This document shows, piece by piece, positions 1 through 64,000 of a stretch of 64,000 nt of DNA. Below the pieces are notes generated by a model. It worked only from the letters and a program-made list of their open reading frames with translations. It did not search any database and was not told where the DNA came from. Every line of letters starts with the position of its first letter. The stretch's first letter is position 1. A program made the translations under genes and the position numbers. Origin of the DNA: Bacteroidia bacterium (lineage in GTDB: Bacteria > Bacteroidota > Bacteroidia > Flavobacteriales > Flavobacteriaceae); NCBI GenBank assembly GCA_030430535.1, contig JAUIKY010000002.1, positions 1-64,000 on the forward strand. Direction: 5' to 3'.

Positions 1-1011
1 ACCATCCTTTGTGGTGGCTTTTACCTCGCCTTGCCAACCTGTTTTTTTATGTTTGGAAACAATATCTTCAACAAAAAATTGTTCGCTTTCTACATTTGAC
101 AACACATTCCAAATGAGGGCACTTTTTCCAAACTTGGAAAACTTAAACAACCTAGAAAATTTATTGCCCATGTGAACCACCTGGCCGTTGGGCAATATTC
201 GGGCAAAGAGCAGGGTCTCGTCCATGGCATGGCTCAAGGCCCGTAGCTCTTTAATCGATTTTTCTTTTGAAATACTGAGCTCGTCGGCTTCAGCAGCCAT
301 TTTTATAGCCTGTTTTTCGGCAACCAATAGTTCTGCCAGAGTGTTTTTAACGCTTTTCGCCGTGGGCCAGAAAATAAACAGGAATTCACCAAGCAACACC
401 AATAAGGTAAAGCCCATTAACCAAATTTCCAGATTGCGGAGCCAACTCACTTTTTCATCGGCCTCAAAATCATATTGGTTCACAATATCATCCATTAGCG
501 ACAGGAAATCGGCTTCATTAGCCTTAACCTTTTCAATATCGCCAACAAAAGCACCGATTGGCAACGGCGGTACATTTTCAATCTTTTCGATAATAGCTTT
601 AGTCGCTACAGAAATAGTATCGAAAACTGGATTGAGGGTTTTAAACTTCTCAACTACGGCCTTGCTATTTCGTTTGGGCAACCCCAAACTATCGTTGCCA
701 TGCTGAAGTGAATAATGGGAAAGCTCCCATAGTTTTAAGGTCGACTTAATTTTATCTTTTAAGAGCAACCTGTTTTCCAAAACAGGTTCGGCCGAAAGCG
801 CCACGACATCCTTGGTTAGTTTTTGGCTAAGCATACGCTGCCTACCCGCCACATTAATCACCGTAGAGTCGCTTTGTTGATCGTTTAAATGTTTCCTGAT
901 AAGAATTTGACTGGCTATTACCGAAACGGCAATGGCACTTAAAGCGATAACATACAAACGGCTTAACTTATTAAACGTGCGTTGGTCTAATGAATTACCG
1001 TTTTTTGCCAT
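1..1011 (-). CDS. PilJ/NarX-type membrane sensor protein, N-terminal part (cut by window edge)
   Basis: An uninterrupted minus-strand frame starts with ATG at 1011 and runs off the left edge (337 codons seen). Residues about 17-37 form a membrane segment. Residues 53-64 read NVAGRQRMLSQK, the hallmark of the PilJ-type / NarX-like sensing domain (type IV pili methyl-accepting chemotaxis transducer N-terminal domain). A second membrane segment lies at about 196-215, followed by a charged, probably coiled helix (216-260) and a PAS-like start (about 262 onward). The layout is that of a periplasmic four-helix ligand sensor feeding a cytoplasmic signalling part; the output domain (histidine kinase or other) is not visible. 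It starts 12 bp after the DUF4202 gene, in the nirBD gene string, so sensing nitrate or nitrite is a reasonable inference, not shown by sequence. Confidence 0.8.
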   Translation of the reverse strand, partial: MAKNGNSLDQRTFNKLSRLYVIALSAIAVSVIASQILIRKHLNDQQSDSTVINVAGRQRMLSQKLTKDVVALSAEPVLENRLLLKDKIKSTLKLWELSHYSLQHGNDSLGLPKRNSKAVVEKFKTLNPVFDTISVATKAIIEKIENVPPLPIGAFVGDIEKVKANEADFLSLMDDIVNQYDFEADEKVSWLRNLEIWLMGFTLLVLLGEFLFIFWPTAKSVKNTLAELLVAEKQAIKMAAEADELSISKEKSIKELRALSHAMDETLLFARILPNGQVVHMGNKFSRLFKFSKFGKSALIWNVLSNVESEQFFVEDIVSKHKKTGWQGEVKATTKDG

Positions 1012-1022
1012 ATTATTTGCTT

Positions 1023-1607
1023 TTAAGAAGTCGCCTGCTTAACCAGAGCCAAACTTTTTTCTGAAAACGGCAATTTTAATGCTTCTTGATGTCCTTTGTC
1101 AGACATTTTAACCCAGGTTTTTTTCAAGATGTCAATTACTTTTTCGTCATCATGTTTGGCTGCAAACTCCTCGAAATAATAATCTAAAAACACCAAACAA
1201 ATGGTATCTTCCAAAGTTTGCGACTCCTCGTTTTTCTTTATGAGTTTTTTATTGATCAGAAAAGAAACACGATCAATAAATTCTTGGTCGTAACCTACTT
1301 GGTTTAAAATTTCAGCAGTTAATTCAGCATGCATTTTTTTTAATGTTTCACGCCACTTTAAATACCCCACACGATCCATTGGATATTCATCTCGCGCAAT
1401 TTTCCACCGGCAAATATGCTGGGCCCGTGCAGCAATTTGAAGTGCTTTTGAAGCATTGGGTTCAAATTGCAGGAGCTTCCTCGTCATGCGTTGCGAGTAA
1501 AGCAACTCTTTTGGGTATTCTATACCAAAAACCTCGTAAACGTTAGGGTCTTGGTTATTTTTTTCATCAATTAATGCTATAGCTGTTTCAAATCTGGTAG
1601 GTTTCAT
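1023..1607 (-). CDS. DUF4202 family protein
   Basis: This 194-residue soluble protein has no signal peptide. It resembles the DUF4202 family, recognised from the N-terminal ETAIALIDEKNNQDPN region, the LLYSQRMTRKLLQFEP segment and the AARAQHICRWKIARDEYPMDRVGYLKWR block with its conserved His, Cys and Arg. The His/Asp content and all-helical look suggest a metal-binding helical fold, but the biochemical role is unknown. It sits 24 bp after nirD and 11 bp before the membrane sensor, all on the minus strand, so it probably belongs to the nitrite assimilation operon. Start ATG at 1607 is the first in-frame start and fits the family's usual length. Confidence 0.75.
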   Translation of the reverse strand: MKPTRFETAIALIDEKNNQDPNVYEVFGIEYPKELLYSQRMTRKLLQFEPNASKALQIAARAQHICRWKIARDEYPMDRVGYLKWRETLKKMHAELTAEILNQVGYDQEFIDRVSFLINKKLIKKNEESQTLEDTICLVFLDYYFEEFAAKHDDEKVIDILKKTWVKMSDKGHQEALKLPFSEKSLALVKQATS

Positions 1608-1631
1608 ATGTTGTATATTTTGTACTAATCG

Positions 1632-2009
1632 TTAATCCGAAAAGCCAATATACACATTTCCTTCTTCAATTTTAACAGGATAAGTTGCAATTTTTAAATC
1701 CTCTCCACCAAGGTTGCTGCCATCTTCCAGCGAGAAATTCTTTTTATGCATCGGGCAGGCCACTTTTGGTATGCCGTCTTTATCACCAATCATTCCCAAA
1801 GACAAAACCATTTCCATTTTATGCGGACAAAGGTTTTGTGTGGCGTACCACTTGCCCGTTCTGGTGAAGTTATAAACCGCTATTTGTTTGGTTTTGTACT
1901 TAATACACGCTCCACTGTTTTGCGGAAAATCTTCAACCACACCTACCTTAAACCACTGCGTAACATCGGGCTCTAATACTGTTTTATACTGTTCTAGAAT
2001 ATCTTGCAT
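1632..2009 (-). CDS. nirD: Nitrite reductase (NADH) small subunit, Rieske type
   Basis: A 125-residue protein with the Rieske-like fold of NirD. The cluster motifs are visible: CPHK at about 61-64 and CPMHKK at about 87-92, so both Cys-x-His pairs that would hold a [2Fe-2S] cluster are present (some NirD proteins have lost them). It works with NirB in the cytoplasm to reduce nitrite to ammonium with NAD(P)H. It follows nirB by 34 bp on the same strand. Length matches the family. Confidence 0.92.
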   Translation of the reverse strand: MQDILEQYKTVLEPDVTQWFKVGVVEDFPQNSGACIKYKTKQIAVYNFTRTGKWYATQNLCPHKMEMVLSLGMIGDKDGIPKVACPMHKKNFSLEDGSNLGGEDLKIATYPVKIEEGNVYIGFSD

Positions 2010-2043
2010 AACTACTCTGTTTTTTTTTACTACGATTAGATTT

Positions 2044-4563
2044 TTAATTCCAGGCTTTTGGCATTTTTTGGTCTCTCATCGGCACGAACACCAAGTTATC
2101 ATCCGTATCATCCGAGTTTACAAAATGCTTGAAGCGCTTCATCATTTCTGGGTTTTCAATAGCTTGTTTCCACTCGCATTCGTATTTACCAACAAGTTCT
2201 GCCATTTCTTTTTCAAGATCTTCAGCAATACCCAATGAATCTTCAATTACTACCTGTTTTAGGTATTCTATCCCGCCTTCAAGTTTTTCCAACCACGGTG
2301 CTGTTCTCACTAATGGGCCGGCCGTTTTTATGTGGTACATTAAAAATCTATCTAAGTACTTTATTGCGGTTTCATCATCCAACTGCTCGGCAAACAGCAC
2401 AGCATGTTTTGGTGTGGCACCACCGTTACCACATACATATAAATTCCATCCGCCTTCAACAGCTATCAATCCGAAATCTTTACCTCTGGCCTCGGCACAT
2501 TCCCTAATACACCCCGAAACGCCTCCTTTTAATTTATGCGGCGAACGCAAGCCCTTGTATCGGTTTTCTATCTCGATGGCGAAAGTAACACTCTCGTGCA
2601 TACCGTAGCGGCACCATGTAGAACCTACACAACTTTTTACTGTTCTAAGCGACTTTCCGTAAGCGTGACCACTTTCAAATCCGGCATCAATCAATTCTTT
2701 CCAAATTATTGGCAATTGATGAATTTGCGCTCCGAACAAATCGATACGCTGTCCTCCTGTAATTTTAGTGTAAAGATCATATTTCTTGGCCACTTCCCCT
2801 AGAACAATTAAATGGTCTGGGGTAATCTCACCACCGGCAACTCTTGGTACAATGGAATAAGTACCGTTACGTTGGATGTTGGCTAAAAACCTGTCGTTAG
2901 TATCTTGGATAACTGGCTGTCTGTTTGGCGTTTCCATAGTAATGGTTGCAAAAATAGATGCCAATGCCGGCTTACAAACCTCACAACCGTGGCCTTCTCC
3001 AAATAGGTTCAAGGCTTCTTCATAATCGGCAACACCATTTACTTTAATCAAGTCGTAAAGCTCTTGGCGGCTAAAACTGAAATGCTCGCACAACACCTCT
3101 TTTACTTCTTGACCAAGTGATTTAAGGGTTTCGTTAACCAAATCAACCACCATAGGCTTACAACCACCACAACCTGTTGTGGCTTTAGTTTTTGCGATAA
3201 CATCGCCTAAGTTTTTGCTATCGCCATCGGTAATTGAACAGCAGATATCGCCTTTGGTAACACTTTCACAAGAACACACCTGAGCAACATCTGGAATATC
3301 CAACACGCTACCGAACGAAGAACCACCTTCACCTCTAGCACCAATCACCAATTCTTCTGCATCTTTGGGAATAGGCAATCCGTTTAAATATATTTGATGG
3401 AACATGTTATAGTCACTAGCATCACCAATTAGAATACCTCCCAGCAGTGTTTTTCCATCGTGACTAACATTAATGCGTTTATATAAGTTTTTCGTTTTGT
3501 TTTCGAAAATGATAGAATACCCTTTTTCAACAGGCATAAACGGTACACCGTAACTAGCCACATCTACTCCAATAAGCTTCAGTTTAGTAGACATGTCGAT
3601 ATCATCTTCCATAACCACATCGGTTTTACCCAAAATTTGGTTTACCGCTACCTCGGCCATATCGTATCCTGGCGCTACCAAACCATAAATCATTTGGTTG
3701 AAAAGCGCCACTTCTCCAATGGCATATATCTCGGGGTCTGACGTTTGCATTCTATTGTTCACTACAATACCACCACGGGTTCCCATTTCCAAACCACAGG
3801 TTTTCCCTAGCTCGTCCCTTGGCCTGATACCTGCTGAAACCACTAACATTTCAACATCAATCTTATCGTATTCACCAAACTCCATTCCGGTAATAGTATC
3901 GCTTCCCAAAATTTTATTGGTCGCTTTTGAAAGGTGCACGTTAATACCAATAGACTCTATTTTTTCCTGAAGCACTTTACTACCTCGCGTATCTAACTGT
4001 CTAGGCATTAGCTTTGGTGCAAACTCAACCACATGTGGCTCAAAGCCCATATCCATAACCGCTTTGGCAGCTTCCAAACCTAACAATCCGCCCCCTAAAA
4101 CAGCCGCTTTTATTTTTTCATCACGACCTTCTTGGATTTTATCGGCGTAAGCCAACATATCTTCTAAATCCTCAATAGTCCTGTAAACAAAAACGCCTTT
4201 TTTCTCTATACCCTCTATATTTGGCACAAAAGGAGACGACCCCGTAGCCAACACTAAGTAGTCGTACTTATAATTGACATCTTTAGTAGATGTTACTTTT
4301 TTAGATGATCGATGAATGTCGCTAATGCGCTCGTTTGTCACCAACTCAATACCATGCTCCTCGTACCATTCGCGCGGCGCCATTTCAAGTGCCTTAGCAT
4401 CTTTGTTCTCGAAGAACTCACTTAAATGAACCCTATCATAAGCTGGTCTTGGTTCCTCACCAAAAACAGTAATTTTAAAATTCTTACTTTCAGGTCTCTC
4501 AACAAACTTTTCACAAAATTTGTAACCTACCATACCGTTTCCAACTACAATAATTTTTTGCAT
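2044..4563 (-). CDS. nirB: Nitrite reductase (NAD(P)H) large subunit
   Basis: An 839-residue cytoplasmic flavo-iron-sulfur-siroheme enzyme that reduces nitrite to ammonium. Domains in order: FAD/NAD(P)-binding oxidoreductase (1-about 320, starting with IIVVGNGMVGYKFCE and a second nucleotide fold near AAVLGGGLLGLEAA), a rubredoxin-reductase-like C-terminal section, two BFD-like [2Fe-2S] segments (CSCESVTKGD with GCGGC near 427-470, and GHGCEVCKP near 525), then the nitrite/sulfite reductase half-domains. The siroheme/[4Fe-4S] cysteines are seen in CVGSTWCRYG (about 644) and CIRECAEARG (about 682). A canonical -7 box TAGTTTTG lies 20 bp upstream. It opens the nirB-nirD-DUF4202-sensor string. 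Confidence 0.96.
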   Translation of the reverse strand: MQKIIVVGNGMVGYKFCEKFVERPESKNFKITVFGEEPRPAYDRVHLSEFFENKDAKALEMAPREWYEEHGIELVTNERISDIHRSSKKVTSTKDVNYKYDYLVLATGSSPFVPNIEGIEKKGVFVYRTIEDLEDMLAYADKIQEGRDEKIKAAVLGGGLLGLEAAKAVMDMGFEPHVVEFAPKLMPRQLDTRGSKVLQEKIESIGINVHLSKATNKILGSDTITGMEFGEYDKIDVEMLVVSAGIRPRDELGKTCGLEMGTRGGIVVNNRMQTSDPEIYAIGEVALFNQMIYGLVAPGYDMAEVAVNQILGKTDVVMEDDIDMSTKLKLIGVDVASYGVPFMPVEKGYSIIFENKTKNLYKRINVSHDGKTLLGGILIGDASDYNMFHQIYLNGLPIPKDAEELVIGARGEGGSSFGSVLDIPDVAQVCSCESVTKGDICCSITDGDSKNLGDVIAKTKATTGCGGCKPMVVDLVNETLKSLGQEVKEVLCEHFSFSRQELYDLIKVNGVADYEEALNLFGEGHGCEVCKPALASIFATITMETPNRQPVIQDTNDRFLANIQRNGTYSIVPRVAGGEITPDHLIVLGEVAKKYDLYTKITGGQRIDLFGAQIHQLPIIWKELIDAGFESGHAYGKSLRTVKSCVGSTWCRYGMHESVTFAIEIENRYKGLRSPHKLKGGVSGCIRECAEARGKDFGLIAVEGGWNLYVCGNGGATPKHAVLFAEQLDDETAIKYLDRFLMYHIKTAGPLVRTAPWLEKLEGGIEYLKQVVIEDSLGIAEDLEKEMAELVGKYECEWKQAIENPEMMKRFKHFVNSDDTDDNLVFVPMRDQKMPKAWN

Positions 4564-4582
4564 ATCTAAGTATTTATAAATA

Positions 4583-4590
4583 CAAAACTA
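4583..4590 (-). promoter_or_regulatory. Probable -7 promoter box of nirB
   Basis: On the minus strand the sequence reads TAGTTTTG, a full match to the Bacteroidota -7 consensus TAnnTTTG, ending 20 nt before the nirB start codon. This would give a short 5' leader. No clear TTG -33 element is present at the usual distance, which fits an activated promoter. Confidence 0.5.
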
Positions 4591-4657
4591 AGTATTCATA
4601 CGTAATTTATAGTGCTTTGAACTGAGATTTTTATTCGTTCGCCCAATTATTGCCATT

Positions 4658-4677
4658 TTCTCAAATAGAAATGAGAA
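4658..4677. promoter_or_regulatory. Inverted repeat TTCTCA-N8-TGAGAA upstream of nirB, possible operator
   Basis: A perfect 6-bp inverted repeat with an 8-bp spacer lies about 80 bp upstream of the putative nirB -7 box, in the only sizeable gap of the nitrogen/molybdenum string (4564-4722). A second imperfectly concentric inverted pair, AATTATT (4645-4651) and AATAATT (4676-4682), overlaps it. It does not match the FNR/CRP pattern TTGA-N6-TCAA. Function as a binding site for a nitrogen or redox regulator is inference. Confidence 0.4.
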
Positions 4678-4722
4678 TAATTGCTTTTTAGGAAATTAAA
4701 AGGATTGGTTTTTATCGAAACC

Positions 4723-7017
4723 TCAAATAACCTCAACGGTTATAGCAATACTCTTGAATGCGGGCGTTTTTGCGGTATGCGCAAAGCTATCGAGTGGCAC
4801 TAAGGGATTAGTTTCCGGAAAATACGTAGCGCAACAGTTTTTAGGAATATCGTACCGAACTACTTTAAAACGATTGACTTTTCGGGTAACACCTTTGTAA
4901 ACCGATTTTAAATTGACTATTTGTTCGTTTTTCAAACCACGTTCTTGCATATCTTCACGGTTCATAAAAATAACGCGCCGTTCGTTAAAAATGCCGCGAT
5001 ATCTGTCGTCTAGACCATAAATGGTGGTATTGAATTGATCGTGGCTGCGAATAGTCATCATGATTAGTTCTCCAGCTTTTAATGTCCAAGCTGGTAGTCT
5101 ATTGGTTGAAAACTGCGCCTTTCCCGTTTCGGTTTTAAAATTTCTAATTCTCGCCCCATTGGGCAAATAAAATCCCACAGGTTGTTTTACACGAGTGTTG
5201 TAATCATCGAATCCATCGACTACCTCGGCGATATCGGCCCGAACTAAATTATAATCGTCTTTATAATCCAGCCAGTTAATTTTTGAACCCCCTTTTAGCG
5301 TCGCGTGCGCCACCCCACAAACTACGGCCACTTCACTTAAAAGCTTTTCCGAACAAGGTTCTAAAACACCTTTTGTGGACGACACCACACCCATGGAGTT
5401 TTCCACACTCTGTATTTGTAAGCCTGTTTTTTGGACATCTTTTTCGGTGCGCCCCAAACATGGTAAAATCAAGGCTTCCTTACCTGTTACCAAATGCGAC
5501 CGATTGAGCTTGGTGCTTACATGAACAGTTAAATTGCAATTCGCCAAAGCTTCTGCAGAATAATACGTATCGGGAACCGCCGAAATAAAATTACCGCCCA
5601 AACCGAAAAACACCTTGGCTTTCTTTTCGTACATGGCCTTAATGGCATCAATCACAGAGTAGCCGTGTTTTGATGTAGGCTTGAAGCCATATTTATCTTC
5701 AATTTTATCTAAAAACGCTTGTGGTGCAGCTTCCCAAATGCCAACGGTTCTATCGCCTTGAACGTTACTATGTCCACGAACGGGACAAGTGCCCGCCCCT
5801 TCTTTTCCGATGCTGCCCTTTAATAATAGTAAATTCACAATTTCACGGATATTATCCACCGCGTTTTCGTGCTGGGTCAACCCCATCGCCCAGCAACAAA
5901 TTATTTTATCTTTATTAAATACTAAATCGAAAACGGCATCAAAAATCTCCTTTGAAACACCAGACAATTTCAGGCAGTCATCGAAATCATATGTTCTTAA
6001 ATCTGAAATAAACGCGTCAAACCCATGGGTGTGTTCTTCTATAAATGCTTTATCGAATACATTGCCCTGCGCTTCCTCTTTTTCCAAAAGTTTTATCAGT
6101 AGCGCCTTAATGAAAGCCACGTCGCCATTAATGGTTATTGGCACAAATACATCGGCAATTTGGGTACCGCCCGTAAGCATTTTTAAGGGATTTTGCGGAT
6201 TGGTGAATTTTATCAATCCTGCTTCCGGTAACGGATTGATGGCGACAACTTTACCACCATTTTTTTTACATTTCTCTAAAGCGGTGAGCATTCTCGGGTG
6301 GTTGGTTCCTGGGTTCTGACCAATAACCATAACCACTTCGGCCTTGTACAAATCATCCAAAGTTACAGAACCTTTACCTATGCCCAAGGTCTCAGACAAT
6401 GCTTTTCCGCTGGCCTCGTGGCACATATTCGAACAATCTGGCAAATTGGATGTACCAAATTCGCGAACAAACAATTGATATAAAAATGCGGCTTCGTTGG
6501 TGGTTCTGCCCGAAGTGTAAAAAACCGCCTCATCGGGTGAATTGAGCGCATTTAAATGGTTGGCCACTTTAGCAAAAGCATCTTTCCAAGAAATAGGTTG
6601 ATAGTGTGAAGCACCTTTCGGCAGAAACATGGGCTCGGCCAATCGGCCTGATTTTCCGATTTCAAAATCCGTCCAACTTGCTATTTCATCCATAGAGTGC
6701 TTGGCAAAAAAATCGGCTCCAATCGTTTTGTTTTGGGCTTCCTCAGCAATGGCTTTGATTCCATTTTCACAATATTCACCCAAAGAAGACCGCTCATCGT
6801 CTGGGTCGGGCCAAGCACAACCGGGGCAATCGAACCCACCTTTTTGGTTTATTTTTGTGGAAAGTTTTAATGCATCGACTGCATTCATATATTTTGAAAC
6901 CTGACCAATAGCCGATTTTATAGCTGCAAAACCAACACTATTGGTATCTGGCTCCGTAACTTTTAAATCTAAAAATGCTTCGGGTGTTTTGGCTTTATCT
7001 TGGGGAGACGAACTCAT
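4723..7017 (-). CDS. FdhF/YdeP family molybdopterin oxidoreductase
   Basis: A 764-residue cytoplasmic (no signal peptide) member of the bis-MGD molybdenum enzymes, FdhF/YdeP branch. The N-terminal signature GFDCPGCAWPDPDD (C64, C67) is the YdeP hallmark, in place of the four-Cys [4Fe-4S] motif of classical formate dehydrogenases. Molybdopterin-binding stretches follow (YTSGRTTNEAAF, VIGQNPGTNHPRML, NVQGDRTVGIWE), and the C-terminal molydopterin dinucleotide-binding domain starts near residue 640. The true substrate of YdeP-like enzymes is not established; formate oxidation is only one possibility. It starts 2 bp after the mocA-like gene, and the Mo-maturation neighbours support it being an active molybdoenzyme. 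It lies directly upstream of nirB with its own intervening promoter region. Confidence 0.85.
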   Translation of the reverse strand: MSSSPQDKAKTPEAFLDLKVTEPDTNSVGFAAIKSAIGQVSKYMNAVDALKLSTKINQKGGFDCPGCAWPDPDDERSSLGEYCENGIKAIAEEAQNKTIGADFFAKHSMDEIASWTDFEIGKSGRLAEPMFLPKGASHYQPISWKDAFAKVANHLNALNSPDEAVFYTSGRTTNEAAFLYQLFVREFGTSNLPDCSNMCHEASGKALSETLGIGKGSVTLDDLYKAEVVMVIGQNPGTNHPRMLTALEKCKKNGGKVVAINPLPEAGLIKFTNPQNPLKMLTGGTQIADVFVPITINGDVAFIKALLIKLLEKEEAQGNVFDKAFIEEHTHGFDAFISDLRTYDFDDCLKLSGVSKEIFDAVFDLVFNKDKIICCWAMGLTQHENAVDNIREIVNLLLLKGSIGKEGAGTCPVRGHSNVQGDRTVGIWEAAPQAFLDKIEDKYGFKPTSKHGYSVIDAIKAMYEKKAKVFFGLGGNFISAVPDTYYSAEALANCNLTVHVSTKLNRSHLVTGKEALILPCLGRTEKDVQKTGLQIQSVENSMGVVSSTKGVLEPCSEKLLSEVAVVCGVAHATLKGGSKINWLDYKDDYNLVRADIAEVVDGFDDYNTRVKQPVGFYLPNGARIRNFKTETGKAQFSTNRLPAWTLKAGELIMMTIRSHDQFNTTIYGLDDRYRGIFNERRVIFMNREDMQERGLKNEQIVNLKSVYKGVTRKVNRFKVVRYDIPKNCCATYFPETNPLVPLDSFAHTAKTPAFKSIAITVEVI

Positions 7018-7019
7018 AA

Positions 7020-7646
7020 CTACTTTTTACTGATTATTTTTAGTGCCTTTTCGTAATCTTCTTTAGTGTCGATATCCATATTTTCAAATGGAGCTTCCAT
7101 GCTCGAAACAAAGTTATTGTATTTTTTTATGATGGAATTAGCCCCACTATCTTCGTTTAAACCTGCAAGTTCCTCAAAATAATGTCTATCGAAAATAACC
7201 GGCACGCCTTGTTTTCCATCCTGATATTTTGTTGTTAAAATTTGTTTGGAATTAGGTTGATAACACTCTAACATCTTCCTTAAATACCCCGCAGTTACAA
7301 AAGGCTGGTCGACTAAAATAAACATTGTACCATCAAAATTTGGAGCAGAATCCATTAATTCTGAAACCGCTCGGGAAATTGACGCCCCCAAACCACTCTT
7401 CCATTCCGAATTTACAATGATTTCAACGGGATAGTTTTTAATCTTATTTTTTATAACTGAATGATTGGCGCCCAACACGACAACCACATTTTTAACATGA
7501 ACCTCCAATGCTTTTTCAATGGCATGCTCAATTAGCGTTTTACCTTCCCATGGCAATAATTGTTTGGGCTGCCCCATACGCTTTGATTCCCCCGCAGCCA
7601 AAATCACCAAAACGAAATTCGCAGCCGAAACGGACTTACTATTCAT
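7020..7646 (-). CDS. MocA/MobA-like molybdopterin nucleotidyltransferase
   Basis: A 208-residue nucleotidyltransferase with the signature LAAGESKRMGQPKQLLPWEGK (residues about 17-37), which binds the nucleotide triphosphate, and a metal-binding LVDQPF motif near 112. This matches MocA, the CTP:molybdopterin cytidylyltransferase, which makes the MCD cofactor of xanthine-dehydrogenase-type enzymes. A MobA role (GTP, for MGD enzymes such as the YdeP protein next door) cannot be excluded from sequence alone. It overlaps the end of the xdhC-like gene by 8 bp and ends 2 bp before the YdeP gene, so translation is probably coupled. Confidence 0.85.
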   Translation of the reverse strand: MNSKSVSAANFVLVILAAGESKRMGQPKQLLPWEGKTLIEHAIEKALEVHVKNVVVVLGANHSVIKNKIKNYPVEIIVNSEWKSGLGASISRAVSELMDSAPNFDGTMFILVDQPFVTAGYLRKMLECYQPNSKQILTTKYQDGKQGVPVIFDRHYFEELAGLNEDSGANSIIKKYNNFVSSMEAPFENMDIDTKEDYEKALKIISKK

Positions 7647-8664
7647 ATTTGCTGTTATGGATTTTCCCTTTCTTTTTACTCAACGAAATGACTTTTCGTT
7701 TTCGGGTAATGGCTAAAATTTCGGAAATGATGGATATGGCTATTTCTTGAGGCGTTTCAGAACCAATGTCGATACCTGCCGGCCCATGGATGCTTTCTAA
7801 AAAACCATCATCTATTTCTGGACAATATTCAATGAATTGCGATAATAAATCTTCACGTCGTTTGGTCGGTCCCAGAACACCAATATATGCAGGTCGAAAA
7901 GATTTTAAAGCGACCAAATAGCGCAAATCTTTTGCAAAATTATGACTCATAAGCACCACCGCGGTTTGTGCATCTATATTTAAAGTTGAAACGTCCTCTG
8001 GTGAACTAGAAAAAAATTGATGTGCTCCAGGGAAATTGTCTATGTTTTTTGCTTCTTTTAAACCTGAAACCACCGTGACCTCCCACCCGGTTAACGAAGC
8101 ATATTTACACAACTGAACCGCATCGTGCTCAGCCCCCAAAATCACCAATTTAAAACACGGCAGCATATTTTGGCTAAAAACCAGTAAACCCTCAGCGTTC
8201 ATTATAGGTTCTCCTTGAATTGAAAATGCTTCGCTGTTTATGACAACTTCCGAACCCATTTTAAAATCGCATTCCAAATCTTTGGAGAAAAACGATTGTA
8301 TTTTAAAGGGTTTCCGTTGTTCAAGACAGGATTTAAAAGCGAGTTCGAAACCCGGGGCGGGCTGAAACAATTCCAACAAAATATACAGCACCCCTTCACA
8401 ACCCAATCTATACTTACCATCGTAAGTCATCATTTTAGGTTTTCCGGTTTTAAAAACAGATTCCGACTGCAGCAAGATTTCCTTTTCTACACAGCCTCCG
8501 CTCACAGCACCGACCATATTTCCATTTTCCAAAACCAACATACGCACGCCGGGTCTTCGGTACGACGACCCCTCTAAAGCCACAACAGTGACCATTACTG
8601 ATTTCAACTGATTTTTTTGAGCTTGAAACGCTCGGATAACGATGTCTCTAAATTCGTGCGTCAT
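7639..8664 (-). CDS. XdhC/CoxI family molybdenum cofactor insertion protein
   Basis: A 341-residue cytoplasmic protein. The N-terminal XdhC/CoxI domain shows GSSYRRPGVRMLVLENGNMVGAVSGGCVEKEI (about 31-63), with the Cys that takes part in cofactor handling in the family. The C-terminal Rossmann-like domain starts near residue 165 (CFKLVILGAEHDAVQL) and contains VVLMSHNFAKDLRYL and GVLGPTKRREDLL. XdhC proteins bind the Mo cofactor, protect it during sulfuration and hand it to xanthine-dehydrogenase-like apoenzymes. It follows the IorB-like gene by 15 bp and overlaps the mocA-like gene, which fits maturation of the adjacent enzyme. Confidence 0.88.
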   Translation of the reverse strand: MTHEFRDIVIRAFQAQKNQLKSVMVTVVALEGSSYRRPGVRMLVLENGNMVGAVSGGCVEKEILLQSESVFKTGKPKMMTYDGKYRLGCEGVLYILLELFQPAPGFELAFKSCLEQRKPFKIQSFFSKDLECDFKMGSEVVINSEAFSIQGEPIMNAEGLLVFSQNMLPCFKLVILGAEHDAVQLCKYASLTGWEVTVVSGLKEAKNIDNFPGAHQFFSSSPEDVSTLNIDAQTAVVLMSHNFAKDLRYLVALKSFRPAYIGVLGPTKRREDLLSQFIEYCPEIDDGFLESIHGPAGIDIGSETPQEIAISIISEILAITRKRKVISLSKKKGKIHNSKYE

Positions 8665-8679
8665 ACTTTTATTAAAATA

Positions 8680-10875
8680 TTAGCCAACAACAGGTTGAGG
8701 CACCATAAAGGGCTGGTTATAATAACGTTTTCCTGTAGCTTTGTAAAGTGCATTGGCCAGAGCGGCTATGGCCGGAGGAAGCCCAGGCTCACCTAGTCCG
8801 GTAGGAGCTATTTCATTCTCCACAAAAAACACTTCAATGTCTTGAGGTGCCTGTGCGTGGCGCATAAGCTGATAAGTATCAAAATTCATTTCGTTGGGGG
8901 TACCATCGCTAAACGTAAGCTGGCTGTACATGGCATGTCCCGCCCCATCAATAACCGAGCCTTGCATCATGTTTATTGCGGCATCACGGTTTATTACAAT
9001 CCCGCAATCTACGGCACACCAAACCTTTTTTATTCTGGGTTCATTGTTTTCCATAACTAAATCGAATACTTCAGCCACGTAGGTATTATGACAAAAATAA
9101 GCCGCTACGCCTCTAGAAACCCCTGGCTCAGTTTGGTCCCATTTCGATTTTTCCCTAACCAGCTTTAAAACGCCGGCATAACGTTCGGCTTCGTAATCGT
9201 TTTTTTCACCAACCGGATTTTTAATGGCACGCTCGAATAATTCCAATCGGAAATCAATCGGGTCTTTTCCCGCCAATTCGGCGACTTCATCCAAAAAGGA
9301 TTGTTCGGCCGCTGCCGTGAAATTAGACCTTGGTGCACGCCACGCTCCCGTGGTAATATTTGTTTTACCCGGTACATCTTCAGCTAAATAATGCTCGACC
9401 GCTCCCGCTGGAAATCTATTGGGAAACACTGGACTTTCGGGTAGCCCCGTTCCTTTTACCGAAAAGGCGATGAGATTGTTATTTTCATCAAGTCCTGCTT
9501 TATATATAGAGCTATACGAAGGGCGGTAAGTCCCCTGCGTCATATCGTCTTCTCTAGTATAAATGAGTTTAATTGGCGTACCCGTTTTTTTGGAAATAGC
9601 TGCTGCCTCAACCCCAAAATTCACATAAAGTCGCCTTCCAAAGCCACCGCCCATTCGCGTCATATTTACCGTGATGTTTTCAATGGGCACATCCAACAGT
9701 TTTGACACCGATGTTTCAAGGGCTTGTGGTGTTTGCGTGGGGCCAATCAATTCGACTTCATTTTCCTTAACATGAGCAAAGAAATTCATGGGTTCCATGG
9801 TATTGTGCGCAATAAACGGACAACTGTAGGTGCGCTCAATCACCTTGGCCGCGTATTTAAAAGCCTTTTCGGGATTGCCATCCTTTCTTCTTTGTTCTGC
9901 TTTTGTTGAGTTTAGGGCGGTTTCGAGTTGCCTATTATGGCTTTCGCTACTTTCTAAAGTACCTACTGCTTCCCAATTGGCTTTTAGGGCTTTTTTGGCT
10001 TTCATGAGTTGCCAGGTCGATTCGCCCACAATAGCTATTAATTGCAAAAAACCTCTTTCATCAAACCAACCGGGTTCGGGAACCGCAATATCGATAGCAA
10101 ACGCGTCCTTAATACCGGGCATGTTCTTAATTTCGGTTTCATTGAAATCCTTTAATTTCATACCGAATGCTGGCGGATGCTCAATCATAGCCAGCTGCAT
10201 GCCTTCCCTTTGAAAATCCAAACCAAACAACGGCTGCCCGGTTACAATTTTCATTCCGTCAACATTTTTTTTACTGGTAGATATAATCTTAAAATCTTTT
10301 ACAGCTTTTAATTCCACTTCCTCCGGAATCTCGATGCCCACTGCTTTTGAAGCAATCTCACCATACCCAATCGTTCGGTCACTATTTTTATCTTTTATAA
10401 CGCCTTTGGAAACCGTTAAATCGGAAACGGCAACTTGCCATTCTTTGGCTGCAGCTTCCAACAACATACGTCTTCCGGTAGCTCCCGCCATTCTTAAGGC
10501 ATCCCAACCACGGCGTATAGACTGGCTACCACCTGCATACTGATTTTGATAAATAGTAGTATTTAAAGGCGCTTGTTCCACTAGCACATGCGCCCAATCC
10601 ACATCCAATTCTTCGGCCACAATCATGGGCATGGAAGTCCGCACGTTTTGTCCAATTTCAGGGTTTGGCGAATAGATAGTTACCAAACCGGTGTCGCCAA
10701 TTTTTATAAAGCCGTTTATCTCATACCATTCATTGGGAATGGCTATTTGTTCCTTTATTTTTTTATCGGAAGTACAGCCTGTAAACCAACTGAACCCAAT
10801 AAGCATGCCTCCGCCAGCTGCAGCAGATATCTTCAAAAACGAACGACGGTTGTACTGTGTTTTTATCTTTGTCAT
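8680..10875 (-). CDS. Molybdopterin subunit of a periplasmic aldehyde/isoquinoline-type oxidoreductase (IorB-like)
   Basis: A 731-residue large subunit of the xanthine oxidase family. The N-terminus has a twin-arginine signal (NRRSFLKISAAAGGGMLIG), so the folded cofactor-loaded enzyme is probably exported, and a Cys in WFTGC could make it a lipoprotein. Mo-cofactor segments include GGFGRRL, GAWRAPRSN and the C-terminal GLGEPGLPPAIAALANAL, whose Glu is the usual catalytic base. The family (IorB) hydroxylates N-heterocycles or oxidises aldehydes; the substrate is unknown. Its [2Fe-2S] partner is encoded 12 bp upstream. No third (cytochrome) subunit is seen. Confidence 0.9.
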   Translation of the reverse strand: MTKIKTQYNRRSFLKISAAAGGGMLIGFSWFTGCTSDKKIKEQIAIPNEWYEINGFIKIGDTGLVTIYSPNPEIGQNVRTSMPMIVAEELDVDWAHVLVEQAPLNTTIYQNQYAGGSQSIRRGWDALRMAGATGRRMLLEAAAKEWQVAVSDLTVSKGVIKDKNSDRTIGYGEIASKAVGIEIPEEVELKAVKDFKIISTSKKNVDGMKIVTGQPLFGLDFQREGMQLAMIEHPPAFGMKLKDFNETEIKNMPGIKDAFAIDIAVPEPGWFDERGFLQLIAIVGESTWQLMKAKKALKANWEAVGTLESSESHNRQLETALNSTKAEQRRKDGNPEKAFKYAAKVIERTYSCPFIAHNTMEPMNFFAHVKENEVELIGPTQTPQALETSVSKLLDVPIENITVNMTRMGGGFGRRLYVNFGVEAAAISKKTGTPIKLIYTREDDMTQGTYRPSYSSIYKAGLDENNNLIAFSVKGTGLPESPVFPNRFPAGAVEHYLAEDVPGKTNITTGAWRAPRSNFTAAAEQSFLDEVAELAGKDPIDFRLELFERAIKNPVGEKNDYEAERYAGVLKLVREKSKWDQTEPGVSRGVAAYFCHNTYVAEVFDLVMENNEPRIKKVWCAVDCGIVINRDAAINMMQGSVIDGAGHAMYSQLTFSDGTPNEMNFDTYQLMRHAQAPQDIEVFFVENEIAPTGLGEPGLPPAIAALANALYKATGKRYYNQPFMVPQPVVG

Positions 10876-10887
10876 GATTTCTGAAGT

Positions 10888-11343
10888 TTAAAGTTTTGAT
10901 GCGGTTTTTATAGCCTGCTTAATCCGTACGTAAGTGCCGCAACGACAAATGTTTCCGTTCATGGCCAAATCAATGTCCTCGTCCGATGGATTTGGGTTTT
11001 CCTTCAACAAAGAAGCGGCACTCATTATCTGCCCCGCTTGACAATACCCACACTGCGGCACATCGTGCTCCAACCAAGCCTGCTGCACAGGATGGTCTCC
11101 CTCTTCGGAAAGTCCTTCAATAGTTGTGATTTTAGATTCGCCCACAGCAGAAATTCTTAAGAGGCAACTCCTAACGGCATTTCCGTCAAAATGAATGGTA
11201 CAGGCGCCGCACATGCCTATTCCGCATCCGTATTTTGTTCCCAACAACCCCAAATGGTCGCGCAATACCCATAGTAAAGGGGTATCGGCATCCACATTAA
11301 CTGAATAGGAATTGTTGTTAATGTTTAAATTAAAAGATGGCAT
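10888..11343 (-). CDS. [2Fe-2S] subunit of the IorAB-type oxidoreductase (IorA-like)
   Basis: A 151-residue small subunit with two [2Fe-2S] domains. The plant-ferredoxin-like cluster has [12 protein letters not shown] plus a later Cys at about 60, and the second helical cluster has CGYCQAGQ and [10 protein letters not shown]. All eight cysteines appear to be present. It passes electrons from the Mo subunit encoded just downstream. It has no own export signal, as expected for a protein carried along by the twin-arginine signal of its partner. It is the first gene of the molybdoenzyme string; the 97-bp gap upstream (11344-11440) is AT-rich, with no clear consensus promoter seen. Confidence 0.92.
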
Positions 11344-11440
11344 ATTTTATTAGTTTTGGTTTAAAACTCCAGAAACACTTTGTATAAGATAAAATGAGTG
11401 TCTCTCTAAAAGTACAAAAAAATATAGCCGATTTGAAGTT

Positions 11441-12406
11441 TTATAAGTTTTTAACACCCAATAAAAACTCTAAAGCCTTGCGCTCGTTATAGTACACGTT
11501 TTTCTTAGCCACAAACCCGGCATGCCCACCGTATTTGGGCATTTCTAAAAATAAATTCGCATTGTTTTTGGCATCCTTTACCGGGTAGCATTCGGGCGAC
11601 AAAAACGAATCGTTAAGCGCATTGATAATTAAAGTTGGTGTTTTAATATGTGGAAGGAATTGCAAGCTGCTGCAGGTTTCGTAATAATGTTCGGCGCTTT
11701 TAAAACCATGGGCTTTGGCGGTGTAAATAGTATCGAAATCGGTTAAAGTTTTGATGGATTTTAAATCTTCTTCGGATAGTAATTCTGAAAAGCGTTTCTG
11801 CTTAAATTTTAATTTTTCAACTAAATGCTTTAAAAATCTATCGTGGTATAATTTATTTTTAAAAGTATGCAGTTCTTTAGCCGAACCCGCCAAATAGCAA
11901 GGTACAGAAACTGCAACCGATGCCTTGACTTGCATTGGAACATTGTCGCGTTCTCCCAAATACTTTAAAATAATATTCGCACCCAAACTGATGCCCTTTA
12001 AATAAATCTCGGAATAGTTTTTAGATTGAATGGCATGATGGATTACCGCATCTAAATCGGCCGTAGCCCCTGAGTGGTAACTACTAAATTTTAAATTGTC
12101 CTCCCCACTGCAACCTCGAAAATTAACACAAACGGCATCTACCCTATTTTTGTTGAAAAGTTTGGCGGTTCCTGTCATATAGGGGCGTTGGCCATTGCCT
12201 TCCAAACCATGAAGCAAAATGATGAGCTTTGATGTTTTTTCGTCGGAAAAACTCCAATCCAGATCCAAAAAATCACCATCGCCGAGAGTAATACGTTCGC
12301 GTTGCTGTTTGAGCGGAACGCGCCTTACCAAACCGGAATAAACGGTTGAAACAAATCCATTTTTAAAAGGAAATGGCGGTTTATAAGAGCTCTCAATTAC
12401 TGGCAT
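11441..12406 (-). CDS. YheT-like alpha/beta hydrolase
   Basis: A roughly 321-residue alpha/beta hydrolase of the YheT/EMB8 group. Visible motifs: oxyanion region LLHGLEGNGQRPYM (about 65-78), nucleophile elbow KGISLGAN (Ser near 140), Asp in NALNDSFLSP and catalytic His in YGGHAGF. I choose ATG at 12406; an in-frame TTG at 12412 gives only two more residues and overlaps the stop of the adenine deaminase gene. The two genes are back to back, so they are probably co-transcribed. Substrate is unknown; membrane lipids or short esters are typical guesses for the family. Confidence 0.85.
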   Translation of the reverse strand: MPVIESSYKPPFPFKNGFVSTVYSGLVRRVPLKQQRERITLGDGDFLDLDWSFSDEKTSKLIILLHGLEGNGQRPYMTGTAKLFNKNRVDAVCVNFRGCSGEDNLKFSSYHSGATADLDAVIHHAIQSKNYSEIYLKGISLGANIILKYLGERDNVPMQVKASVAVSVPCYLAGSAKELHTFKNKLYHDRFLKHLVEKLKFKQKRFSELLSEEDLKSIKTLTDFDTIYTAKAHGFKSAEHYYETCSSLQFLPHIKTPTLIINALNDSFLSPECYPVKDAKNNANLFLEMPKYGGHAGFVAKKNVYYNERKALEFLLGVKNL

Positions 12407-12408
12407 AA

Positions 12409-14031
12409 TCAATCGGTTTGCAAAGAAGTGAATTGAAATGATTTTCCGTTGAACAAACCCTTATCGCTTAACTTTAACGACGGAATAACTAACAGCGCCA
12501 TAAACGAAAGCGTCATATACGGGGCATGTAAGGCACTGCCCAATTGTTTCGCCATCTTATCAAGTTCGGTGTAAGCTTTGGCCACCGTTTCGCCATCGTA
12601 ATCGCTCATAATTCCAGCAACCGGCAGCGGAAGCACCTTTTGGTCATTTTCAGAAACAGCACAAATACCGCCTTTATTTTCAATAATTAAATTGACGGCT
12701 TTGGAAATGGCTTCATCTGAAACGCCTACCGCAATAATATTGTGTGAATCGTGCCCCACTGAAGAAGCTATGGCACCTGCTTTCAATCCGAAATTCTTAA
12801 TAAATGCGATGGCTGGAAATTGGTTTCGGTAGCGGTTGACTACTGCCATTTTTAAGACATCGTTTTCTATATTTGAAATGATATTTCCGTTTTCGATGGT
12901 GGCTTCTTCAACAATTTCATTGGTAATAAGTTGGCCCTCCAAAGCCTCAATCACTCTTATTTTTTTGGCTGAAGCTTCTACCTTAAAATCTGAAACTTGC
13001 TTTTTTTCACAATTGAAGTTGTTCAAGTTTTTAAATTCAACCGGTTTTATTTTGGAAACACCTCGATCAAAAACCAATTCACCATCAACAAAGGTTTGCA
13101 GGGTTTTGAAATCTTTTAAATCTTCAACCACAATGCAATCGGCCGCATCACCAACTTGTAGTTGCCCGACATCGAGATGGTAATGTTTCACCGGATTTAT
13201 GCATGCCATTTGTAACACCTTAAACACATCGATGCCTTTGGCAACAGAGCGGGCACAAAGCTGGTTGATATGCCCCAAAATTAAGTCGTCGGGGTGTTTG
13301 TCGTCGCTACAGAACATCATATTCTCGAAATGCTCAGAAACTAAATCGATAAGTGCTTCAAAATTCTTGGCGGCACTTCCCTCCCGAATCAATATTTTCA
13401 TGCCTTTTTGCAGTTTTTCTAAAGCTTCCTCTTTGGTAAAACACTCGTGATCGGTCGATATGCCTGCAGCAATGTATTTAGAAATATCATCACCCACAAT
13501 TCCCGGTGCATGGCCATCAATCGGTTTATTGAAATGCTTTGCCCAAGCTATTTTTTGCTTCACCTCGGCATCTTCAAAAAGCACACCGGGGTAATTCATC
13601 ATTTCTGCCAAATATTTGATGTCGGGGTTTTGCAACAAGGTTTTAATATCATCGGCATCGATAGTCGCTCCGGCCGACTCAAAATTAGTGGCCGGCACGC
13701 AAGATGGCGCACCAAAGTTGAATTTAAACGGTACTTGTTTTCCGTTTTCAATCATAAACTCCACGCCTCGTGCTCCAAGTACATTGGCGATTTCGTGCGG
13801 GTCGGAAACCGTTGCCACCGTGCCGTGCTTTACTGCTATTCGGGCAAATTCGCTCGGCACGAGCATACTACTTTCAATATGGATGTGGGCATCGATAAAA
13901 CCGGGTAAAATATAGTGCTCAATGTTGTGTTGCTTTTCAACTATTGACGCTATTTTTCCTTCCTTAAAAGTGATTTCACCTTTAAAAATACTTCGGTTTG
14001 GAATATCGACTATGTTGCCTTTTAGTTTCAA
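12409..14031 (-). CDS. ade: Adenine deaminase
   Basis: A 540-residue amidohydrolase converting adenine to hypoxanthine and ammonia in purine salvage. Metal-binding HIHIESSM follows GFIDA near residue 48, further ligands lie in GHAPG and [12 protein letters not shown] (about 183-200), and the DKHPDD and GHDSHNII motifs are typical of the Ade family. Length matches the family. The only suitable start is TTG at 14031, since no ATG precedes the conserved [17 protein letters not shown] opening. It overlaps or abuts the YheT-like gene downstream. Confidence 0.92.
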
Positions 14032-14070
14032 TTTTAAAAGAATAATGTTTTGACTTTTGTTCAGTTACTT

Positions 14071-14084
14071 TTCGGCTACGCTCA
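14071..14084 (-). repeat. Partial flavobacterial intergenic repeat (TGAGCGTAGCCGAA)
   Basis: The minus strand reads TGAGCGTAGCCGAA between tilS and ade. The same core occurs at 16307-16324, with a variant at 16385-16402. Short elements of this CTGAGCG...CGAAG type are common between genes in Flavobacteriaceae genomes; their function is unclear. Confidence 0.5.
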
Positions 14085-14102
14085 ATGAACAGGGACACAA
14101 CC

Positions 14103-15428
14103 TCAGTTTAGGTTGCTATCTAATTCAATTTTTAAAATCTGCTTTGTGTTTTCATCTACCCGAAATCTATGGTCTGCACGTTGGCCTATTACCCAAATAA
14201 TTTCATTTTCTGAACACAACAACCATGTGTTTTCCTTATCGAGCAACGAAAACTTTTCATCTTTAAAATATTTGCTCAGTTTTTTCTTTTTGCCATTCAT
14301 ACCCAACGGAAAAAACACATCGCCTTCTTGCTTTTTTCTTATTTCTAAAGGGAATTTCAATTTATCCTTATCAACAAAAATAGTTTTTGCAGATGTTCCG
14401 AAAAGCGCATCGGCCTCATCAAAAAACAGAATACCGGCCGGTGTTTTTATCTTTTTTTCGCCTTCGGAAATGGAAATTTCATTGTCATTGGCAACTTCAA
14501 TTTTACTCAACAGCAAATACTCACGGTCTTTTATCAACCTATAATTATTGGACAGCACTTGCTTTCCCGGCTGCGCATCCAAAAGGTGCTCAATGTCGTT
14601 CCATTCTGTAAAGCCGTATTCCTTAAAGGTTTCAAAAAGATACGCTTTGGGGTGTTTTAGTTTTTTAAACTCTGAAATATTGTAGCGGATTTCGTTATCG
14701 CTTACTTTCTCGGCAACCTTTTCCAAAAAAGCTTCCATCCTATCATTAACAATTACCGATGTATCTTGCAAATTATTTAAAGTAGTTTGAAAACTCTGCA
14801 ACAAACTGGGATTGATACTTTTTAAAATGGGCACCACCTCGTGCCTCAATTTATTCCGAAGGTATTTTACCGATTTGTTACTGCTATCGTCCCGCCATTT
14901 AATCCGTTTTTCTTGAGCAAAATTCTCAATATCGTTGCTTGAGAATGGCAATAACGGACGCACAAACGTTCCGTTCACTTGAGGTATTCCCGTTAATCCT
15001 TCCAAACCAGTTCCTCTGGTAAAATTGATTAAAAAGGTTTCCAAGTTATCATCGGCGTGGTGGGCGGTTAAAATATAATCGAACTTTAATTGTTCTGCCA
15101 ATTCTTCAAACCATTGGTAACGCAACTCACGGGCCGCCATTTGTATGGAGCGTTTATTGGTTTTGGCATACGCTTCAGTATCAAAACGCTGCACGAACAC
15201 TTCCAAATCTAAATCGTCTGCCAATTCCATCACAAAATCTTCATCGGCATCACTTTCTTTTCCGCGCAGGCTAAAATTGCAATGGACCAACGCGATGTTA
15301 AGGTTCAATTCATGGCACAAATGGGTCAATACCACGCTATCAATTCCACCAGAAATCGCAATGAGCAACCGCGATTTTCGTAAAAAAGGCAAATGCGATT
15401 CAATATGGGTTTTCAGCTGTTTTAACAT
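14103..15428 (-). CDS. tilS: tRNA(Ile)-lysidine synthase
   Basis: A PP-loop ATPase that modifies the wobble cytidine of the CAU-anticodon tRNA-Ile to lysidine. The P-loop SGGIDSVVL lies at about 26-34 and is followed by ALVHCNFSLRGKESDADE, QMAARELRYQWFEEL and LTAHHADDNLETFL, all typical TilS motifs. The C-terminal half contains the LSKYFKDEKFSLLDKENTWLL substrate-binding part. I place the start at ATG 15428 (MLKQLKTH), which matches family length (441 residues); an in-frame TTG at 15482 adds 18 unlikely residues. A full -7 match TATCTTTG lies at 15441-15434, only 5 nt from this ATG, so the message may have almost no leader. Confidence 0.93.
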   Translation of the reverse strand: MLKQLKTHIESHLPFLRKSRLLIAISGGIDSVVLTHLCHELNLNIALVHCNFSLRGKESDADEDFVMELADDLDLEVFVQRFDTEAYAKTNKRSIQMAARELRYQWFEELAEQLKFDYILTAHHADDNLETFLINFTRGTGLEGLTGIPQVNGTFVRPLLPFSSNDIENFAQEKRIKWRDDSSNKSVKYLRNKLRHEVVPILKSINPSLLQSFQTTLNNLQDTSVIVNDRMEAFLEKVAEKVSDNEIRYNISEFKKLKHPKAYLFETFKEYGFTEWNDIEHLLDAQPGKQVLSNNYRLIKDREYLLLSKIEVANDNEISISEGEKKIKTPAGILFFDEADALFGTSAKTIFVDKDKLKFPLEIRKKQEGDVFFPLGMNGKKKKLSKYFKDEKFSLLDKENTWLLCSENEIIWVIGQRADHRFRVDENTKQILKIELDSNLN

Positions 15429-15553
15429 GTTTTCAAAGATACAACTTTGAGTATTCAAAAGACACTTCAAAATCGGTTTCAACTAACAAAAGTCATTTTT
15501 TGCATTTATAATTTTTGTAACTTTAAGAGCAATCAACTTTTAAAACTAAGGTT

Positions 15554-16246
15554 ATGAGCTCAATGAAAGAACTAAACGACAAAGCCACACAAACGGCCTT
15601 CAACAAGAAAGTAGTTTCAATAACCCAACACTTACAAGCCTACGTAAAACACCGGCTTTACATTGCAGAATCGACAGGGATTATACCGAAAAACATGTAC
15701 GCTTCCAACGATTTTATAGACGAAGCTATTGCCAAATATTATGAAAGCGGTTATAACATTGATGCCGAAACCAACGAAATCAAACTGAAACTTTTTAAAA
15801 TTGTGGATAGCGAATTAGACGAACTTTTTGCCAAAGAAGCCTTCCACAAAAATACGATGAGCACCCACGATATTTTAACGGATGAACTAAATGCTTTGGA
15901 AGAAAAATACACCGTGGACGAGGATTTCGATTTTATAATGAACGACGAACTCAACGATATCTCATACAAGCAGGAAAATAAGCAAAAGCACCTGTTTTTG
16001 TACGACGACAATAACGCTTCGGTGATTGATGCCTTTGAAATAAAGGATATGAAATCAAAACACAACCAAAAGCTTTTGGGTAAATTTTATACGTGGTTGC
16101 CCCTTGGCGTTTCTAGCATTGTAGATCTTTCTGTGTTCGGAAGGCTAACTAACGAGGACATAGCCAAAGTAAAAAATATTGAACCTAAACGCGTGGAGCG
16201 TGTTTTGGGCATTTCGGTAAAATCGTTTAAGAATTATCTGGATTAG
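15554..16246 (+). CDS. Hypothetical protein with sigma-70-like C-terminal helix-turn-helix region
   Basis: A 230-residue soluble acidic protein. No close family is recognised. The N-terminal half (LQAYVKHRLYIAESTGIIPKNMYASNDFIDEAIAKYYE) looks like sigma-factor region 2 arrangements, and the C-terminus (about 175-230, FYTWLPLGVSSIVDLSVFGRLTNEDIAKVKNIEPKRVERVLGIS) resembles a region-4 helix-turn-helix; the middle is rich in Asp and Glu. A sigma-like or adaptor role is an inference. It is divergent from tilS. Possible promoter: TAACTTTA at 15518-15525 with TTG at 15500. The start could be ATG 15554 or the next Met at codon 4. Confidence 0.6.
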   Translation: MSSMKELNDKATQTAFNKKVVSITQHLQAYVKHRLYIAESTGIIPKNMYASNDFIDEAIAKYYESGYNIDAETNEIKLKLFKIVDSELDELFAKEAFHKNTMSTHDILTDELNALEEKYTVDEDFDFIMNDELNDISYKQENKQKHLFLYDDNNASVIDAFEIKDMKSKHNQKLLGKFYTWLPLGVSSIVDLSVFGRLTNEDIAKVKNIEPKRVERVLGISVKSFKNYLD

Positions 16247-16306
16247 CCTTTGTTCTTTTAAGCCTAATTTTAGTTTAACCGCCAGTTCGAGAGATTTTGA
16301 GTGGTT

Positions 16307-16324
16307 GCTGAGCGTAGCCGAAGC
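16307..16324 (+). repeat. Flavobacterial intergenic repeat copy (GCTGAGCGTAGCCGAAGC)
   Basis: Imperfect dyad element between convergent genes (16247-16474). It is repeated with changes at 16385-16402. Same type as the element at 14071. Confidence 0.55.
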
Positions 16325-16384
16325 AGAACGAAAAATAATATCGAAAACTTTTGGTTGCTAAAATTCTAATTCTCGATAGCTCTG

Positions 16385-16402
16385 CTGAGCGCAGTCGAAG
16401 TA
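16385..16402 (+). repeat. Flavobacterial intergenic repeat copy (CTGAGCGCAGTCGAAGTA)
   Basis: Second copy in the 228-bp gap between two convergent genes, differing from the first copy at a few positions, including compensating ones (CGTAGCCG versus CGCAGTCG). Nothing else recognisable is seen in this gap. Confidence 0.55.
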
Positions 16403-16474
16403 CAAATTTTTCTAATTACAGTCGAAAAATTCACTCGAATTGACGAATTTCATCAGAATGCCCAACGCATTAAA

Positions 16475-17764
16475 TTAATTTTCCAAAACCGTACGCATCG
16501 CTTTAGCCTTTATCAAGCATTCTTCGTATTCCTTAAGCGGGTCGCTTTTAGCGGTTATGGCACCGCCTACCGAATACGATACGTATTTTTTGGTTTGATT
16601 GTAAAGAATACTACGAATCACCACATTAAAATCGAAATCGCCTTCTGGAGAAAAATAGCCCACCGCCCCAGAATACACACCACGCTTGGTCGCTTCTTGG
16701 GCTTCGGCAATATTCATGGCCGAAATTTTCGGTGCTCCAGTCATACTGCCCATAGGGAACGTACTTTTTATAATATCAACCGGGTTGGTGCTGTCCTCAA
16801 CTTCTGAAACTACAGTTGATATCATTTGGTGCACCTGCTCAAAAGTATAAACCTGGCACAGTTCCTCTACTTTTACACTCCCTTTTTTTGCGGTTTTTGA
16901 AAGGTCGTTGCGCACCAAATCAACAATCATAATATTTTCGCTGCGCTCCTTTTTATCTTTTGAAAGATTTTCTTTTAAATCTTCATCATCCTTTTTATTA
17001 TCCGAACGCTTGGCCGTACCTTTTATGGGTTGTGAAATCACTCGATTGCCTTCCTTTTTTAAGTAACGCTCTGGCGAAGCACACAGCAAGTATTTATCAT
17101 TCAATTTTAAAAAAGCGGCAAACGGTGGTTTTGAAATATCGTTCAGTTTTTGGTACGTTTCAAACGGATTGATCTGCGTGTTTTCAGCATAAAACTCTTG
17201 ACAAAAATTGGTTTCGTAAATATCGCCACGATAAATATGCTCCAAAATAGTATTTACCTTTTCAAAATAATCATCCTTATGGATTCGTAGTTTTATTTTA
17301 ATGGGGTTGGCCACTTTTCCTCGGGCTTGTCCGCTTTGTAATATGGCTATTAAATCGTCCTGAAATTCGTTATCTACAAAACTTAAATACTGAATTTCCA
17401 CCGTATCGCCTTTAAACAAAAAAAGCTTTTTAGGCTGAAAGAAAAAAAGATCGGGAAAGCCCAAGCCATCACTATTTGTAGACGTTAAATGCTCAATGTC
17501 ATTCTTTAAATCGTAAGACAAATAGCCAAAAATCCAATCGTTTACATAGCCTTGAAATTCTTTCAATTTATCGAAAGCAGTATGGTAATCAGTTTTTATA
17601 CTTGTAAAGGCATCAACTGCCAAAACGGCATCGTAGCTGGAGTATTTTTGCTGATAATGATTGGAATCCAACCAAACCACATCATCAAATTGTTGGCTCC
17701 AAATCAAAGCCTTTTCTTTAAAACGCTCGACATTTTCAGGTTTATGGAAATGTTTTTTTCTCAA
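16475..17764 (-). CDS. pabB: Anthranilate synthase / aminodeoxychorismate synthase component I (PabB-like)
   Basis: A 429-residue chorismate-binding enzyme. Key blocks: IYRGDIYETNFCQEF, LLCASPERYLKKEGNRVISQPIKGTAKR, IMIVDLVRNDLSKTA and PMGSMTGAPKISAMNIAE, with chorismate and Mg-binding Glu residues. The short N-terminal domain and a stand-alone location favour aminodeoxychorismate synthase (folate pathway) over TrpE. The start is TTG at 17764, which fits the conserved N-terminus; no ATG is available nearby. A promoter with TTG at 17808-17810 and TAACTTTA at 17789-17782 (spacer about 21) lies just upstream on the minus strand. Confidence 0.88.
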   Translation of the reverse strand: MRKKHFHKPENVERFKEKALIWSQQFDDVVWLDSNHYQQKYSSYDAVLAVDAFTSIKTDYHTAFDKLKEFQGYVNDWIFGYLSYDLKNDIEHLTSTNSDGLGFPDLFFFQPKKLFLFKGDTVEIQYLSFVDNEFQDDLIAILQSGQARGKVANPIKIKLRIHKDDYFEKVNTILEHIYRGDIYETNFCQEFYAENTQINPFETYQKLNDISKPPFAAFLKLNDKYLLCASPERYLKKEGNRVISQPIKGTAKRSDNKKDDEDLKENLSKDKKERSENIMIVDLVRNDLSKTAKKGSVKVEELCQVYTFEQVHQMISTVVSEVEDSTNPVDIIKSTFPMGSMTGAPKISAMNIAEAQEATKRGVYSGAVGYFSPEGDFDFNVVIRSILYNQTKKYVSYSVGGAITAKSDPLKEYEECLIKAKAMRTVLEN

Positions 17765-17781
17765 CAGCAGGATTTATGGTG

Positions 17782-17810
17782 TAAAGTTAGCAAGAATCCC
17801 GAAAAAATTG
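17782..17810 (-). promoter_or_regulatory. Probable promoter of pabB
   Basis: Minus strand: TTG-like -33 element (complement of 17808-17810 region, reading TTGC) followed after about 21 nt by TAACTTTA, a 7/8 match to the Bacteroidota -7 box, 18 nt before the TTG start codon. Confidence 0.4.
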
Positions 17811-17815
17811 CAAGT

Positions 17816-17836
17816 TTTGTATCTTTAAGATACAAA
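17816..17836. promoter_or_regulatory. 21-bp perfect palindrome in the divergent pabB/epimerase promoter region
   Basis: Arms TTTGTATCTT and AAGATACAAA flank a single T. The plus-strand arm contains TATCTTTA (17820-17827), a 7/8 match to the -7 box of the epimerase gene that starts at 17846, so a dimeric regulator bound here would block or shape that promoter. Operator function is inferred. Confidence 0.45.
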
Positions 17837-17845
17837 CGCAACATT

Positions 17846-18736
17846 ATGTTTTCAATAAAAAACGACTTACTCAGCATATCGGTAAAAAAAACGGGCGCCG
17901 AACTTTGTAAAATTACTTCGGTAAAACATGGCACCGAATTTATGTGGGACGCCAATCCCGATGTTTGGGGCAGTTTTGCGCCTAATCTATTTCCTATCAT
18001 TGGGGTTTTAAAAGACAACACCTATATTTTTGAAGGCAACGCATACCAATTGCCAAAACATGGTTTAGCTCGCAATAACAGTAATTTTATAATACATAAA
18101 CTCACGGAGAACAACTTAACGTTTAAGCTGACTTTCGATGACGAATCTCTTAAAGTTTACCCGTTTAAGTTTGAATTTTATATTTCGTACACCTTGAATG
18201 GTTCGGCCATTGAAGTGAACCACACCGTAAAAAACCTAGACGACAAAATCATTTATTTTTCTCTTGGTGGGCACCCTGCCTTTAAATGTCCCATTTTTAA
18301 CGATGAGGATTATAACGATTATGTTTTGGAATTTGAACAACCCGAAACGGCATCAAGGCATCTTATTAATTTGGACAACGGACTGGTAAATGGCGAAACG
18401 CAACCCGTCTTAAAAAATAGCGACACACTCCCACTCACCCACGATTTATTTAATAAAGACGCTCTTATTTTTAAAGATTTAAAATCGAAAAACGTCACTT
18501 TAAAAAGTAAAAACCACGGTGATATTTTGTCGTTTTCCTATCACGATTTTCCATATTTGGGAATCTGGGCCAAACCTTCCGGAGATTACGTTTGCATTGA
18601 ACCTTGGTTGGGTATTGCCGACCATGAAAGCACCAATCAGGAGTTTACAACAAAAGAAGGCATTCTAAGTTTGAAACCTAAAGCCTACTTTTCGGCAAGC
18701 TACACCATCGAAATTCACAACAACCATTTAGTGTAA
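17846..18736 (+). CDS. Aldose 1-epimerase family protein (LacX-like)
   Basis: A 296-residue galactose-mutarotase-superfamily protein. Conserved points: GAELCKI near the N-terminus, LFPIIGVLKDNTY, LPKHGLARN (substrate His), SLGGHPAFKCP (second His) and the C-terminal YVCIEPWLGIADHES with the likely catalytic Glu. It interconverts anomers of a free sugar in the cytoplasm; the specific sugar is unknown. I use ATG 17846; the frame is open 294 nt further upstream but that part lies opposite pabB and shows no family similarity. Confidence 0.87.
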   Translation: MFSIKNDLLSISVKKTGAELCKITSVKHGTEFMWDANPDVWGSFAPNLFPIIGVLKDNTYIFEGNAYQLPKHGLARNNSNFIIHKLTENNLTFKLTFDDESLKVYPFKFEFYISYTLNGSAIEVNHTVKNLDDKIIYFSLGGHPAFKCPIFNDEDYNDYVLEFEQPETASRHLINLDNGLVNGETQPVLKNSDTLPLTHDLFNKDALIFKDLKSKNVTLKSKNHGDILSFSYHDFPYLGIWAKPSGDYVCIEPWLGIADHESTNQEFTTKEGILSLKPKAYFSASYTIEIHNNHLV

Positions 18737-18751
18737 ACCCGTTTTTAAGTT

Positions 18752-18759
18752 TAACTTTG
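18752..18759 (+). promoter_or_regulatory. Probable -7 box of the DEAD-box helicase gene
   Basis: TAACTTTG is a full match to TAnnTTTG. It ends exactly at the upstream candidate TTG codon (18757-18759), so transcription would begin downstream of that codon and translation must then start at GTG 18778. Confidence 0.5.
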
Positions 18760-18777
18760 CCAACAAATTACAATAGC

Positions 18778-20130
18778 GTGACTTTTAACGACCTCAATTT
18801 AAACACCCCACTTTACAATGCCCTCGACGATTTGGGCTTTAACACCCCAACGCCCGTTCAGGCGGAAGCGTTCAACGTTGTGGCCTCCGGTAAAGACGTG
18901 GTGGGCATTGCACAAACCGGGACTGGAAAAACCCTGGCCTACATGCTGCCCATTTTAAAAAACCTGAAGTTTTCAAAACAGGACAACCCAAGAGTTCTGG
19001 TTTTGGTACCCACCCGCGAATTGGTGGTTCAGGTGGTTGAGGAAATTGAAAAACTATCGAAATATATTAACAACCGCGTATTGGGCGTTTACGGTGGCAC
19101 CAACATCAATACCCAAAAACAAGCTGTTGCCGAGGGATTGGATATTATCGTGGCCACCCCGGGTAGATTGTACGATTTGGCCGTAAGCCGCGCGCTGCAA
19201 CTCAAATCCATTCAGAAATTGGTGATTGACGAAGTGGACGTCATGCTCGATCTGGGCTTCCGCCACCAGCTTATCAACATTTTTGATATCCTTCCAGAAA
19301 GACGTCAAAACATTATGTTCTCGGCCACCATGACTCAAGATGTGGATTTGTTGATCAACGATTTTTTTAGAAGTCCGGAGCGCATTTCCATCGCTGTATC
19401 TGGAACTCCGTTGGAAAACATTGAGCAGCAACGCTACCAAGTGCCCAATTTTTACACAAAAGTGAACCTGTTGGTGCATTTATTGAACGACACCGAAACC
19501 TTCAACCGTGTGATTGTTTTTGTAGCATACAAACGTATGGCCGACCGACTTTTTGAAAAGCTGGACGAACATTTTAAGGAAGAACTTTGCGTGATCCATT
19601 CCAACAAAACACAGAATTATCGTTTACGCAGCATCGAACAATTCAAGGACGGTATTAATCGAATTTTGGTTGCTACCGATGTCATGGCCCGCGGATTGGA
19701 CATTGACAACGTAAGCCATGTGATTAATTTTGATACGCCCGAATACCCCGAAAACTACATGCACCGCATTGGAAGAACGGGACGTGCCGAGCGTAAAGGA
19801 ACATCGATTACCTTTTCAACCGATAAAGAACAGGAGCACATCGAAAATATTGAGGCGCTAATGGATATGCAAATCCCTGTTTTGGACATGCCCGAAACCG
19901 TGGAAATTTCAACCGAGCTTATCCCAGAAGAACGCCCCGAAATAAAAGAGCGCAACAACCCCACCAAACGCAGTGAAGAGGACGCCCCCGGACCAGCTTT
20001 CCACGAAAAAAAGGCCAAAAACCAAAAAGTGAATTTAGGCGGTTCGTACCGAAGGGAAATTTCCAAAAAATACAAAAAGCCTAAAACTAGAGGGGATAAA
20101 AATTATAATAAACGGAATAAGAAGAAATAG
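18778..20130 (+). CDS. DEAD-box ATP-dependent RNA helicase
   Basis: A 450-residue RNA helicase. Motifs in order: Q motif (TPVQAEAFN), motif I AQTGTGKT, Ia PTRELV, Ib TPGR, II as DEVD (a DEVD variant of DEAD), III SAT, IV VIVFVAYKR, V ATDVMARGLDID and VI HRIGRTGR. The C-terminus is lysine/arginine rich (YRREISKKYKKPKTRGDKNY), typical for RNA binding. Such proteins act in ribosome assembly or cold-stress RNA remodelling. GTG 18778 gives MTFNDLNLNTPLYNAL, the usual family opening; TTG at 18757 is less likely because it overlaps the -7 box. The gene is convergent with the glucosidase remnant. Confidence 0.92.
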   Translation: MTFNDLNLNTPLYNALDDLGFNTPTPVQAEAFNVVASGKDVVGIAQTGTGKTLAYMLPILKNLKFSKQDNPRVLVLVPTRELVVQVVEEIEKLSKYINNRVLGVYGGTNINTQKQAVAEGLDIIVATPGRLYDLAVSRALQLKSIQKLVIDEVDVMLDLGFRHQLINIFDILPERRQNIMFSATMTQDVDLLINDFFRSPERISIAVSGTPLENIEQQRYQVPNFYTKVNLLVHLLNDTETFNRVIVFVAYKRMADRLFEKLDEHFKEELCVIHSNKTQNYRLRSIEQFKDGINRILVATDVMARGLDIDNVSHVINFDTPEYPENYMHRIGRTGRAERKGTSITFSTDKEQEHIENIEALMDMQIPVLDMPETVEISTELIPEERPEIKERNNPTKRSEEDAPGPAFHEKKAKNQKVNLGGSYRREISKKYKKPKTRGDKNYNKRNKKK

Positions 20131-20237
20131 TTGGTAGTTTGATTAATCTCAATCTCTGTTAAAAACCATACTACCTTAGTCATATTTTAAATAATTTTTA
20201 GGCCACAAATTCACAAATATTTTACATAAACGCCCTT

Positions 20238-20696
20238 CTAATCCTCATCCATTTCCATAATTAAATTGGCAATTAAGGCCGTCCAACCCGTTTGGTGTGA
20301 GGCACCGAGACCTTTACCGGTATCACCATCAAAAAACTCATAAAACAAGTGTAAGTTTTTAAAATGTTCATCTTTTGTGAACTTTTTATCGGGATCATCG
20401 GCGTGATATTGAAATTTTCCATCGGCATTGGGCTCAAAAAGTTTGGTCAATCGCTTAGTGAGCTCATTGCCAATTTGTTTTAAATTGAGTTTATTGCCCG
20501 ACCCGGTTGGGAATTCGTACTGGTAAGTTGGGCCATAAAACTTGTAATATTTTCGCAACGACTGGATAATCATATTATTTATGGGCATCCAAATAGGCCC
20601 ACGCCAATTGGAGTTTCCTCCAAACACATTGGAACGGCTTTCGCCCGGCTCATGATGATGATTCATACTTATATCTTGATATAAATTTACAAGCAC
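20238..20696 (-). pseudogene. 3' remnant of a GH63-like (MGH1-type) glucosidase gene
   Basis: The 152-residue frame is the C-terminal end of large GH63-like glucosidases: NVFGGNSNWRGPIWMPINNMIIQSL, YEFPTGSGNKLNLKQIGNELTKRL, FYEFFDGDTGKGLGASHQTGWTALIANLI. Full-length relatives are several hundred residues longer. Family similarity begins almost at the first codons (a GTG, 20696), with an in-frame stop four codons further upstream, so the bulk of the gene, including most of the catalytic barrel, is missing. What lies upstream is the terminator of the PUL repeat protein. It is most simply a relic truncated when the neighbouring locus was inserted or rearranged; a functional short protein is unlikely. 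Confidence 0.75.
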
Positions 20697-20726
20697 GCTT
20701 TTAAATTAGTTAAGTTCTTAAAACAG

Positions 20727-20760
20727 GTAAGGGTGTGTATTTTAAAATACACACCCTTAC
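20727..20760 (-). terminator. Terminator hairpin after the T9SS repeat protein
   Basis: A perfect 34-bp dyad with arms GTAAGGGTGTGTATTTT and its reverse complement (loop made by the central TTTTAAAA). It lies 37 bp after the stop of the 853-residue gene and could also work for the opposite strand. Confidence 0.75.
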
Positions 20761-20797
20761 CGCTTAACTTATTTAAAAAATTAACGTAAAACGATTC

Positions 20798-23359
20798 TTA
20801 TTTGGCAATAAATTTAACCGATTTAGTTCCTTCAGCAGTTTTGATAGTTGCTATCCAAAGACCTGATCTGAAAGCGAAATCAGTATCTTCTTTTGTTTTG
20901 ATAGTTTTAACCAATGCTCCTGTAAGGCTATAGATATTCACTTCTGTAGAAGAAATTACATTAGAAACATAAACTCTGTTACCAATAGCTTTTACGTTTG
21001 TTGCAATTGAAGAGTCTAATTTATCTTCAACAGTTAAATAGTCTGGGTTAACATAAAGCGTGTTTGGAGACATCATGCCAGTTAAGTGGTAAGCGGCATT
21101 TCTCCAAATAGTTAAAGCTTCAGATGAAATGTTTGCGCCATCTCCTAAAGCAATAGCTCCGTAGTTCATTGAGAACGCAATAACCGGTGCTTTAAGTACA
21201 TCTAATTCATTTTCTCCAATTTGCACACCAACACGCAATTCGTTAAATACAATAGCAGCGGCAGGATCAACAACATCAGCCGTAATTTCAGCATGCATAG
21301 ATCCTGTGCTACCACCAATACCAGGATTGGTAATATCGATATTGTTCAATATTTGGAAACCTTTAGCACCACCACCCGCAGTACCGATATCGTCTGTACT
21401 CAAGTCTGCAAATATTTGAATCTCATTGCTTTCAGAAAAATCAATTCCACTAAATAATGGATCTGCTCTTCTTGGGCCATGAGGCACTTGAACTGATAAA
21501 GAAGTAGACTCAGTTACAGCGGCATCACTTTCAGTAATACCTGCTTTTCCTGCTGCCCATGCATAAGTTTTGTTTATGATAGTTGGGATAGCAATATTTT
21601 GAATACCACCAGAACCCGTCCAAATGGCATCACCAGAACCAAAAGTTTCTTGGAAAATAGCTAAATCGTAACCAGAAAGGTCAATATCACTAGCTGGGTC
21701 AACAATTACAGTAACATTAAAGTTAGGGTCGGCTTGAAGCATTCTAATAATAGCATCATTATCAACAGTTGAGGCACCAGCAGCCATAGCTTTACTTTTT
21801 GTTAAATAAGCCACTTCTTTAGGTCCTGCTGATGGAACAGCTGTAAAGGTTGTGTTGGTAAAATCAAAACTTGTAACAATTTCTTTTCCTGCTCCTGCTT
21901 TCAATTTACCATCGGCAACCCAACCTGCCAATAAACCTTCTTGATCACCAGCTAAAACTAAACTACCTCCGTCGATTGTTATGTGGCCAGCCCCTGAACG
22001 ATCAGCGCGCTCATCTATAGCATAACCTCCAGCAAGTTGCATTACTCCCGAAGTAATGTTTACCTCTCCATAACCACTGTAACCACCAAGTATAATACCA
22101 TTAGCAGTAGAGGTTACAGTACCTCCATTCACATTGAAAATAGCATCACCACCATCGCCAATAATTAACTGGTTTTTTGTATTGAATAGGCCGCCATTAA
22201 CATTAACCAAAGCAGGATTTTCATCATAACCAAAACGCCCTTGGTTTCTTAAGTTAATATCGGCACCTTCTTCAAGTGTTAAATCACCCCCCATATAATT
22301 TCCACCACTAGCATAAATAGCTAACGGCGCTGCAATAGTAATGGGCACACCTGGGGTTCCATATAAATGACTAACCGCCCCTTGTAAAAAGTTGTTTTGT
22401 GGGTCAACAGAACGTAAAGAGACACTTAATGTTGGTGCATTTGGTGCATCTGGATCAATATTTATATTGTCAGATCCTTCAGGAATGATACCTAAATCCC
22501 AGTTAGCTGGGTTTGTAAAGTCTGAATCTACGGTACCTGTCCATAATATTTCGTCACCTGGATCATAAGACACCACAAAAGTTTCATCAGCACCTTCATC
22601 ATATTGTACTCCTATTAATCGACTTGGTCTACTTGTTATTTTTCCAGCAGCAATATAATCGTTAACTACAGTGGTTTGGTCTCCAGCAAGGTACAATCTT
22701 CCTCCATTAATGAATAATTCGCCTGTGCCTGCACCAGCCTCATTGATGGCAAAGCCACCTGCAAGTCGTAATTCGCCACCATTTAAGTTAATGAGTCCAT
22801 TACCAGCATAACCACCTAAAATAAGACCATTTGTTAACGAGGTTACAACACCACCATTAATGTTTAAAGTAGCGTCACCACCATCACCAATTATCAGTTG
22901 GTTTTTAGTATTTAAATAGGCTCCTGTATTTACATAAACCGTAGCAGGGTTATCTGTGTTACCAAAGCGGCCTTGGTTTCTAATGTCCAAATAAGCACCT
23001 TGAGTATTGGGAATACTATCCAATACCAAGACACCTCCAAAATAATTACCTCCACTAGCCCAAACAGACATTGGCCCAGAAATAGTTAGTGCACCGCCTG
23101 AACCATTTAAATGACTCACATGATCCGTAGCATTTCCAGACTCGGAAAGTGTTGTAATATAATAAGGTTTAATAGTAGTTGAATCTATAACCACATCTGA
23201 AGCTCCATCAGGAATGCCTGCAGGATTCCAGTTATTGGGGTTAACAAACACCGAATCTACGGCTCCTGTCCATGTAATTACATTTTGTGCGCCTAACGCT
23301 CCAACAGCGAAGACAAACACACAACAAGTAAAAAAGTTTTTTAGTAAAGTTGTTTTCAT
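20798..23359 (-). CDS. T9SS-exported beta-repeat protein with a possible ThuA/GATase-like domain
   Basis: An 853-residue secreted protein. It has a signal peptide (1-about 24), then two tandem copies of a roughly 240-residue beta-repeat unit (about 26-255 and 268-500), each opening with WTG-VDS-F-NP-NW and containing RNQGRFG, TKNQLIIGDGGDA, LGGYxGxG and LAGDQ. This is a parallel-beta, autotransporter-adhesin-like pattern. Residues about 510-760 (VAYLTKSKAMAAGAST, DLAIFQETFGSG, APVIAFSMNYGAIALG, WRNAAYHLTG) resemble ThuA/GATase1-like folds, with low certainty. The last 70 residues are a type IX secretion sorting domain ending VKFIAK. No catalytic motif is recognised; a surface carbohydrate-binding or scaffold role is a guess. 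It has its own ACAGGAT promoter and terminator. Confidence 0.75.
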   Translation of the reverse strand: MKTTLLKNFFTCCVFVFAVGALGAQNVITWTGAVDSVFVNPNNWNPAGIPDGASDVVIDSTTIKPYYITTLSESGNATDHVSHLNGSGGALTISGPMSVWASGGNYFGGVLVLDSIPNTQGAYLDIRNQGRFGNTDNPATVYVNTGAYLNTKNQLIIGDGGDATLNINGGVVTSLTNGLILGGYAGNGLINLNGGELRLAGGFAINEAGAGTGELFINGGRLYLAGDQTTVVNDYIAAGKITSRPSRLIGVQYDEGADETFVVSYDPGDEILWTGTVDSDFTNPANWDLGIIPEGSDNINIDPDAPNAPTLSVSLRSVDPQNNFLQGAVSHLYGTPGVPITIAAPLAIYASGGNYMGGDLTLEEGADINLRNQGRFGYDENPALVNVNGGLFNTKNQLIIGDGGDAIFNVNGGTVTSTANGIILGGYSGYGEVNITSGVMQLAGGYAIDERADRSGAGHITIDGGSLVLAGDQEGLLAGWVADGKLKAGAGKEIVTSFDFTNTTFTAVPSAGPKEVAYLTKSKAMAAGASTVDNDAIIRMLQADPNFNVTVIVDPASDIDLSGYDLAIFQETFGSGDAIWTGSGGIQNIAIPTIINKTYAWAAGKAGITESDAAVTESTSLSVQVPHGPRRADPLFSGIDFSESNEIQIFADLSTDDIGTAGGGAKGFQILNNIDITNPGIGGSTGSMHAEITADVVDPAAAIVFNELRVGVQIGENELDVLKAPVIAFSMNYGAIALGDGANISSEALTIWRNAAYHLTGMMSPNTLYVNPDYLTVEDKLDSSIATNVKAIGNRVYVSNVISSTEVNIYSLTGALVKTIKTKEDTDFAFRSGLWIATIKTAEGTKSVKFIAK
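21860..23284 (-). repeat. Tandem duplication inside the T9SS repeat protein gene
   Basis: Two successive coding units of roughly 0.7 kb (about 22594-23284 and 21860-22555) encode similar sequences: for example LNTKNQLIIGDGGDATLNI versus FNTKNQLIIGDGGDAIFNV, and GLILGGYAGNG versus GIILGGYSGYG. They have diverged in DNA, so the duplication is not recent. Confidence 0.7.
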
Positions 23360-23400
23360 AATTTAGTAAAGTTGTTAAATAGTTAATAAAATTTTAATTA

Positions 23401-23506
23401 ATTGCAGGTAATTCTTAAATATATGATAAATCTTAATCAATGCAATCGATTATTTGTTAAATATAAAATTGTATTAATGCTTCTGCATCCTGTACCTACC
23501 TGCAAT
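23401..23506. repeat. Inverted repeat ATTGCAGGTA flanking the repeat-protein promoter
   Basis: ATTGCAGGTA at 23401-23410 recurs as TACCTGCAAT at 23497-23506. The second copy abuts the ACAGGAT box of this promoter with a 10-bp offset, and the first lies downstream of the -7 box, so a looped or two-site binding arrangement is possible. Inference only. Confidence 0.4.
23458..23493 (-). promoter_or_regulatory. ACAGGAT-N21-TATATTTA promoter of the T9SS repeat protein gene
   Basis: Minus strand: ACAGGAT (23493-23487), 21 nt, then TATATTTA (23465-23458). A GCAGGTA half-site lies 10 bp upstream. The expected leader is about 90 nt. One of five promoters in the locus with the same layout. Confidence 0.65.
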
Positions 23507-23580
23507 CTAACTTAACATGGATGAAATGCTTGCTTTTAAGGATAAAAAACTTACTAATAAAGAATTTATTGAAACAAAAA

Positions 23581-23619
23581 TCCCCTATATCTCAATAGCT
23601 GCTTTAGAGACATAGGGGA
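23581..23619 (-). terminator. Terminator after the esterase-GH43 gene
   Basis: Stem TCCCCTATGTCTC paired with GAGATATAGGGGA (one G-T position), followed on the minus strand by TTTTTG. It closes the long hydrolase operon, 27 bp after its last stop codon. Confidence 0.75.
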
Positions 23620-23645
23620 CGATTTTTTTTCAATCAAAAAACAGT

Positions 23646-25445
23646 TTACTCTTGATTCAATTTTATCAATAAAGATTCTGGAATTTTAAAAACCGTTCCG
23701 TGGCGTGTACCTTTTGGAAATTCGATTTTATTCGAAATGTCCTCCCAATGTTTCAGGTCATCAGATTGAACAGCACCATACTTGTGTTCGGTATACTTAT
23801 CAAAATAAACCACCCATTTCCCATCAATTTTAACAGCGGTAGGACCTTCTGCCCAATATTTTCCCGTGATAGGTTCACTAGCCTTTGAGTACGGGCCTGT
23901 AAGTTTATCCGCAAATGCTACCTTTAAATTTTTCCTAACGGGCTTTTTGGTTTCATCTTTTAGAAACATCACGTATTTATCACCTTCTTTTTGTATGGTG
24001 GCATCAATAACGTTAAAACCGGGGTCGTAAAGTAATTTTGTAGGTGCGAACGTTTCAAAGTCCTTGGTGGTGGTATAATACATTCTGTGATTATAACCAG
24101 AATCTTCTTCAATCTGTGTTTCTGGGAATTTCCCAGTAACTGTACTTGCCCAGTAAATCATATATTCTTTATTGGTACCATCATAAGTTATTTCAGGGGC
24201 CCAAGTGTTACGTGTACCCTCCTCATGTGCCATTACAGGAATAAATTTTTGTTCAGACCAATTCACTAAATCTTTGGAGTTAGCGTAACCTATGCCCTTA
24301 TCGGTCCAACTTACCGTCCATACCATGTGGTAAAGGCCGTCGCCACCTTTTATAATACAAGGGTCGCGCATCAATTTATCCTTTCCTACTTCGGGTTTTA
24401 AAAAGGATTTATCATTTTTCAACGATTTCCATTTATATCCGTCTTCACTGTAAGCCAAATGCAAACCGTCCTCTCCATTACCTTTAAAATATGAAAACAT
24501 GTAGATTTCTTTTTCTGGAATGAAATTATGGGCTATCAGCCATTTTTCACAGGCTTCTGGCCAATTGAGGTGTGTACCGAATCTACCAAGTCCGTAACCA
24601 TGGCCTCCATTTTCATAAATATGCATCTCTGCAGGAACCTCGTTTTCTTTTAAAGCCAAATAATAATTGATACTGTTTTCAACGGGAACGGCATGGTCAT
24701 CTGTTGAATGGATTAAAATGGTTGGCGGTGTGTTTTTATCCACCTGTTTTTCGTTGGAATATTTTTCAATAAGGGCTTCGGAAGGATTTTTTCCCAATAA
24801 ATTTTCCTTTGAGCCGTTATGGGTAATGCCATCCTCCATGGAAATAACCGGATAAATCAACATAGAAAAATCTGGTCTCGCACTCGTTTGATCGGCATCA
24901 TAAACATCATCGTTGTAATGTGTTGAGGCTGTTGAAGCCAAATGCCCTCCTGCCGAAAAACCAATAATACCTATCTTTTCGGGGTCAATATTCCAATTTT
25001 TAGCATTGCGCCTTACTGTCCTGATAGCCTCTTGTGCGTCCTGCAATGGGCCAATGGTTTTGTTTTCCATAATGGCATCGCTGGGCAATCGGTATTTTAA
25101 AACAAATGCTGAAACGCCGATGGAATTTAACCACTCGGCCACCTTATCACCTTCTTTTATATGCGACAAGATGCCATAGCCGCCTCCAGGACAAATTATT
25201 ACTGCCGCATTAGCCGTGTTATTGTTATTTGCCAAAAACACTTTCAATGAGGGCTCTGTAACTTGCCTTAATCCATTAATATTACCCTTGGAATCCTTTC
25301 TGAAACTTGGGACATAATCCTTGTTTTCAATAGAATTAGGTACTTTTTTCCAAAGATTTACTTCCTTTTCATTTTGTGCAATTATGCCATTTGAAAATCC
25401 GAAAATAAAGGCCATTAAAATAAGAGCAGTATTAAATTTATTCAT
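23646..25445 (-). CDS. Two-domain enzyme: alpha/beta-hydrolase esterase fused to GH43-like glycosidase
   Basis: A 599-residue protein with a signal peptide (1-about 23). The N-terminal esterase (about 50-310) shows CPGGGYG oxyanion region, GFSAGGH nucleophile elbow, HSTDDHAVP acid region and GGHGYG catalytic His, as in BD-FAE/acetyl-xylan-esterase-like enzymes. The C-terminal five-bladed GH43-like domain (about 318-599) shows MRDPCI (general base Asp), WAPE, VIDATI (pKa Asp) and WAEGP (general acid Glu). It would remove an acyl group and a sugar, possibly arabinose, from the same side chain. Last gene of the hydrolase operon, 42 bp after GH2. The exact GH43 subfamily is not resolved. Confidence 0.82.
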   Translation of the reverse strand: MNKFNTALILMAFIFGFSNGIIAQNEKEVNLWKKVPNSIENKDYVPSFRKDSKGNINGLRQVTEPSLKVFLANNNNTANAAVIICPGGGYGILSHIKEGDKVAEWLNSIGVSAFVLKYRLPSDAIMENKTIGPLQDAQEAIRTVRRNAKNWNIDPEKIGIIGFSAGGHLASTASTHYNDDVYDADQTSARPDFSMLIYPVISMEDGITHNGSKENLLGKNPSEALIEKYSNEKQVDKNTPPTILIHSTDDHAVPVENSINYYLALKENEVPAEMHIYENGGHGYGLGRFGTHLNWPEACEKWLIAHNFIPEKEIYMFSYFKGNGEDGLHLAYSEDGYKWKSLKNDKSFLKPEVGKDKLMRDPCIIKGGDGLYHMVWTVSWTDKGIGYANSKDLVNWSEQKFIPVMAHEEGTRNTWAPEITYDGTNKEYMIYWASTVTGKFPETQIEEDSGYNHRMYYTTTKDFETFAPTKLLYDPGFNVIDATIQKEGDKYVMFLKDETKKPVRKNLKVAFADKLTGPYSKASEPITGKYWAEGPTAVKIDGKWVVYFDKYTEHKYGAVQSDDLKHWEDISNKIEFPKGTRHGTVFKIPESLLIKLNQE

Positions 25446-25487
25446 TTTTTATAAGTTATATTTTCTAAAAACTAAGGTGATTATTTT

Positions 25488-28475
25488 CTATTTGAGGCTT
25501 TCGTAAAATTCGATTTCAACAATTCTTAAATGCCCTTTTATCTCTGCTGATTTTTCATCTTTAAACATGTCCAATTCCTTGTTCGAATCCACCTCAACGA
25601 TTTCATTAAAGGCATCGCTATCGGTGTTTGCTCCAATCAGCTCAATGGTGATTTCTTTTGCTAAAACCGGTTTTAAGGGCAGTGTAATATAACCAAGGCT
25701 TCGCTCGGTATCGCCTTCAAAAACCACTTGATTATCTGCTAATATACGAATTGGATAGCTTTTTCTGCGCCATCCCGTAAACTTTACAACACACTGGTTT
25801 ACCTCTGATGGTTTGGTTAAATGATAGCTTATTCTTCCTGTTTTTATTCTCCCATCATTGCGCCATTCGGTCAACTCGTTGTCGTCAAAACTTTGGTAAA
25901 CCGTTTCCGGATTCGAAATTGAAGTCGCATAACCGATATGTACCGGTGTTCTCTTTAAAGTATAGGATGGCGTTTTGGGTGTTGACCCCCTATCTAAATA
26001 GGACGGTAAATTATCGCCCGGCAAATTTTCCGACCAACCATTTAAGCTTCTCGTTTCATTTGTAGTTAAACTGACTTTTGCAGATTTTAATCCTTTTGAT
26101 TTTGCTGTAACGGTTACCTTTCCAGCCTTAAAACCAGAACGCACTAAAACCCTATTAACACCATTTTCAACAGGCAAATTCTTGGAACCGACGTAATTGT
26201 TTGGTCCTTTGGCAATGCCTCCTAGCCAAGTGGCATTGCCTTTTAACGAAAATTCGATTAAACTGTTATCAACAGGACAACGATTACCGTTTTTATCGAC
26301 TACTTCAACCTCAATAAGGGCCACATCAGCACCGTTGGCCAAAAAGCCTTTTGGAGAAGTATATTTTGTTAGTTTAATTTGAAAAGGTGTCCCTGAAGTG
26401 GTTTTTGAAGCCTCACTGATTACCTTTCCATTTGAATTATAACTGACCGCTTTTATGCTACCTGCCTCAAAAGGAACGTTTTCAAAAGTGAACAAAAACC
26501 GCTTACTCTGTTTACCAAATCCTTTAGATTTTCCGTTAACGAACAATTCCACTTTGTCTCCGGACGAAACCACGTAGATGTTTTTTACTACATCTTTGCC
26601 GTAGTTCCAATGTCCTAAAATATGGCTGCGATGCTGCTCTATATCTACCCAGCCATCCCACATCACTTGGTGGGCAAAAAATCCATCCTTTGGAATGCGC
26701 ATGGGGTCTACCTCTCCACTTGTACGGTAATTGACTTCACCGCGGTGATGGGTATTGGTATCTGAAAAAATGATATTCACCCCACCTGAGCTTACGCGGT
26801 GCCCAGTCCCCGGACGCTCTACGTAATAATCATACCACCGGGTAATATTTTCTATGGCATGGGCATCTTGATTATGATTGTAGTCCTCGGCAGGCTTTCC
26901 CCTGTAAAGTGGTCCGTCGCCTTCTTTATGGAATGGAGGGGAATATTCATCCCAATATTTTCTTAAGCCCTCATCCCTAGAGTACTCGGTGGCCCAAAGC
27001 GGCTTTCCGGCACTTTTGTTTATGTAAAGCATTTCGCCACCGTATTCGGCTTCCCGACTGTCAAGCATTTCGCGAGAACCAATGGCACGACCGCCATGCG
27101 GATCGTAGGTGTTTCTCAAGCTTTTCATTTCGAACATGTGGGGTTCACTTATCACTTCATTACCACATTCATAAAAAATTATACTCGGGTTGTTGCGGTT
27201 GTAAATAATAGCATCGCGCATAAGCGCTACGCGCTGACGCCAATGGTCTCCTTGCGAATCTTTTTCTGCATCGCCTGCGGGCATAGCTTGCATAAGCCCT
27301 ACCCTATCGCAGGATTCTATATCTTGTTTCCATGGGGTAACGTGCATCCAACGGACTAAATTGGCATTACCTTCAACCATCATTTTATTGCTGAAATCGC
27401 TCAACCAAGGCGGTACCGACATGCCTATGGCCGGCCACTCGTTACTGGTTCGTTGGGCATAGCCTTTTATTTGGATGACCCGGTCATTTAAAACCACTTC
27501 GCCGTTTCTGAAGGCTGTTTTTCTAAACCCTGTTTTGGTACTGACTTCATCCACAACTGTTCCATTGATTTTTAAGGAACTTTTTACGGTATATAAATAG
27601 CCATAGCCCCAGCTCCAGAAATGTAAATTATTAAGCTTTTTATGAGCTTTTAATATTTTGGTCTGGTTAGGTTCAAGTTCCATATTTTGGGAATCGAACT
27701 CCGCCACCTTTTTATTGTCAATATCGTAAACCTCAACAATAAGTTGCACTGATTTATCTCCATCAAATTCATTTTTAACTTCAGCCTCAACATGCACGTT
27801 TGCGGTGGCACTATTGATATCTATATTTTTTGCATAAACGTAAACGCCCGTTGTTTTTAAGTTAGAATACAGCGGTAAGGTTTGATATATTTTATTCGTA
27901 ATGTGCAAAAACACATTTTTTGGAATGCCACCATAATTGGCATTAAAGTTAGTATTATTCCAACGGTATGTGGCATTGGTTGCCGTTTCACGGTATTTCC
28001 AATCATTATCGATACGAAGTGCAATAACATTATTAAAAGGATATGGCTTGACGTGTTCTGAAATATCAAAACCAAAAGCCATGACCCCGTTTTCGTGCAT
28101 GCCGACTTTTTGACCATTAACATAAACGATACCACCTTGACGGATGCCTTCAAACTCAACAAACACTTTTTTATTCTGGGCGTTGTCAGGAAGTTTAAAG
28201 TTTTTCCGGTACCAAACAATACCTGTTGTTAAATCGATAATATCCTTCTTAAACGCTTCATGCTGGTTATAGGCATAAGGTAGCGTAACGGTTTGCCAGT
28301 CGTTATCTTGAAATTCAAAATTCACGGCATTTGGATGCTCTCCCGTCTTAAATTTCCAATCGGAGTTGAAGTTTAACTTAACTCTTTTGAATTCTTGTGA
28401 ATGCAATTGGAGTACGCTGAAACTAATAGAAAAAACCAAACAGACATTTATTAAAGTGTGCTTAAAACTATGCAT
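25488..28475 (-). CDS. GH2 family glycoside hydrolase (beta-galactosidase/beta-glucuronidase type)
   Basis: A 995-residue secreted protein with signal peptide (1-about 26). The sugar-binding domain (FNSDWKFKTGEHPNAVN, VFVEFEGIRQGGIVYVNGQKVG) is followed by an immunoglobulin-like domain and the TIM barrel. Likely catalytic acid/base Glu in FYECGNEV (about 437), nucleophile Glu in LWATEYSRDEG (about 494). C-terminal beta domains (about 640-800) and an extra discoidin-like module (about 850-990) follow. It probably removes beta-linked galactose or glucuronic acid from pectin side chains; the sugar cannot be decided by eye. Starts 2 bp after GH115. Confidence 0.88.
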   Translation of the reverse strand: MHSFKHTLINVCLVFSISFSVLQLHSQEFKRVKLNFNSDWKFKTGEHPNAVNFEFQDNDWQTVTLPYAYNQHEAFKKDIIDLTTGIVWYRKNFKLPDNAQNKKVFVEFEGIRQGGIVYVNGQKVGMHENGVMAFGFDISEHVKPYPFNNVIALRIDNDWKYRETATNATYRWNNTNFNANYGGIPKNVFLHITNKIYQTLPLYSNLKTTGVYVYAKNIDINSATANVHVEAEVKNEFDGDKSVQLIVEVYDIDNKKVAEFDSQNMELEPNQTKILKAHKKLNNLHFWSWGYGYLYTVKSSLKINGTVVDEVSTKTGFRKTAFRNGEVVLNDRVIQIKGYAQRTSNEWPAIGMSVPPWLSDFSNKMMVEGNANLVRWMHVTPWKQDIESCDRVGLMQAMPAGDAEKDSQGDHWRQRVALMRDAIIYNRNNPSIIFYECGNEVISEPHMFEMKSLRNTYDPHGGRAIGSREMLDSREAEYGGEMLYINKSAGKPLWATEYSRDEGLRKYWDEYSPPFHKEGDGPLYRGKPAEDYNHNQDAHAIENITRWYDYYVERPGTGHRVSSGGVNIIFSDTNTHHRGEVNYRTSGEVDPMRIPKDGFFAHQVMWDGWVDIEQHRSHILGHWNYGKDVVKNIYVVSSGDKVELFVNGKSKGFGKQSKRFLFTFENVPFEAGSIKAVSYNSNGKVISEASKTTSGTPFQIKLTKYTSPKGFLANGADVALIEVEVVDKNGNRCPVDNSLIEFSLKGNATWLGGIAKGPNNYVGSKNLPVENGVNRVLVRSGFKAGKVTVTAKSKGLKSAKVSLTTNETRSLNGWSENLPGDNLPSYLDRGSTPKTPSYTLKRTPVHIGYATSISNPETVYQSFDDNELTEWRNDGRIKTGRISYHLTKPSEVNQCVVKFTGWRRKSYPIRILADNQVVFEGDTERSLGYITLPLKPVLAKEITIELIGANTDSDAFNEIVEVDSNKELDMFKDEKSAEIKGHLRIVEIEFYESLK

Positions 28476-28477
28476 AG

Positions 28478-31384
28478 TTACTCTTTTGATGTTTTATTAA
28501 TTATTGTTTCAGGCATTATGGAATACGGGATACTCTTTTTTGTGCTCAGCACAACGTAATCCAAAAGTACTCCTGCATCTACTGCAAAAATTTTCAGGGT
28601 TTGCTTTCCTTTATTTTTAATAGCTACATTAAGGTTTTTTGTAGCCTTATTGGTCAGAACATTTTGTTTCCATTCTGAACTCCTTCCGTGCGTTTTAAAA
28701 TTCATCATTTGTATGGGTTCCTCGTTCCACTGCACGGCTATGCGCACTTCTCCGTCGGTTGTCAACGGATGCGTTGGAATGGCAACGAGCTGCAATGCGG
28801 CTTTGTCCGTAATGGTTTCGGCGTAAATCTCATAGGTTAGTACCGGAGCTTCTGAATGCTCTAAAACCGAAGTACTGCTTAATGGCAGTGCCTGAACTAC
28901 GGCTTTGGTGTGCCACAATCCTTGGTAGGTTTTCCAATGCTGATTTTCGCTCGCTATATTTTCCGAAAAATTTTCAGCATAAACCACCGCCAAACCGTTT
29001 TTTTCAACAATACTATTCAAGGGAACTTCAGAATAACTGTTTGATACGTTTACTTCTATTTTTTCGATTTGCTCTCCCAGTTTTAAAGTAACCATTCCGT
29101 TGGTTGGTACATTTTCATTATTCCAGATATCCCAGTTTACAGAAAAGTAAATGCGCTGTTCTAAATGCTTTTCATTAAAAACACCCTCTAATTGGCTTGC
29201 TTGCAACCACTTTGGCAAAGATTGAATGTGCCATAAGGCCTCTTTTGCGGATTTTAAGTATACATCTACAAAATGTCTTTTATCATCATTTACATAAAAT
29301 GTGGGCATTTGATGGATGTTGTTTACAACTAAAGTGTCTTCAACCGAAATACCTACCGCATCATTCGATTTTATCGCGGGAATATTCACGGCTGGATTTT
29401 CAAAAACCGGCAATTTTCTGGGAGCCATGTCCATGATTCCCTTCCATTTTCCATTGGAAATGTTATTATATTCTTGCGTTAGGGTAATAATATTTTCATA
29501 CGCATCATTGACCAGCGTCTTGTATTTTTGAGCACTTTGTCTGGATTGGTCTGCATAAGTTAGAGCCTTATCTCTGTACAAAAACTTTTTGTTCATATTA
29601 GAAGCCGCTTTAACTGGGTAAGCTACCAGTTGCGTAAAGGTTGGTTTGTATTTATCTTCCAACTGAAGTTGTATTTTATCTGCCTGTTCTTCCAAGTTGG
29701 AATACACATCAATACGTTTTTGAATTTCGTCACCGAAACTTAAAGCATTGTAATCTGATTTATAAATAGGTGTTGTTCGCTCGGTTTGGCTCCAACCCAT
29801 AAATTCGGGTTTCCTTTCAAAAGCCAATTGATAATAATGCTCTTTTATGTCTGCTATTTTACTGCCCAATTCATCTCCAAAAATGGTTTTGAAAAAATCC
29901 TGTTGATGGGTTTTTATAGAATTTGGATTCTGAAACTTCTCCGCATCATAGGCCATATCCATAAAAAGTTGGGTGTTATACTCTGCCGGTTTGATGTCTC
30001 CAACGTTTAAAATCCAAATTTCTTTGTTATTTAATTGGTAGGCCTTCATCATTTCCTCTTGGATTAAATACGGATTGGTGCTACTTAACCATAAATAATC
30101 GTGCGGTCTTCCCCAATATGAAGCATGATAGTACACACCGCCACCGCCAGCTCGTTTTTGCTCTTCTTTGTTGTTCAATGCCCTAATGTAACCATAGTTA
30201 TCATCAGTCCATACTAAGGTAATATCTTCTGGCACTTCCAGTCCATTTTTATATAAATCCAACACCTCTTTGTATACGGTGAAGGCCTGTGGTACTTTTG
30301 TAGGGTCTTCATTAATGTACTTTTTTATAAGTCCTCTTTGGTCTTTAATGATACCGTTTAAAAGTTGTACCGCCTCATCTTTGCCTTTTACACCTTCCAT
30401 GCCACTATCATGAACACCGCGCATACCCATAGTATAAATGCCATCGATGTTTTTAGCCTCCTTTACCCGGTTTTCCCAGTAATTATACACTTGGTCTTTA
30501 TTGGTTTTGTAATTAAAAGCTCCGAATTTCGTTTTGTCCCATTCATCAACATTATTTCTTAACATGGGTTCGGCATGTGACGAGCCGATAACAATATTGT
30601 AAAGATTAGCCATTTTAGCATTGCCCGGATAATGAAAAAAGGCTTTGGTACTTGGGTGCATGGCTGGCCAAATGGTGTTGGCATTTAATCGGAGAAGGAG
30701 TTCGAAAATTTTGGAGTAGGTTTTCGGACCTATATCGCCCGTTTCGGGCTCAAAGGTTTTTGCTGCCCAGGGTTGTAAGCCCCAATCTTCATCATTTAAA
30801 AAGATACCGCGGTATTTTACCGATGGTGTTTTGCTGAAATAATCCTGCTGATTTAAAATGAGTTCATCTTGTTTTTTCACCGGTACATCGGCCCACCAAT
30901 ACCAAGGGCTCACCCCTATTTGCTTTGAAATATTGAACACACCATAGGCGGTTCCTCTGGGGTTTGTTCCAGCAATCACAAAGGCTTTGTCGATGTTTTT
31001 ATTCGGATTGGCAACCGTTTTATACAGGTAACTTTCCCATTGTCTTTTAAAAGATTCCTCTACACTTTTCCTTTTTTTCAGAAATTTGTTGATTAACGCT
31101 GAATTCATTTCACCAATAACAATAACGTTACCTTTGGCTTCTTTAAGGTTGGAAATGACTTTTGGTTTATACCCTGTAACTTTAAAAACGTCTTCGGCTA
31201 AGAAATGAGCAGTAATGGAATCTAGCGGTGATGTCGTTTTATCAAATAAAATAACGGCCTGATGCTTAGATGTATAAATTTCAAAAGTTGGGTGTTTTGG
31301 GAGTTCGTGAGCAGAAAAACCAAATGCACAAATAGTCTGAGACAATACCAAACAAACAACTAAAAATCTTAAAACGTTTTTCAT
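28478..31384 (-). CDS. GH115 family glycoside hydrolase (alpha-glucuronidase type)
   Basis: A 968-residue protein with signal peptide (1-about 22). GH115 features: N-terminal alpha/beta domain with NVIVIGEMNSALI and GTAYGVFNISKQIGVSPWYWWADVP, then the barrel with KYRGIFLNDEDWGLQPWAAKTF, LLLRLNANTIWPAMHPSTKAFF, GSSHAEPMLRNN, YTMGMRGVHDSGMEG and LVWTDDNYGYIRALN, plus C-terminal beta domains. Known members release alpha-1,2-linked (methyl)glucuronic acid from xylan; others act on glucuronic acid of plant arabinogalactan or pectin side chains, which would suit this locus. It is directly downstream of a GH43 gene (1-bp gap). Confidence 0.9.
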   Translation of the reverse strand: MKNVLRFLVVCLVLSQTICAFGFSAHELPKHPTFEIYTSKHQAVILFDKTTSPLDSITAHFLAEDVFKVTGYKPKVISNLKEAKGNVIVIGEMNSALINKFLKKRKSVEESFKRQWESYLYKTVANPNKNIDKAFVIAGTNPRGTAYGVFNISKQIGVSPWYWWADVPVKKQDELILNQQDYFSKTPSVKYRGIFLNDEDWGLQPWAAKTFEPETGDIGPKTYSKIFELLLRLNANTIWPAMHPSTKAFFHYPGNAKMANLYNIVIGSSHAEPMLRNNVDEWDKTKFGAFNYKTNKDQVYNYWENRVKEAKNIDGIYTMGMRGVHDSGMEGVKGKDEAVQLLNGIIKDQRGLIKKYINEDPTKVPQAFTVYKEVLDLYKNGLEVPEDITLVWTDDNYGYIRALNNKEEQKRAGGGGVYYHASYWGRPHDYLWLSSTNPYLIQEEMMKAYQLNNKEIWILNVGDIKPAEYNTQLFMDMAYDAEKFQNPNSIKTHQQDFFKTIFGDELGSKIADIKEHYYQLAFERKPEFMGWSQTERTTPIYKSDYNALSFGDEIQKRIDVYSNLEEQADKIQLQLEDKYKPTFTQLVAYPVKAASNMNKKFLYRDKALTYADQSRQSAQKYKTLVNDAYENIITLTQEYNNISNGKWKGIMDMAPRKLPVFENPAVNIPAIKSNDAVGISVEDTLVVNNIHQMPTFYVNDDKRHFVDVYLKSAKEALWHIQSLPKWLQASQLEGVFNEKHLEQRIYFSVNWDIWNNENVPTNGMVTLKLGEQIEKIEVNVSNSYSEVPLNSIVEKNGLAVVYAENFSENIASENQHWKTYQGLWHTKAVVQALPLSSTSVLEHSEAPVLTYEIYAETITDKAALQLVAIPTHPLTTDGEVRIAVQWNEEPIQMMNFKTHGRSSEWKQNVLTNKATKNLNVAIKNKGKQTLKIFAVDAGVLLDYVVLSTKKSIPYSIMPETIINKTSKE

Positions 31385-31385
31385 C

Positions 31386-32999
31386 TTAAATACTGTTTTT
31401 TACGAATTCAACATCATCAATTTGACAACTAACATTTGATTTTCCATCTGCATAAAAACCAATTTCTACCTTTCCGTTTTTTACTTCTACGTTATTCAAA
31501 GTGAATTTTGTCCAAATGCCATTTTCCGCTTCAACGGAATGTCTTTTTTGTACCCCGCCACTTTCGGCATACATTTCCAGTTTATTAAACTTTGAATTGG
31601 TTTTGATTAAAGCCGATAAATTATAGATTCCATTGGGCAATTCAACAAATGGTGTCGATTCTATTATTTGATAGACTTTGCGCTTAAAAGGCACTTTGTC
31701 TTCAATATTTAAACTTTTTTCGCCAATAACGGTTTGACGGTCTTCGGTGGTATTAAAATAATTCAACTGTGGCGATTCATCTTCTCCAACAACTACTGTG
31801 TTTCCTTGGTAAATGTGCGTTACCCAACCCGTAATATGTGCTTGGATAGGTTTTACAGGCGACGGGATAACTCTACGGTCGGCCTCAAAACTAGGGTTTT
31901 TAACATAATTATTATTTTCGGCTACTTTCCACTCTCCAGTGGTTTCATTTAATTTCCAAGAATTTAACGAGTTAAAATAAGGAATGTCTTCTTGGAACGA
32001 CATTGGCACCCACTGGTTATACCCCAAACCGTTGCCAGCAAAATCGGCCCATCGATCGCCACAATACACTACCGTTTCTTGTTTTGTACCTTTTACATTT
32101 ACAAAAAATCCGGTTTGTGTAATATGGGCAAAATCGTCGATACACCCAGGTGTAATCAGCATCTTATTGGTCGGTTCATAAGGCCCTTTAATATTGTTGG
32201 ATACCAAATAATAAGCATATGATGAATCCCAACCATATAAATTAGAAGCGTATAAATAATACTTGCCTTGGTATTTAAACATGCAATTGCCTTCCCTTCC
32301 TTTGCCCTTAAAAACTTGGGTACAATCCAGCAAGTCTACTTTTCCATCTTTATTAACACCAATCTCAGAAATGTAAATTTTATGACGCCCCTTTCCGTAG
32401 GAATACACCAAATAGGATTTCCCCGTATCGTAATCGGTAAATACGGTTTGGTCTCCAGTATTGGGTGTGCCAATTCTATCGGTCATGTCCAAGCGGTTAT
32501 GTTTTTTAAAATCTCCGACAGGTGAATCGCCCAAAGCAATTAAAACACTATTGTTATGTTGGATAAATAGCGCGTATTGTTCCTTTTCGGGGATAAAAGC
32601 TACGCCCATGCGCCCTAACCATCCGGTGCGCCCATTATTTTCAACTTCCTCCTTTAAAAGCACGTTGTTTTCAAAAGTCCAATTCACCAAATCGGTCGAA
32701 CTGTAACAACTCACGGCAATAAAATTATTTCTCTCGTGCGTAATGGCAGGATTATCTCTATACAACTCGGCTTCTTTATAGTGCACGCCATACCAAAAAT
32801 ATTTTTCTTCGCCTGTTTTGGGGTCTGGAAATCTAAAAATGCCGCCACCTTGGCTATAAATAGGCTTACCGCTAACGGTATCCCAAAACTGGTCGTTTTT
32901 GATATTGTTGAATTGCGCTATCACTACGTTCGAGAAGAAAAACGATGCTAGCAATGCAACAAACCATAATTTACTAGACTTGATTTTTTTTAAGTTCAT
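31386..32999 (-). CDS. GH43-like glycosidase with C-terminal carbohydrate-binding-like module
   Basis: A 537-residue protein from ATG 32999, where the signal peptide MNLKKIKSSKLWFVALLASFFFSNVVIAQ begins. An upstream in-frame ATG (33044) would overlap the previous gene and precede the signal peptide, so I reject it. The N-terminal five-bladed domain (about 30-370) has GGGIFRFPDPKTGEEKYFWYGVHY, SSTDLVNWTFE, NTGDQTVFTDYDTG and MFKYQGKYYLYASN, similar to exo-beta-1,3-galactanase-type GH43 enzymes. A beta-sandwich module (about 385-537, VKNPSFEADRR, FKRKVYQIIES) follows, like CBM-type ligand domains. Substrate probably a galactan side chain; uncertain. Confidence 0.8.
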   Translation of the reverse strand: MNLKKIKSSKLWFVALLASFFFSNVVIAQFNNIKNDQFWDTVSGKPIYSQGGGIFRFPDPKTGEEKYFWYGVHYKEAELYRDNPAITHERNNFIAVSCYSSTDLVNWTFENNVLLKEEVENNGRTGWLGRMGVAFIPEKEQYALFIQHNNSVLIALGDSPVGDFKKHNRLDMTDRIGTPNTGDQTVFTDYDTGKSYLVYSYGKGRHKIYISEIGVNKDGKVDLLDCTQVFKGKGREGNCMFKYQGKYYLYASNLYGWDSSYAYYLVSNNIKGPYEPTNKMLITPGCIDDFAHITQTGFFVNVKGTKQETVVYCGDRWADFAGNGLGYNQWVPMSFQEDIPYFNSLNSWKLNETTGEWKVAENNNYVKNPSFEADRRVIPSPVKPIQAHITGWVTHIYQGNTVVVGEDESPQLNYFNTTEDRQTVIGEKSLNIEDKVPFKRKVYQIIESTPFVELPNGIYNLSALIKTNSKFNKLEMYAESGGVQKRHSVEAENGIWTKFTLNNVEVKNGKVEIGFYADGKSNVSCQIDDVEFVKNSI

Positions 33000-33031
33000 A
33001 TTTTTCGAAAGACTTTCTGTTATATAATATT

Positions 33032-34435
33032 TTAAAACACCCATGCTTTGCTAAATGAAATAAAGGTATCTTCACTTCCCCATTTTTTTCCCGACTTTTC
33101 CGTCCAATACCAGTGGGATTCCGTAGGCGAAAAAATGAGTGTATAAGTGTCCTTAGGAAATTGTGGGCTTATGTATTGCAAACCTTCAACAGTTTTGTTG
33201 GAGTACATGTCTATATAGGTATCATGTACCACTTCACCTTTCGAGTTTTTAACTAGCACATGACCATAACCGCAATCTATGGAAGCCACTCCACGTAAAG
33301 CGATTTGTTTTCCTTTAAATACAATTGAAACACTAGCTGCTTTTTTATTGGCCCGTTTTGATTCCGTATCATCTCCGGTTGCCTTTTCCCAATGTCCTTG
33401 AAAAGTAACACTTTTGTCGTTATAAGCTATTACTTTTTTGGGTTTTAGAACCTTCGATTTCCATTGGCCTGTTTCAGTATTAACCGACCAACTTTCATGA
33501 TAAACAGGCATTGAAATATTATCTCCGTTAAAAATGAGGGGTTGCCAAACGTAGGTTGCCGCAGCTTGCTGTTTTGGAAAAGACCACCGATCGCCCATGT
33601 ACATATATGTAGTGGTTTCGCTTCCTTTTATGGGAAAAACAAAGGACGATTGCGAGTTCCAAGTTAAAGTACCTTCCGGAGCAATAATACCTTTTTTCTC
33701 CCAAGGCCCAGCCAACGAGGTTGCCGTAAAATAGGTGTTGTCATTTCTTTCCCAACCTGTTAACCCTGAACCTATCCAATAATACAATCCATTGTGCTTA
33801 AAAACAGCTGGCGACTCCGTACGTAAAGCTTTGTCACCTTTTAGCGTTTGTGCCACGATACTTTTATAATCTTTTGAAAGCTGATAAATATCTCCGTGAT
33901 GCATAATGATATAACCTACACCATCGTCATCTTGAAATGTGCCCATGTCCCACCTATTAATAGCTTTATTCCCAAACATTAATTTTCCTTTATATTCATA
34001 AGGGCCGGCGACATTTTGAGACACGGCATATTCAACCGCTGGCTCTCGGTAGCCATTAGCATCTGAATGGAAATACATTATGAATTCACCGGTATCTGGG
34101 CATTTCATAACCTTGGGTCGCTCGCCTATGCTTTCTGGCCCTGAAAGCCTACCCGTTTTGTTTGGTGGTAATGCAATGCCCTCGAAATTCCAGTTTACCA
34201 AATCTTTTGAGGAGTAACAGCTAAATCCGTTAAATTGATTACTAACATTGTTTTTATATTCTCCAAAAAGATAAAAGGTATCCCCGTCTTTTATAATATT
34301 GGCACCATGGGCAGATACGTTAGCTCCTGATGTTGTATACCACGGTACTCCTGAATTAATAGTTGCTGTTTGAGCGTAAGACTGACAAACCGCAACTAAA
34401 ATTAAAAGCCAAACCAAGAGCGTATTGTTTTTCAT
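33032..34435 (-). CDS. GH43-like glycosidase (exo-galactanase type)
   Basis: A 467-residue protein with signal peptide (1-21, ending SYAQ). The five-bladed domain (about 25-335) has AHGANIIKDGDTFYLFGEYK, CYSSKDLVNWNFEG, GERPKVMKCPDTGEFIMYFH, DDDGVGYIIMHH and LRTESPAVFKHNGLYYWIGSG. These agree with GH43 exo-beta-1,3-galactanase-like enzymes. A smaller C-terminal beta domain (about 345-467) with SVTFQGHW and HVLVKNSKGEVVHD resembles a ligand-binding jelly roll. It is a paralogue of the following gene, partly overlapping its upstream extension. It lies 83 bp after GH105, with a hairpin and a possible -7 box TATATTTA (34459-34452) in between. Confidence 0.82.
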   Translation of the reverse strand: MKNNTLLVWLLILVAVCQSYAQTATINSGVPWYTTSGANVSAHGANIIKDGDTFYLFGEYKNNVSNQFNGFSCYSSKDLVNWNFEGIALPPNKTGRLSGPESIGERPKVMKCPDTGEFIMYFHSDANGYREPAVEYAVSQNVAGPYEYKGKLMFGNKAINRWDMGTFQDDDGVGYIIMHHGDIYQLSKDYKSIVAQTLKGDKALRTESPAVFKHNGLYYWIGSGLTGWERNDNTYFTATSLAGPWEKKGIIAPEGTLTWNSQSSFVFPIKGSETTTYMYMGDRWSFPKQQAAATYVWQPLIFNGDNISMPVYHESWSVNTETGQWKSKVLKPKKVIAYNDKSVTFQGHWEKATGDDTESKRANKKAASVSIVFKGKQIALRGVASIDCGYGHVLVKNSKGEVVHDTYIDMYSNKTVEGLQYISPQFPKDTYTLIFSPTESHWYWTEKSGKKWGSEDTFISFSKAWVF

Positions 34436-34469
34436 CAGGAAATAATTCTTTTAAATATAATTTAAACAG

Positions 34470-34496
34470 ATAGGCCCTAGTTGATTTAGGGCCTAT
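34470..34496 (-). terminator. Intra-operon hairpin between GH105 and GH43 genes
   Basis: Stem ATAGGCCCTA with TAGGGCCTAT and a 7-nt loop, directly after the GH105 stop. The downstream T run is weak (CTGTTTAAATT on the minus strand), so it may be a partial terminator or a message-stabilising structure rather than the operon end. Confidence 0.55.
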
Positions 34497-34518
34497 AATA
34501 TCTAGATTTTATGATTTT

Positions 34519-35643
34519 TTATTGTATCCTATAAATTTCGGCACCTGCCAAAAGGAAGCAACCTAAGCCGTAATCTTCAAAATCGGGTACTTTGTCGTAT
34601 GATAATGGTTGTCCATCTTTAGGTTCTTTTCCGGTAGATTGCAACCAACCTAAAAATCCGTTTTTGTGCAGGGCATCTTTTATAATGGCATTCCAACCTT
34701 TTTCAATTACTGGCAAATAAGTTTCCTTATCTAAAATACCGTTGTTAATGCCATAGGCCATACCGTAGATAAACAAAGCGGTTCCGGAAGTTTCTTTGCC
34801 TCCATAATGTTTTGGGTCGTGCAAGCTTACATTCCAAAATCCATCTTTACGTTGTATTGGGATCAATGCCTTAGCCATAGATTTAAAATCGATGATATAT
34901 TGCTCCCGGTGTGGTGCATCTTCAGGAATAATCGATAAGGTTTTTGCCAAAGCCCCGATTACCCAACCATTACCTCTACTCCAATAAGAGTCTTCTCCAT
35001 TTGGTTCGGTATATGGTGGGTCGAAGTCGGCATCGCGCCACCAAAGGCCATCTTTAGGGTTATATAGTCCATTTTCACCATGTTTATCTCGGGTGTACAT
35101 ATACATATCGTACATTTTTTCGAAATAACGCTCGTCGTTTTCCAAAACACCCATTTTTGCGAACACTGGCATTCCCATTTGCAAGGCATCAATCCACCAC
35201 CAGTCGTCAACCTGAGGTGTATTTAAAAGCATGTTCATACACGCTTTTGTTGCTTTAAGTTTTTTAGGATTGGGCTCTAAATTGTACAAATCGATATACG
35301 TTTGCGCCGCACAATAATCGTCCGCATTACGATTGGCCGCACCGTGTCTGAAACTCCAGTTATGAAATTCGGCCCAATCATAGGCATATTGGTAATATTC
35401 TTCCTTTGGCCAAATTTCATGTAAAGCCATTAAGCCTTCATAGTATACCCCGCGGGTCCAGATATTACTGGGACGTTCTTTATTGGTAACAATGGTCTTG
35501 CCTACATCGGGCCATTTTTCCATGAAATATTTATTGGCCAGCTGCATGTGCTCCAATATCTCTTTTCTGTTAAAGGGCGTTTGAGCCACACTTAAACCGG
35601 AAACAAACAGTGCCAAGCACAGAAGTAATAGATTCTTTCTCAT
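34519..35643 (-). CDS. GH105 unsaturated rhamnogalacturonyl/galacturonyl hydrolase
   Basis: A 374-residue protein with signal peptide (1-20, ending SVAQ). Alpha/alpha-barrel motifs typical of GH105/GH88: RGVYYEGLMALHEIWP, HGAANRNADDYCAAQTYIDLY, DDWWWIDALQMGMPVFAKMG (catalytic Asp near 149), DSYWSRGNGWVIGALAK and GTALFIYGMAYGINNG. It hydrates the 4,5-unsaturated uronic acid left by pectin lyases at the oligosaccharide end. It comes 9 bp after GH106. Periplasmic action is expected. Confidence 0.93.
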   Translation of the reverse strand: MRKNLLLLCLALFVSGLSVAQTPFNRKEILEHMQLANKYFMEKWPDVGKTIVTNKERPSNIWTRGVYYEGLMALHEIWPKEEYYQYAYDWAEFHNWSFRHGAANRNADDYCAAQTYIDLYNLEPNPKKLKATKACMNMLLNTPQVDDWWWIDALQMGMPVFAKMGVLENDERYFEKMYDMYMYTRDKHGENGLYNPKDGLWWRDADFDPPYTEPNGEDSYWSRGNGWVIGALAKTLSIIPEDAPHREQYIIDFKSMAKALIPIQRKDGFWNVSLHDPKHYGGKETSGTALFIYGMAYGINNGILDKETYLPVIEKGWNAIIKDALHKNGFLGWLQSTGKEPKDGQPLSYDKVPDFEDYGLGCFLLAGAEIYRIQ

Positions 35644-35652
35644 CGTATAATT

Positions 35653-38400
35653 TTATTGGTTTTTAATTGCTTTTAAAGGGGTTAATGTTATGGGGCCCAA
35701 TAAGCCTGATGGCATCGGGTTCCAAAGAGTTGCATCAAATTTTTGGTAATCTTTGTTTACCATATTGATTTCGTAAAAGTTTTTCCACTCTTCACCCCGC
35801 ATTTCTTTAGCTCGAATTCTATTGGCCGAAAGGTTGGTCACTTCAATCCTTAAAGTATTGGTGCCTTCAGTTAAGCTAGCGATATTGATTTCGAACGGAT
35901 TAGACCAAAGTGTTCCTAAATAATTACCATTCACATAAACTTTTGCGCTTTCACGAACATCACCTAAATGAAGCTGCCAATTTTTTACCGAAGCATCCGG
36001 GTTTTCAAATTGGATTTCATATTGGGCCGTTCCCGAAAAGGCTTCGGCTTTTTCACTTAAACTCGTCCAGGATTGTAATTCTGAAATTGTTTCGCTTTCA
36101 GGCAATTCAGGTCCACCTTTTAAAAAGGAAATTTTCCATTCACCGTTAACAGCAACGCTGTTTCCTGCGGTTTCAAAATACTCCCAGCTATCGGTATTTG
36201 AATCGATTCCCGTTCTTAAAAATAAGGCATCGCCCGGTTTAATATTTACCCTCACACGCGTTTTACCATTTTCAACCTTAGTTTCGGCTTTACCGAAAGC
36301 ATTGGTTTTGGGGTCAATTAGGGCTATATTTTCAGAATTGCTGTTAACCGGAATAAATTGATCGATAGTTTTTGAAGTATGGTTGACCAAATAATAAATT
36401 TTCTGCCCGGCGTTGTCCCTTCTAATAAATTTTAAACCTGTTTCCACAAGCGTTTCAGGAAAAACTTCAGCATTGTTCAAATCTGAAAACAAGTCTTTTG
36501 AAGGTTGGACCGCTTCTTTTTCATCAACCAATAATTGCTGCATTTTAGAATTTTCTTCTTCAAAATCATTGAATCCCGGTACCGACTGCGGAAGGTTTTC
36601 AAAAATAATGGAAGCGCCTTCTTTTTTAAGCGTAATCAACTTTTGAAGGGTTTCCAAAGGCATATATTTACAGGTAGGCACCACTAAACTTTTGTAAGTC
36701 CCACCCGGTAGTTTTATTTTACCGTTTTCAACCTTGGCTTTTTCAATAAAATTATCTGAAATAAAATCGGTAGCATAGCCCTTTTCCATCAAGGATTTTG
36801 TGGTTTTATAAAACGGTTCGTGGTGCAACCATTCTTCCAACGAGTGTATTTTGAACTGAAAGAACAAACTACTTTTCAGTTGCGTGTTCCAAACGTCGTA
36901 TATAGGCCAATACAATAGCGTTTCATTATCGGGCTGCCCTTCCTGCAACAAGGCCTGGCAATTAGCTATGTATGAAAACAATTGGTTTTCGTCCTCACCA
37001 ATAGCCAGATTAGGGTTAAAGTTTACCGAAGCGTAAAACTTCCAGCCCGGCCACGCAGCACGTTTTGGCGAGTAGGTAGTGCCATGTAAAAATACATGGT
37101 TTATACCATTTAAAAATAAATCTTCAACTTCGGGCTTGCACTGCGAAAGCGCCACTTTAAAATGGTCGCGCAACCACGTAAAGGTTTCAGACGACGTTAA
37201 TGGTTTGCCCGAAATATGTGCTGCGGACGATGAAAACTTAAGCATTACCGGATCGGCATCGCCCTCGCGGATATCCTCCTTTTCACGTCGCAATCCCGGA
37301 ATATCGTAAGGCATCGAACCAAAAGTTTCACACTCGGGAATATCGGCCGAAGCATATAAATCGATTAAATTTCCCGGCGAACCATGGGCCTGCAATCGTG
37401 ATTCAAAATTATTATCGTGAGCCCACTGCGTCCACGATTGATTAAACTCCAATAACAAATCGGATAAGGTTTCCCTGTAATCACTTTTTACGCGGTTGCC
37501 TTTTTCGGTGTCTTCTTCACTCAACAACAACGGTAAATGGGGTTTTAAATCGTAGCCCCTATTCTTTTCAAAAGCCTCGAAAAACTTGGGTGTGAAATCG
37601 GTACCGTAAACCTCATAGCTATCGTTAAAAATAGAACGTATTTTACCATCAAACCCTGTAAAAGCGTCATCGAAAGGCTTGACATAACTCTTTAAAGCTT
37701 CGGTTGAATAATGGTCGAGCGTAAAGCCCTTGGCCCCTGGCGCGGCACGCTTTACCTGCTGGCCTGTTTTTCCGGTGAAAACCGCATAAATAGTATAGTT
37801 GTCATCTTGGGCTTCCCAGCTGATTTTATTATTATTCAATTCAGAAGTTAAATCGTGATACGCTCCGTTTTCTCCGTAGGCCAAAACATAATTCAAGTTT
37901 GCCGGTTGCCTTTCCTTAGGATTTTCAATTTTTATTTCCTTTGAAAATGTACTGCCTTTTTCAACCGTATATTTTTGGGTAATCAGTTTGGTTGCGGCAT
38001 GTTCAGGCGTTACTTGTGGGCCACCGTAAGGCCACCCCGTGCCCAATGTTAAATCGACCTGCATGCCTAAACTATCGGCCACTTTGGTGGTGTAGCTAAG
38101 CATATCCATCCATTTGGGTGATAAATAATCGATGAAGTTTTCCTCTTCACCTTTTACTCCGTAAATAGGTGCTATTTCCACACCGCCTATCCCAACTTTT
38201 TGTAAATCAATTAGGTTTTGCTTGATATTTATGGAATCGACTGCGCTGCCCATCCACCACCAGCGTGTCCAAGGTTTTTTCTGATTGGTTATTTTGGGTA
38301 AAATGGGATTTTCGGAAACCGTTTCTTTCTTTTCGCTTCCTGAACAACTTGCCATGATATACCCCATGGCCATTAAAAAAAATAAATTCCTTTTTTGCAT
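35653..38400 (-). CDS. GH106 alpha-L-rhamnosidase (lipoprotein)
   Basis: A 915-residue lipoprotein (signal MQKRNLFFLMAMGYIMASC, lipid on the Cys at 19). The GH106 signature PWTRWWWMGSAVD is at about 43-55, followed by GIGGVEIAPIYGVKGEEE, LTLGTGWPYGGPQVTPEHAA, KGFTLDHYSTEAL, AHGSPGNLIDLYASADIPECETFG and SSAAHISGKPLTSSETFTW. C-terminal galactose-binding-like beta domains include VRESAKVYVNGNYLGTLWSNPFEI. It removes terminal alpha-L-rhamnose, as in rhamnogalacturonan. It follows PL22 by 9 bp. Rhamnose released fits the rhamnose mutarotase gene at 48563. Confidence 0.92.
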   Translation of the reverse strand: MQKRNLFFLMAMGYIMASCSGSEKKETVSENPILPKITNQKKPWTRWWWMGSAVDSINIKQNLIDLQKVGIGGVEIAPIYGVKGEEENFIDYLSPKWMDMLSYTTKVADSLGMQVDLTLGTGWPYGGPQVTPEHAATKLITQKYTVEKGSTFSKEIKIENPKERQPANLNYVLAYGENGAYHDLTSELNNNKISWEAQDDNYTIYAVFTGKTGQQVKRAAPGAKGFTLDHYSTEALKSYVKPFDDAFTGFDGKIRSIFNDSYEVYGTDFTPKFFEAFEKNRGYDLKPHLPLLLSEEDTEKGNRVKSDYRETLSDLLLEFNQSWTQWAHDNNFESRLQAHGSPGNLIDLYASADIPECETFGSMPYDIPGLRREKEDIREGDADPVMLKFSSSAAHISGKPLTSSETFTWLRDHFKVALSQCKPEVEDLFLNGINHVFLHGTTYSPKRAAWPGWKFYASVNFNPNLAIGEDENQLFSYIANCQALLQEGQPDNETLLYWPIYDVWNTQLKSSLFFQFKIHSLEEWLHHEPFYKTTKSLMEKGYATDFISDNFIEKAKVENGKIKLPGGTYKSLVVPTCKYMPLETLQKLITLKKEGASIIFENLPQSVPGFNDFEEENSKMQQLLVDEKEAVQPSKDLFSDLNNAEVFPETLVETGLKFIRRDNAGQKIYYLVNHTSKTIDQFIPVNSNSENIALIDPKTNAFGKAETKVENGKTRVRVNIKPGDALFLRTGIDSNTDSWEYFETAGNSVAVNGEWKISFLKGGPELPESETISELQSWTSLSEKAEAFSGTAQYEIQFENPDASVKNWQLHLGDVRESAKVYVNGNYLGTLWSNPFEINIASLTEGTNTLRIEVTNLSANRIRAKEMRGEEWKNFYEINMVNKDYQKFDATLWNPMPSGLLGPITLTPLKAIKNQ

Positions 38401-38409
38401 TATGTTTAG

Positions 38410-39666
38410 TTAGTGTTTCTTAATATCAACGGCATAAATTTGTGAGCTCCCCTCAAAATTAGCCCTAAAAATGATTTGTTTACCCTCGGGAGAAAAGTGC
38501 ACATTGGGCTCTAAATCGTAATCGTGGTTTTTCATGTTTACCAATTTTGTAGATACCAAACTATCACCTTTTGGTTTAAAATGATAGATCCACATACCAT
38601 CCTTGGCATGAGCTACTTGCCCCGGGTCGCCTCCATCACCGGCAAACGTATTTTGGTCTGGCGATATGTTATAATGAATGGACCATTCGTCTCGTTTTAA
38701 TCCATAGCGGGTTTCCTCTCCAGTTTCAATGTTTTTACCAGCGAGGTAAAAAGTTACGCTTCGCGGTATTTGCAAATCGAACCAAATGGTATTACCATCA
38801 CGACTGAAAAATTCGTGCCCCGCGATTTCGCGTTCAACACTTCTTTTGTGCATCAATTGATTTTGTTTGGTTTTAATATTTATGGTCCAAATACGGTCTA
38901 CTTTATGCCACGGCCCTTCATGACAATACATCAATAAATCAGGGTCTGTGGGTGAAAATTGAATGTGGTTCAACCAAGCATTTTCAGAATATATATTGGT
39001 GAGTTCTCCCGTCTTTACATCAAGTGTAATTAAGCTCCTTTCGAGTTTGGCTTCATAAATTTTATCGAAATAACTGGATTTTGATGGATTTTTTCTGAAA
39101 ATTTCGTTTTCTTCCTTGGTTATCAATGCGCCGCCCAAAAGTGTTTCATCAGCATTTAATGTGGTCACAGAGCCAATAACTTCATCATCAAATTTATAAA
39201 TAAACTTGGTTTGGTGCGTATCGATGTGTGTGGCAAAAACGCTATCGTTAACCATATAATATACTTTTCGCGTTTTGGCTCCCACTATTTCGCCGCGCTT
39301 TCTTCCCTGCTTATTGGTTATTTGATCTATTTCCTTGGTTTTTAAATTGATGGAAAAATATTGGCTTCCGGTTTCTGTATCCCCCGAAAACACCATTAAA
39401 TCGTCTTTGCCATCTTCCGATTTTAAAAAAGGATTATTATGAAAATAAAAACTGCGGTTATCGCCTTCCCTGTTAACCAATTTTTCAACTTTATGGCCTG
39501 TGCTCGAATCTATCCAAACCTTAGCCAACGAGCTTTCTTTGGAGGTTTCCATCATGGGAACTTCTGAAATAATTTCGGAAGATACATTATTGGTAGTTTC
39601 CGATTTGTTCTTACAGGACAAACAAAACAGAACCAATAAAACCGGTAAAATTTTTCGACAATTCAT
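38410..39666 (-). CDS. Oligogalacturonate lyase, PL22 family (lipoprotein)
   Basis: A 418-residue lipoprotein (LFCLSC, lipid on Cys 18) with a seven-bladed propeller. PL22 segments: STGHKVEKLVNREGDNRSFYFHNNPF, QYFSINLKTKEIDQITN, HIQFSPTDPDLLMYCHEGPWHKVDRIW, AGHEFFSRDGNTIWFD and LEPNVHFSPEGKQIIFRANFEG. The His residues in these blocks are those used to hold Mn in the family. It splits unsaturated digalacturonate to 5-keto-4-deoxyuronate. It has its own ACAGGAT promoter with two boxes 10 bp apart and heads the long hydrolase operon. Confidence 0.92.
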   Translation of the reverse strand: MNCRKILPVLLVLFCLSCKNKSETTNNVSSEIISEVPMMETSKESSLAKVWIDSSTGHKVEKLVNREGDNRSFYFHNNPFLKSEDGKDDLMVFSGDTETGSQYFSINLKTKEIDQITNKQGRKRGEIVGAKTRKVYYMVNDSVFATHIDTHQTKFIYKFDDEVIGSVTTLNADETLLGGALITKEENEIFRKNPSKSSYFDKIYEAKLERSLITLDVKTGELTNIYSENAWLNHIQFSPTDPDLLMYCHEGPWHKVDRIWTINIKTKQNQLMHKRSVEREIAGHEFFSRDGNTIWFDLQIPRSVTFYLAGKNIETGEETRYGLKRDEWSIHYNISPDQNTFAGDGGDPGQVAHAKDGMWIYHFKPKGDSLVSTKLVNMKNHDYDLEPNVHFSPEGKQIIFRANFEGSSQIYAVDIKKH

Positions 39667-39681
39667 TATAGGAAATTTTTA

Positions 39682-39727
39682 TAAAGATAAAATGTATCGC
39701 TATAATCGCTATCCTGTTGCATCCTGT
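39682..39727 (-). promoter_or_regulatory. Double ACAGGAT promoter of the PL22-led operon
   Basis: Minus strand: ACAGGAT (39727-39721), GCA, ACAGGAT (39717-39711), 21 nt, TATCTTTA (39689-39682), then about 15 nt to the ATG. The two boxes are exact direct repeats with a 10-bp period. It sits in the 75-bp gap between GH28 and PL22. Confidence 0.7.
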
Positions 39728-39741
39728 TATTCAATAGACTT

Positions 39742-41115
39742 TTAAGGCAACACACTTAAATCCAACACATTTTCATGTAAAAACTTTTCACCAATAATGG
39801 TATCGACCTCCACATGGTCTAAAACAATATTCTTTACGGGAAGTTCTTCCTGTCCTGTTATTTTAGAAAGGTACTGTGCCTTGGTGGCCTTTACGTTTTT
39901 GAGGTAAACATCCTGTATGGGCGTTAATTTACGCTCAATGGTAGGCACTAAATCACGCCATTGGTAAAGCACATCGGTCTCAATGCCTAAAACGCCATTT
40001 TTTATACCGCCGCCCGATACGTTCTCAACATAAATATTCTTAACGTATCCGCCACGACGCTCGTTGGTTTTGATGAACACCAAGTGGAACATTTTGGCAC
40101 CATCGACTACTTTACAGTTTTCAATAAATACATTTTCGATTCCACCGGATAGTTCGCTGCCAATGGCGACCAACTGATGCCCGTTTTTCATGATGCAGTT
40201 GCGCATTACTATGTTTTTTGATGGTGTGTTCAATCGCCACGCATCTTGGTTACGCCCAGATTTGATGGCAATAGCATCGTCGCCTTGGTCGAAAACACAG
40301 TTTTCAATCAATACATTTTGGCTCATTTCTGGGTCAACACCGTCGTTGTTATGGCCATGGGCATAAACATTCAAATTTCTTATGACCACGTTTTTTGACA
40401 GATAGGGATGGATGGACCAAAACGGACTGTTTTCGATGGACACACCATCCAATAAGATATTTTCGCTTCGGTTGAACTGGATGAACTGCGGACGGAAATT
40501 GGCCGTATCGTTCACCATTTGGCGCTCCTCGACAGGCTTGTTGTACGATGCCAAGTTGTAAAGCCGTTTTAAACTGTTCATATGCGGTTCGGGGCGCGAA
40601 AACCATGTTTTCCAAACATCCATTTTGGCCTTCAGTTTACCTTCGCCAGTAATGGCTATATTTTTACAGTTATAAGCATAAATTAACGGCGAATAATTGT
40701 AGCACTCCATGCCTTCCCATGTGGAATGCACCGCAGGCAGATAGTCTTTTGGGTCTTCAGAAAACAATAACACCGCCCCTTTTTCCAAATGGAGGTTAAC
40801 ATTGCTCTTAAAATGTATTTTTTTGGTTAGCCATTCGCCCTCTGGAATGACTACGATTCCCGCCCCTGCACTGTTGGCCTGGCTTATGGCTCTGTTAATG
40901 GCTTTGGTAGTGGCTTCTTTATCACCCTTAACTGCACCAAAATCAGTAATTACAAATGTTTCACTATCACTAAAATCAGGGATTGTTATTACCGGCATTT
41001 CAAATGGAGCTACTACTTGTATGTCTGTGGTCTTTACCTCTACTTTCTGTTTTTCTTGTTTACACGAAACTGTAATGACTATAGAGAGAATGAATAGCGG
41101 CTTGAGTAATTTCAT
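39742..41115 (-). CDS. GH28 family polygalacturonase (lipoprotein)
   Basis: A 457-residue lipoprotein (ITVSC, lipid on Cys 19) with a right-handed beta-helix. FVITDFGAVKGDKEATTKAINRAI is the typical GH28 opening. Active-site blocks: HNNDGVDPEMSQNVLIENCVFDQGDDAIAIKSGRN (about 253-290, with the catalytic Asp residues) and KNGHQLVAIGSELSGG (His of the GHG region, here GHQ). It hydrolyses galacturonan, probably from oligosaccharide ends given its location with PL22 and GH105. It is the first gene left of the SusC divergent promoter. Confidence 0.92.
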   Translation of the reverse strand: MKLLKPLFILSIVITVSCKQEKQKVEVKTTDIQVVAPFEMPVITIPDFSDSETFVITDFGAVKGDKEATTKAINRAISQANSAGAGIVVIPEGEWLTKKIHFKSNVNLHLEKGAVLLFSEDPKDYLPAVHSTWEGMECYNYSPLIYAYNCKNIAITGEGKLKAKMDVWKTWFSRPEPHMNSLKRLYNLASYNKPVEERQMVNDTANFRPQFIQFNRSENILLDGVSIENSPFWSIHPYLSKNVVIRNLNVYAHGHNNDGVDPEMSQNVLIENCVFDQGDDAIAIKSGRNQDAWRLNTPSKNIVMRNCIMKNGHQLVAIGSELSGGIENVFIENCKVVDGAKMFHLVFIKTNERRGGYVKNIYVENVSGGGIKNGVLGIETDVLYQWRDLVPTIERKLTPIQDVYLKNVKATKAQYLSKITGQEELPVKNIVLDHVEVDTIIGEKFLHENVLDLSVLP

Positions 41116-41141
41116 GTTAAAGATGCTTATTTACGTTTTGG

Positions 41142-41177
41142 TAAAAATAGCACTCTAAACCTTAAACACTATCCTGT
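41142..41177 (-). promoter_or_regulatory. ACAGGAT-N21-TATTTTTA promoter of GH28
   Basis: Minus strand: ACAGGAT (41177-41171), 21 nt, TATTTTTA (41149-41142), 26 nt before the ATG. The sequence just upstream, GCATAATACC, is nearly shared with the sulfatase promoter (GCATACC), on the opposite strand of the locus. Confidence 0.65.
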
Positions 41178-41309
41178 GGTATTATGCTTTTTAGATTTTC
41201 GCAACAAACTTTTAGAATAAAAAAAAATCACAAAACCTGCTTAGATCCCACAAAACATATATTTTAACGAGGTGAAAAGTATGAAGTGTAAGAATAACAC
41301 CGTGTAAGT

Positions 41310-41345
41310 ACAGGATGGAATGAAGACAATCCATTTTTAGTTTTA
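41310..41345 (+). promoter_or_regulatory. ACAGGAT-N21-TAGTTTTA promoter of susC
   Basis: Plus strand: ACAGGAT (41310-41316), 21 nt, TAGTTTTA (41338-41345), 30 nt before the susC ATG. Together with the GH28 promoter it makes the 260-bp divergent control region of the locus; the stretch between (41178-41309) shows only AT-rich sequence. Confidence 0.65.
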
Positions 41346-41375
41346 TAAAAAATTTTTAACTAAACTGGATTATTT

Positions 41376-44300
41376 ATGAAAAACAAAATGTCTCTTATCT
41401 TGAGTCTATTGGTGTTTGCATTAATGTACACATCGGTCTACGCTCAGGAAAAAACTGTTACCGGAACGGTAACGGACGAATCTAACATGCCTTTACCTGG
41501 GGTAAATGTTATTGTAAAAAATACGAGCAGGGGGGCTAGTACAGATTTTGACGGAAATTACAGTATTTCTGCCGCCCAAGGAGAAACATTGGTATTCTCT
41601 TATGTTGGTTTTAAAAACAAGGAAATTCCCATAGGTAGTGCAAATAACTACAACGTTTCTCTAGAAACAGACAATGCTCAATTAGATGAAGTTGTCGTTA
41701 TTGGTTACGGAACGCAGAAAAAAACCAGTGTAACTGGGGCTGTAGCCTCCTTTGAAGCTGAAGGGTTAGTGGAAAGACCTTTAGTTAGAATGGATCAAGC
41801 TTTAGTAGGACAATTATCTGGTGTACGGGTTAAGCAAACCAGTGGTGTACCTGGAGCTGGATTTACTATACAAGTTAGGGGTTCGGGCTCAATTACTGCA
41901 GGTAATGAACCTCTATACGTAATTGATGGGTTTCCTTTAGATACAGATGGGCAGCCTTCTAACATAAACCCTAATGACATTGAGTCTATTCAGGTTTTAA
42001 AAGATGCTTCTTCTACCGCTATTTATGGTGCAAGGGGATCTAATGGTGTAGTATTGATCACCACCAAAAAAGGTAAATCTGGAAAGCCAAAAATCACATT
42101 CAACACGTACGCAGGTTGGAATGAAACTGTTAAAAAATTAGATGTACTTTCTGGTGAAGAATGGGTAGAACGCGCCATAGAACACCAAAACTACGCTTAT
42201 GTTAGAAACTTTGGCGACCAAGGGGCTACATCGAGCCATAACAACGACCAAAGACGAGCTATTTTAGGTTTAGGTCCTGATGAAATCAATACTGCCTATA
42301 TGTATGATGAGCGTTGGTTACAGCCTGGGCATCCCGGACTAGACTACGTAGATTGGCAAGACCTTTACTTTAGAAAAGGATTTGTTCAAAGCTACCAATT
42401 ATCAGCTTCTGGTGGCAATGATCAAATCCGCTACTATGTATCTGGTGATTACTCCGACCAAGAAGGTATCGCTGTTGGTGTAAACAACGAACGATTTAAT
42501 TTAAGAGCCAATGTTGAGGTTTCACCAAATGACAAACTTAAATTTGGGCTTAACCTAGCACCCTCTTTCGGTACTATTGAGGATCCGGGTGTTGAAGGAA
42601 AAGATGCCATTACCCATATTATTGTAGGTATGACACCAGTAGTAGAATCTTCGGTTGGTGCGTTGTACACCAATACTGGTGACTTTAGCAGATATGCCTG
42701 GGCAGGAAGTCGTGTGAGTCCATTGGCAGAAGCCACTTTCAACCAGAGAGAAATAAAGCGTTTTAGAAACTTGGCTACCATATTTGCTGAGTATGATTTG
42801 GTTGAGGGGTTGAAATACCGAGGTACAATTAACTCCGATTTACAAATTAACACAGCCACTAGGTTTACTCCATCTTGGATCACCAGAAACAGAAGAGCTT
42901 CGGGGTCTAAATCTGGCGACACACGAACTTCATTTGTAACAGAGCATACTTTAAACTATATGAAATCCTTTGATAAACATAGTTTTAATTTGTTGGGAGG
43001 TTACTCATATAACGAATTTAAATTTGAAGATTATTCAATTGGTGCTACCGACTATGCTGGCGATGACTTAGGAACCATTAATGATGCCCAAACAATAAAC
43101 GGTGGCGCCTCAGAAGAGGTTAAACATGTTTTACTCTCCTACTTTGGAAGATTAATGTATGATTTTGACGAAAAATATTTCTTTCAAGCCACTTTAAGAC
43201 GTGATGGTTCATCAAGATTTGGAGACAATACTAAGTTTGGAACATATCCTTCAGTTTCTGCCGGATGGAGAATTACAGAAGAAGATTTCATGAAAGATAA
43301 TGATATTTTCAATGAGCTAAAACTTAGAGCGAGTTGGGGGCTTTCCGGTAATAATAATATTGGTGATTACAGAGCTATATCCTTACTAAATAACACTAAC
43401 TATAGTTTTGGCGGAAATGTAAGCAGTGGTCTATCGCCTCTAAATTTTGCTAACCCAGATTTAGGTTGGGAACAATCTGAATCAGTAAACATTGGATTAG
43501 ATGTTGGTTTGTTTAACAACAGAATTTTTACATCGTTGGAATATTACACCAAAAGAAATACAGATTTGTTATTGGAAATTCCTGTACCAACCGCAAGTGG
43601 TTTTTCAAGAGCGCTTACCAACATCGGAGAGGTTTTAAATCAGGGTTGGGAACTCGAATTAACCTCAAGAAACTTTGTTAATTCTGATTTTACTTGGACA
43701 ACTAATTTAAACTTGTCTCACAATACCAATGAAGTTAAACAATTAGGCCCAAACAACACGCCTATTTTAGGTGGTGCGTTTGATATTACCCACAATATAT
43801 TGGAAGTAGGCCGCCCCATGTATACCCTTTATGTAGTTCAACAAGATGGTCTGTTAACCACTGAAGATATCAACAATGGTGTAGCTTTATATGGTAACCA
43901 AGAGGCCGGAGACCCAAAATATGTAGACCAAAATGGTGATGGCTTAATTACTCCGGATGATAGAACCTATTCCGGTCACCCAGACCCAGATTATATATGG
44001 GGTATAACAAATACCTTTAAATATAAGGATTTCGATTTATCGGTTCAACTTCAAGGACAATGGGGCGGTAAAATATATTCCACCTTTGGTAGAGCTATGT
44101 ACAGAACCGGCATGGGTATACCCGACAACACGCTTGGATTTGCAAGAGACCGATACGTTTGGCAAGAGGGAGCTGTGGTTACAGAAGCCGATTTGGCTGG
44201 CCACACACGTAAATCGCCTTCTAGTTTTGGGCGAATTAAAAACACCGACTGGTTATACGACAACGACTACTGGAGAGTTAGAAACATTACTTTAGGCTAT

Positions 44301-44489
44301 AATTTGGGCGCTCAATTCCAATCTGATATTATTTCCGGAGCCCGAATTTACTTTACCATGGAAAACTGGTTTGGCGGAGATAAGTACGATGGCGGATTCA
44401 ACCCTGAGGCTGTCAACAATAACGGAGACGACTACGGAGCCTTCCCTCTATCAAGATCCGTTACTTTAGGCCTTAATCTTAACTTTTAA
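41376..44489 (+). CDS. SusC/RagA-type TonB-dependent outer membrane transporter
   Basis: A 1037-residue outer membrane protein with signal peptide (1-23). Order: carboxypeptidase-regulatory-like domain (about 28-100, VTGTVTDESNMPLPGVNVIVK), TonB-box region LDEVVVIGYGTQKK (about 104-117), plug domain with the SusC signature DIESIQVLKDASSTAIYGARGSNGVVLITTKKGK, then a 22-strand beta-barrel ending in LGLNLNF with a C-terminal Phe. It imports oligosaccharides through a pair with SusD, encoded 18 bp downstream. Specificity is inferred from the pectin-degrading neighbours. Confidence 0.95.
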   Translation: MKNKMSLILSLLVFALMYTSVYAQEKTVTGTVTDESNMPLPGVNVIVKNTSRGASTDFDGNYSISAAQGETLVFSYVGFKNKEIPIGSANNYNVSLETDNAQLDEVVVIGYGTQKKTSVTGAVASFEAEGLVERPLVRMDQALVGQLSGVRVKQTSGVPGAGFTIQVRGSGSITAGNEPLYVIDGFPLDTDGQPSNINPNDIESIQVLKDASSTAIYGARGSNGVVLITTKKGKSGKPKITFNTYAGWNETVKKLDVLSGEEWVERAIEHQNYAYVRNFGDQGATSSHNNDQRRAILGLGPDEINTAYMYDERWLQPGHPGLDYVDWQDLYFRKGFVQSYQLSASGGNDQIRYYVSGDYSDQEGIAVGVNNERFNLRANVEVSPNDKLKFGLNLAPSFGTIEDPGVEGKDAITHIIVGMTPVVESSVGALYTNTGDFSRYAWAGSRVSPLAEATFNQREIKRFRNLATIFAEYDLVEGLKYRGTINSDLQINTATRFTPSWITRNRRASGSKSGDTRTSFVTEHTLNYMKSFDKHSFNLLGGYSYNEFKFEDYSIGATDYAGDDLGTINDAQTINGGASEEVKHVLLSYFGRLMYDFDEKYFFQATLRRDGSSRFGDNTKFGTYPSVSAGWRITEEDFMKDNDIFNELKLRASWGLSGNNNIGDYRAISLLNNTNYSFGGNVSSGLSPLNFANPDLGWEQSESVNIGLDVGLFNNRIFTSLEYYTKRNTDLLLEIPVPTASGFSRALTNIGEVLNQGWELELTSRNFVNSDFTWTTNLNLSHNTNEVKQLGPNNTPILGGAFDITHNILEVGRPMYTLYVVQQDGLLTTEDINNGVALYGNQEAGDPKYVDQNGDGLITPDDRTYSGHPDPDYIWGITNTFKYKDFDLSVQLQGQWGGKIYSTFGRAMYRTGMGIPDNTLGFARDRYVWQEGAVVTEADLAGHTRKSPSSFGRIKNTDWLYDNDYWRVRNITLGYNLGAQFQSDIISGARIYFTMENWFGGDKYDGGFNPEAVNNNGDDYGAFPLSRSVTLGLNLNF

Positions 44490-44507
44490 TCAAAAAAAAA
44501 TAGATAT

Positions 44508-46028
44508 ATGAAAAAAATAATATTAATGGCCCTATTATCAGTAATGGTATTTAGTGGCTGTGAAAGTGAGCTTGATCAAGCTCCTATATCGAACAGAAGT
44601 GCTGCAAACTTCTATGATGATGCAGACGACTTCGAACAAGCCATAGTTGGAGTTTATAATGCTCTAGGCTATCATTCAGAATCTCAATTCTATCTATCTG
44701 AAGTGAGGTCTGATAATGTTTATATTGCTGGATTGGCAGGAGTTCGTCCTTGGATTCCAATCACAAATTTATCAAGAACACTTGTTACAAACGATTTAAC
44801 CAGAAATGCTTGGGATGCACCTTATGTGGGTATTTTAAGAGCCAATACGGTATTGGATAAATTAAACGAAACCGCAGTGCCCGATCAAACTACAAGAAAT
44901 AGAATGGAAGGCGAAACCAAATTTTTAAGAGCTTTCTTTTATTTCGACCTAGTTCGATTTTTTGGCGGAGTTCCTTTAATTGATAACATCATTACTCCCA
45001 GTCAAGCATTAGAAGTTCCGCGTGCTTCCACTCAAGAAGTTTATGATCTAATTGTAGCCGATCTAGAAAGCGCAATAAATCTATTGCCAACTACACCTTC
45101 CGTTGCTGGCAGACCCTCATCTGTAGTGGCTAAAGCTCTACTGGGCAAAGTTTACTTAACCATGTCGGGCCCCACATATAACATACAAGGACCTGGTTTG
45201 GGAGTGGATATGACTTCAGAAGCCTTGACCTTATTCAACGAGGTTATTGACAGCGGACAGTTTGGAGATGTGGCCGATTATGCCACCATTTTCAACACGA
45301 CTTCAGAAAACAATGCTGATATTGTTTTTGCAATTCAAAATGTAAATGATGGTAATGGAGGCGACAGAGGTATTGGAACAATTTTACCTACCTTAATGTA
45401 CCACGAGGCATGGGCCAGAGTTAACTTACCTTTTGCCGGTGGTAGTCCTAGCGATGGTATTATTACACCTTCAAATCAAGTTTTAGAGGCTTTTGAACCC
45501 AATGATGTTAGAGACGATTATTCAATTTTAAGAAGTTGGGTCGATGATACCGGTAATACTAGTAATGATGCTATGATTGTTAAGTATTTGGATCTGGATG
45601 AAAATGGCGAACCTATCTCTTCTATCCTGCCAACCGATCGTTTCAATTGGGGCGTAGATTTTCCAGTAATTAGATATACCGATGTATTAATGATGAAAGC
45701 GGAAATTCTTGTAAAAAATGGTCCAAGTCAGGAAGTTGATGATATTGTTAATGAGGTTAGGGAAAGAGCTGGATTAGGTCCCATTTCGAATGTTGATTTA
45801 GATATGCTATTGGCAGAAAGACAAAAGGAATTTTATGGTGAAGGTTTAAGGTTTCACGATTTGGTAAGAACCGGTAAAGTATTAGACGTGATGAACAACT
45901 GGATTGACGTTGACGATACCGCAGATGTTATGAACCAAATGGAGGCTAATTTTATTATATATCCAATACACCAAAACCAATTAGAGGTTAATCCAGGTTT
46001 ATATGACCAAAACCCAGGTTACAACTAA
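44508..46028 (+). CDS. SusD/RagB-type surface glycan-binding lipoprotein
   Basis: A 506-residue lipoprotein (signal MKKIILMALLSVMVFSGC, lipid on Cys 18). The helical SusD fold shows SAANFYDDADDFEQAIVGVYNALG, ETKFLRAFFYFDLVRFFGGVPLI, VAKALLGKVYLTMSGP, RYTDVLMMKAEILVKNGP and LLAERQKEFYGEGLRFHDLVRTGK. It caps the SusC barrel and captures glycan at the cell surface. A strong terminator follows. Confidence 0.94.
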   Translation: MKKIILMALLSVMVFSGCESELDQAPISNRSAANFYDDADDFEQAIVGVYNALGYHSESQFYLSEVRSDNVYIAGLAGVRPWIPITNLSRTLVTNDLTRNAWDAPYVGILRANTVLDKLNETAVPDQTTRNRMEGETKFLRAFFYFDLVRFFGGVPLIDNIITPSQALEVPRASTQEVYDLIVADLESAINLLPTTPSVAGRPSSVVAKALLGKVYLTMSGPTYNIQGPGLGVDMTSEALTLFNEVIDSGQFGDVADYATIFNTTSENNADIVFAIQNVNDGNGGDRGIGTILPTLMYHEAWARVNLPFAGGSPSDGIITPSNQVLEAFEPNDVRDDYSILRSWVDDTGNTSNDAMIVKYLDLDENGEPISSILPTDRFNWGVDFPVIRYTDVLMMKAEILVKNGPSQEVDDIVNEVRERAGLGPISNVDLDMLLAERQKEFYGEGLRFHDLVRTGKVLDVMNNWIDVDDTADVMNQMEANFIIYPIHQNQLEVNPGLYDQNPGYN

Positions 46029-46053
46029 ACTAAAAATTAGTTCTAATTAATTA

Positions 46054-46083
46054 AGCGCCACAATATTAGTGGCGCTTTTTTTT
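46054..46083 (+). terminator. Terminator after susCD
   Basis: Stem AGCGCCAC / GTGGCGCT with a 7-nt loop followed by a run of nine Ts, 26 bp after the SusD stop. It separates the susCD unit from the sulfatase unit. Confidence 0.9.
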
Positions 46084-46093
46084 ACAGCATACC

Positions 46094-46129
46094 ACAGGAT
46101 ACACGAAACATATAAATCAACTAGATTTG
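46094..46129 (+). promoter_or_regulatory. ACAGGAT-N21-TAGATTTG promoter of the sulfatase operon
   Basis: Plus strand: ACAGGAT (46094-46100), 21 nt, TAGATTTG (46122-46129), a full -7 match. A near-copy ACAGCAT starts 10 bp upstream (46084-46090), giving a direct repeat like that of the PL22 promoter. The ATG is 37 nt further on. Confidence 0.7.
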
Positions 46130-46166
46130 GTTTGCAACAAAAACTCAACCTTTAGCTATAAAAAAC

Positions 46167-47555
46167 ATGCATAAAACATATACTATTTTAGTTTTTTTAA
46201 TCAACTTTACTCTATCTCTTGTGGGATGCAAAGAAAAAGAAGAAGAACAACATCCACACCCCACTGCCCCAAACATTTTAGTAATTATAGCCGACGATGC
46301 CGGTTGGAACGATGTAAGCTATAACGGCTCTGAAATCAAAACGCCAAATATCGATGGGCTAGCCAATAAGGGAGTACAACTCAATCGCTTTTACACCAAT
46401 CCCACCTGCTCTCCTTCACGGGTGTCACTTCTAACGGGCATGCCAGCCAGCCGTATTGGTATCGTAGCGCCCATTAGCGGAAAAAGTAAAAAAACGCTCC
46501 CCGACTCCATCACCACATTACCGCAGGCACTAAAAAGGCACAACTATGAAAATGCGCTTTTCGGAAAGTGGCATTTGGGTCTGGATATAGCCAACGGCCC
46601 CAATGCTTTTGGCTTTGATTATTCATACGGATTCCTTCATGGGCAGATAGACCAATACACCCACAAGTATAAAAATGGTGACCCGAGCTGGTACAGAAAC
46701 GACCAAATGATTGAAGAGGAAGGCCACGCTACCGATTTAATTACCAAAGAAGCCATTGAATGGCTCACCCAAAAGCGCGATACCACAAAAAACTTTTATG
46801 TGCAGTTAGCTTACAGTGCCCCTCATTTTCCGTTGCAAGAAGAAGACAAATGGAAAGCCCCGTACCTCGAATCGATTACAGATGAATCGCGCCGCGATTA
46901 TGCTGCGGCCATGGCGCATTTGGATTTTGATATTGGTGAAGTTCTGGAAGCCCTAAAAAAACACCAACTAGACGACAATACCGTCATTATTTTTATGAGC
47001 GACAACGGCGCCATGGAAAACTGGTTCCCAACCTATCAATACGATGGAGCGCATGGACCAAATCCAGTTTTGGGCAATAACGAACCTTTGCGCGATTGGA
47101 AAGCCTCAAATTACGAGGGCGCCATTAGAGTTCCCGCAATTGTATATTGGAAAGGCCACTTAAAATCAGTGTCCAACACAAATTTCATGTCGGTTTCAGA
47201 TGTTATGCCTACCCTACTTTCATTAATTGAAAAAGACATTCCGAAAACTGTTGAAGGCACCAATGTTTGGCCATCAATTGAAAATTCAGCTATCAGTACA
47301 TCACACGACATTTACATTCGTGGACACAAACAAGAATGCTTAATCCATCCTCCTTATAAAATCATTAGAACTCGACACAAAGACGGTTCTCCTGCCGATT
47401 TCGAACTTTATAATATTGTGGCGGATCCTGAAGAAAAAAACAATATTATTGATAAAGATTCAGCGTTTACCAAACAAATGAAAGACCTGCTCCAAAAGCA
47501 ATTTGAAAAAGACGATAAAACCGTGAATGTTGAATTAAATAATTCGAAAAATTGA
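46167..47555 (+). CDS. Type I (formylglycine) sulfatase, lipoprotein
   Basis: A 462-residue S1-family sulfatase. Lipobox LVGC (Cys 21). Metal-binding Asp43-Asp44 in IADDAGWND, and the maturation motif C81-S-P-S-R followed by VSLLTG, in which Cys81 would be turned into formylglycine by an anaerobic-type or FGE enzyme (not in the window). GKWHLG and MSDNGA provide further active-site residues. It removes sulfate esters from a carbohydrate, which in a pectin-type locus hints at a sulfated marine pectin or rhamnose-rich side chains. It overlaps the next gene by 4 bp. Confidence 0.93.
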   Translation: MHKTYTILVFLINFTLSLVGCKEKEEEQHPHPTAPNILVIIADDAGWNDVSYNGSEIKTPNIDGLANKGVQLNRFYTNPTCSPSRVSLLTGMPASRIGIVAPISGKSKKTLPDSITTLPQALKRHNYENALFGKWHLGLDIANGPNAFGFDYSYGFLHGQIDQYTHKYKNGDPSWYRNDQMIEEEGHATDLITKEAIEWLTQKRDTTKNFYVQLAYSAPHFPLQEEDKWKAPYLESITDESRRDYAAAMAHLDFDIGEVLEALKKHQLDDNTVIIFMSDNGAMENWFPTYQYDGAHGPNPVLGNNEPLRDWKASNYEGAIRVPAIVYWKGHLKSVSNTNFMSVSDVMPTLLSLIEKDIPKTVEGTNVWPSIENSAISTSHDIYIRGHKQECLIHPPYKIIRTRHKDGSPADFELYNIVADPEEKNNIIDKDSAFTKQMKDLLQKQFEKDDKTVNVELNNSKN

Positions 47556-48556
47556 AATTAAAGTTCGTATATCTATTACTAGCGCTTGTATGCCTATCCT
47601 GCAAAACACAAGAAAACGCAAGCAGTAAAAAATATTTAGCCGATAAACCACTTTTTCGAGACCCCCTTTTTGATGGTGCGGCCGACCCTTCAATCGTTTG
47701 GAACAAAAAAGAAAAAAAATGGTTTATGTTTTACACCAACAGGCGCGCCAAAGACACCGCTTTAGGTGGCGTCGCTTGGGTGCACGGCACAAAAATTGGC
47801 ATTGCAGAATCAAAAGATGGTGCACACTGGACCTACAAAGGCACTTGCCATATCAACTACAAAATTGAAAACGCCACACATTGGGCACCCGATGTTTTAG
47901 AGCACAACGGCACTTACCACATGTACCTAACCATTGTTCCCGGAGTTTTTGAGGATTGGTACCACCCGCGTTACATCATTCATTTAACAAGTGAAAATTT
48001 GGTGGATTGGGATTTTCAATCGAAACTAAATTTGGCTTCCGAGCGTTGTATCGATGCCGATGTGTTTCAACTTCCCAATGGGACCTGGCGTATGTACTAT
48101 AACAATGAAAACGACGGAAAATCCATTTACTATGCAGATAGCCCTGACCTGTACCAATGGAAAGATAGTGGCAAAAAGGTGATTAATGACCGAGGCGAAG
48201 GCCCAGTAGTTTTTCGTTGGAAAGGTAAAAACTGGATGATGAATGATGCCTGGCGTGGGCTGGGCGTATATTATTCTGAAGATTTTGAAAATTGGAAACG
48301 CCAAGAAAACAATATTTTACGCACCCCCGGAACTGGCTTTGACGATAAGGTAAAAGGTGGGCATCCAGACGTAATCGTTCAAGGTGATAAAGCCTATGTA
48401 TTTTACTTTACACACCCGGGAAGAACACCCGAAAATGATGGTAAGGACAATTACGAAACCCGACGAACCTCCATTCAAGTAGCCGAATTGGAATATACCA
48501 ACGGCCAAATAACCTGCAACCGAAACCAAGCTGTTTATATAAACCTCAAACCTTAA
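47552..48556 (+). CDS. GH43-superfamily-like glycosidase, lipoprotein
   Basis: A 334-residue lipoprotein (LVCLSC, lipid on Cys 17). It starts with TTG at 47552, overlapping the sulfatase stop (TTGA), so translation is probably coupled. Five-bladed propeller signs: LFDGAADPSIVWNKKEKKWFMFYTNR (Asp of the DPS motif), HWAPDVLEHNGTYHMYLT, CIDADVFQLPNGTWRMYYN (second Asp) and DRGEGPVVFRWKGKNWMM (Glu of EGP). This is the Asp-Asp-Glu set of GH43/GH117-like enzymes. Substrate not known; its place between a sulfatase and rhamnose mutarotase suggests action on a sulfated or rhamnose-containing side chain. Confidence 0.8.
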   Translation: MKLKFVYLLLALVCLSCKTQENASSKKYLADKPLFRDPLFDGAADPSIVWNKKEKKWFMFYTNRRAKDTALGGVAWVHGTKIGIAESKDGAHWTYKGTCHINYKIENATHWAPDVLEHNGTYHMYLTIVPGVFEDWYHPRYIIHLTSENLVDWDFQSKLNLASERCIDADVFQLPNGTWRMYYNNENDGKSIYYADSPDLYQWKDSGKKVINDRGEGPVVFRWKGKNWMMNDAWRGLGVYYSEDFENWKRQENNILRTPGTGFDDKVKGGHPDVIVQGDKAYVFYFTHPGRTPENDGKDNYETRRTSIQVAELEYTNGQITCNRNQAVYINLKP

Positions 48557-48562
48557 AAAATA

Positions 48563-48886
48563 ATGAGCAATACTGTTAGAAATGCTTTTAAAATGAAATT
48601 AAAACCCGGTTTCGAAACCGAATATAAAAAACGACACGACGAAATCTGGCCAGAATTGTCGGCTTTACTTTCTGATACGGGAATTCAGGATTATTCCATT
48701 TTTTTGGATGAAGAAACCTTAACACTTTTTGCCGTACAGAAAATAAGTAAAGATTTCGACCATGATTTATTGCCTAATCACCCCATTGTAAAAAAGTGGT
48801 GGGCCTACATGGCCGATATTATGGATACCAACCCAGATAATTCTCCTGTTGCCAAACCGCTAAAAGAGGTGTTTCATCTGGATTAA
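48563..48886 (+). CDS. rhaM: L-rhamnose mutarotase
   Basis: A 107-residue cytoplasmic enzyme converting alpha- and beta-L-rhamnose. RhaM motifs: AFKMKLKPGFETEYKKRHDEIWPEL (active His of RHDEIWPE), GIQDYSIFLDEETLTLFAV and NHPIVKKWWAYMADIMDTNPDNSP. Length is that of the family. It is 6 bp after the GH43-like gene and ends the operon. It ties the locus to rhamnose release (GH106). Other rhamnose catabolic genes are not in the window. Confidence 0.93.
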   Translation: MSNTVRNAFKMKLKPGFETEYKKRHDEIWPELSALLSDTGIQDYSIFLDEETLTLFAVQKISKDFDHDLLPNHPIVKKWWAYMADIMDTNPDNSPVAKPLKEVFHLD

Positions 48887-48904
48887 CCTTTTATTTTTGA
48901 CATA

Positions 48905-48940
48905 AAAGAAAAGGCTGGTAAAACCAGCTCTTTTCTTTTT
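48905..48940. terminator. Bidirectional terminator between rhaM and the first PL9-like gene
   Basis: Stem GAAAAG-GCTGGT / ACCAGC-TCTTTTC with a short loop, T-rich on the plus side and A-rich on the other. It lies between two convergent genes. Confidence 0.85.
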
Positions 48941-48951
48941 TCAGTCACTTT

Positions 48952-50409
48952 TTACTTAACCATAATCAGTCGTGAATGTTTTCGGTTTTCATCATCTTTC
49001 AGCACCAAAATATAATTACCGGGTGTTAATTGGTTTCGGTTTAAAACAAAAGAATTTTTACCAGCCTTAAATGCTTTTTGGTCTAAATTATAAATTTCAC
49101 GGCCTGCCAAAGTATAAATGGAAGCTTTGATATTCACTGCCTCATTTAGATTAAATACCACACGAGTTTGAACTGAAAACGGATTAGGATAGTTTGCAGC
49201 ACCCGTTATCATTTGAAAATCTTTTATGCCTAAAGTTGCTGTTTCTAAATAGCCCAAATCTGGAGCAGTACCATTAAATGGTAAGCCCACATCTACTCCT
49301 GCATCAATCAAATCACTACCGGCAACCAGTTTCATAAAATCAACATCGGGCAAACTGCCATCGGCCTTTCTCTGTGCCGTCATTAATTCCAGAATATCCA
49401 AGCTTTCAAAATCAGCAGCATTGGCCACCAAACCATTTTGCCAACTGTTGTGGGTTATATCTTTTGTGGTTGCGTTATAGCTATCGTTGTTTACACCTGA
49501 TAAAGAAACCGTATTTTTTATAGTAAGCGAATTGGCAATGTTGCTACTGCCAAAGCTTATATTCCTTCCATTACTGTATGCCGAACAATTGTAAATTTCA
49601 ATATCCCCACGATTACTGTTATGGTCAAATCCGTCAAAAACATTACCTGCGGCTATACAATTTTTGTAAATGGCATTATGTTTAAGCAATTTATCATCAC
49701 TGCCACCAGTTTTAAAACCATTACCGTCTCCTGCTCCAACAGTTCCATTTTTTAAATAGCCGTTGCGGATGGCCCAACAATTTTCATAGGTTGTGGTTAC
49801 ATTATCGGCACCTCGCATGTATCCATCCCAGCCATCGTCAAGATTTTGCCAAGCACGGCAGCCAATAAACTTATTTCCTGTTCCTACGTCAAGCTTAGCA
49901 GCAAAACCATCGGCGTTTTCCAACGAAGAATCTGCATTATTAAAAGAGTCGCAGTTTAAAATAGTGTTATTGGCACCGCCATTTCCTATTTGCAAGCCCG
50001 AATCTTTACATTCACTAAATGTGCAAAACTCTACAAGGTTGTTGCTTCCACTAATAAACATGCCGTTATCGCCAGCTCCAAAAACATCAATTCCTTTTAT
50101 ATGCCAGTAGTTAGCAGACAAAGAAATAGCCCGGTTTGAAGAGCTTTCAGACATTGAAGAAAAATCAAAATAAGGTCTTGCCGTATTATCTGGGTGGGGA
50201 AGTAATGAAATTAAATTTCCGCTATTACCATTTCTGTTGATAGAAAATCTGGATGTAAAGGTATAGGTGCCATCGGTAACATAAATAACATCACCTGGAG
50301 ATGCTGAAGAAAGTGCCGAAACCAACTGCTGCGGTGTGCTAACGGTGGTTTGTGCAAAACCCAAAGCACCATTTAAAATCAGGATTAAAAATAGTAATTG
50401 TCTTTTCAT
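48952..50409 (-). CDS. PL9-like pectate lyase with T9SS sorting domain
   Basis: A 485-residue secreted protein with signal peptide (1-19). The parallel beta-helix shows PGDVIYVTDGTYTF, ISLSANYWHIKGIDVFGAGDNGMFI, NADGFAAKLDVGTGNKFIGCRAWQNLDDGWD (Ca and catalytic region of PL9) and GDGNGFKTGG. It ends in a C-terminal T9SS domain (about 400-485, ANYPNPFSVQTRVVFNLNE to HSRLIMVK), so it is exported through the type IX system to the surface. PL9 enzymes cleave polygalacturonate or rhamnogalacturonan by beta-elimination. It has a -7 match TATCTTTG near 50433 but no ACAGGAT box. Confidence 0.87.
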   Translation of the reverse strand: MKRQLLFLILILNGALGFAQTTVSTPQQLVSALSSASPGDVIYVTDGTYTFTSRFSINRNGNSGNLISLLPHPDNTARPYFDFSSMSESSSNRAISLSANYWHIKGIDVFGAGDNGMFISGSNNLVEFCTFSECKDSGLQIGNGGANNTILNCDSFNNADSSLENADGFAAKLDVGTGNKFIGCRAWQNLDDGWDGYMRGADNVTTTYENCWAIRNGYLKNGTVGAGDGNGFKTGGSDDKLLKHNAIYKNCIAAGNVFDGFDHNSNRGDIEIYNCSAYSNGRNISFGSSNIANSLTIKNTVSLSGVNNDSYNATTKDITHNSWQNGLVANAADFESLDILELMTAQRKADGSLPDVDFMKLVAGSDLIDAGVDVGLPFNGTAPDLGYLETATLGIKDFQMITGAANYPNPFSVQTRVVFNLNEAVNIKASIYTLAGREIYNLDQKAFKAGKNSFVLNRNQLTPGNYILVLKDDENRKHSRLIMVK

Positions 50410-50472
50410 AGCGTTTTTTTTTAGTTTAACTCAAAGATATAAACTTTTTTACTCATAAACACGAATCATTTT

Positions 50473-50484
50473 GTAATCGATTAC
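50473..50484. promoter_or_regulatory. Palindrome GTAATCGATTAC upstream of the first PL9-like gene
   Basis: A perfect 12-bp dyad about 40 bp upstream of the -7 box TATCTTTG. The core AATCGATT also occurs at 23444-23451, just downstream of the -7 box of the T9SS repeat-protein gene. Operator role is uncertain. Confidence 0.3.
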
Positions 50485-50497
50485 TTTTTTACTTAAA

Positions 50498-50529
50498 AAA
50501 ACGGATTTACTATGTAGTAAATCCGTTTT
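50498..50529 (-). terminator. Terminator after the second PL9-like gene
   Basis: 15-bp arms AAAACGGATTTACTA / TAGTAAATCCGTTTT around TG, 23 bp after the stop on the minus strand, with further Ts downstream. Confidence 0.85.
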
Positions 50530-50551
50530 AATCACATTAAATATGCAGTAA

Positions 50552-52192
50552 TCACTTAACACTTATTAATCTGCTATTCTTCTGACCTTCGGATACTTTT
50601 AAAACCAATAAATAATTTCCTGAAGACAATTGGTTCCGCTTTAGCTTTAAACGATTTCTACCTGCTGAATAAATTTCCTCAGGAATTCCGAAAACTTTTA
50701 CTCCCATCAAATTGTAGATTGAAACTTGGATTTTGGAAGTTTCATTCAAACTAAAAACGACTTCAGTTTCTGTTGAAAATGGGTTTGGATAATTAGAAAA
50801 GTCTTGCAGTAATTCATTTTTTTTTACTCCCAAAGTGGCATATTCAGAATATCCCAAATCTGGAGCTGAACCGTTATAAGGAAATCCGACATCATATCCT
50901 GCATCTATAAGGTCGCTACCCGGTGTCAATTTTAAAAAATCTGTATCCGGCAGGCTTCCATCTGCTTTTCTTGGGGCTTTTAAAGCCTCTATATCATAGG
51001 CAATAAAATCATCTGGAGTAACAGTAACGCTTAAATCAAAATAGTTGTTGTTTAATGTACACCGTGTTTTATCTATATTAATCACTTCGTTTGACGGAGA
51101 AGAAGCTCCAGCTCCCAAGTTATTGGCCATAACATGCCCCCAGCCATCAACATCAGTACCATAATCGGATGGGTTTAATGCTTTACAATTTAGCATATTA
51201 TAGTTTTCTGGATTTTGAAAAGCTGTATTGTTATACCAATAATTTCCATTTAAATGATGGTTGGAATAAAATCCCCTAAGCCGATTTTTTGCAGCAATGC
51301 AAAATTGTACGGTATTCATCGGGATTGGTGCATACCTATCTACCACTTGTTGGTAAGTTTGAGCTGTTTTCCCATAACCACCAGCTTTAAAACCGGTTCC
51401 ATCTCCACGGGGTACTAAGTCGCTACCTGTACCTGAAGCTGAGGAATATCCGTTATAAAACGCCCAACAATTATCTATTAATACCGGCTCTGCCGAATTA
51501 ATTAGGTCAAAACCATCATCACTGTTCAACCATGCACGGCAACCTCTAAATACATTCCCCGTGTCGCCATTGCGCACGTGACAACCAAAACCATCTACGT
51601 TTCCACCTCTTCCATCTTGCGAGACGGAATCCCAGTTTTCATAAGCATCACAGTTTAGTATCAAATTGTTTGAACCGCGCAAAATATAAACGCCAATAGC
51701 CATGTTATTGTGCATACTGACGTTTTCAAGAATATTGTTGCTTCCTTTTATTTCAAAGCACTCTGACTGCGTATGGGAGGTAATTGTTACCTGAACCCCT
51801 ACAATTTCGATACCTTTAATATGAATATTGTCTCCCGTAAGGTAGAAAGCAAAAATTCGCTTGTCTGCTGGTTTTATTGCAGAATAATCAAAAATGGGCG
51901 TCTCATCTTGGTAGGCAAAGTAATTGATTCCATTTTTGTTCAGCTCGGTTACATAAGCCCAAATTTGATAATAACGTTGAATTTGGTCTTCTCTCATATT
52001 GTAGACACCGCCACGGATGTAAACAGTATCACCGTATGAAGCTAGTTCCTGTGCACGTTTTATCGATTCCACTGGGTTAGCAAAACTGCCATCGTTGGCA
52101 TCATTACCACTAGGAGCCACATAATACTCAGCTGCGAAGGTAAAAAGCCCCATGCAGCTGAGTATTAGCGAAATTATGTTTTTACACAACAT
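50552..52192 (-). CDS. PL9-like pectate lyase with T9SS sorting domain (paralogue)
   Basis: A 546-residue secreted protein with signal peptide (1-20). It starts YYVAPSGNDANDGSFANPVESIKRAQELASYGDTVYIRGGVY, the classical opening of PL9 beta-helix lyases. VDGFGCHVRNGDTGNVFRGCRAWLNSDDGFDLINS matches the active region of its neighbour (48952-50409), and both share the ending ADGSLPDxDFxKLxxGSDLIDAG plus a T9SS domain (SNYPNPFSTETEVVFSLNE to SRLISVK). Clear paralogues, but the N-terminal halves differ, so they may have different cutting patterns. Own terminator; possible -7 TAGCTTTA around 52220. Confidence 0.9.
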   Translation of the reverse strand: MLCKNIISLILSCMGLFTFAAEYYVAPSGNDANDGSFANPVESIKRAQELASYGDTVYIRGGVYNMREDQIQRYYQIWAYVTELNKNGINYFAYQDETPIFDYSAIKPADKRIFAFYLTGDNIHIKGIEIVGVQVTITSHTQSECFEIKGSNNILENVSMHNNMAIGVYILRGSNNLILNCDAYENWDSVSQDGRGGNVDGFGCHVRNGDTGNVFRGCRAWLNSDDGFDLINSAEPVLIDNCWAFYNGYSSASGTGSDLVPRGDGTGFKAGGYGKTAQTYQQVVDRYAPIPMNTVQFCIAAKNRLRGFYSNHHLNGNYWYNNTAFQNPENYNMLNCKALNPSDYGTDVDGWGHVMANNLGAGASSPSNEVINIDKTRCTLNNNYFDLSVTVTPDDFIAYDIEALKAPRKADGSLPDTDFLKLTPGSDLIDAGYDVGFPYNGSAPDLGYSEYATLGVKKNELLQDFSNYPNPFSTETEVVFSLNETSKIQVSIYNLMGVKVFGIPEEIYSAGRNRLKLKRNQLSSGNYLLVLKVSEGQKNSRLISVK

Positions 52193-52294
52193 GCTTTTAA
52201 TTAAAATTACTTTTACTAAAGCTATTAAATTTTAAAAGAATTTAAACCATAAAAACAGATAACTTTTTGTTTTTATGTAGTTTTAACATTTAAA

Positions 52295-55279
52295 TTATTT
52301 CGCTATCAGTTTTAAGTTTTTATTTAGGTTACTCCCTTTTACGTTTAAAATGTACATGCCTTGAAGGTTTTTATCTTCAATATTTATTTGGAAGCGCCCT
52401 TTTCCAACAGACTCAACATTTTTGTCCATGATCAACTTTCCGGTAACATCGGTAAGCGTTACCTGTAACTTCAAATCATTATAAGCTCCAATAACAATGT
52501 TTATTTTCTGGCTTACCGGATTAGGGTAAACCTGAACGCTATTATTAAAACTGAATTCTTTGTTGCTTAAAGAACCGTTCTGGTATAGATTAGATACCTC
52601 GGCATCCGTTAAAGCGAAATTGAATATTTTAAGTTCATCTAATTCGCCTCTATAGGGGGCAGGTGATGTACCATTCTGGAGCTCTAATTCACCTATATTA
52701 CCTAAAATTAAATCACTAACTTCTGCTATGCCTGAAACGCCTGTTTCGTCCAAATCAGCCACAAAAGTGCCATTTCTAAACAACTTCAATTTATGTTGTT
52801 CAACATCTCGCATTACCACAACATGCACCCAAGTATCATTAAAAAAGTCTGAAGCCCCTGTTGAAAGTTCTTTTTTAGTTGAGTTATCATCAATAGCAAA
52901 ACGCAACTGGCTATCTTTAAATTCAATATTATACCTTTTACCTGTAGATCCGGTTGAACTGTTTACAGTAAACGAACCTTTACACAACAAATACGCACTG
53001 TTAGACCCTGTTGGCATTAAGTTAAGCGGTGCTTTCATCCATAATGAAATGGAGAAAGAACTATTGTTAAGGTAAATTTGATCTTGATTTGGAATATTAA
53101 CAATGAACGTTTCACTTGGAGCTGTTGAAAAATCGATGGCATTATTTTCTTTTCCTGCAACCCTAACGCTAGCATTATCATAACTTACATCTAAAACCCC
53201 GTGGTTAGCGTAATTTGACCCATCGGCAATTTGTGCACCATCTGATGGCGCTTCATCAAACGACCAGTACCCAACTATTTCCTTAGGTACATTCGCAATA
53301 GTTCTAAACTGCCAAATGTTACCGGTAACCAAACCTTTGCTATTAGAAGCATCGATTCTCCAATAGTAATTGGTATCGGTAGTTAAACCGCCCACTTGAT
53401 ACGACGGACTCGCTGAATAGGGTACATTTGCTATTTTTGTAAGGTTGGTTGACTCTTCACCAAAATACACCTCAAAGTTTTCAGTATTATCACTACCGCT
53501 CCATGATAACGTTGTGTTTCCTCCTGAAAGTTCTACAAAATTAAAACCATTGGTCGGCATAGGCTCTGATGCTTTATCTGGTGCCGTAGGAATGGCTGGT
53601 GTTGTTATTGAAGCATTTGCATACGCCGAGGCTTCAGAACTATTTACCGCCTTTATTCTATAATAATACTTGGTATCTGGCACTAAATTCGAGTCGTTAT
53701 ACGATGTCTCATTGGCACCTACATGCGCGATTTCAGAAAAAGAGTTTCCATCAATTGATCGCTCAATAACATAGTTATCTTCGTTATCTGCGTTGTCACT
53801 CCAATTGATGGTTAAAGAACTATTTGCCTGTACTTCTGTTGTACTTACATTGGTGAAGTTTAAATTTGATGGTGGTATTAAAAAATCTGGTGGTGTTTGG
53901 TTAACCAAGCCATTAATGTACACTTCTATATTTAAATATGGTGAGTTTGATGTACTTACTAACAAAGCATCATTAGCATCATTTTTATTTAATCCATTGT
54001 TATCCTCCCATTCGTCCGGCATACCATCATTATCGGTATCTTGTGGAGACGGTGCACTGTAAACGTGCCCTACCCCACCATTTTCAAAAGGTAAATCTGT
54101 TTCACGGTAAACGTAAAAGGCTTCGGTACCTTTTGATTTTAAATCGGCTATCATTAAACTATCTACCTGATCTCGTTTTGGGTAAGAAGCCCCAACGCTC
54201 AATACAATATTATCAAAAGCCTGTTGTGCCGTTAACGGGGCATTCTTAACAGGGTAATCATAAGGTTCTGATTGCAGACTATTTGCGTCGCCCGTTGGGT
54301 AACCTGTTAAATCTTCGGAAACCAAATTTCCATCTAAAACACCGTTTTTATTACTGTCAAAATAATTTCCAGAACCATAAAGGTAGAAATTGGAATTCCC
54401 TCTGTTAAAAGGCGTGGTAACATCATTACCGGTATGTGGGCCACTAATAAAATAGTTATTGATAATGTTTACATTGGAAATTCCTGCAGAATCGCCCCCC
54501 ATTATGTAGGCATCGCCAGATTCACTATGGCCGTAAGTATTCCCATAGTTGCCCCAGTTGTAAACTACATTATTTACAAATTCGTTAATGCCTTTAACCT
54601 TTGGGTTACGTGTTTTATTACTGATATAAAGGTTTCCTATTAAACTGATTTTTCCATCGGAAGGTTGCATGAGCCCACCGGCCGAGTGGTTGTGCCTGTG
54701 CAAACCGTGACCGATAATGGAGTTTTGGATAGTGATATTATCTGGACTGGTGCCTTTATTGTCCCAGTTTACTGAAAACACTTCATCTGTGCCCCAGGTA
54801 AAGGTCATGTGGTCAAAAATCATATTGGCTCCATTTGAAACGCCCGAGGCATCTTTGTCTTTTGCCCATCCGCCAAAACGTATTCTTAAGTAGCGCGCAA
54901 TAGTATTACTGGCACCGGAAAACATGACACGCTGCCCATAAAAAACAATACCTTCACCAGGTGCTGTTTGCCCAGCAATAGTAGTGTTTTTTGGAACGAC
55001 CATATCCGATTCTACATTAATGATACCACCAACTTTAAACAGAATAAAACGTCCTTCTTGACTAATGGCATCTCGAAATGATCCTGGGCCACTATCGTTT
55101 AAATTAGTTACCAAATAGATTTGCGGATTAGAATGGCCTCTAGCACCTGTGGTGTATCTGCCAAAGCCTGTTGCCTCTGGAAAAGCCAGGGTTTGTGCGC
55201 TTAAATACATTGAAGATAATGTTAGCGCAGCAATTGTAATAACCTTTAAAAGGTATTTGGACATAAGGAATTTGTTCAT
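52295..55279 (-). CDS. Modular PL1-like pectate lyase with FN3, LamG-like and T9SS domains
   Basis: A 994-residue secreted protein. Signal peptide (1-about 29), then PL1-like beta-helix (about 33-370: FPEATGFGRYTTGARGHSNP, GSFRDAISQEGRFILFKVGGII, NTTIAGQTAPGEGI, MIFDHMTFTWGTDEVFSV, HRHNHSAGGLMQP). A Ca-binding stretch follows (DTDNDGMPDEWEDNNGLNKNDAND, about 415-440), then two FN3-like domains (about 470-660), a LamG/concanavalin-like binding domain (about 670-890) and a T9SS sorting domain ending LKLIAK. It should cut pectate at the cell surface while holding onto glycan. No ACAGGAT box upstream. Confidence 0.88.
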   Translation of the reverse strand: MNKFLMSKYLLKVITIAALTLSSMYLSAQTLAFPEATGFGRYTTGARGHSNPQIYLVTNLNDSGPGSFRDAISQEGRFILFKVGGIINVESDMVVPKNTTIAGQTAPGEGIVFYGQRVMFSGASNTIARYLRIRFGGWAKDKDASGVSNGANMIFDHMTFTWGTDEVFSVNWDNKGTSPDNITIQNSIIGHGLHRHNHSAGGLMQPSDGKISLIGNLYISNKTRNPKVKGINEFVNNVVYNWGNYGNTYGHSESGDAYIMGGDSAGISNVNIINNYFISGPHTGNDVTTPFNRGNSNFYLYGSGNYFDSNKNGVLDGNLVSEDLTGYPTGDANSLQSEPYDYPVKNAPLTAQQAFDNIVLSVGASYPKRDQVDSLMIADLKSKGTEAFYVYRETDLPFENGGVGHVYSAPSPQDTDNDGMPDEWEDNNGLNKNDANDALLVSTSNSPYLNIEVYINGLVNQTPPDFLIPPSNLNFTNVSTTEVQANSSLTINWSDNADNEDNYVIERSIDGNSFSEIAHVGANETSYNDSNLVPDTKYYYRIKAVNSSEASAYANASITTPAIPTAPDKASEPMPTNGFNFVELSGGNTTLSWSGSDNTENFEVYFGEESTNLTKIANVPYSASPSYQVGGLTTDTNYYWRIDASNSKGLVTGNIWQFRTIANVPKEIVGYWSFDEAPSDGAQIADGSNYANHGVLDVSYDNASVRVAGKENNAIDFSTAPSETFIVNIPNQDQIYLNNSSFSISLWMKAPLNLMPTGSNSAYLLCKGSFTVNSSTGSTGKRYNIEFKDSQLRFAIDDNSTKKELSTGASDFFNDTWVHVVVMRDVEQHKLKLFRNGTFVADLDETGVSGIAEVSDLILGNIGELELQNGTSPAPYRGELDELKIFNFALTDAEVSNLYQNGSLSNKEFSFNNSVQVYPNPVSQKINIVIGAYNDLKLQVTLTDVTGKLIMDKNVESVGKGRFQINIEDKNLQGMYILNVKGSNLNKNLKLIAK

Positions 55280-55366
55280 AATAATTGTGTTTATATAAGC
55301 TTAGTTTGTTCGGTATTTCGTTAAATCAGGTTGTTTATTCTTTCATTTTTATCACAGTTTACAAAA

Positions 55367-55394
55367 AAGGCCTCAAAAAAATAATCGAGGCCTT
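55367..55394 (-). terminator. Terminator after the second susCD operon
   Basis: Stem AAGGCCTC / GAGGCCTT with a 12-nt loop, followed on the minus strand by a T run, 33 bp after the SusD stop at 55427. Confidence 0.85.
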
Positions 55395-55426
55395 ATCTCT
55401 TCAATATTTAAATTGAAGTTAAAATT

Positions 55427-57223
55427 CTATTCTTCTTCTTTCCAAATGAAAGGTAAATACCAATTTTCTTTATTCATTAGTCTTGAACGTACTTCATCGG
55501 CTTTTGCATTCCCCTCTTTTGAAAGTTTTTCATATATTTTATCAGCTAGAAAAGCGGGATCGTTACGTCGTAGAGCGACTCTAACTAAATCACCCCATCG
55601 GTTTCCTTCATAAGCTAATTCTAAAGCACTTTCCTCTATTAAGTCGTCTTCAATGGATATTAAACTATCTCCCACAACTTGTTTATATTCTACATAAGCC
55701 CTGCCGCGAACCCCTTCATTTCGGTGCCAATCGCCCCTGTAGTAGGGAAAATCACCTTGTCTAGCATCAAAATTGTAGGGAAAAGGCAGATTGGTCTGTT
55801 CAATATTAGTTACATCGTCTTCTCCTGGAACACCATACTCAGATTGTATACCGTTATTTAAAAGCGCATTAGCCAATCTGTGTTTGCCATCTCGATTGGC
55901 GGCTTCGGCATAACGCAAATGAAGTTTTGCTGCCCGGTACAAAAACCAATCACCATCGGTTTGGAATTCATCTATGGGCGTTGGTATTATATTGTTAAAA
56001 TTTAAATAATTGTAAAGATATTTTACAATGACCTCTTGGTCGTTGATTATATTATACGAAAACTTTTGGCCACGGGCATCATAAGGTATACCGTTGCGCT
56101 GATCTTGGTCCTTCCATAAATCGATGGCCCTTTGCGAAGGTTTTAATAAATAACTCCCACCTTGATTAGAAAATAAATCTATAAATGGATTTTTAGGTGC
56201 AAAATTACTATCAAAAGGCAATGACCATATCCACTCGGTATTCCACCTAGCATCTTTCTCTCTTGCAAATATAGATCGCCAACCTTGTGTATTATTATTT
56301 ACCAACCCTGTGGCATCTTGCTCTCTAAAGCGTAAATACCCCACTGCTAAATCGTCATTTGTACTAACGTTACGTGAGCCCACTCGGTATGTATCAAAAA
56401 GTACACCAATATTACCGCTTCCGGTTCCTGTTTCCATAACGTTTTTATAGTGGCTTGCTGCCTCTAAATAATTCCCTTTCCAGAGTTGAAGGTCTCCCAA
56501 TAGACATCCTTTATTGATGAAAAATTTAGGAGTATTGTACCCATCTACATTTATTACCAAAGAACTATCGCCGCTATAGGCATCGGTATAAGGCAAACTT
56601 TCAGTGAATGCAACCAATTCATCAATTAGCTGTTCAAATGGAATTTTGTTGAATTCATTCGGGTCAGCTATATCATCGATGTCCTCAATGGGTTCAGTAA
56701 TATAGGGTACGCTTCCATAATGCATCCCCAATTGCAAATACAACCAACTACGTAGGGTACCAATATCGGAATAACGTTCGTTAAACTCATCTGTATCCAA
56801 TCTAAAATCGGCACGCATCAATTCAAAATTCTTCAGGATATCGTTGCATATATTTATTACCTCATAAAAATCCTTAGGATTGGCATAGGGGTTATTGGCG
56901 CTAACCGAATGTTCATGGAGTTCTTGAAACGTTAAATCGGCATTTTCGGTAGGACTTGCCAAATCTGCCCTTAATTCATTTAAAACAACATATTTTTCTG
57001 CTAGGCCCATCAACTTACCGTACACACCAACCACTGCGGCATCGGCATCAAAAACATCACGGTAAACTTGATCTTTGTTCAATTTATCTTGTGGTTCAAC
57101 CTCAATAAAATCTTGACAGGAAGTTAAGCTGGCCATGATAGCTAGGACTACTAAACTAAACTTTCCTTTAATATTTTTTACAATCATAGTTTTCATTTTT
57201 CTAAATCTAAAATTCAAAATCAT
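55427..57223 (-). CDS. SusD/RagB-type lipoprotein (second set)
   Basis: A 598-residue SusD homologue, longer than the first one. The ATG at 57223 overlaps the SusC stop by one base, but the lipoprotein signal (MKTMIVKNIKGKFSLVVLAIMASLTSC) starts at an ATG nine codons later (57196), which may be the real start. SusD parts: DVFDADAAVVGVYGKLMGL, IGTLRSWLYLQLGMHYGSVPYI, PKFFINKGCLLGDLQLWKGNYLEAASHYKNVM, YRAAKLHLRYAEAANRDGKHRLA and SALELAYEGNRWGDLVRVALRR. It partners the SusC encoded directly upstream. Glycan unknown; not closely similar to the 44508 SusD. Confidence 0.9.
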   Translation of the reverse strand: MILNFRFRKMKTMIVKNIKGKFSLVVLAIMASLTSCQDFIEVEPQDKLNKDQVYRDVFDADAAVVGVYGKLMGLAEKYVVLNELRADLASPTENADLTFQELHEHSVSANNPYANPKDFYEVINICNDILKNFELMRADFRLDTDEFNERYSDIGTLRSWLYLQLGMHYGSVPYITEPIEDIDDIADPNEFNKIPFEQLIDELVAFTESLPYTDAYSGDSSLVINVDGYNTPKFFINKGCLLGDLQLWKGNYLEAASHYKNVMETGTGSGNIGVLFDTYRVGSRNVSTNDDLAVGYLRFREQDATGLVNNNTQGWRSIFAREKDARWNTEWIWSLPFDSNFAPKNPFIDLFSNQGGSYLLKPSQRAIDLWKDQDQRNGIPYDARGQKFSYNIINDQEVIVKYLYNYLNFNNIIPTPIDEFQTDGDWFLYRAAKLHLRYAEAANRDGKHRLANALLNNGIQSEYGVPGEDDVTNIEQTNLPFPYNFDARQGDFPYYRGDWHRNEGVRGRAYVEYKQVVGDSLISIEDDLIEESALELAYEGNRWGDLVRVALRRNDPAFLADKIYEKLSKEGNAKADEVRSRLMNKENWYLPFIWKEEE

Positions 57224-60200
57224 TATAGTCCAAGGCGTACCCCTAATTGAACCGTAGTAAATTGAGGCATTAGGCCAATATCTGCACCTTGTCCGAAAAT
57301 GGATGAAGTAGCACTAAATTCTGGGTCGTAACCTAAATAATCTGTTAAAGTGAACAAATTATTACCAGAAGCATAAACTTTTACATATTTAATGATAGCT
57401 GGATCTATTTCTATATCGTAAGCCACCGTTAGTGTTTTCAATCTTAAATATGAGCCATCTTCAATCCATCTACTTGAAAAAGAAGCGTTACCTAACGGAT
57501 CTCCCCAAGCAGCTCGAGGAATTGAAGTTTGCTGCCCCTCTGCTATCCAACGGTTGTTTATTGCTGCACTCTGATTTTCGAAACCGCTCATTTGTTCTAA
57601 ACTGCGTCTTACTCCATTATATAAATCATTACCTACTGAAAAATTAAACAATCCGGAAATACTCAATCTTTTGTAATTAAAAACAGTACTGATGCTTCCT
57701 GTAAAGTCTGGGTTAGGGTTACCAATTACTTTTCTATCGTTTTCATCAATGATATTATCACCGTTCAAATCTTCGAAAATTACGTCACCACCACTAAACG
57801 GCATTAAGCTTCCGTTTTCCATTCTTCTGGAAAGTCCAGCCGCATTAGCTTCAGCAGTAGTACTGTAAACGCCGTTGGCTTGGTATCCATAAAACAAATT
57901 GGCGTCCTGGCCTTCGTCCGTAATATATGTAGCACCACCAAAATGCGTTAAGATTCTATTATTTGGAATACCTAAAACCTCATTTTTATATTTTGAAATG
58001 TTAACTCCTAAGTCCCATTTGGTATCTGGTGTATTAACTAACCTGGTATTAAGCCCTAATTCAACACCATTGGTTTTCATGTTTCCACTGTTTGAAACGA
58101 TATACTCAAAACCACTGGTTGTGTTCAGTGTTTGATAAGTAATCATGTCTGTAGTTTCGTTGTTAAAAACGTCAACCGAGAAATTCAAACGTTCGTTGAA
58201 CAAAGCAATATCGGTACCTAAATTGAACTTGCGCACTTTTTCATGCTTTAGTTTTGGATTTCCAATATTGCCCCTAACCAATCCTTGGATACCTAGTAAG
58301 TTTTGGGACACATAAAGTTGCTGTGCAGTATAGTTTCCAATATCATCATTTCCACTTAAACCAATACTAGCGCGCAGTTTAAACAAATCGATACCAGAGT
58401 TGTTCATAAATTTTTCAGACGATACTAACCAAGCTCCCGATAACGATCCCAAAGAACCGAAAGACACATCTTCTCCAAATCTACTGGAGCCATCGTAAGC
58501 CGAATTAACGGTTAAGAAATATTTATTTACATAATTATATTCTGCACTTAAATATGCGTTTACCCAATTCCATTCTCCTAGGGCACCGCCTACTTGTCTT
58601 AACAAGTTGCTACCCGCACCAACGGTAGTAAAGTCGTCTGTAGCCGAATTGAATCCAAGCCCCAAATCACTTTCAGATTCGTTGGATTGAGTTCTCATAC
58701 CCAATCTAACATGGAAATTATGTTTGTAGTCAATACTCTTATCAAACGATAAATAACCATCTGTGTAAAGAGAGTATAATTTTTGAACTTCACTTCCACT
58801 TCTATTTTTGGCAATGGCTGTTGGCAAAACAATATCGGCAACGCCAAAATCAGGAATAAAGAAGGTTTCACGTTCTTTGTTATAGGTTAAACCAACCAGT
58901 AAATTTGCCGATACCGTTTTACTGAAATCGTACTGGAAGTTTAAATTTCCAAAGAAGCGGTAGTTTTTATTAATCCCAATACCGTTTTGCATTATGGCTG
59001 CCGGGTTACTCACATCAAAAATATCTACATCGGCCAAATTTGGCGACACTTCTCCTGTTTCGTTAATAGCGTTTACGGCAACGAAAGGCGCCTTTGTTAA
59101 ACCTAAGTACAACGGACTTGTTTTGTAGGCAAGACCTTGATCGTTTTGATTTTCTGTGTTATAAATAAACGATAGGTTAGCATCAACCGAAAGTTTATCT
59201 GTAAGACGTAAAGCTGCATTAAGCCTTGTACTGTAACGCTGTAAATCTGAGTTTCCTGAAATACCTTCACTGTTTACATACCCTACAGATATTCCATATT
59301 TTGCAATATCGTCACCACCTCTAATTTTTAAGTAGTAGTTTTGGTTTTGGCTACTTCTAAACACTTTATCCTGCCAATCTGTATTATTATGATATTGGTA
59401 ATATACGCCGCTATCTCTATTATCCATCATCCAAGGCATATTGGCTATTTGCTGTTGGGTGTCTCCTCTTGAGGCCATTAACTGCGACAAATAAGTACGA
59501 TATTGTCCAGAATTCATCACGGGTAAAGGTCTTGGGTCTTCATTTACACCGCCATACATTGTAAAATCGATTTTGGTACTTAATTCTACTGGACGCGTTG
59601 TGGTTATGATGATAACTCCATTGGCTCCTTTTGTTCCATATAATGATGAACCATCCTTTAAAACAGTAATATCCTCTATATCTTTCACCTCTAACATAGT
59701 TAGTGGTGACGAACGGTTGTATTGGATAATCCCCGAACCATAATCTTCATCGTCATAAATCATCCCATCAAGAATAATTAACGGTTTATTGGTGGCATAT
59801 AGCGAATTGAACCCTCTTAATGTTAGGTAAGCACCCGATCCTGGAACCCCAGAGTTACCAACACTATTTAAACCGGTTATTCGACCTTGAAGAAAATTGC
59901 CCACAGATTGGTTTACAGGGTTGCCCCATTGTTCCTTTTCGAAATCCAGAACCTGTGCCGCTTTCGGGCTATTGTACTGCAATTCCTGATCATTACCTGG
60001 TAAATCTGAAACTTGATAAAACTGGGAATAACTTGCTTCGTACAATGCTATTTCAATACCACTTTTTTTATTGTTTAAAGGGAACACTTTGGTTTGGTAA
60101 TCTTGCCCGCTAATAATCAACAAGGCATTTAGGTGAGGGGCTTGTATAGAAAAACTACCATCTTCTTCGGAAATGGAAGCCGAAAAATCCTTGATAGTTA

Positions 60201-60405
60201 TATTAATACCTGATATTCCCTCTCCAGTTACAGCATTTTTTATTAAGCCTTTAATTTGGATACCTTTATTTGTTTTAGAATTTACCGTTGTAGAATCATT
60301 TGCATTTTGAGCACAAAGATTCTTGTCAATTCCACCGAATAAAAGTATGCCTAGTAGAGTGGTTATTTGTAATATTTTGAGCATAATAGTTGGTTTAAAA
60401 GACAT
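57223..60405 (-). CDS. SusC/RagA-type TonB-dependent transporter (second set, atypical TonB-box region)
   Basis: A 1060-residue outer membrane transporter. Signal peptide (about 8-32), carboxypeptidase-regulatory-like domain (about 47-120, IQIKGLIKNAVTGEGISGINITIKD), plug (about 150-290, VGNFLQGRITGLNSVGNSGVPGSGAYLTLRGFNSL, DIEDITVLKDGSSLYGTKGANGVIIITT) and a beta-barrel ending VQLGVRLGL. Unlike the first SusC, the usual DEVVVIGYG segment is missing; instead a SYSQFYQVSDLPGNDQELQYNSPKAA linker joins the domains. It comes directly after two FAS1 lipoproteins and shares a stop/start overlap with SusD. Confidence 0.9.
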   Translation of the reverse strand: MSFKPTIMLKILQITTLLGILLFGGIDKNLCAQNANDSTTVNSKTNKGIQIKGLIKNAVTGEGISGINITIKDFSASISEEDGSFSIQAPHLNALLIISGQDYQTKVFPLNNKKSGIEIALYEASYSQFYQVSDLPGNDQELQYNSPKAAQVLDFEKEQWGNPVNQSVGNFLQGRITGLNSVGNSGVPGSGAYLTLRGFNSLYATNKPLIILDGMIYDDEDYGSGIIQYNRSSPLTMLEVKDIEDITVLKDGSSLYGTKGANGVIIITTTRPVELSTKIDFTMYGGVNEDPRPLPVMNSGQYRTYLSQLMASRGDTQQQIANMPWMMDNRDSGVYYQYHNNTDWQDKVFRSSQNQNYYLKIRGGDDIAKYGISVGYVNSEGISGNSDLQRYSTRLNAALRLTDKLSVDANLSFIYNTENQNDQGLAYKTSPLYLGLTKAPFVAVNAINETGEVSPNLADVDIFDVSNPAAIMQNGIGINKNYRFFGNLNFQYDFSKTVSANLLVGLTYNKERETFFIPDFGVADIVLPTAIAKNRSGSEVQKLYSLYTDGYLSFDKSIDYKHNFHVRLGMRTQSNESESDLGLGFNSATDDFTTVGAGSNLLRQVGGALGEWNWVNAYLSAEYNYVNKYFLTVNSAYDGSSRFGEDVSFGSLGSLSGAWLVSSEKFMNNSGIDLFKLRASIGLSGNDDIGNYTAQQLYVSQNLLGIQGLVRGNIGNPKLKHEKVRKFNLGTDIALFNERLNFSVDVFNNETTDMITYQTLNTTSGFEYIVSNSGNMKTNGVELGLNTRLVNTPDTKWDLGVNISKYKNEVLGIPNNRILTHFGGATYITDEGQDANLFYGYQANGVYSTTAEANAAGLSRRMENGSLMPFSGGDVIFEDLNGDNIIDENDRKVIGNPNPDFTGSISTVFNYKRLSISGLFNFSVGNDLYNGVRRSLEQMSGFENQSAAINNRWIAEGQQTSIPRAAWGDPLGNASFSSRWIEDGSYLRLKTLTVAYDIEIDPAIIKYVKVYASGNNLFTLTDYLGYDPEFSATSSIFGQGADIGLMPQFTTVQLGVRLGL

Positions 60406-61890
60406 TTATTTTATTACTGGAACTAGTTTTAAATAATCGAGCGATAGGGTATTTTCACCATTAACCCCTGTATTGGCTGCTACAAGTGATAGAAGGTCAA
60501 GTCTTCCCGCTTCTTCAAGGGTAAACTCGCCAACATAAACTTCATCATAGACATTTAGATCAACTTCAGCCGGTAATTCGGCAATGGGATCAACTACTTC
60601 GCCTTCTTCATTAATAGTGCCTCCAACCCTTAAGGTTTGCGTAAAAGCGTTGCCCTGAATATCGTTTATAGCCCGCCAATAAACTTGGTATGTGGTACTG
60701 TACATGTTATTGGCACTGTAATTAATGGCAAATGAAGGCTGCCCATGGTTTTGAACCATAATGTCATAAAACAATTCGCCATTTGGGTCTTCTTTTTCAC
60801 GATAAAATGTATTTGCCCGTTTATCGTTTTGACTGAAACCATCAGGCTCTTCACCTTCAATTTGTGTGGTTTGTAAACGGTTTTCTAGCGGCACCTCAAG
60901 AGCACTCATTACATAAACGATACCGTTACTTAACAATATTTCATCTACTATGTTGTCTTCATCAATAGGAACTTCAACACCAAAACGCGAAACAAATTGG
61001 GTGCTAGAAAGGTTTTCTCGCGCCACGGCTTTATGGAAAGCCATATCCCTAACTGTAAAATAACGGGCATAGGTTTGTGTTGAATCAGCAGTGCCCTTCA
61101 TTAAATAAGGCTCTAAATTTTCTACCTCTGTATTAAACCCATTATTTTCAAGTAAGAAAAACGTGTATTTGTTCTTCTCATTGTTCAAATTGTAAACATT
61201 GTTTAAATAAGAATTCTTAAGTGAATCGGCATATAACTCATGGATTTCCGGTTCACTAGCTTTAGCAATACTATCATTTCTGTAAATATCAAATCCATTA
61301 AGAGATAATAAATATGAACTCATAGCATTGCTGCCCGCCATACTATTAACATACTGCCAAATATTTTGGCGCGGCTCCAAAGCTTTACTCACAATATGGA
61401 ACAGTCCATTTGATGCGTACTGATCTGCAGTAACCACAGGAGCATCTTCTAGCATGGATCCGTTTCTAAATTCTAAGTATTTGTCTGAAAGCATTTGAAC
61501 GGTTACGGTATCTTGCTCCGTAACCGATGAAAACGCCGTAAGTGCAATGTGGTTACGCACAAACAGCCTCTTTTTAGACAAATCGCTCAATAGTGACGGG
61601 TCAACTTGGTTCATGGCATCGTTATTGGGTGCCCAAACCGTATAGGTTTTAGAACCTGAAAGCAATCCATCCAGCCCTGTTTCGGCTAATAGCTTACCAA
61701 ACTCACTGGTTTGTGCTGTGCTTTCTATACGCTCACTTAAATTTTGACTTAAATTTTGATCGTTTGTCTTGGTGTGGTCGTCCCATGGCTCGGAACAAGC
61801 CACTACTGAAATGAGCCCCACGCAGGCCAAAAATATTTTTGTATATGTTTTTATTGACATCATCCTTAATGGATTAGGTTTAACTATCAT
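60406..61890 (-). CDS. Fasciclin (FAS1) domain lipoprotein
   Basis: A 494-residue lipoprotein. The signal starts at Met10/Met11 (61863 or 61860: MMSIKTYTKIFLACVGLISVVAC), so the first ATG at 61890 may be too early. One clear FAS1 domain (about 55-170, FGKLLAETGLDGLLSGSKTYTVWAPNNDAMNQV ... GLFHIVSKALEP), a more diverged second one (about 185-335, ending NGIVYVMSALEVP), then a C-terminal beta-rich region (about 365-494). FAS1 domains serve adhesion or ligand binding. Located between SusD and SusC homologues, it is probably an accessory surface glycan-binding protein; no enzymatic motif is visible. Confidence 0.82.
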   Translation of the reverse strand: MIVKPNPLRMMSIKTYTKIFLACVGLISVVACSEPWDDHTKTNDQNLSQNLSERIESTAQTSEFGKLLAETGLDGLLSGSKTYTVWAPNNDAMNQVDPSLLSDLSKKRLFVRNHIALTAFSSVTEQDTVTVQMLSDKYLEFRNGSMLEDAPVVTADQYASNGLFHIVSKALEPRQNIWQYVNSMAGSNAMSSYLLSLNGFDIYRNDSIAKASEPEIHELYADSLKNSYLNNVYNLNNEKNKYTFFLLENNGFNTEVENLEPYLMKGTADSTQTYARYFTVRDMAFHKAVARENLSSTQFVSRFGVEVPIDEDNIVDEILLSNGIVYVMSALEVPLENRLQTTQIEGEEPDGFSQNDKRANTFYREKEDPNGELFYDIMVQNHGQPSFAINYSANNMYSTTYQVYWRAINDIQGNAFTQTLRVGGTINEEGEVVDPIAELPAEVDLNVYDEVYVGEFTLEEAGRLDLLSLVAANTGVNGENTLSLDYLKLVPVIK

Positions 61891-61907
61891 TTTCTAAATT
61901 CTATTTT

Positions 61908-63593
61908 CTATTCATAAATTAAGCCGTCGCCACCTGATTGGAATTTTGGATATAATTGATCCATATCAACAGGTCTAAACTCAACAACGTCTAGCCAAGT
62001 TTCTCCGTTTCGACTATCTTGAACAGCTTCAAATGTTAATTTATGTCTTCCAGTGGTAGGCACATCTACTATACCAACCAGCCTACAATTAAATCGGTTT
62101 GTAAAAGGTTCTATATGTCTTTTATAACCTTGCGATTCTAGTACACGTTCTGGTTCGCTGGTATTACCATATTCAGTAAAGTTAACTCGTCTTGCAAATG
62201 GAACACCGTTTAACGAAACTTCACAGGCTGCGGTAGACCTACCATTCTGTCTGTAAGACACCCATACTTTATATTTTCCTTTAATAATTACCGGAGTAGT
62301 AAATGTAATAGGGTCTAAGAAACCATTTCTAAAACGCGTTAACTCAATAACATCGCCATTCCACGCTCTATCCAAATATGCCCCATTACCAATTTCTGCG
62401 GCACGGTAGATTAAAGACTGGTCGTCTGGCCAATCCACTTCACTAAGTTCACTCTTCTTTAATGATACAGAATTACCAGGTTTTCTAAACACAGAACTTA
62501 ACTGTCTGATTTCTGGTTGGTCTCCTAAATCAAAATACACTGGTGCAGGAAATCTCTTTTTGATGAAAAAATTATCTTTCATTAAATGTATTACACCATT
62601 TGATGCTGTAATATCACTAGCACTTCGGTCAATTTCAACACCCTTTTCTAATATATTATTAAAAGTTACTTCATTCACCAATAGTGAATCGGATGCTAAA
62701 GTCAATGTAACAACTTCCAAAGGTGCTTTTGTAAGTGCTGCAGAAGTTACCGCTAAATCTGCCATATAGTTTAAGCCCGGTAAGATACGGTAGGCCACAA
62801 ATAAATTAAGGCTGTCTTCTGGGTTTAGAGGGTCACCCAAATGGCTGTACCTCGCTTTTAAATCATCTAGATTATTAAACCCGTTGTCCTGAAAAACTTT
62901 ATTGGTTTGTGCCAAAACGGTTAAATGGCTAGAAACACTATCGGCATCATAAGTTAATGGTTCATCCAATTTATCATACCATCCAGTTGCTTTTAAGGCT
63001 TCTGTAAAAAGGCTTAAGGATTCATCGTCATCCATTGTTTTTGCCAATGTTTTGTTAGCTACGCGTAGTACTTTGTTTAAAACATGTATAATGCCATTTC
63101 CTACTTCAATGTTAGAATTAATTATACTGGCTTCTTTGTTTACGGTAATATTTGATTCTCCGTCAATAAATGCCGCACCTGTAATGATAAACTGTCCTTG
63201 CAAACTAGGGCTTGGTATTTTACCGTCGGTGAAAGATGTGGTATTAACCGATTCTGGTAATATATGCAATTTTGCAAGTTCTTGAAGATCTTCCAAAGGA
63301 ATGTCGCTTACCGAACTAACTCCCAAGTCACTAAGTAATTGGTTAACAGCATCATTTGTAGGTAAAAACAATGTGTATGTTCCGTAGGTATTCATAAATG
63401 ATGCGTAATCTGTTACGTCTAAAATCTCTAGAAATAGCGAATACTCTTCATTTGCTCTTAAAAACTCTGTAATGTTCAAGGTTTCGTCGGTAGACTCCTT
63501 GTATTTTTGAGTGGTACAGTTTAATATGAAAATGGTCACTAAAACTGTAAGCGCAAATCTCAACAAATTGTTTAAATTCAATATTTTTTTCAT
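61908..63593 (-). CDS. Fasciclin (FAS1) domain protein with C-terminal jelly-roll-like domain
   Basis: A 561-residue lipoprotein (signal ending FILNC, lipid on Cys 26). Two FAS1 domains: about 40-172 (FLEILDVTDYASFMNTYGTYTLFLPTNDAV ... NGIIHVLNKVLRV) and about 190-345 (LFTEALKATGWYDKL ... SNGVIHLMKDNFFI). The C-terminal part (about 350-550) with KYKVWVSYRQNGRSTAACEVSLNGVPFARRVNF and VDVPTTGRHKLTFEAVQ looks like a carbohydrate-binding jelly roll. It lies 11 bp after the SusD that runs off the window and 17 bp before the other FAS1 gene. Confidence 0.85.
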   Translation of the reverse strand: MKKILNLNNLLRFALTVLVTIFILNCTTQKYKESTDETLNITEFLRANEEYSLFLEILDVTDYASFMNTYGTYTLFLPTNDAVNQLLSDLGVSSVSDIPLEDLQELAKLHILPESVNTTSFTDGKIPSPSLQGQFIITGAAFIDGESNITVNKEASIINSNIEVGNGIIHVLNKVLRVANKTLAKTMDDDESLSLFTEALKATGWYDKLDEPLTYDADSVSSHLTVLAQTNKVFQDNGFNNLDDLKARYSHLGDPLNPEDSLNLFVAYRILPGLNYMADLAVTSAALTKAPLEVVTLTLASDSLLVNEVTFNNILEKGVEIDRSASDITASNGVIHLMKDNFFIKKRFPAPVYFDLGDQPEIRQLSSVFRKPGNSVSLKKSELSEVDWPDDQSLIYRAAEIGNGAYLDRAWNGDVIELTRFRNGFLDPITFTTPVIIKGKYKVWVSYRQNGRSTAACEVSLNGVPFARRVNFTEYGNTSEPERVLESQGYKRHIEPFTNRFNCRLVGIVDVPTTGRHKLTFEAVQDSRNGETWLDVVEFRPVDMDQLYPKFQSGGDGLIYE

Positions 63594-63604
63594 GACTGCA
63601 ATTT

Positions 63605-64000
63605 TTATTTGTAAAATGGATTTTGAACAAGTTGCTTGTTGGTAAACAACTCATTCTCATTAATTGGAAGATAATGGCTGTTAGGGTCTTGCAGTTTAGC
63701 CAAAATGCTCTGTTGTTGATTTGCAGGTGCACTTCTTAACGCTACAGCCAATAAAATATCTAAATACGCATAGTTTTCCTTTCGTGCGTTACGCAAAATA
63801 TCAAACCAACGTTTACCTTCAAAAGCAAACTCTCTAGCCCGCTCTGCCAAAATATATAATCGAATACCTCTGGTATCCTCTAAACCGGGCTGCTCTTCAG
63901 TAATGCTAATAGCTGCTCGTTTTTCTCTAATATCCTCAATAATAGCCAAGGCTTCACTTCCTCGTTGAAGCTCATTTAATGCTTCGGCCTTCATCAACAA
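63605..64000 (-). CDS. SusD/RagB-type protein, C-terminal part (cut by window edge)
   Basis: 131 codons of open frame that enter from the right edge; the start is outside. LMKAEALNELQRGSEALAIIEDIREKRAA, LYILAERAREFAFEGKRWFDILRNARKEN and HYLPINENELFTNKQLVQNPFYK are the C-terminal half of SusD proteins. It belongs to another SusCD pair whose SusC must lie beyond the window, giving an operon with two SusD proteins and two FAS1 proteins between them. Confidence 0.9.
   Translation of the reverse strand: MLMKAEALNELQRGSEALAIIEDIREKRAAISITEEQPGLEDTRGIRLYILAERAREFAFEGKRWFDILRNARKENYAYLDILLAVALRSAPANQQQSILAKLQDPNSHYLPINENELFTNKQLVQNPFYK

Follow-up and report, generated by a model that had tools for sequence, protein, structure and literature searches.

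The window, by which we mean the entire 64,000-nucleotide stretch analysed here, carries a series of genes for polysaccharide degradation, which can be divided into the following units:

20798–23359, minus strand: 853-aa protein (the label T9SS is that of the first-pass annotation)
23646–39666, minus strand: run of PL22, GH106, GH88/105-type, GH43, GH43, GH115, GH2 and esterase-GH43 genes (Pfam)
39742–41115, minus strand: GH28 (Pfam)
41376–46028, plus strand: susC and susD
46167–48886, plus strand: sulfatase, GH43 and rhaM (L-rhamnose mutarotase)
48952–64000, minus strand: second PUL with two Pel9A-like genes, a PL1-like gene, SusD/SusC and fasciclin genes

The first five units are predicted targets of the motif described below. 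The eight genes from 39666 to 23646, separated by gaps of at most 84 bp in the list of open reading frames, probably form one operon. A Pfam search with the 853-aa protein returned no match, and a 220-aa piece with 51% identity to it is found close to the rha operon in a relative from the same genus (G002, L146).

According to the first-pass annotation, five intergenic regions of the window contain the word ACAGGAT followed by a −7 box after exactly 21 nt. All five sites were found at the given coordinates and on the given strands, and the gap is 21 nt in every case. They are listed here together with a second element 10 bp upstream of ACAGGAT, which the first-pass annotation had missed and which was read by eye:

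23458–23503, minus strand: operator and −7 box of the 853-aa protein gene, GCAGGTAGGT-ACAGGAT-N21-TATATTTA; upstream element GCAGGTA
39682–39727, minus strand: operator and −7 box of PL22 and the eight-gene run, ACAGGATGCA-ACAGGAT-N21-TATCTTTA; two perfect ACAGGAT copies, the upstream one at 39727–39721
41142–41187, minus strand: operator and −7 box of GH28, GCATAATACC-ACAGGAT-N21-TATTTTTA; upstream element GCATAAT
41300–41345, plus strand: operator and −7 box of susC/susD, CCGTGTAAGT-ACAGGAT-N21-TAGTTTTA; upstream element weak, poor by eye
46084–46129, plus strand: operator and −7 box of sulfatase-GH43-rhaM, ACAGCATACC-ACAGGAT-N21-TAGATTTG; upstream element ACAGCAT

The pattern ACAGGAT-N21-TANNTTT occurs five times in the window and was absent from 100 dinucleotide shuffles. 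ACAGGAT by itself is found 12 times against 5.6 expected, and the signal therefore resides in the spaced pair. The whole-genome scan that the first-pass annotation had called for yielded 10 strict sites, with 1.2 expected from composition and none for a reversed-pattern control; the core variants GCAGGAT, ACAGGAC and ACGGGAT also exist and were excluded from this count. One strict site, at C82:37267-37233, falls within an open frame of 97 aa and looks like a chance occurrence. A relaxed pattern that includes an upstream CA gave 10 perfect matches in the genome (control 0; 0.12 expected by composition); the susC site has one mismatch to this pattern. A chance origin of the spaced motif was thus ruled out by the shuffles, the reversed-pattern controls and the relaxed scan.

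The sites are not confined to the locus, as an earlier description of a regulon within it had implied, but occur genome-wide: before genes of rhamnogalacturonan type, before rhaEW, which is the rhamnose operon, and before a gene for a LacI protein. Their targets comprise two PL11 and two GH28 genes, PL22, susCD, sulfatase-GH43-rhaM, GDSL esterase-GH2 and rhaEW-rhaI-kinase. Perfect sites also precede the LacI gene and a GSDH gene, both of which fit only loosely as regulon members. Targets could be assigned for 3 of the 11 one-mismatch sites in the genome. A GCAGGAT site with one mismatch, located outside the window upstream of the second PUL (C98:70798-70756, minus strand), may drive that PUL. 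The arrangement recurs in other genomes: a pair of ACAGGAT words likewise precedes PL22 in G002 (L286), and sites precede the orthologues of both GH28 and the sulfatase in G117 (L289).

A single shared regulator encoded outside the window had been proposed, and the analysis supports this; the best candidate is a GntR gene 13 kb beyond the window (C98:76967-78013). Its product is an AraR-type chimera of a GntR winged helix and a LacI-type sensor. The N-terminal winged helix matches PF00392 (E 2.2e-14) and the AraR domain 4egy (E 2.6e-9), while the C-terminal GalR/LacI-type sugar-binding domain matches PF13377 (E 7.4e-4) too weakly to reach the family cut-off. PDB relatives found by sequence cover the DNA-binding domain only. 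The closest folds to the AF2 model (pLDDT 90) are LacI-family regulators, and a Foldseek search with the L205 orthologue returned LacI (1efa) as top match (E 3.7e-13, TM 0.60).

Co-occurrence was profiled in 72 genomes picked from about 250, of which 36 are site-rich (at least four strict sites; three genomes belong to the same genus as ours) and 36 are site-free (no site, large and near-complete). Two regulators of our genome were profiled, the GntR protein and an AraC-type protein (C98:87649-88515). A GntR orthologue of at least 50% identity is present in 33 of the 36 site-rich genomes and in none of the site-free ones (Fisher p 4e-17, not corrected for relatedness). The distribution of rhaEW is similar (33/36 versus 2/36), and genes travelling with rhaEW would show the same co-occurrence. 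The two site-free genomes with rhaEW encode a diverged GntR protein (E58 to V) and contain ACAGAAC-N21-TANNTTT, so that in them regulator and core vary together. Three site-rich genomes (G011, G021, G232) have neither rhaEW nor a GntR protein at 50% identity, and eight site-free genomes have weaker GntR matches (37–44%). The GntR gene adjoins rhaEW or is one gene away in 15 of 18 rha loci, and rhaEW lies within 10 kb of it in 62 of 80 named loci, the best 80 of at least 588 GntR relatives. Some loci came by protein search, yet from the same 72 genomes, and hence are still subject to the choice of genomes. Set A1 consists of 16 of 30 GntR loci passing the start-motif filter plus two diverged loci, and set A2 of 36 of 80. 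After a score cut of 5/6 and removal of near-identical proteins, 120 site-gene pairs were left, with the 23493 site of the window omitted; 59 first genes were scanned, 57 being the complete ones of 63 and two having been added. The motif therefore marks a genome-wide rhamnose/rhamnogalacturonan regulon common to many Bacteroidota genera. Very probably, the ACAGGAT box is where this sugar-sensing GntR-type regulator binds, which would place the breakdown of rhamnose and of rhamnose-rich polysaccharides under joint control.

The first-pass annotation had listed HTCS/AraC, GntR or LacI types as candidates for the regulator; the evidence singles out GntR. Control by the AraC-type protein or an HTCS, as in Bacteroides, has precedents, given that an AraC-type RhaR governs the rhamnose genes of B. 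thetaiotaomicron and that AraC/HTCS motifs are described as direct repeats in the available parts of PMC3870299 and PMC3878776. The AraC gene is on the same contig, with some 10 kb between it and the sixth site. It is the nearest AraC gene and the one profiled for a Bacteroides-type RhaR coupling; its orthologues have a weak association of their own (16/36 site-rich versus 4/36 site-free genomes, p 0.003), but are missing from 20 of the 36 site-rich genomes compared with three for GntR, and the phylogenetic profile thus disfavours this protein. Its neighbours are SDR, FAA-hydrolase and lactate-utilisation-like genes. Looking for an HTCS, we found a single HTH_18 match on contig C98, a 288-aa protein, and the operator repeats with a period of 10/5 bp rather than the ~21 bp of AraC/HTCS motifs. 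We regard this explanation as highly improbable.

The operator architecture was analysed in the best 80 of at least 588 GntR loci, fetched without regard to sites. Among 195 ACAGGATR words, TANNTT follows at a spacing of 21 in 64, the next-commonest spacing being 22 (10 words), and a C at −9, which had not been requested, is present in 63 of 63 distinct sites. Palindromic operators are usual for GntR regulators. In these 63 sites, which were not selected upstream, direct symmetry exceeds inverted symmetry: the direct-repeat value is 0.365 for a 10-bp and 0.290 for a 5-bp repeat, and the best inverted value, centred on position −3 and covering 7 pairs, is 0.262. The inverted axis reads GTAC-A-GTAC; among sites partly selected by their upstream letters, this palindrome, embedded in the apparent tandem, is pronounced at rhaEW but less so at those of the PULs. 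The predicted operator, ACAGKAYAGT-ACAGGATAS, is repetitive, and the ACAGGAT box forms its promoter-proximal end. An 18/21 score is reached by 42 of 61 rhaEW promoters, while 19 score 15 or less, 17 of them from Flavobacterium with 65–67%-identical rhaEW (loci from the same best 80; one truncated gene of 62 was left out). One low scorer, L242, has a site when another gene start is taken.

Promoters of Bacteroidota usually have a −33 element of TTG type, and the suggestion that the box takes its place is borne out by position. A supporting argument, that TTG is lacking in the −33 slot, was dropped since the 120 sites were chosen by the letters that fill this slot and the absence therefore follows from the choice itself; at the other spacer positions of these sites TTG is not enriched (1–5 per position where found, ~2 expected). 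The dominant spacing of 21 would also suit an alternative sigma factor that reads the box as its −35-type element. However, the downstream box is TAnnTTTG, with G at the last position in 93% of 56 rhaEW promoters, and this is the primary sigma consensus (PMC9723704, in excerpt). An alternative sigma factor would account neither for the upstream element nor for co-variation with GntR, and is a very remote prospect.

We favour a mechanism in which the GntR chimera would bind ACAGKAYAGT-ACAGGATAS, which takes the position of the −33 element and is separated by exactly 21 nt from the sigma-A box TANNTTTG downstream. The protein would take up L-rhamnose or a close derivative as ligand, contact RNA polymerase from the −33 position in its ligand-bound form, and switch on the rhamnose catabolic operon together with the rhamnogalacturonan genes. 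We consider this reading likely. Motif, spacing, regulon content, linkage to and co-occurrence with GntR, and the core co-variation in two genomes come straight from sequence; direct binding, ligand and activation are inferred.

The same regulator might instead cover the promoter from the same operator as a classical repressor, to be released by L-rhamnose. The majority of GntR regulators repress, AraR is a repressor by name in its PDB entry, and the GntR regulator of the alginate PUL in the flavobacterium Zobellia galactanivorans is reportedly one as well, judging by the title of the study. An operator at −33 would also block polymerase. For NanR, likewise a repressor of the GntR family, the binding site is a tandem repeat, (GGTATA)3 (PMC8012715, in part). 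A repressor site, however, would not need a fixed distance to the −7 box, yet the spacing of 21 dominates, and MocR-type GntR proteins, which act on direct repeats, are in several cases divergently encoded activators (PMC5320631, in part). Repression is thus rather unlikely, and activator dependence of the promoters is the likelier reading.

Among known systems, B. subtilis AraR shares the fusion of a GntR winged helix to a GalR/LacI-type sugar-binding domain and the control of a sugar pathway together with its polysaccharide genes (excerpts of PMC4494728), but the operator here is probably no simple palindrome and has a dominant fixed distance to −7, and the regulon is one of rhamnose, probably under activation. 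The Zobellia protein, compared by title alone, is likewise a GntR-family regulator of a flavobacterial PUL, but for alginate and as a repressor. Bacteroides RhaR (BT3768) resembles our proposal in responding to rhamnose by positive control, but is an unrelated protein of the AraC family with a single-operon regulon (PMC3878776) and a motif period of 21 bp (PMC3870299). MocR-type GabR, TauR and PdxR as well as NanR share the GntR winged helix, and direct-repeat binding is documented for them (parts of PMC5320631 and PMC8012715), whereas their sensor is an aminotransferase or other domain, not LacI-type. The Bacteroides HTCS systems BT4178/BT4182 also control rhamnogalacturonan PULs, but through hybrid two-component sensors acting at two 14-bp direct-repeat sites with a 6-bp spacer (PMC3878776), unlike the LacI-sensor regulator proposed here, which the PULs would share with monosaccharide catabolism.

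Among the literature matches listed, we found no description of this operator or regulon; subscription papers and RegPrecise were beyond reach. Within Bacteroidota, the HTCS and SusR systems of Bacteroides are the best-described forms of PUL control. It is about an even call whether LacI-sensor GntR activators operate throughout Bacteroidota, with a head-to-tail 5/10-bp repeat replacing the −33 element and a rhamnose signal relayed to rhamnogalacturonan and probably ulvan-like sulfated-polymer PULs. If our reading is true, a LacI-sensor regulator common to rhamnose catabolism and many PULs would explain the coordinated degradation of pectin-type polymers in environmental and marine Bacteroidota, and a simple genome-scan rule would identify rhamnose-responsive PULs. 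The cores ACAGGAT, ACGGGAT and ACAGAAC would then represent a natural specificity series for GntR-DNA recognition.

The first-pass annotation had placed ACAGGAT before five genes of the window (853-aa protein, PL22, GH28, susC and sulfatase), and all five sites read as described, with exactly 21 nt and then TANNTTT (5 matches against 0 in 100 shuffles). The genome scan it called for (3.64 Mb, 110 contigs, with the window at C98:1-64000) returned ten strict sites, and its reversed control 0. A relaxed pattern, which demanded an upstream CA and left the final T of the box free, gave 10 perfect matches (0.12 expected from composition) and 11 with one mismatch, against 0 for the control; three of these 11 were assigned to targets. 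Besides the five, the searches yielded (C-numbers are contigs):

C11: strict site before a PL11 rhamnogalacturonan lyase gene (genome scan)
C50: strict site before the rhamnose operon rhaEW-rhaI-kinase (genome scan)
C98:78129: strict site before a GH28 gene (genome scan)
C108:4311-4269, minus strand (locus L016): strict site and perfect operator before a LacI-family gene
C82: strict site inside a 97-aa open frame (genome scan)
C98:76933: new perfect member, GDSL esterase-GH2 run (relaxed pattern)
C107:29614-29572, minus strand (locus L192): new perfect member, upstream of a gene of the glucose/sorbosone dehydrogenase family (GSDH)
susC: the window's own site, already among the five, here with one mismatch (relaxed pattern)
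C40: one-mismatch site, second PL11 gene (relaxed pattern)
C98:70798: one-mismatch site, fasciclin gene upstream of the run entering the window's right-hand PUL

The C82 site, among the other eight one-mismatch sites, may be the one chance match predicted from composition. The best NCBIfam match of the C98:78129 GH28 is a rhamnogalacturonidase, below cut-off. The 853-aa protein (window 20798-23359), under the operator, has no Pfam match; in G002, a genome of the same genus, a relative is encoded close to the rha operon (L146:2-637).

The best candidate regulator is the GntR protein at C98:76967-78013, the genome's single copy at E 1e-60, whose gene and the GH28 gene of C98:78129 are transcribed divergently around an intervening site. 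When 36 site-rich genomes (at least four strict sites) and 36 site-free ones, picked from about 250 listed, were compared, this protein was found at 50% identity or more in 33/36 versus 0/36 (Fisher 4e-17, uncorrected for relatedness), and the rhamnose catabolic genes rhaEW in 33/36 versus 2/36. The three site-rich genomes without it also lack rhaEW, and eight site-free genomes hold weaker matches of 37-44%. The AraC-type regulator of the same contig (C98:87649-88515; L012:3649-4515) scored 16/36 versus 4/36 (p 0.003); present in some relatives and weakly associated with the motif, it has SDR, FAA hydrolase and lactate-utilisation-like genes downstream. A GntR gene adjoins rhaEW, or lies one gene away, in 15 of the 18 rha loci read (the L153 copy is a 121-aa fragment); in L139, L146 and L147 it is not by rhaEW, and in the genomes G117 and G002 it lies within a pectin-type PUL. 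Pairs of tandem GntR paralogues occur near rhaEW in L134, L137, L141, L143 and L144. Pfam identifies a GntR domain and a weak periplasmic-binding-like match, the AF2 model of an orthologue (L205; mean pLDDT 90) best matches LacI-family regulators, and a PDB sequence search returned GntR-type winged helices, including AraR, whose architecture, as outlined in PMC4494728, the candidate shares.

In G002, PL22 is preceded by the same double ACAGGAT as our PL22 and the GntR-GH28 site reads ACAGGAC; G117 carries sites before its GH28 and sulfatase orthologues, with PL22 behind GH28 and lacking its own. In the two site-free genomes with rhaEW, the GntR gene next to it is diverged (its product 43% and 41% identical to our protein), the rhaEW promoters read ACAGAAC-N21-TACTTTT and ACAGAAC-N21-TAGATTT, and both recognition helices carry valine where 36/36 and 16/16 others carry glutamate. 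ACGGGAT occurs in seven of eight Chryseobacterium/Epilithonimonas loci among those of the best 80 of 588 GntR relatives, a change that this glutamate does not explain, since three aligned proteins from these genera keep it.

Alignment of the sites extends the motif upstream, to the consensus ACAGKAYAGT-ACAGGATAS, then TANNTTTG. With upstream letters unconstrained, 42 of the 80 named loci (best 80 of 588) supplied 63 distinct sites; C stands at -9 in all 63, and CA in 44. Scored as direct repeats, they reach 0.365 at a period of 10 bp and 0.290 at 5 bp; among inverted arrangements of more than four pairs, the highest score is 0.262, centred on position -3 (GTAC-A-GTAC). As the direct-repeat score is the higher, and the palindrome, clear in rhaEW promoters, is weaker in PUL promoters, binding in tandem appears the favoured, though not settled, arrangement.

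The named loci were fetched by protein alone, not by sites; of their 195 ACAGGATR words, 64 have TANNTT at spacing 21 (runner-up, 10 at 22), and with CA required at -9/-8 the count is 45, against 3 for the runner-up. Around rhaEW and GntR in the profiled genomes, which were selected partly by their sites, 31/33 distinct CA-N7-ACAGGAT sites show spacing 21 and two show 22. The box occupies the place of a would-be -33 element, which it may replace functionally. MocR-type GntR activators use direct repeats (PMC5320631), and so does the repressor NanR (PMC8012715). The GntR protein could itself be a repressor, as AraR and, by the title of its paper, a Zobellia alginate GntR regulator are called; the dominance of one fixed spacing to the -7 box speaks against this, making repression the less likely reading, and for this reason we consider the protein probably an activator.

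The best 80 of 588 relatives, obtained by scanning named genomes, span Flavobacterium, Maribacter, Zobellia, Leeuwenhoekiella, Chryseobacterium, Lewinella, Cyclobacterium and others. Among their loci, 62/80 have rhaEW within 10 kb and 43/80 an ACAGGATR-N20-TANNTT site; 42 of 61 rhaEW promoters scored reach 18 of 21; one of these 42, L223, has no proper -7 box. Seventeen of the 19 low-scoring promoters belong to Flavobacterium with a distinct rhaEW, and no operator was found in these 17. First genes other than rhaEW (59) encode most often GDSL esterases (10), SusC/TonB plug proteins (8), sulfatases and PL22 (4 each), and GH28 and GH78-type rhamnosidases (3 each).

The rhamnose regulators listed in PMC3870299 are of the AraC, DeoR and LacI families, and its main text mentions neither GntR nor flavobacteria. 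We found no description of the motif or regulator in the literature covered; an earlier prediction may exist, because RegPrecise and subscription papers lay outside that scope.

Given the content of the regulon, the ligand would be rhamnose or a derivative. The LacI-family gene on C108, transcribed divergently from a mannonate-type SDR gene and uxuA, has no second orthologue above 55% among the loci compared; its position under the operator possibly reflects a cascade leading from rhamnose on to hexuronate control. Several rha loci have sulfatase genes nearby, a hint that ulvan-like substrates may also be served.
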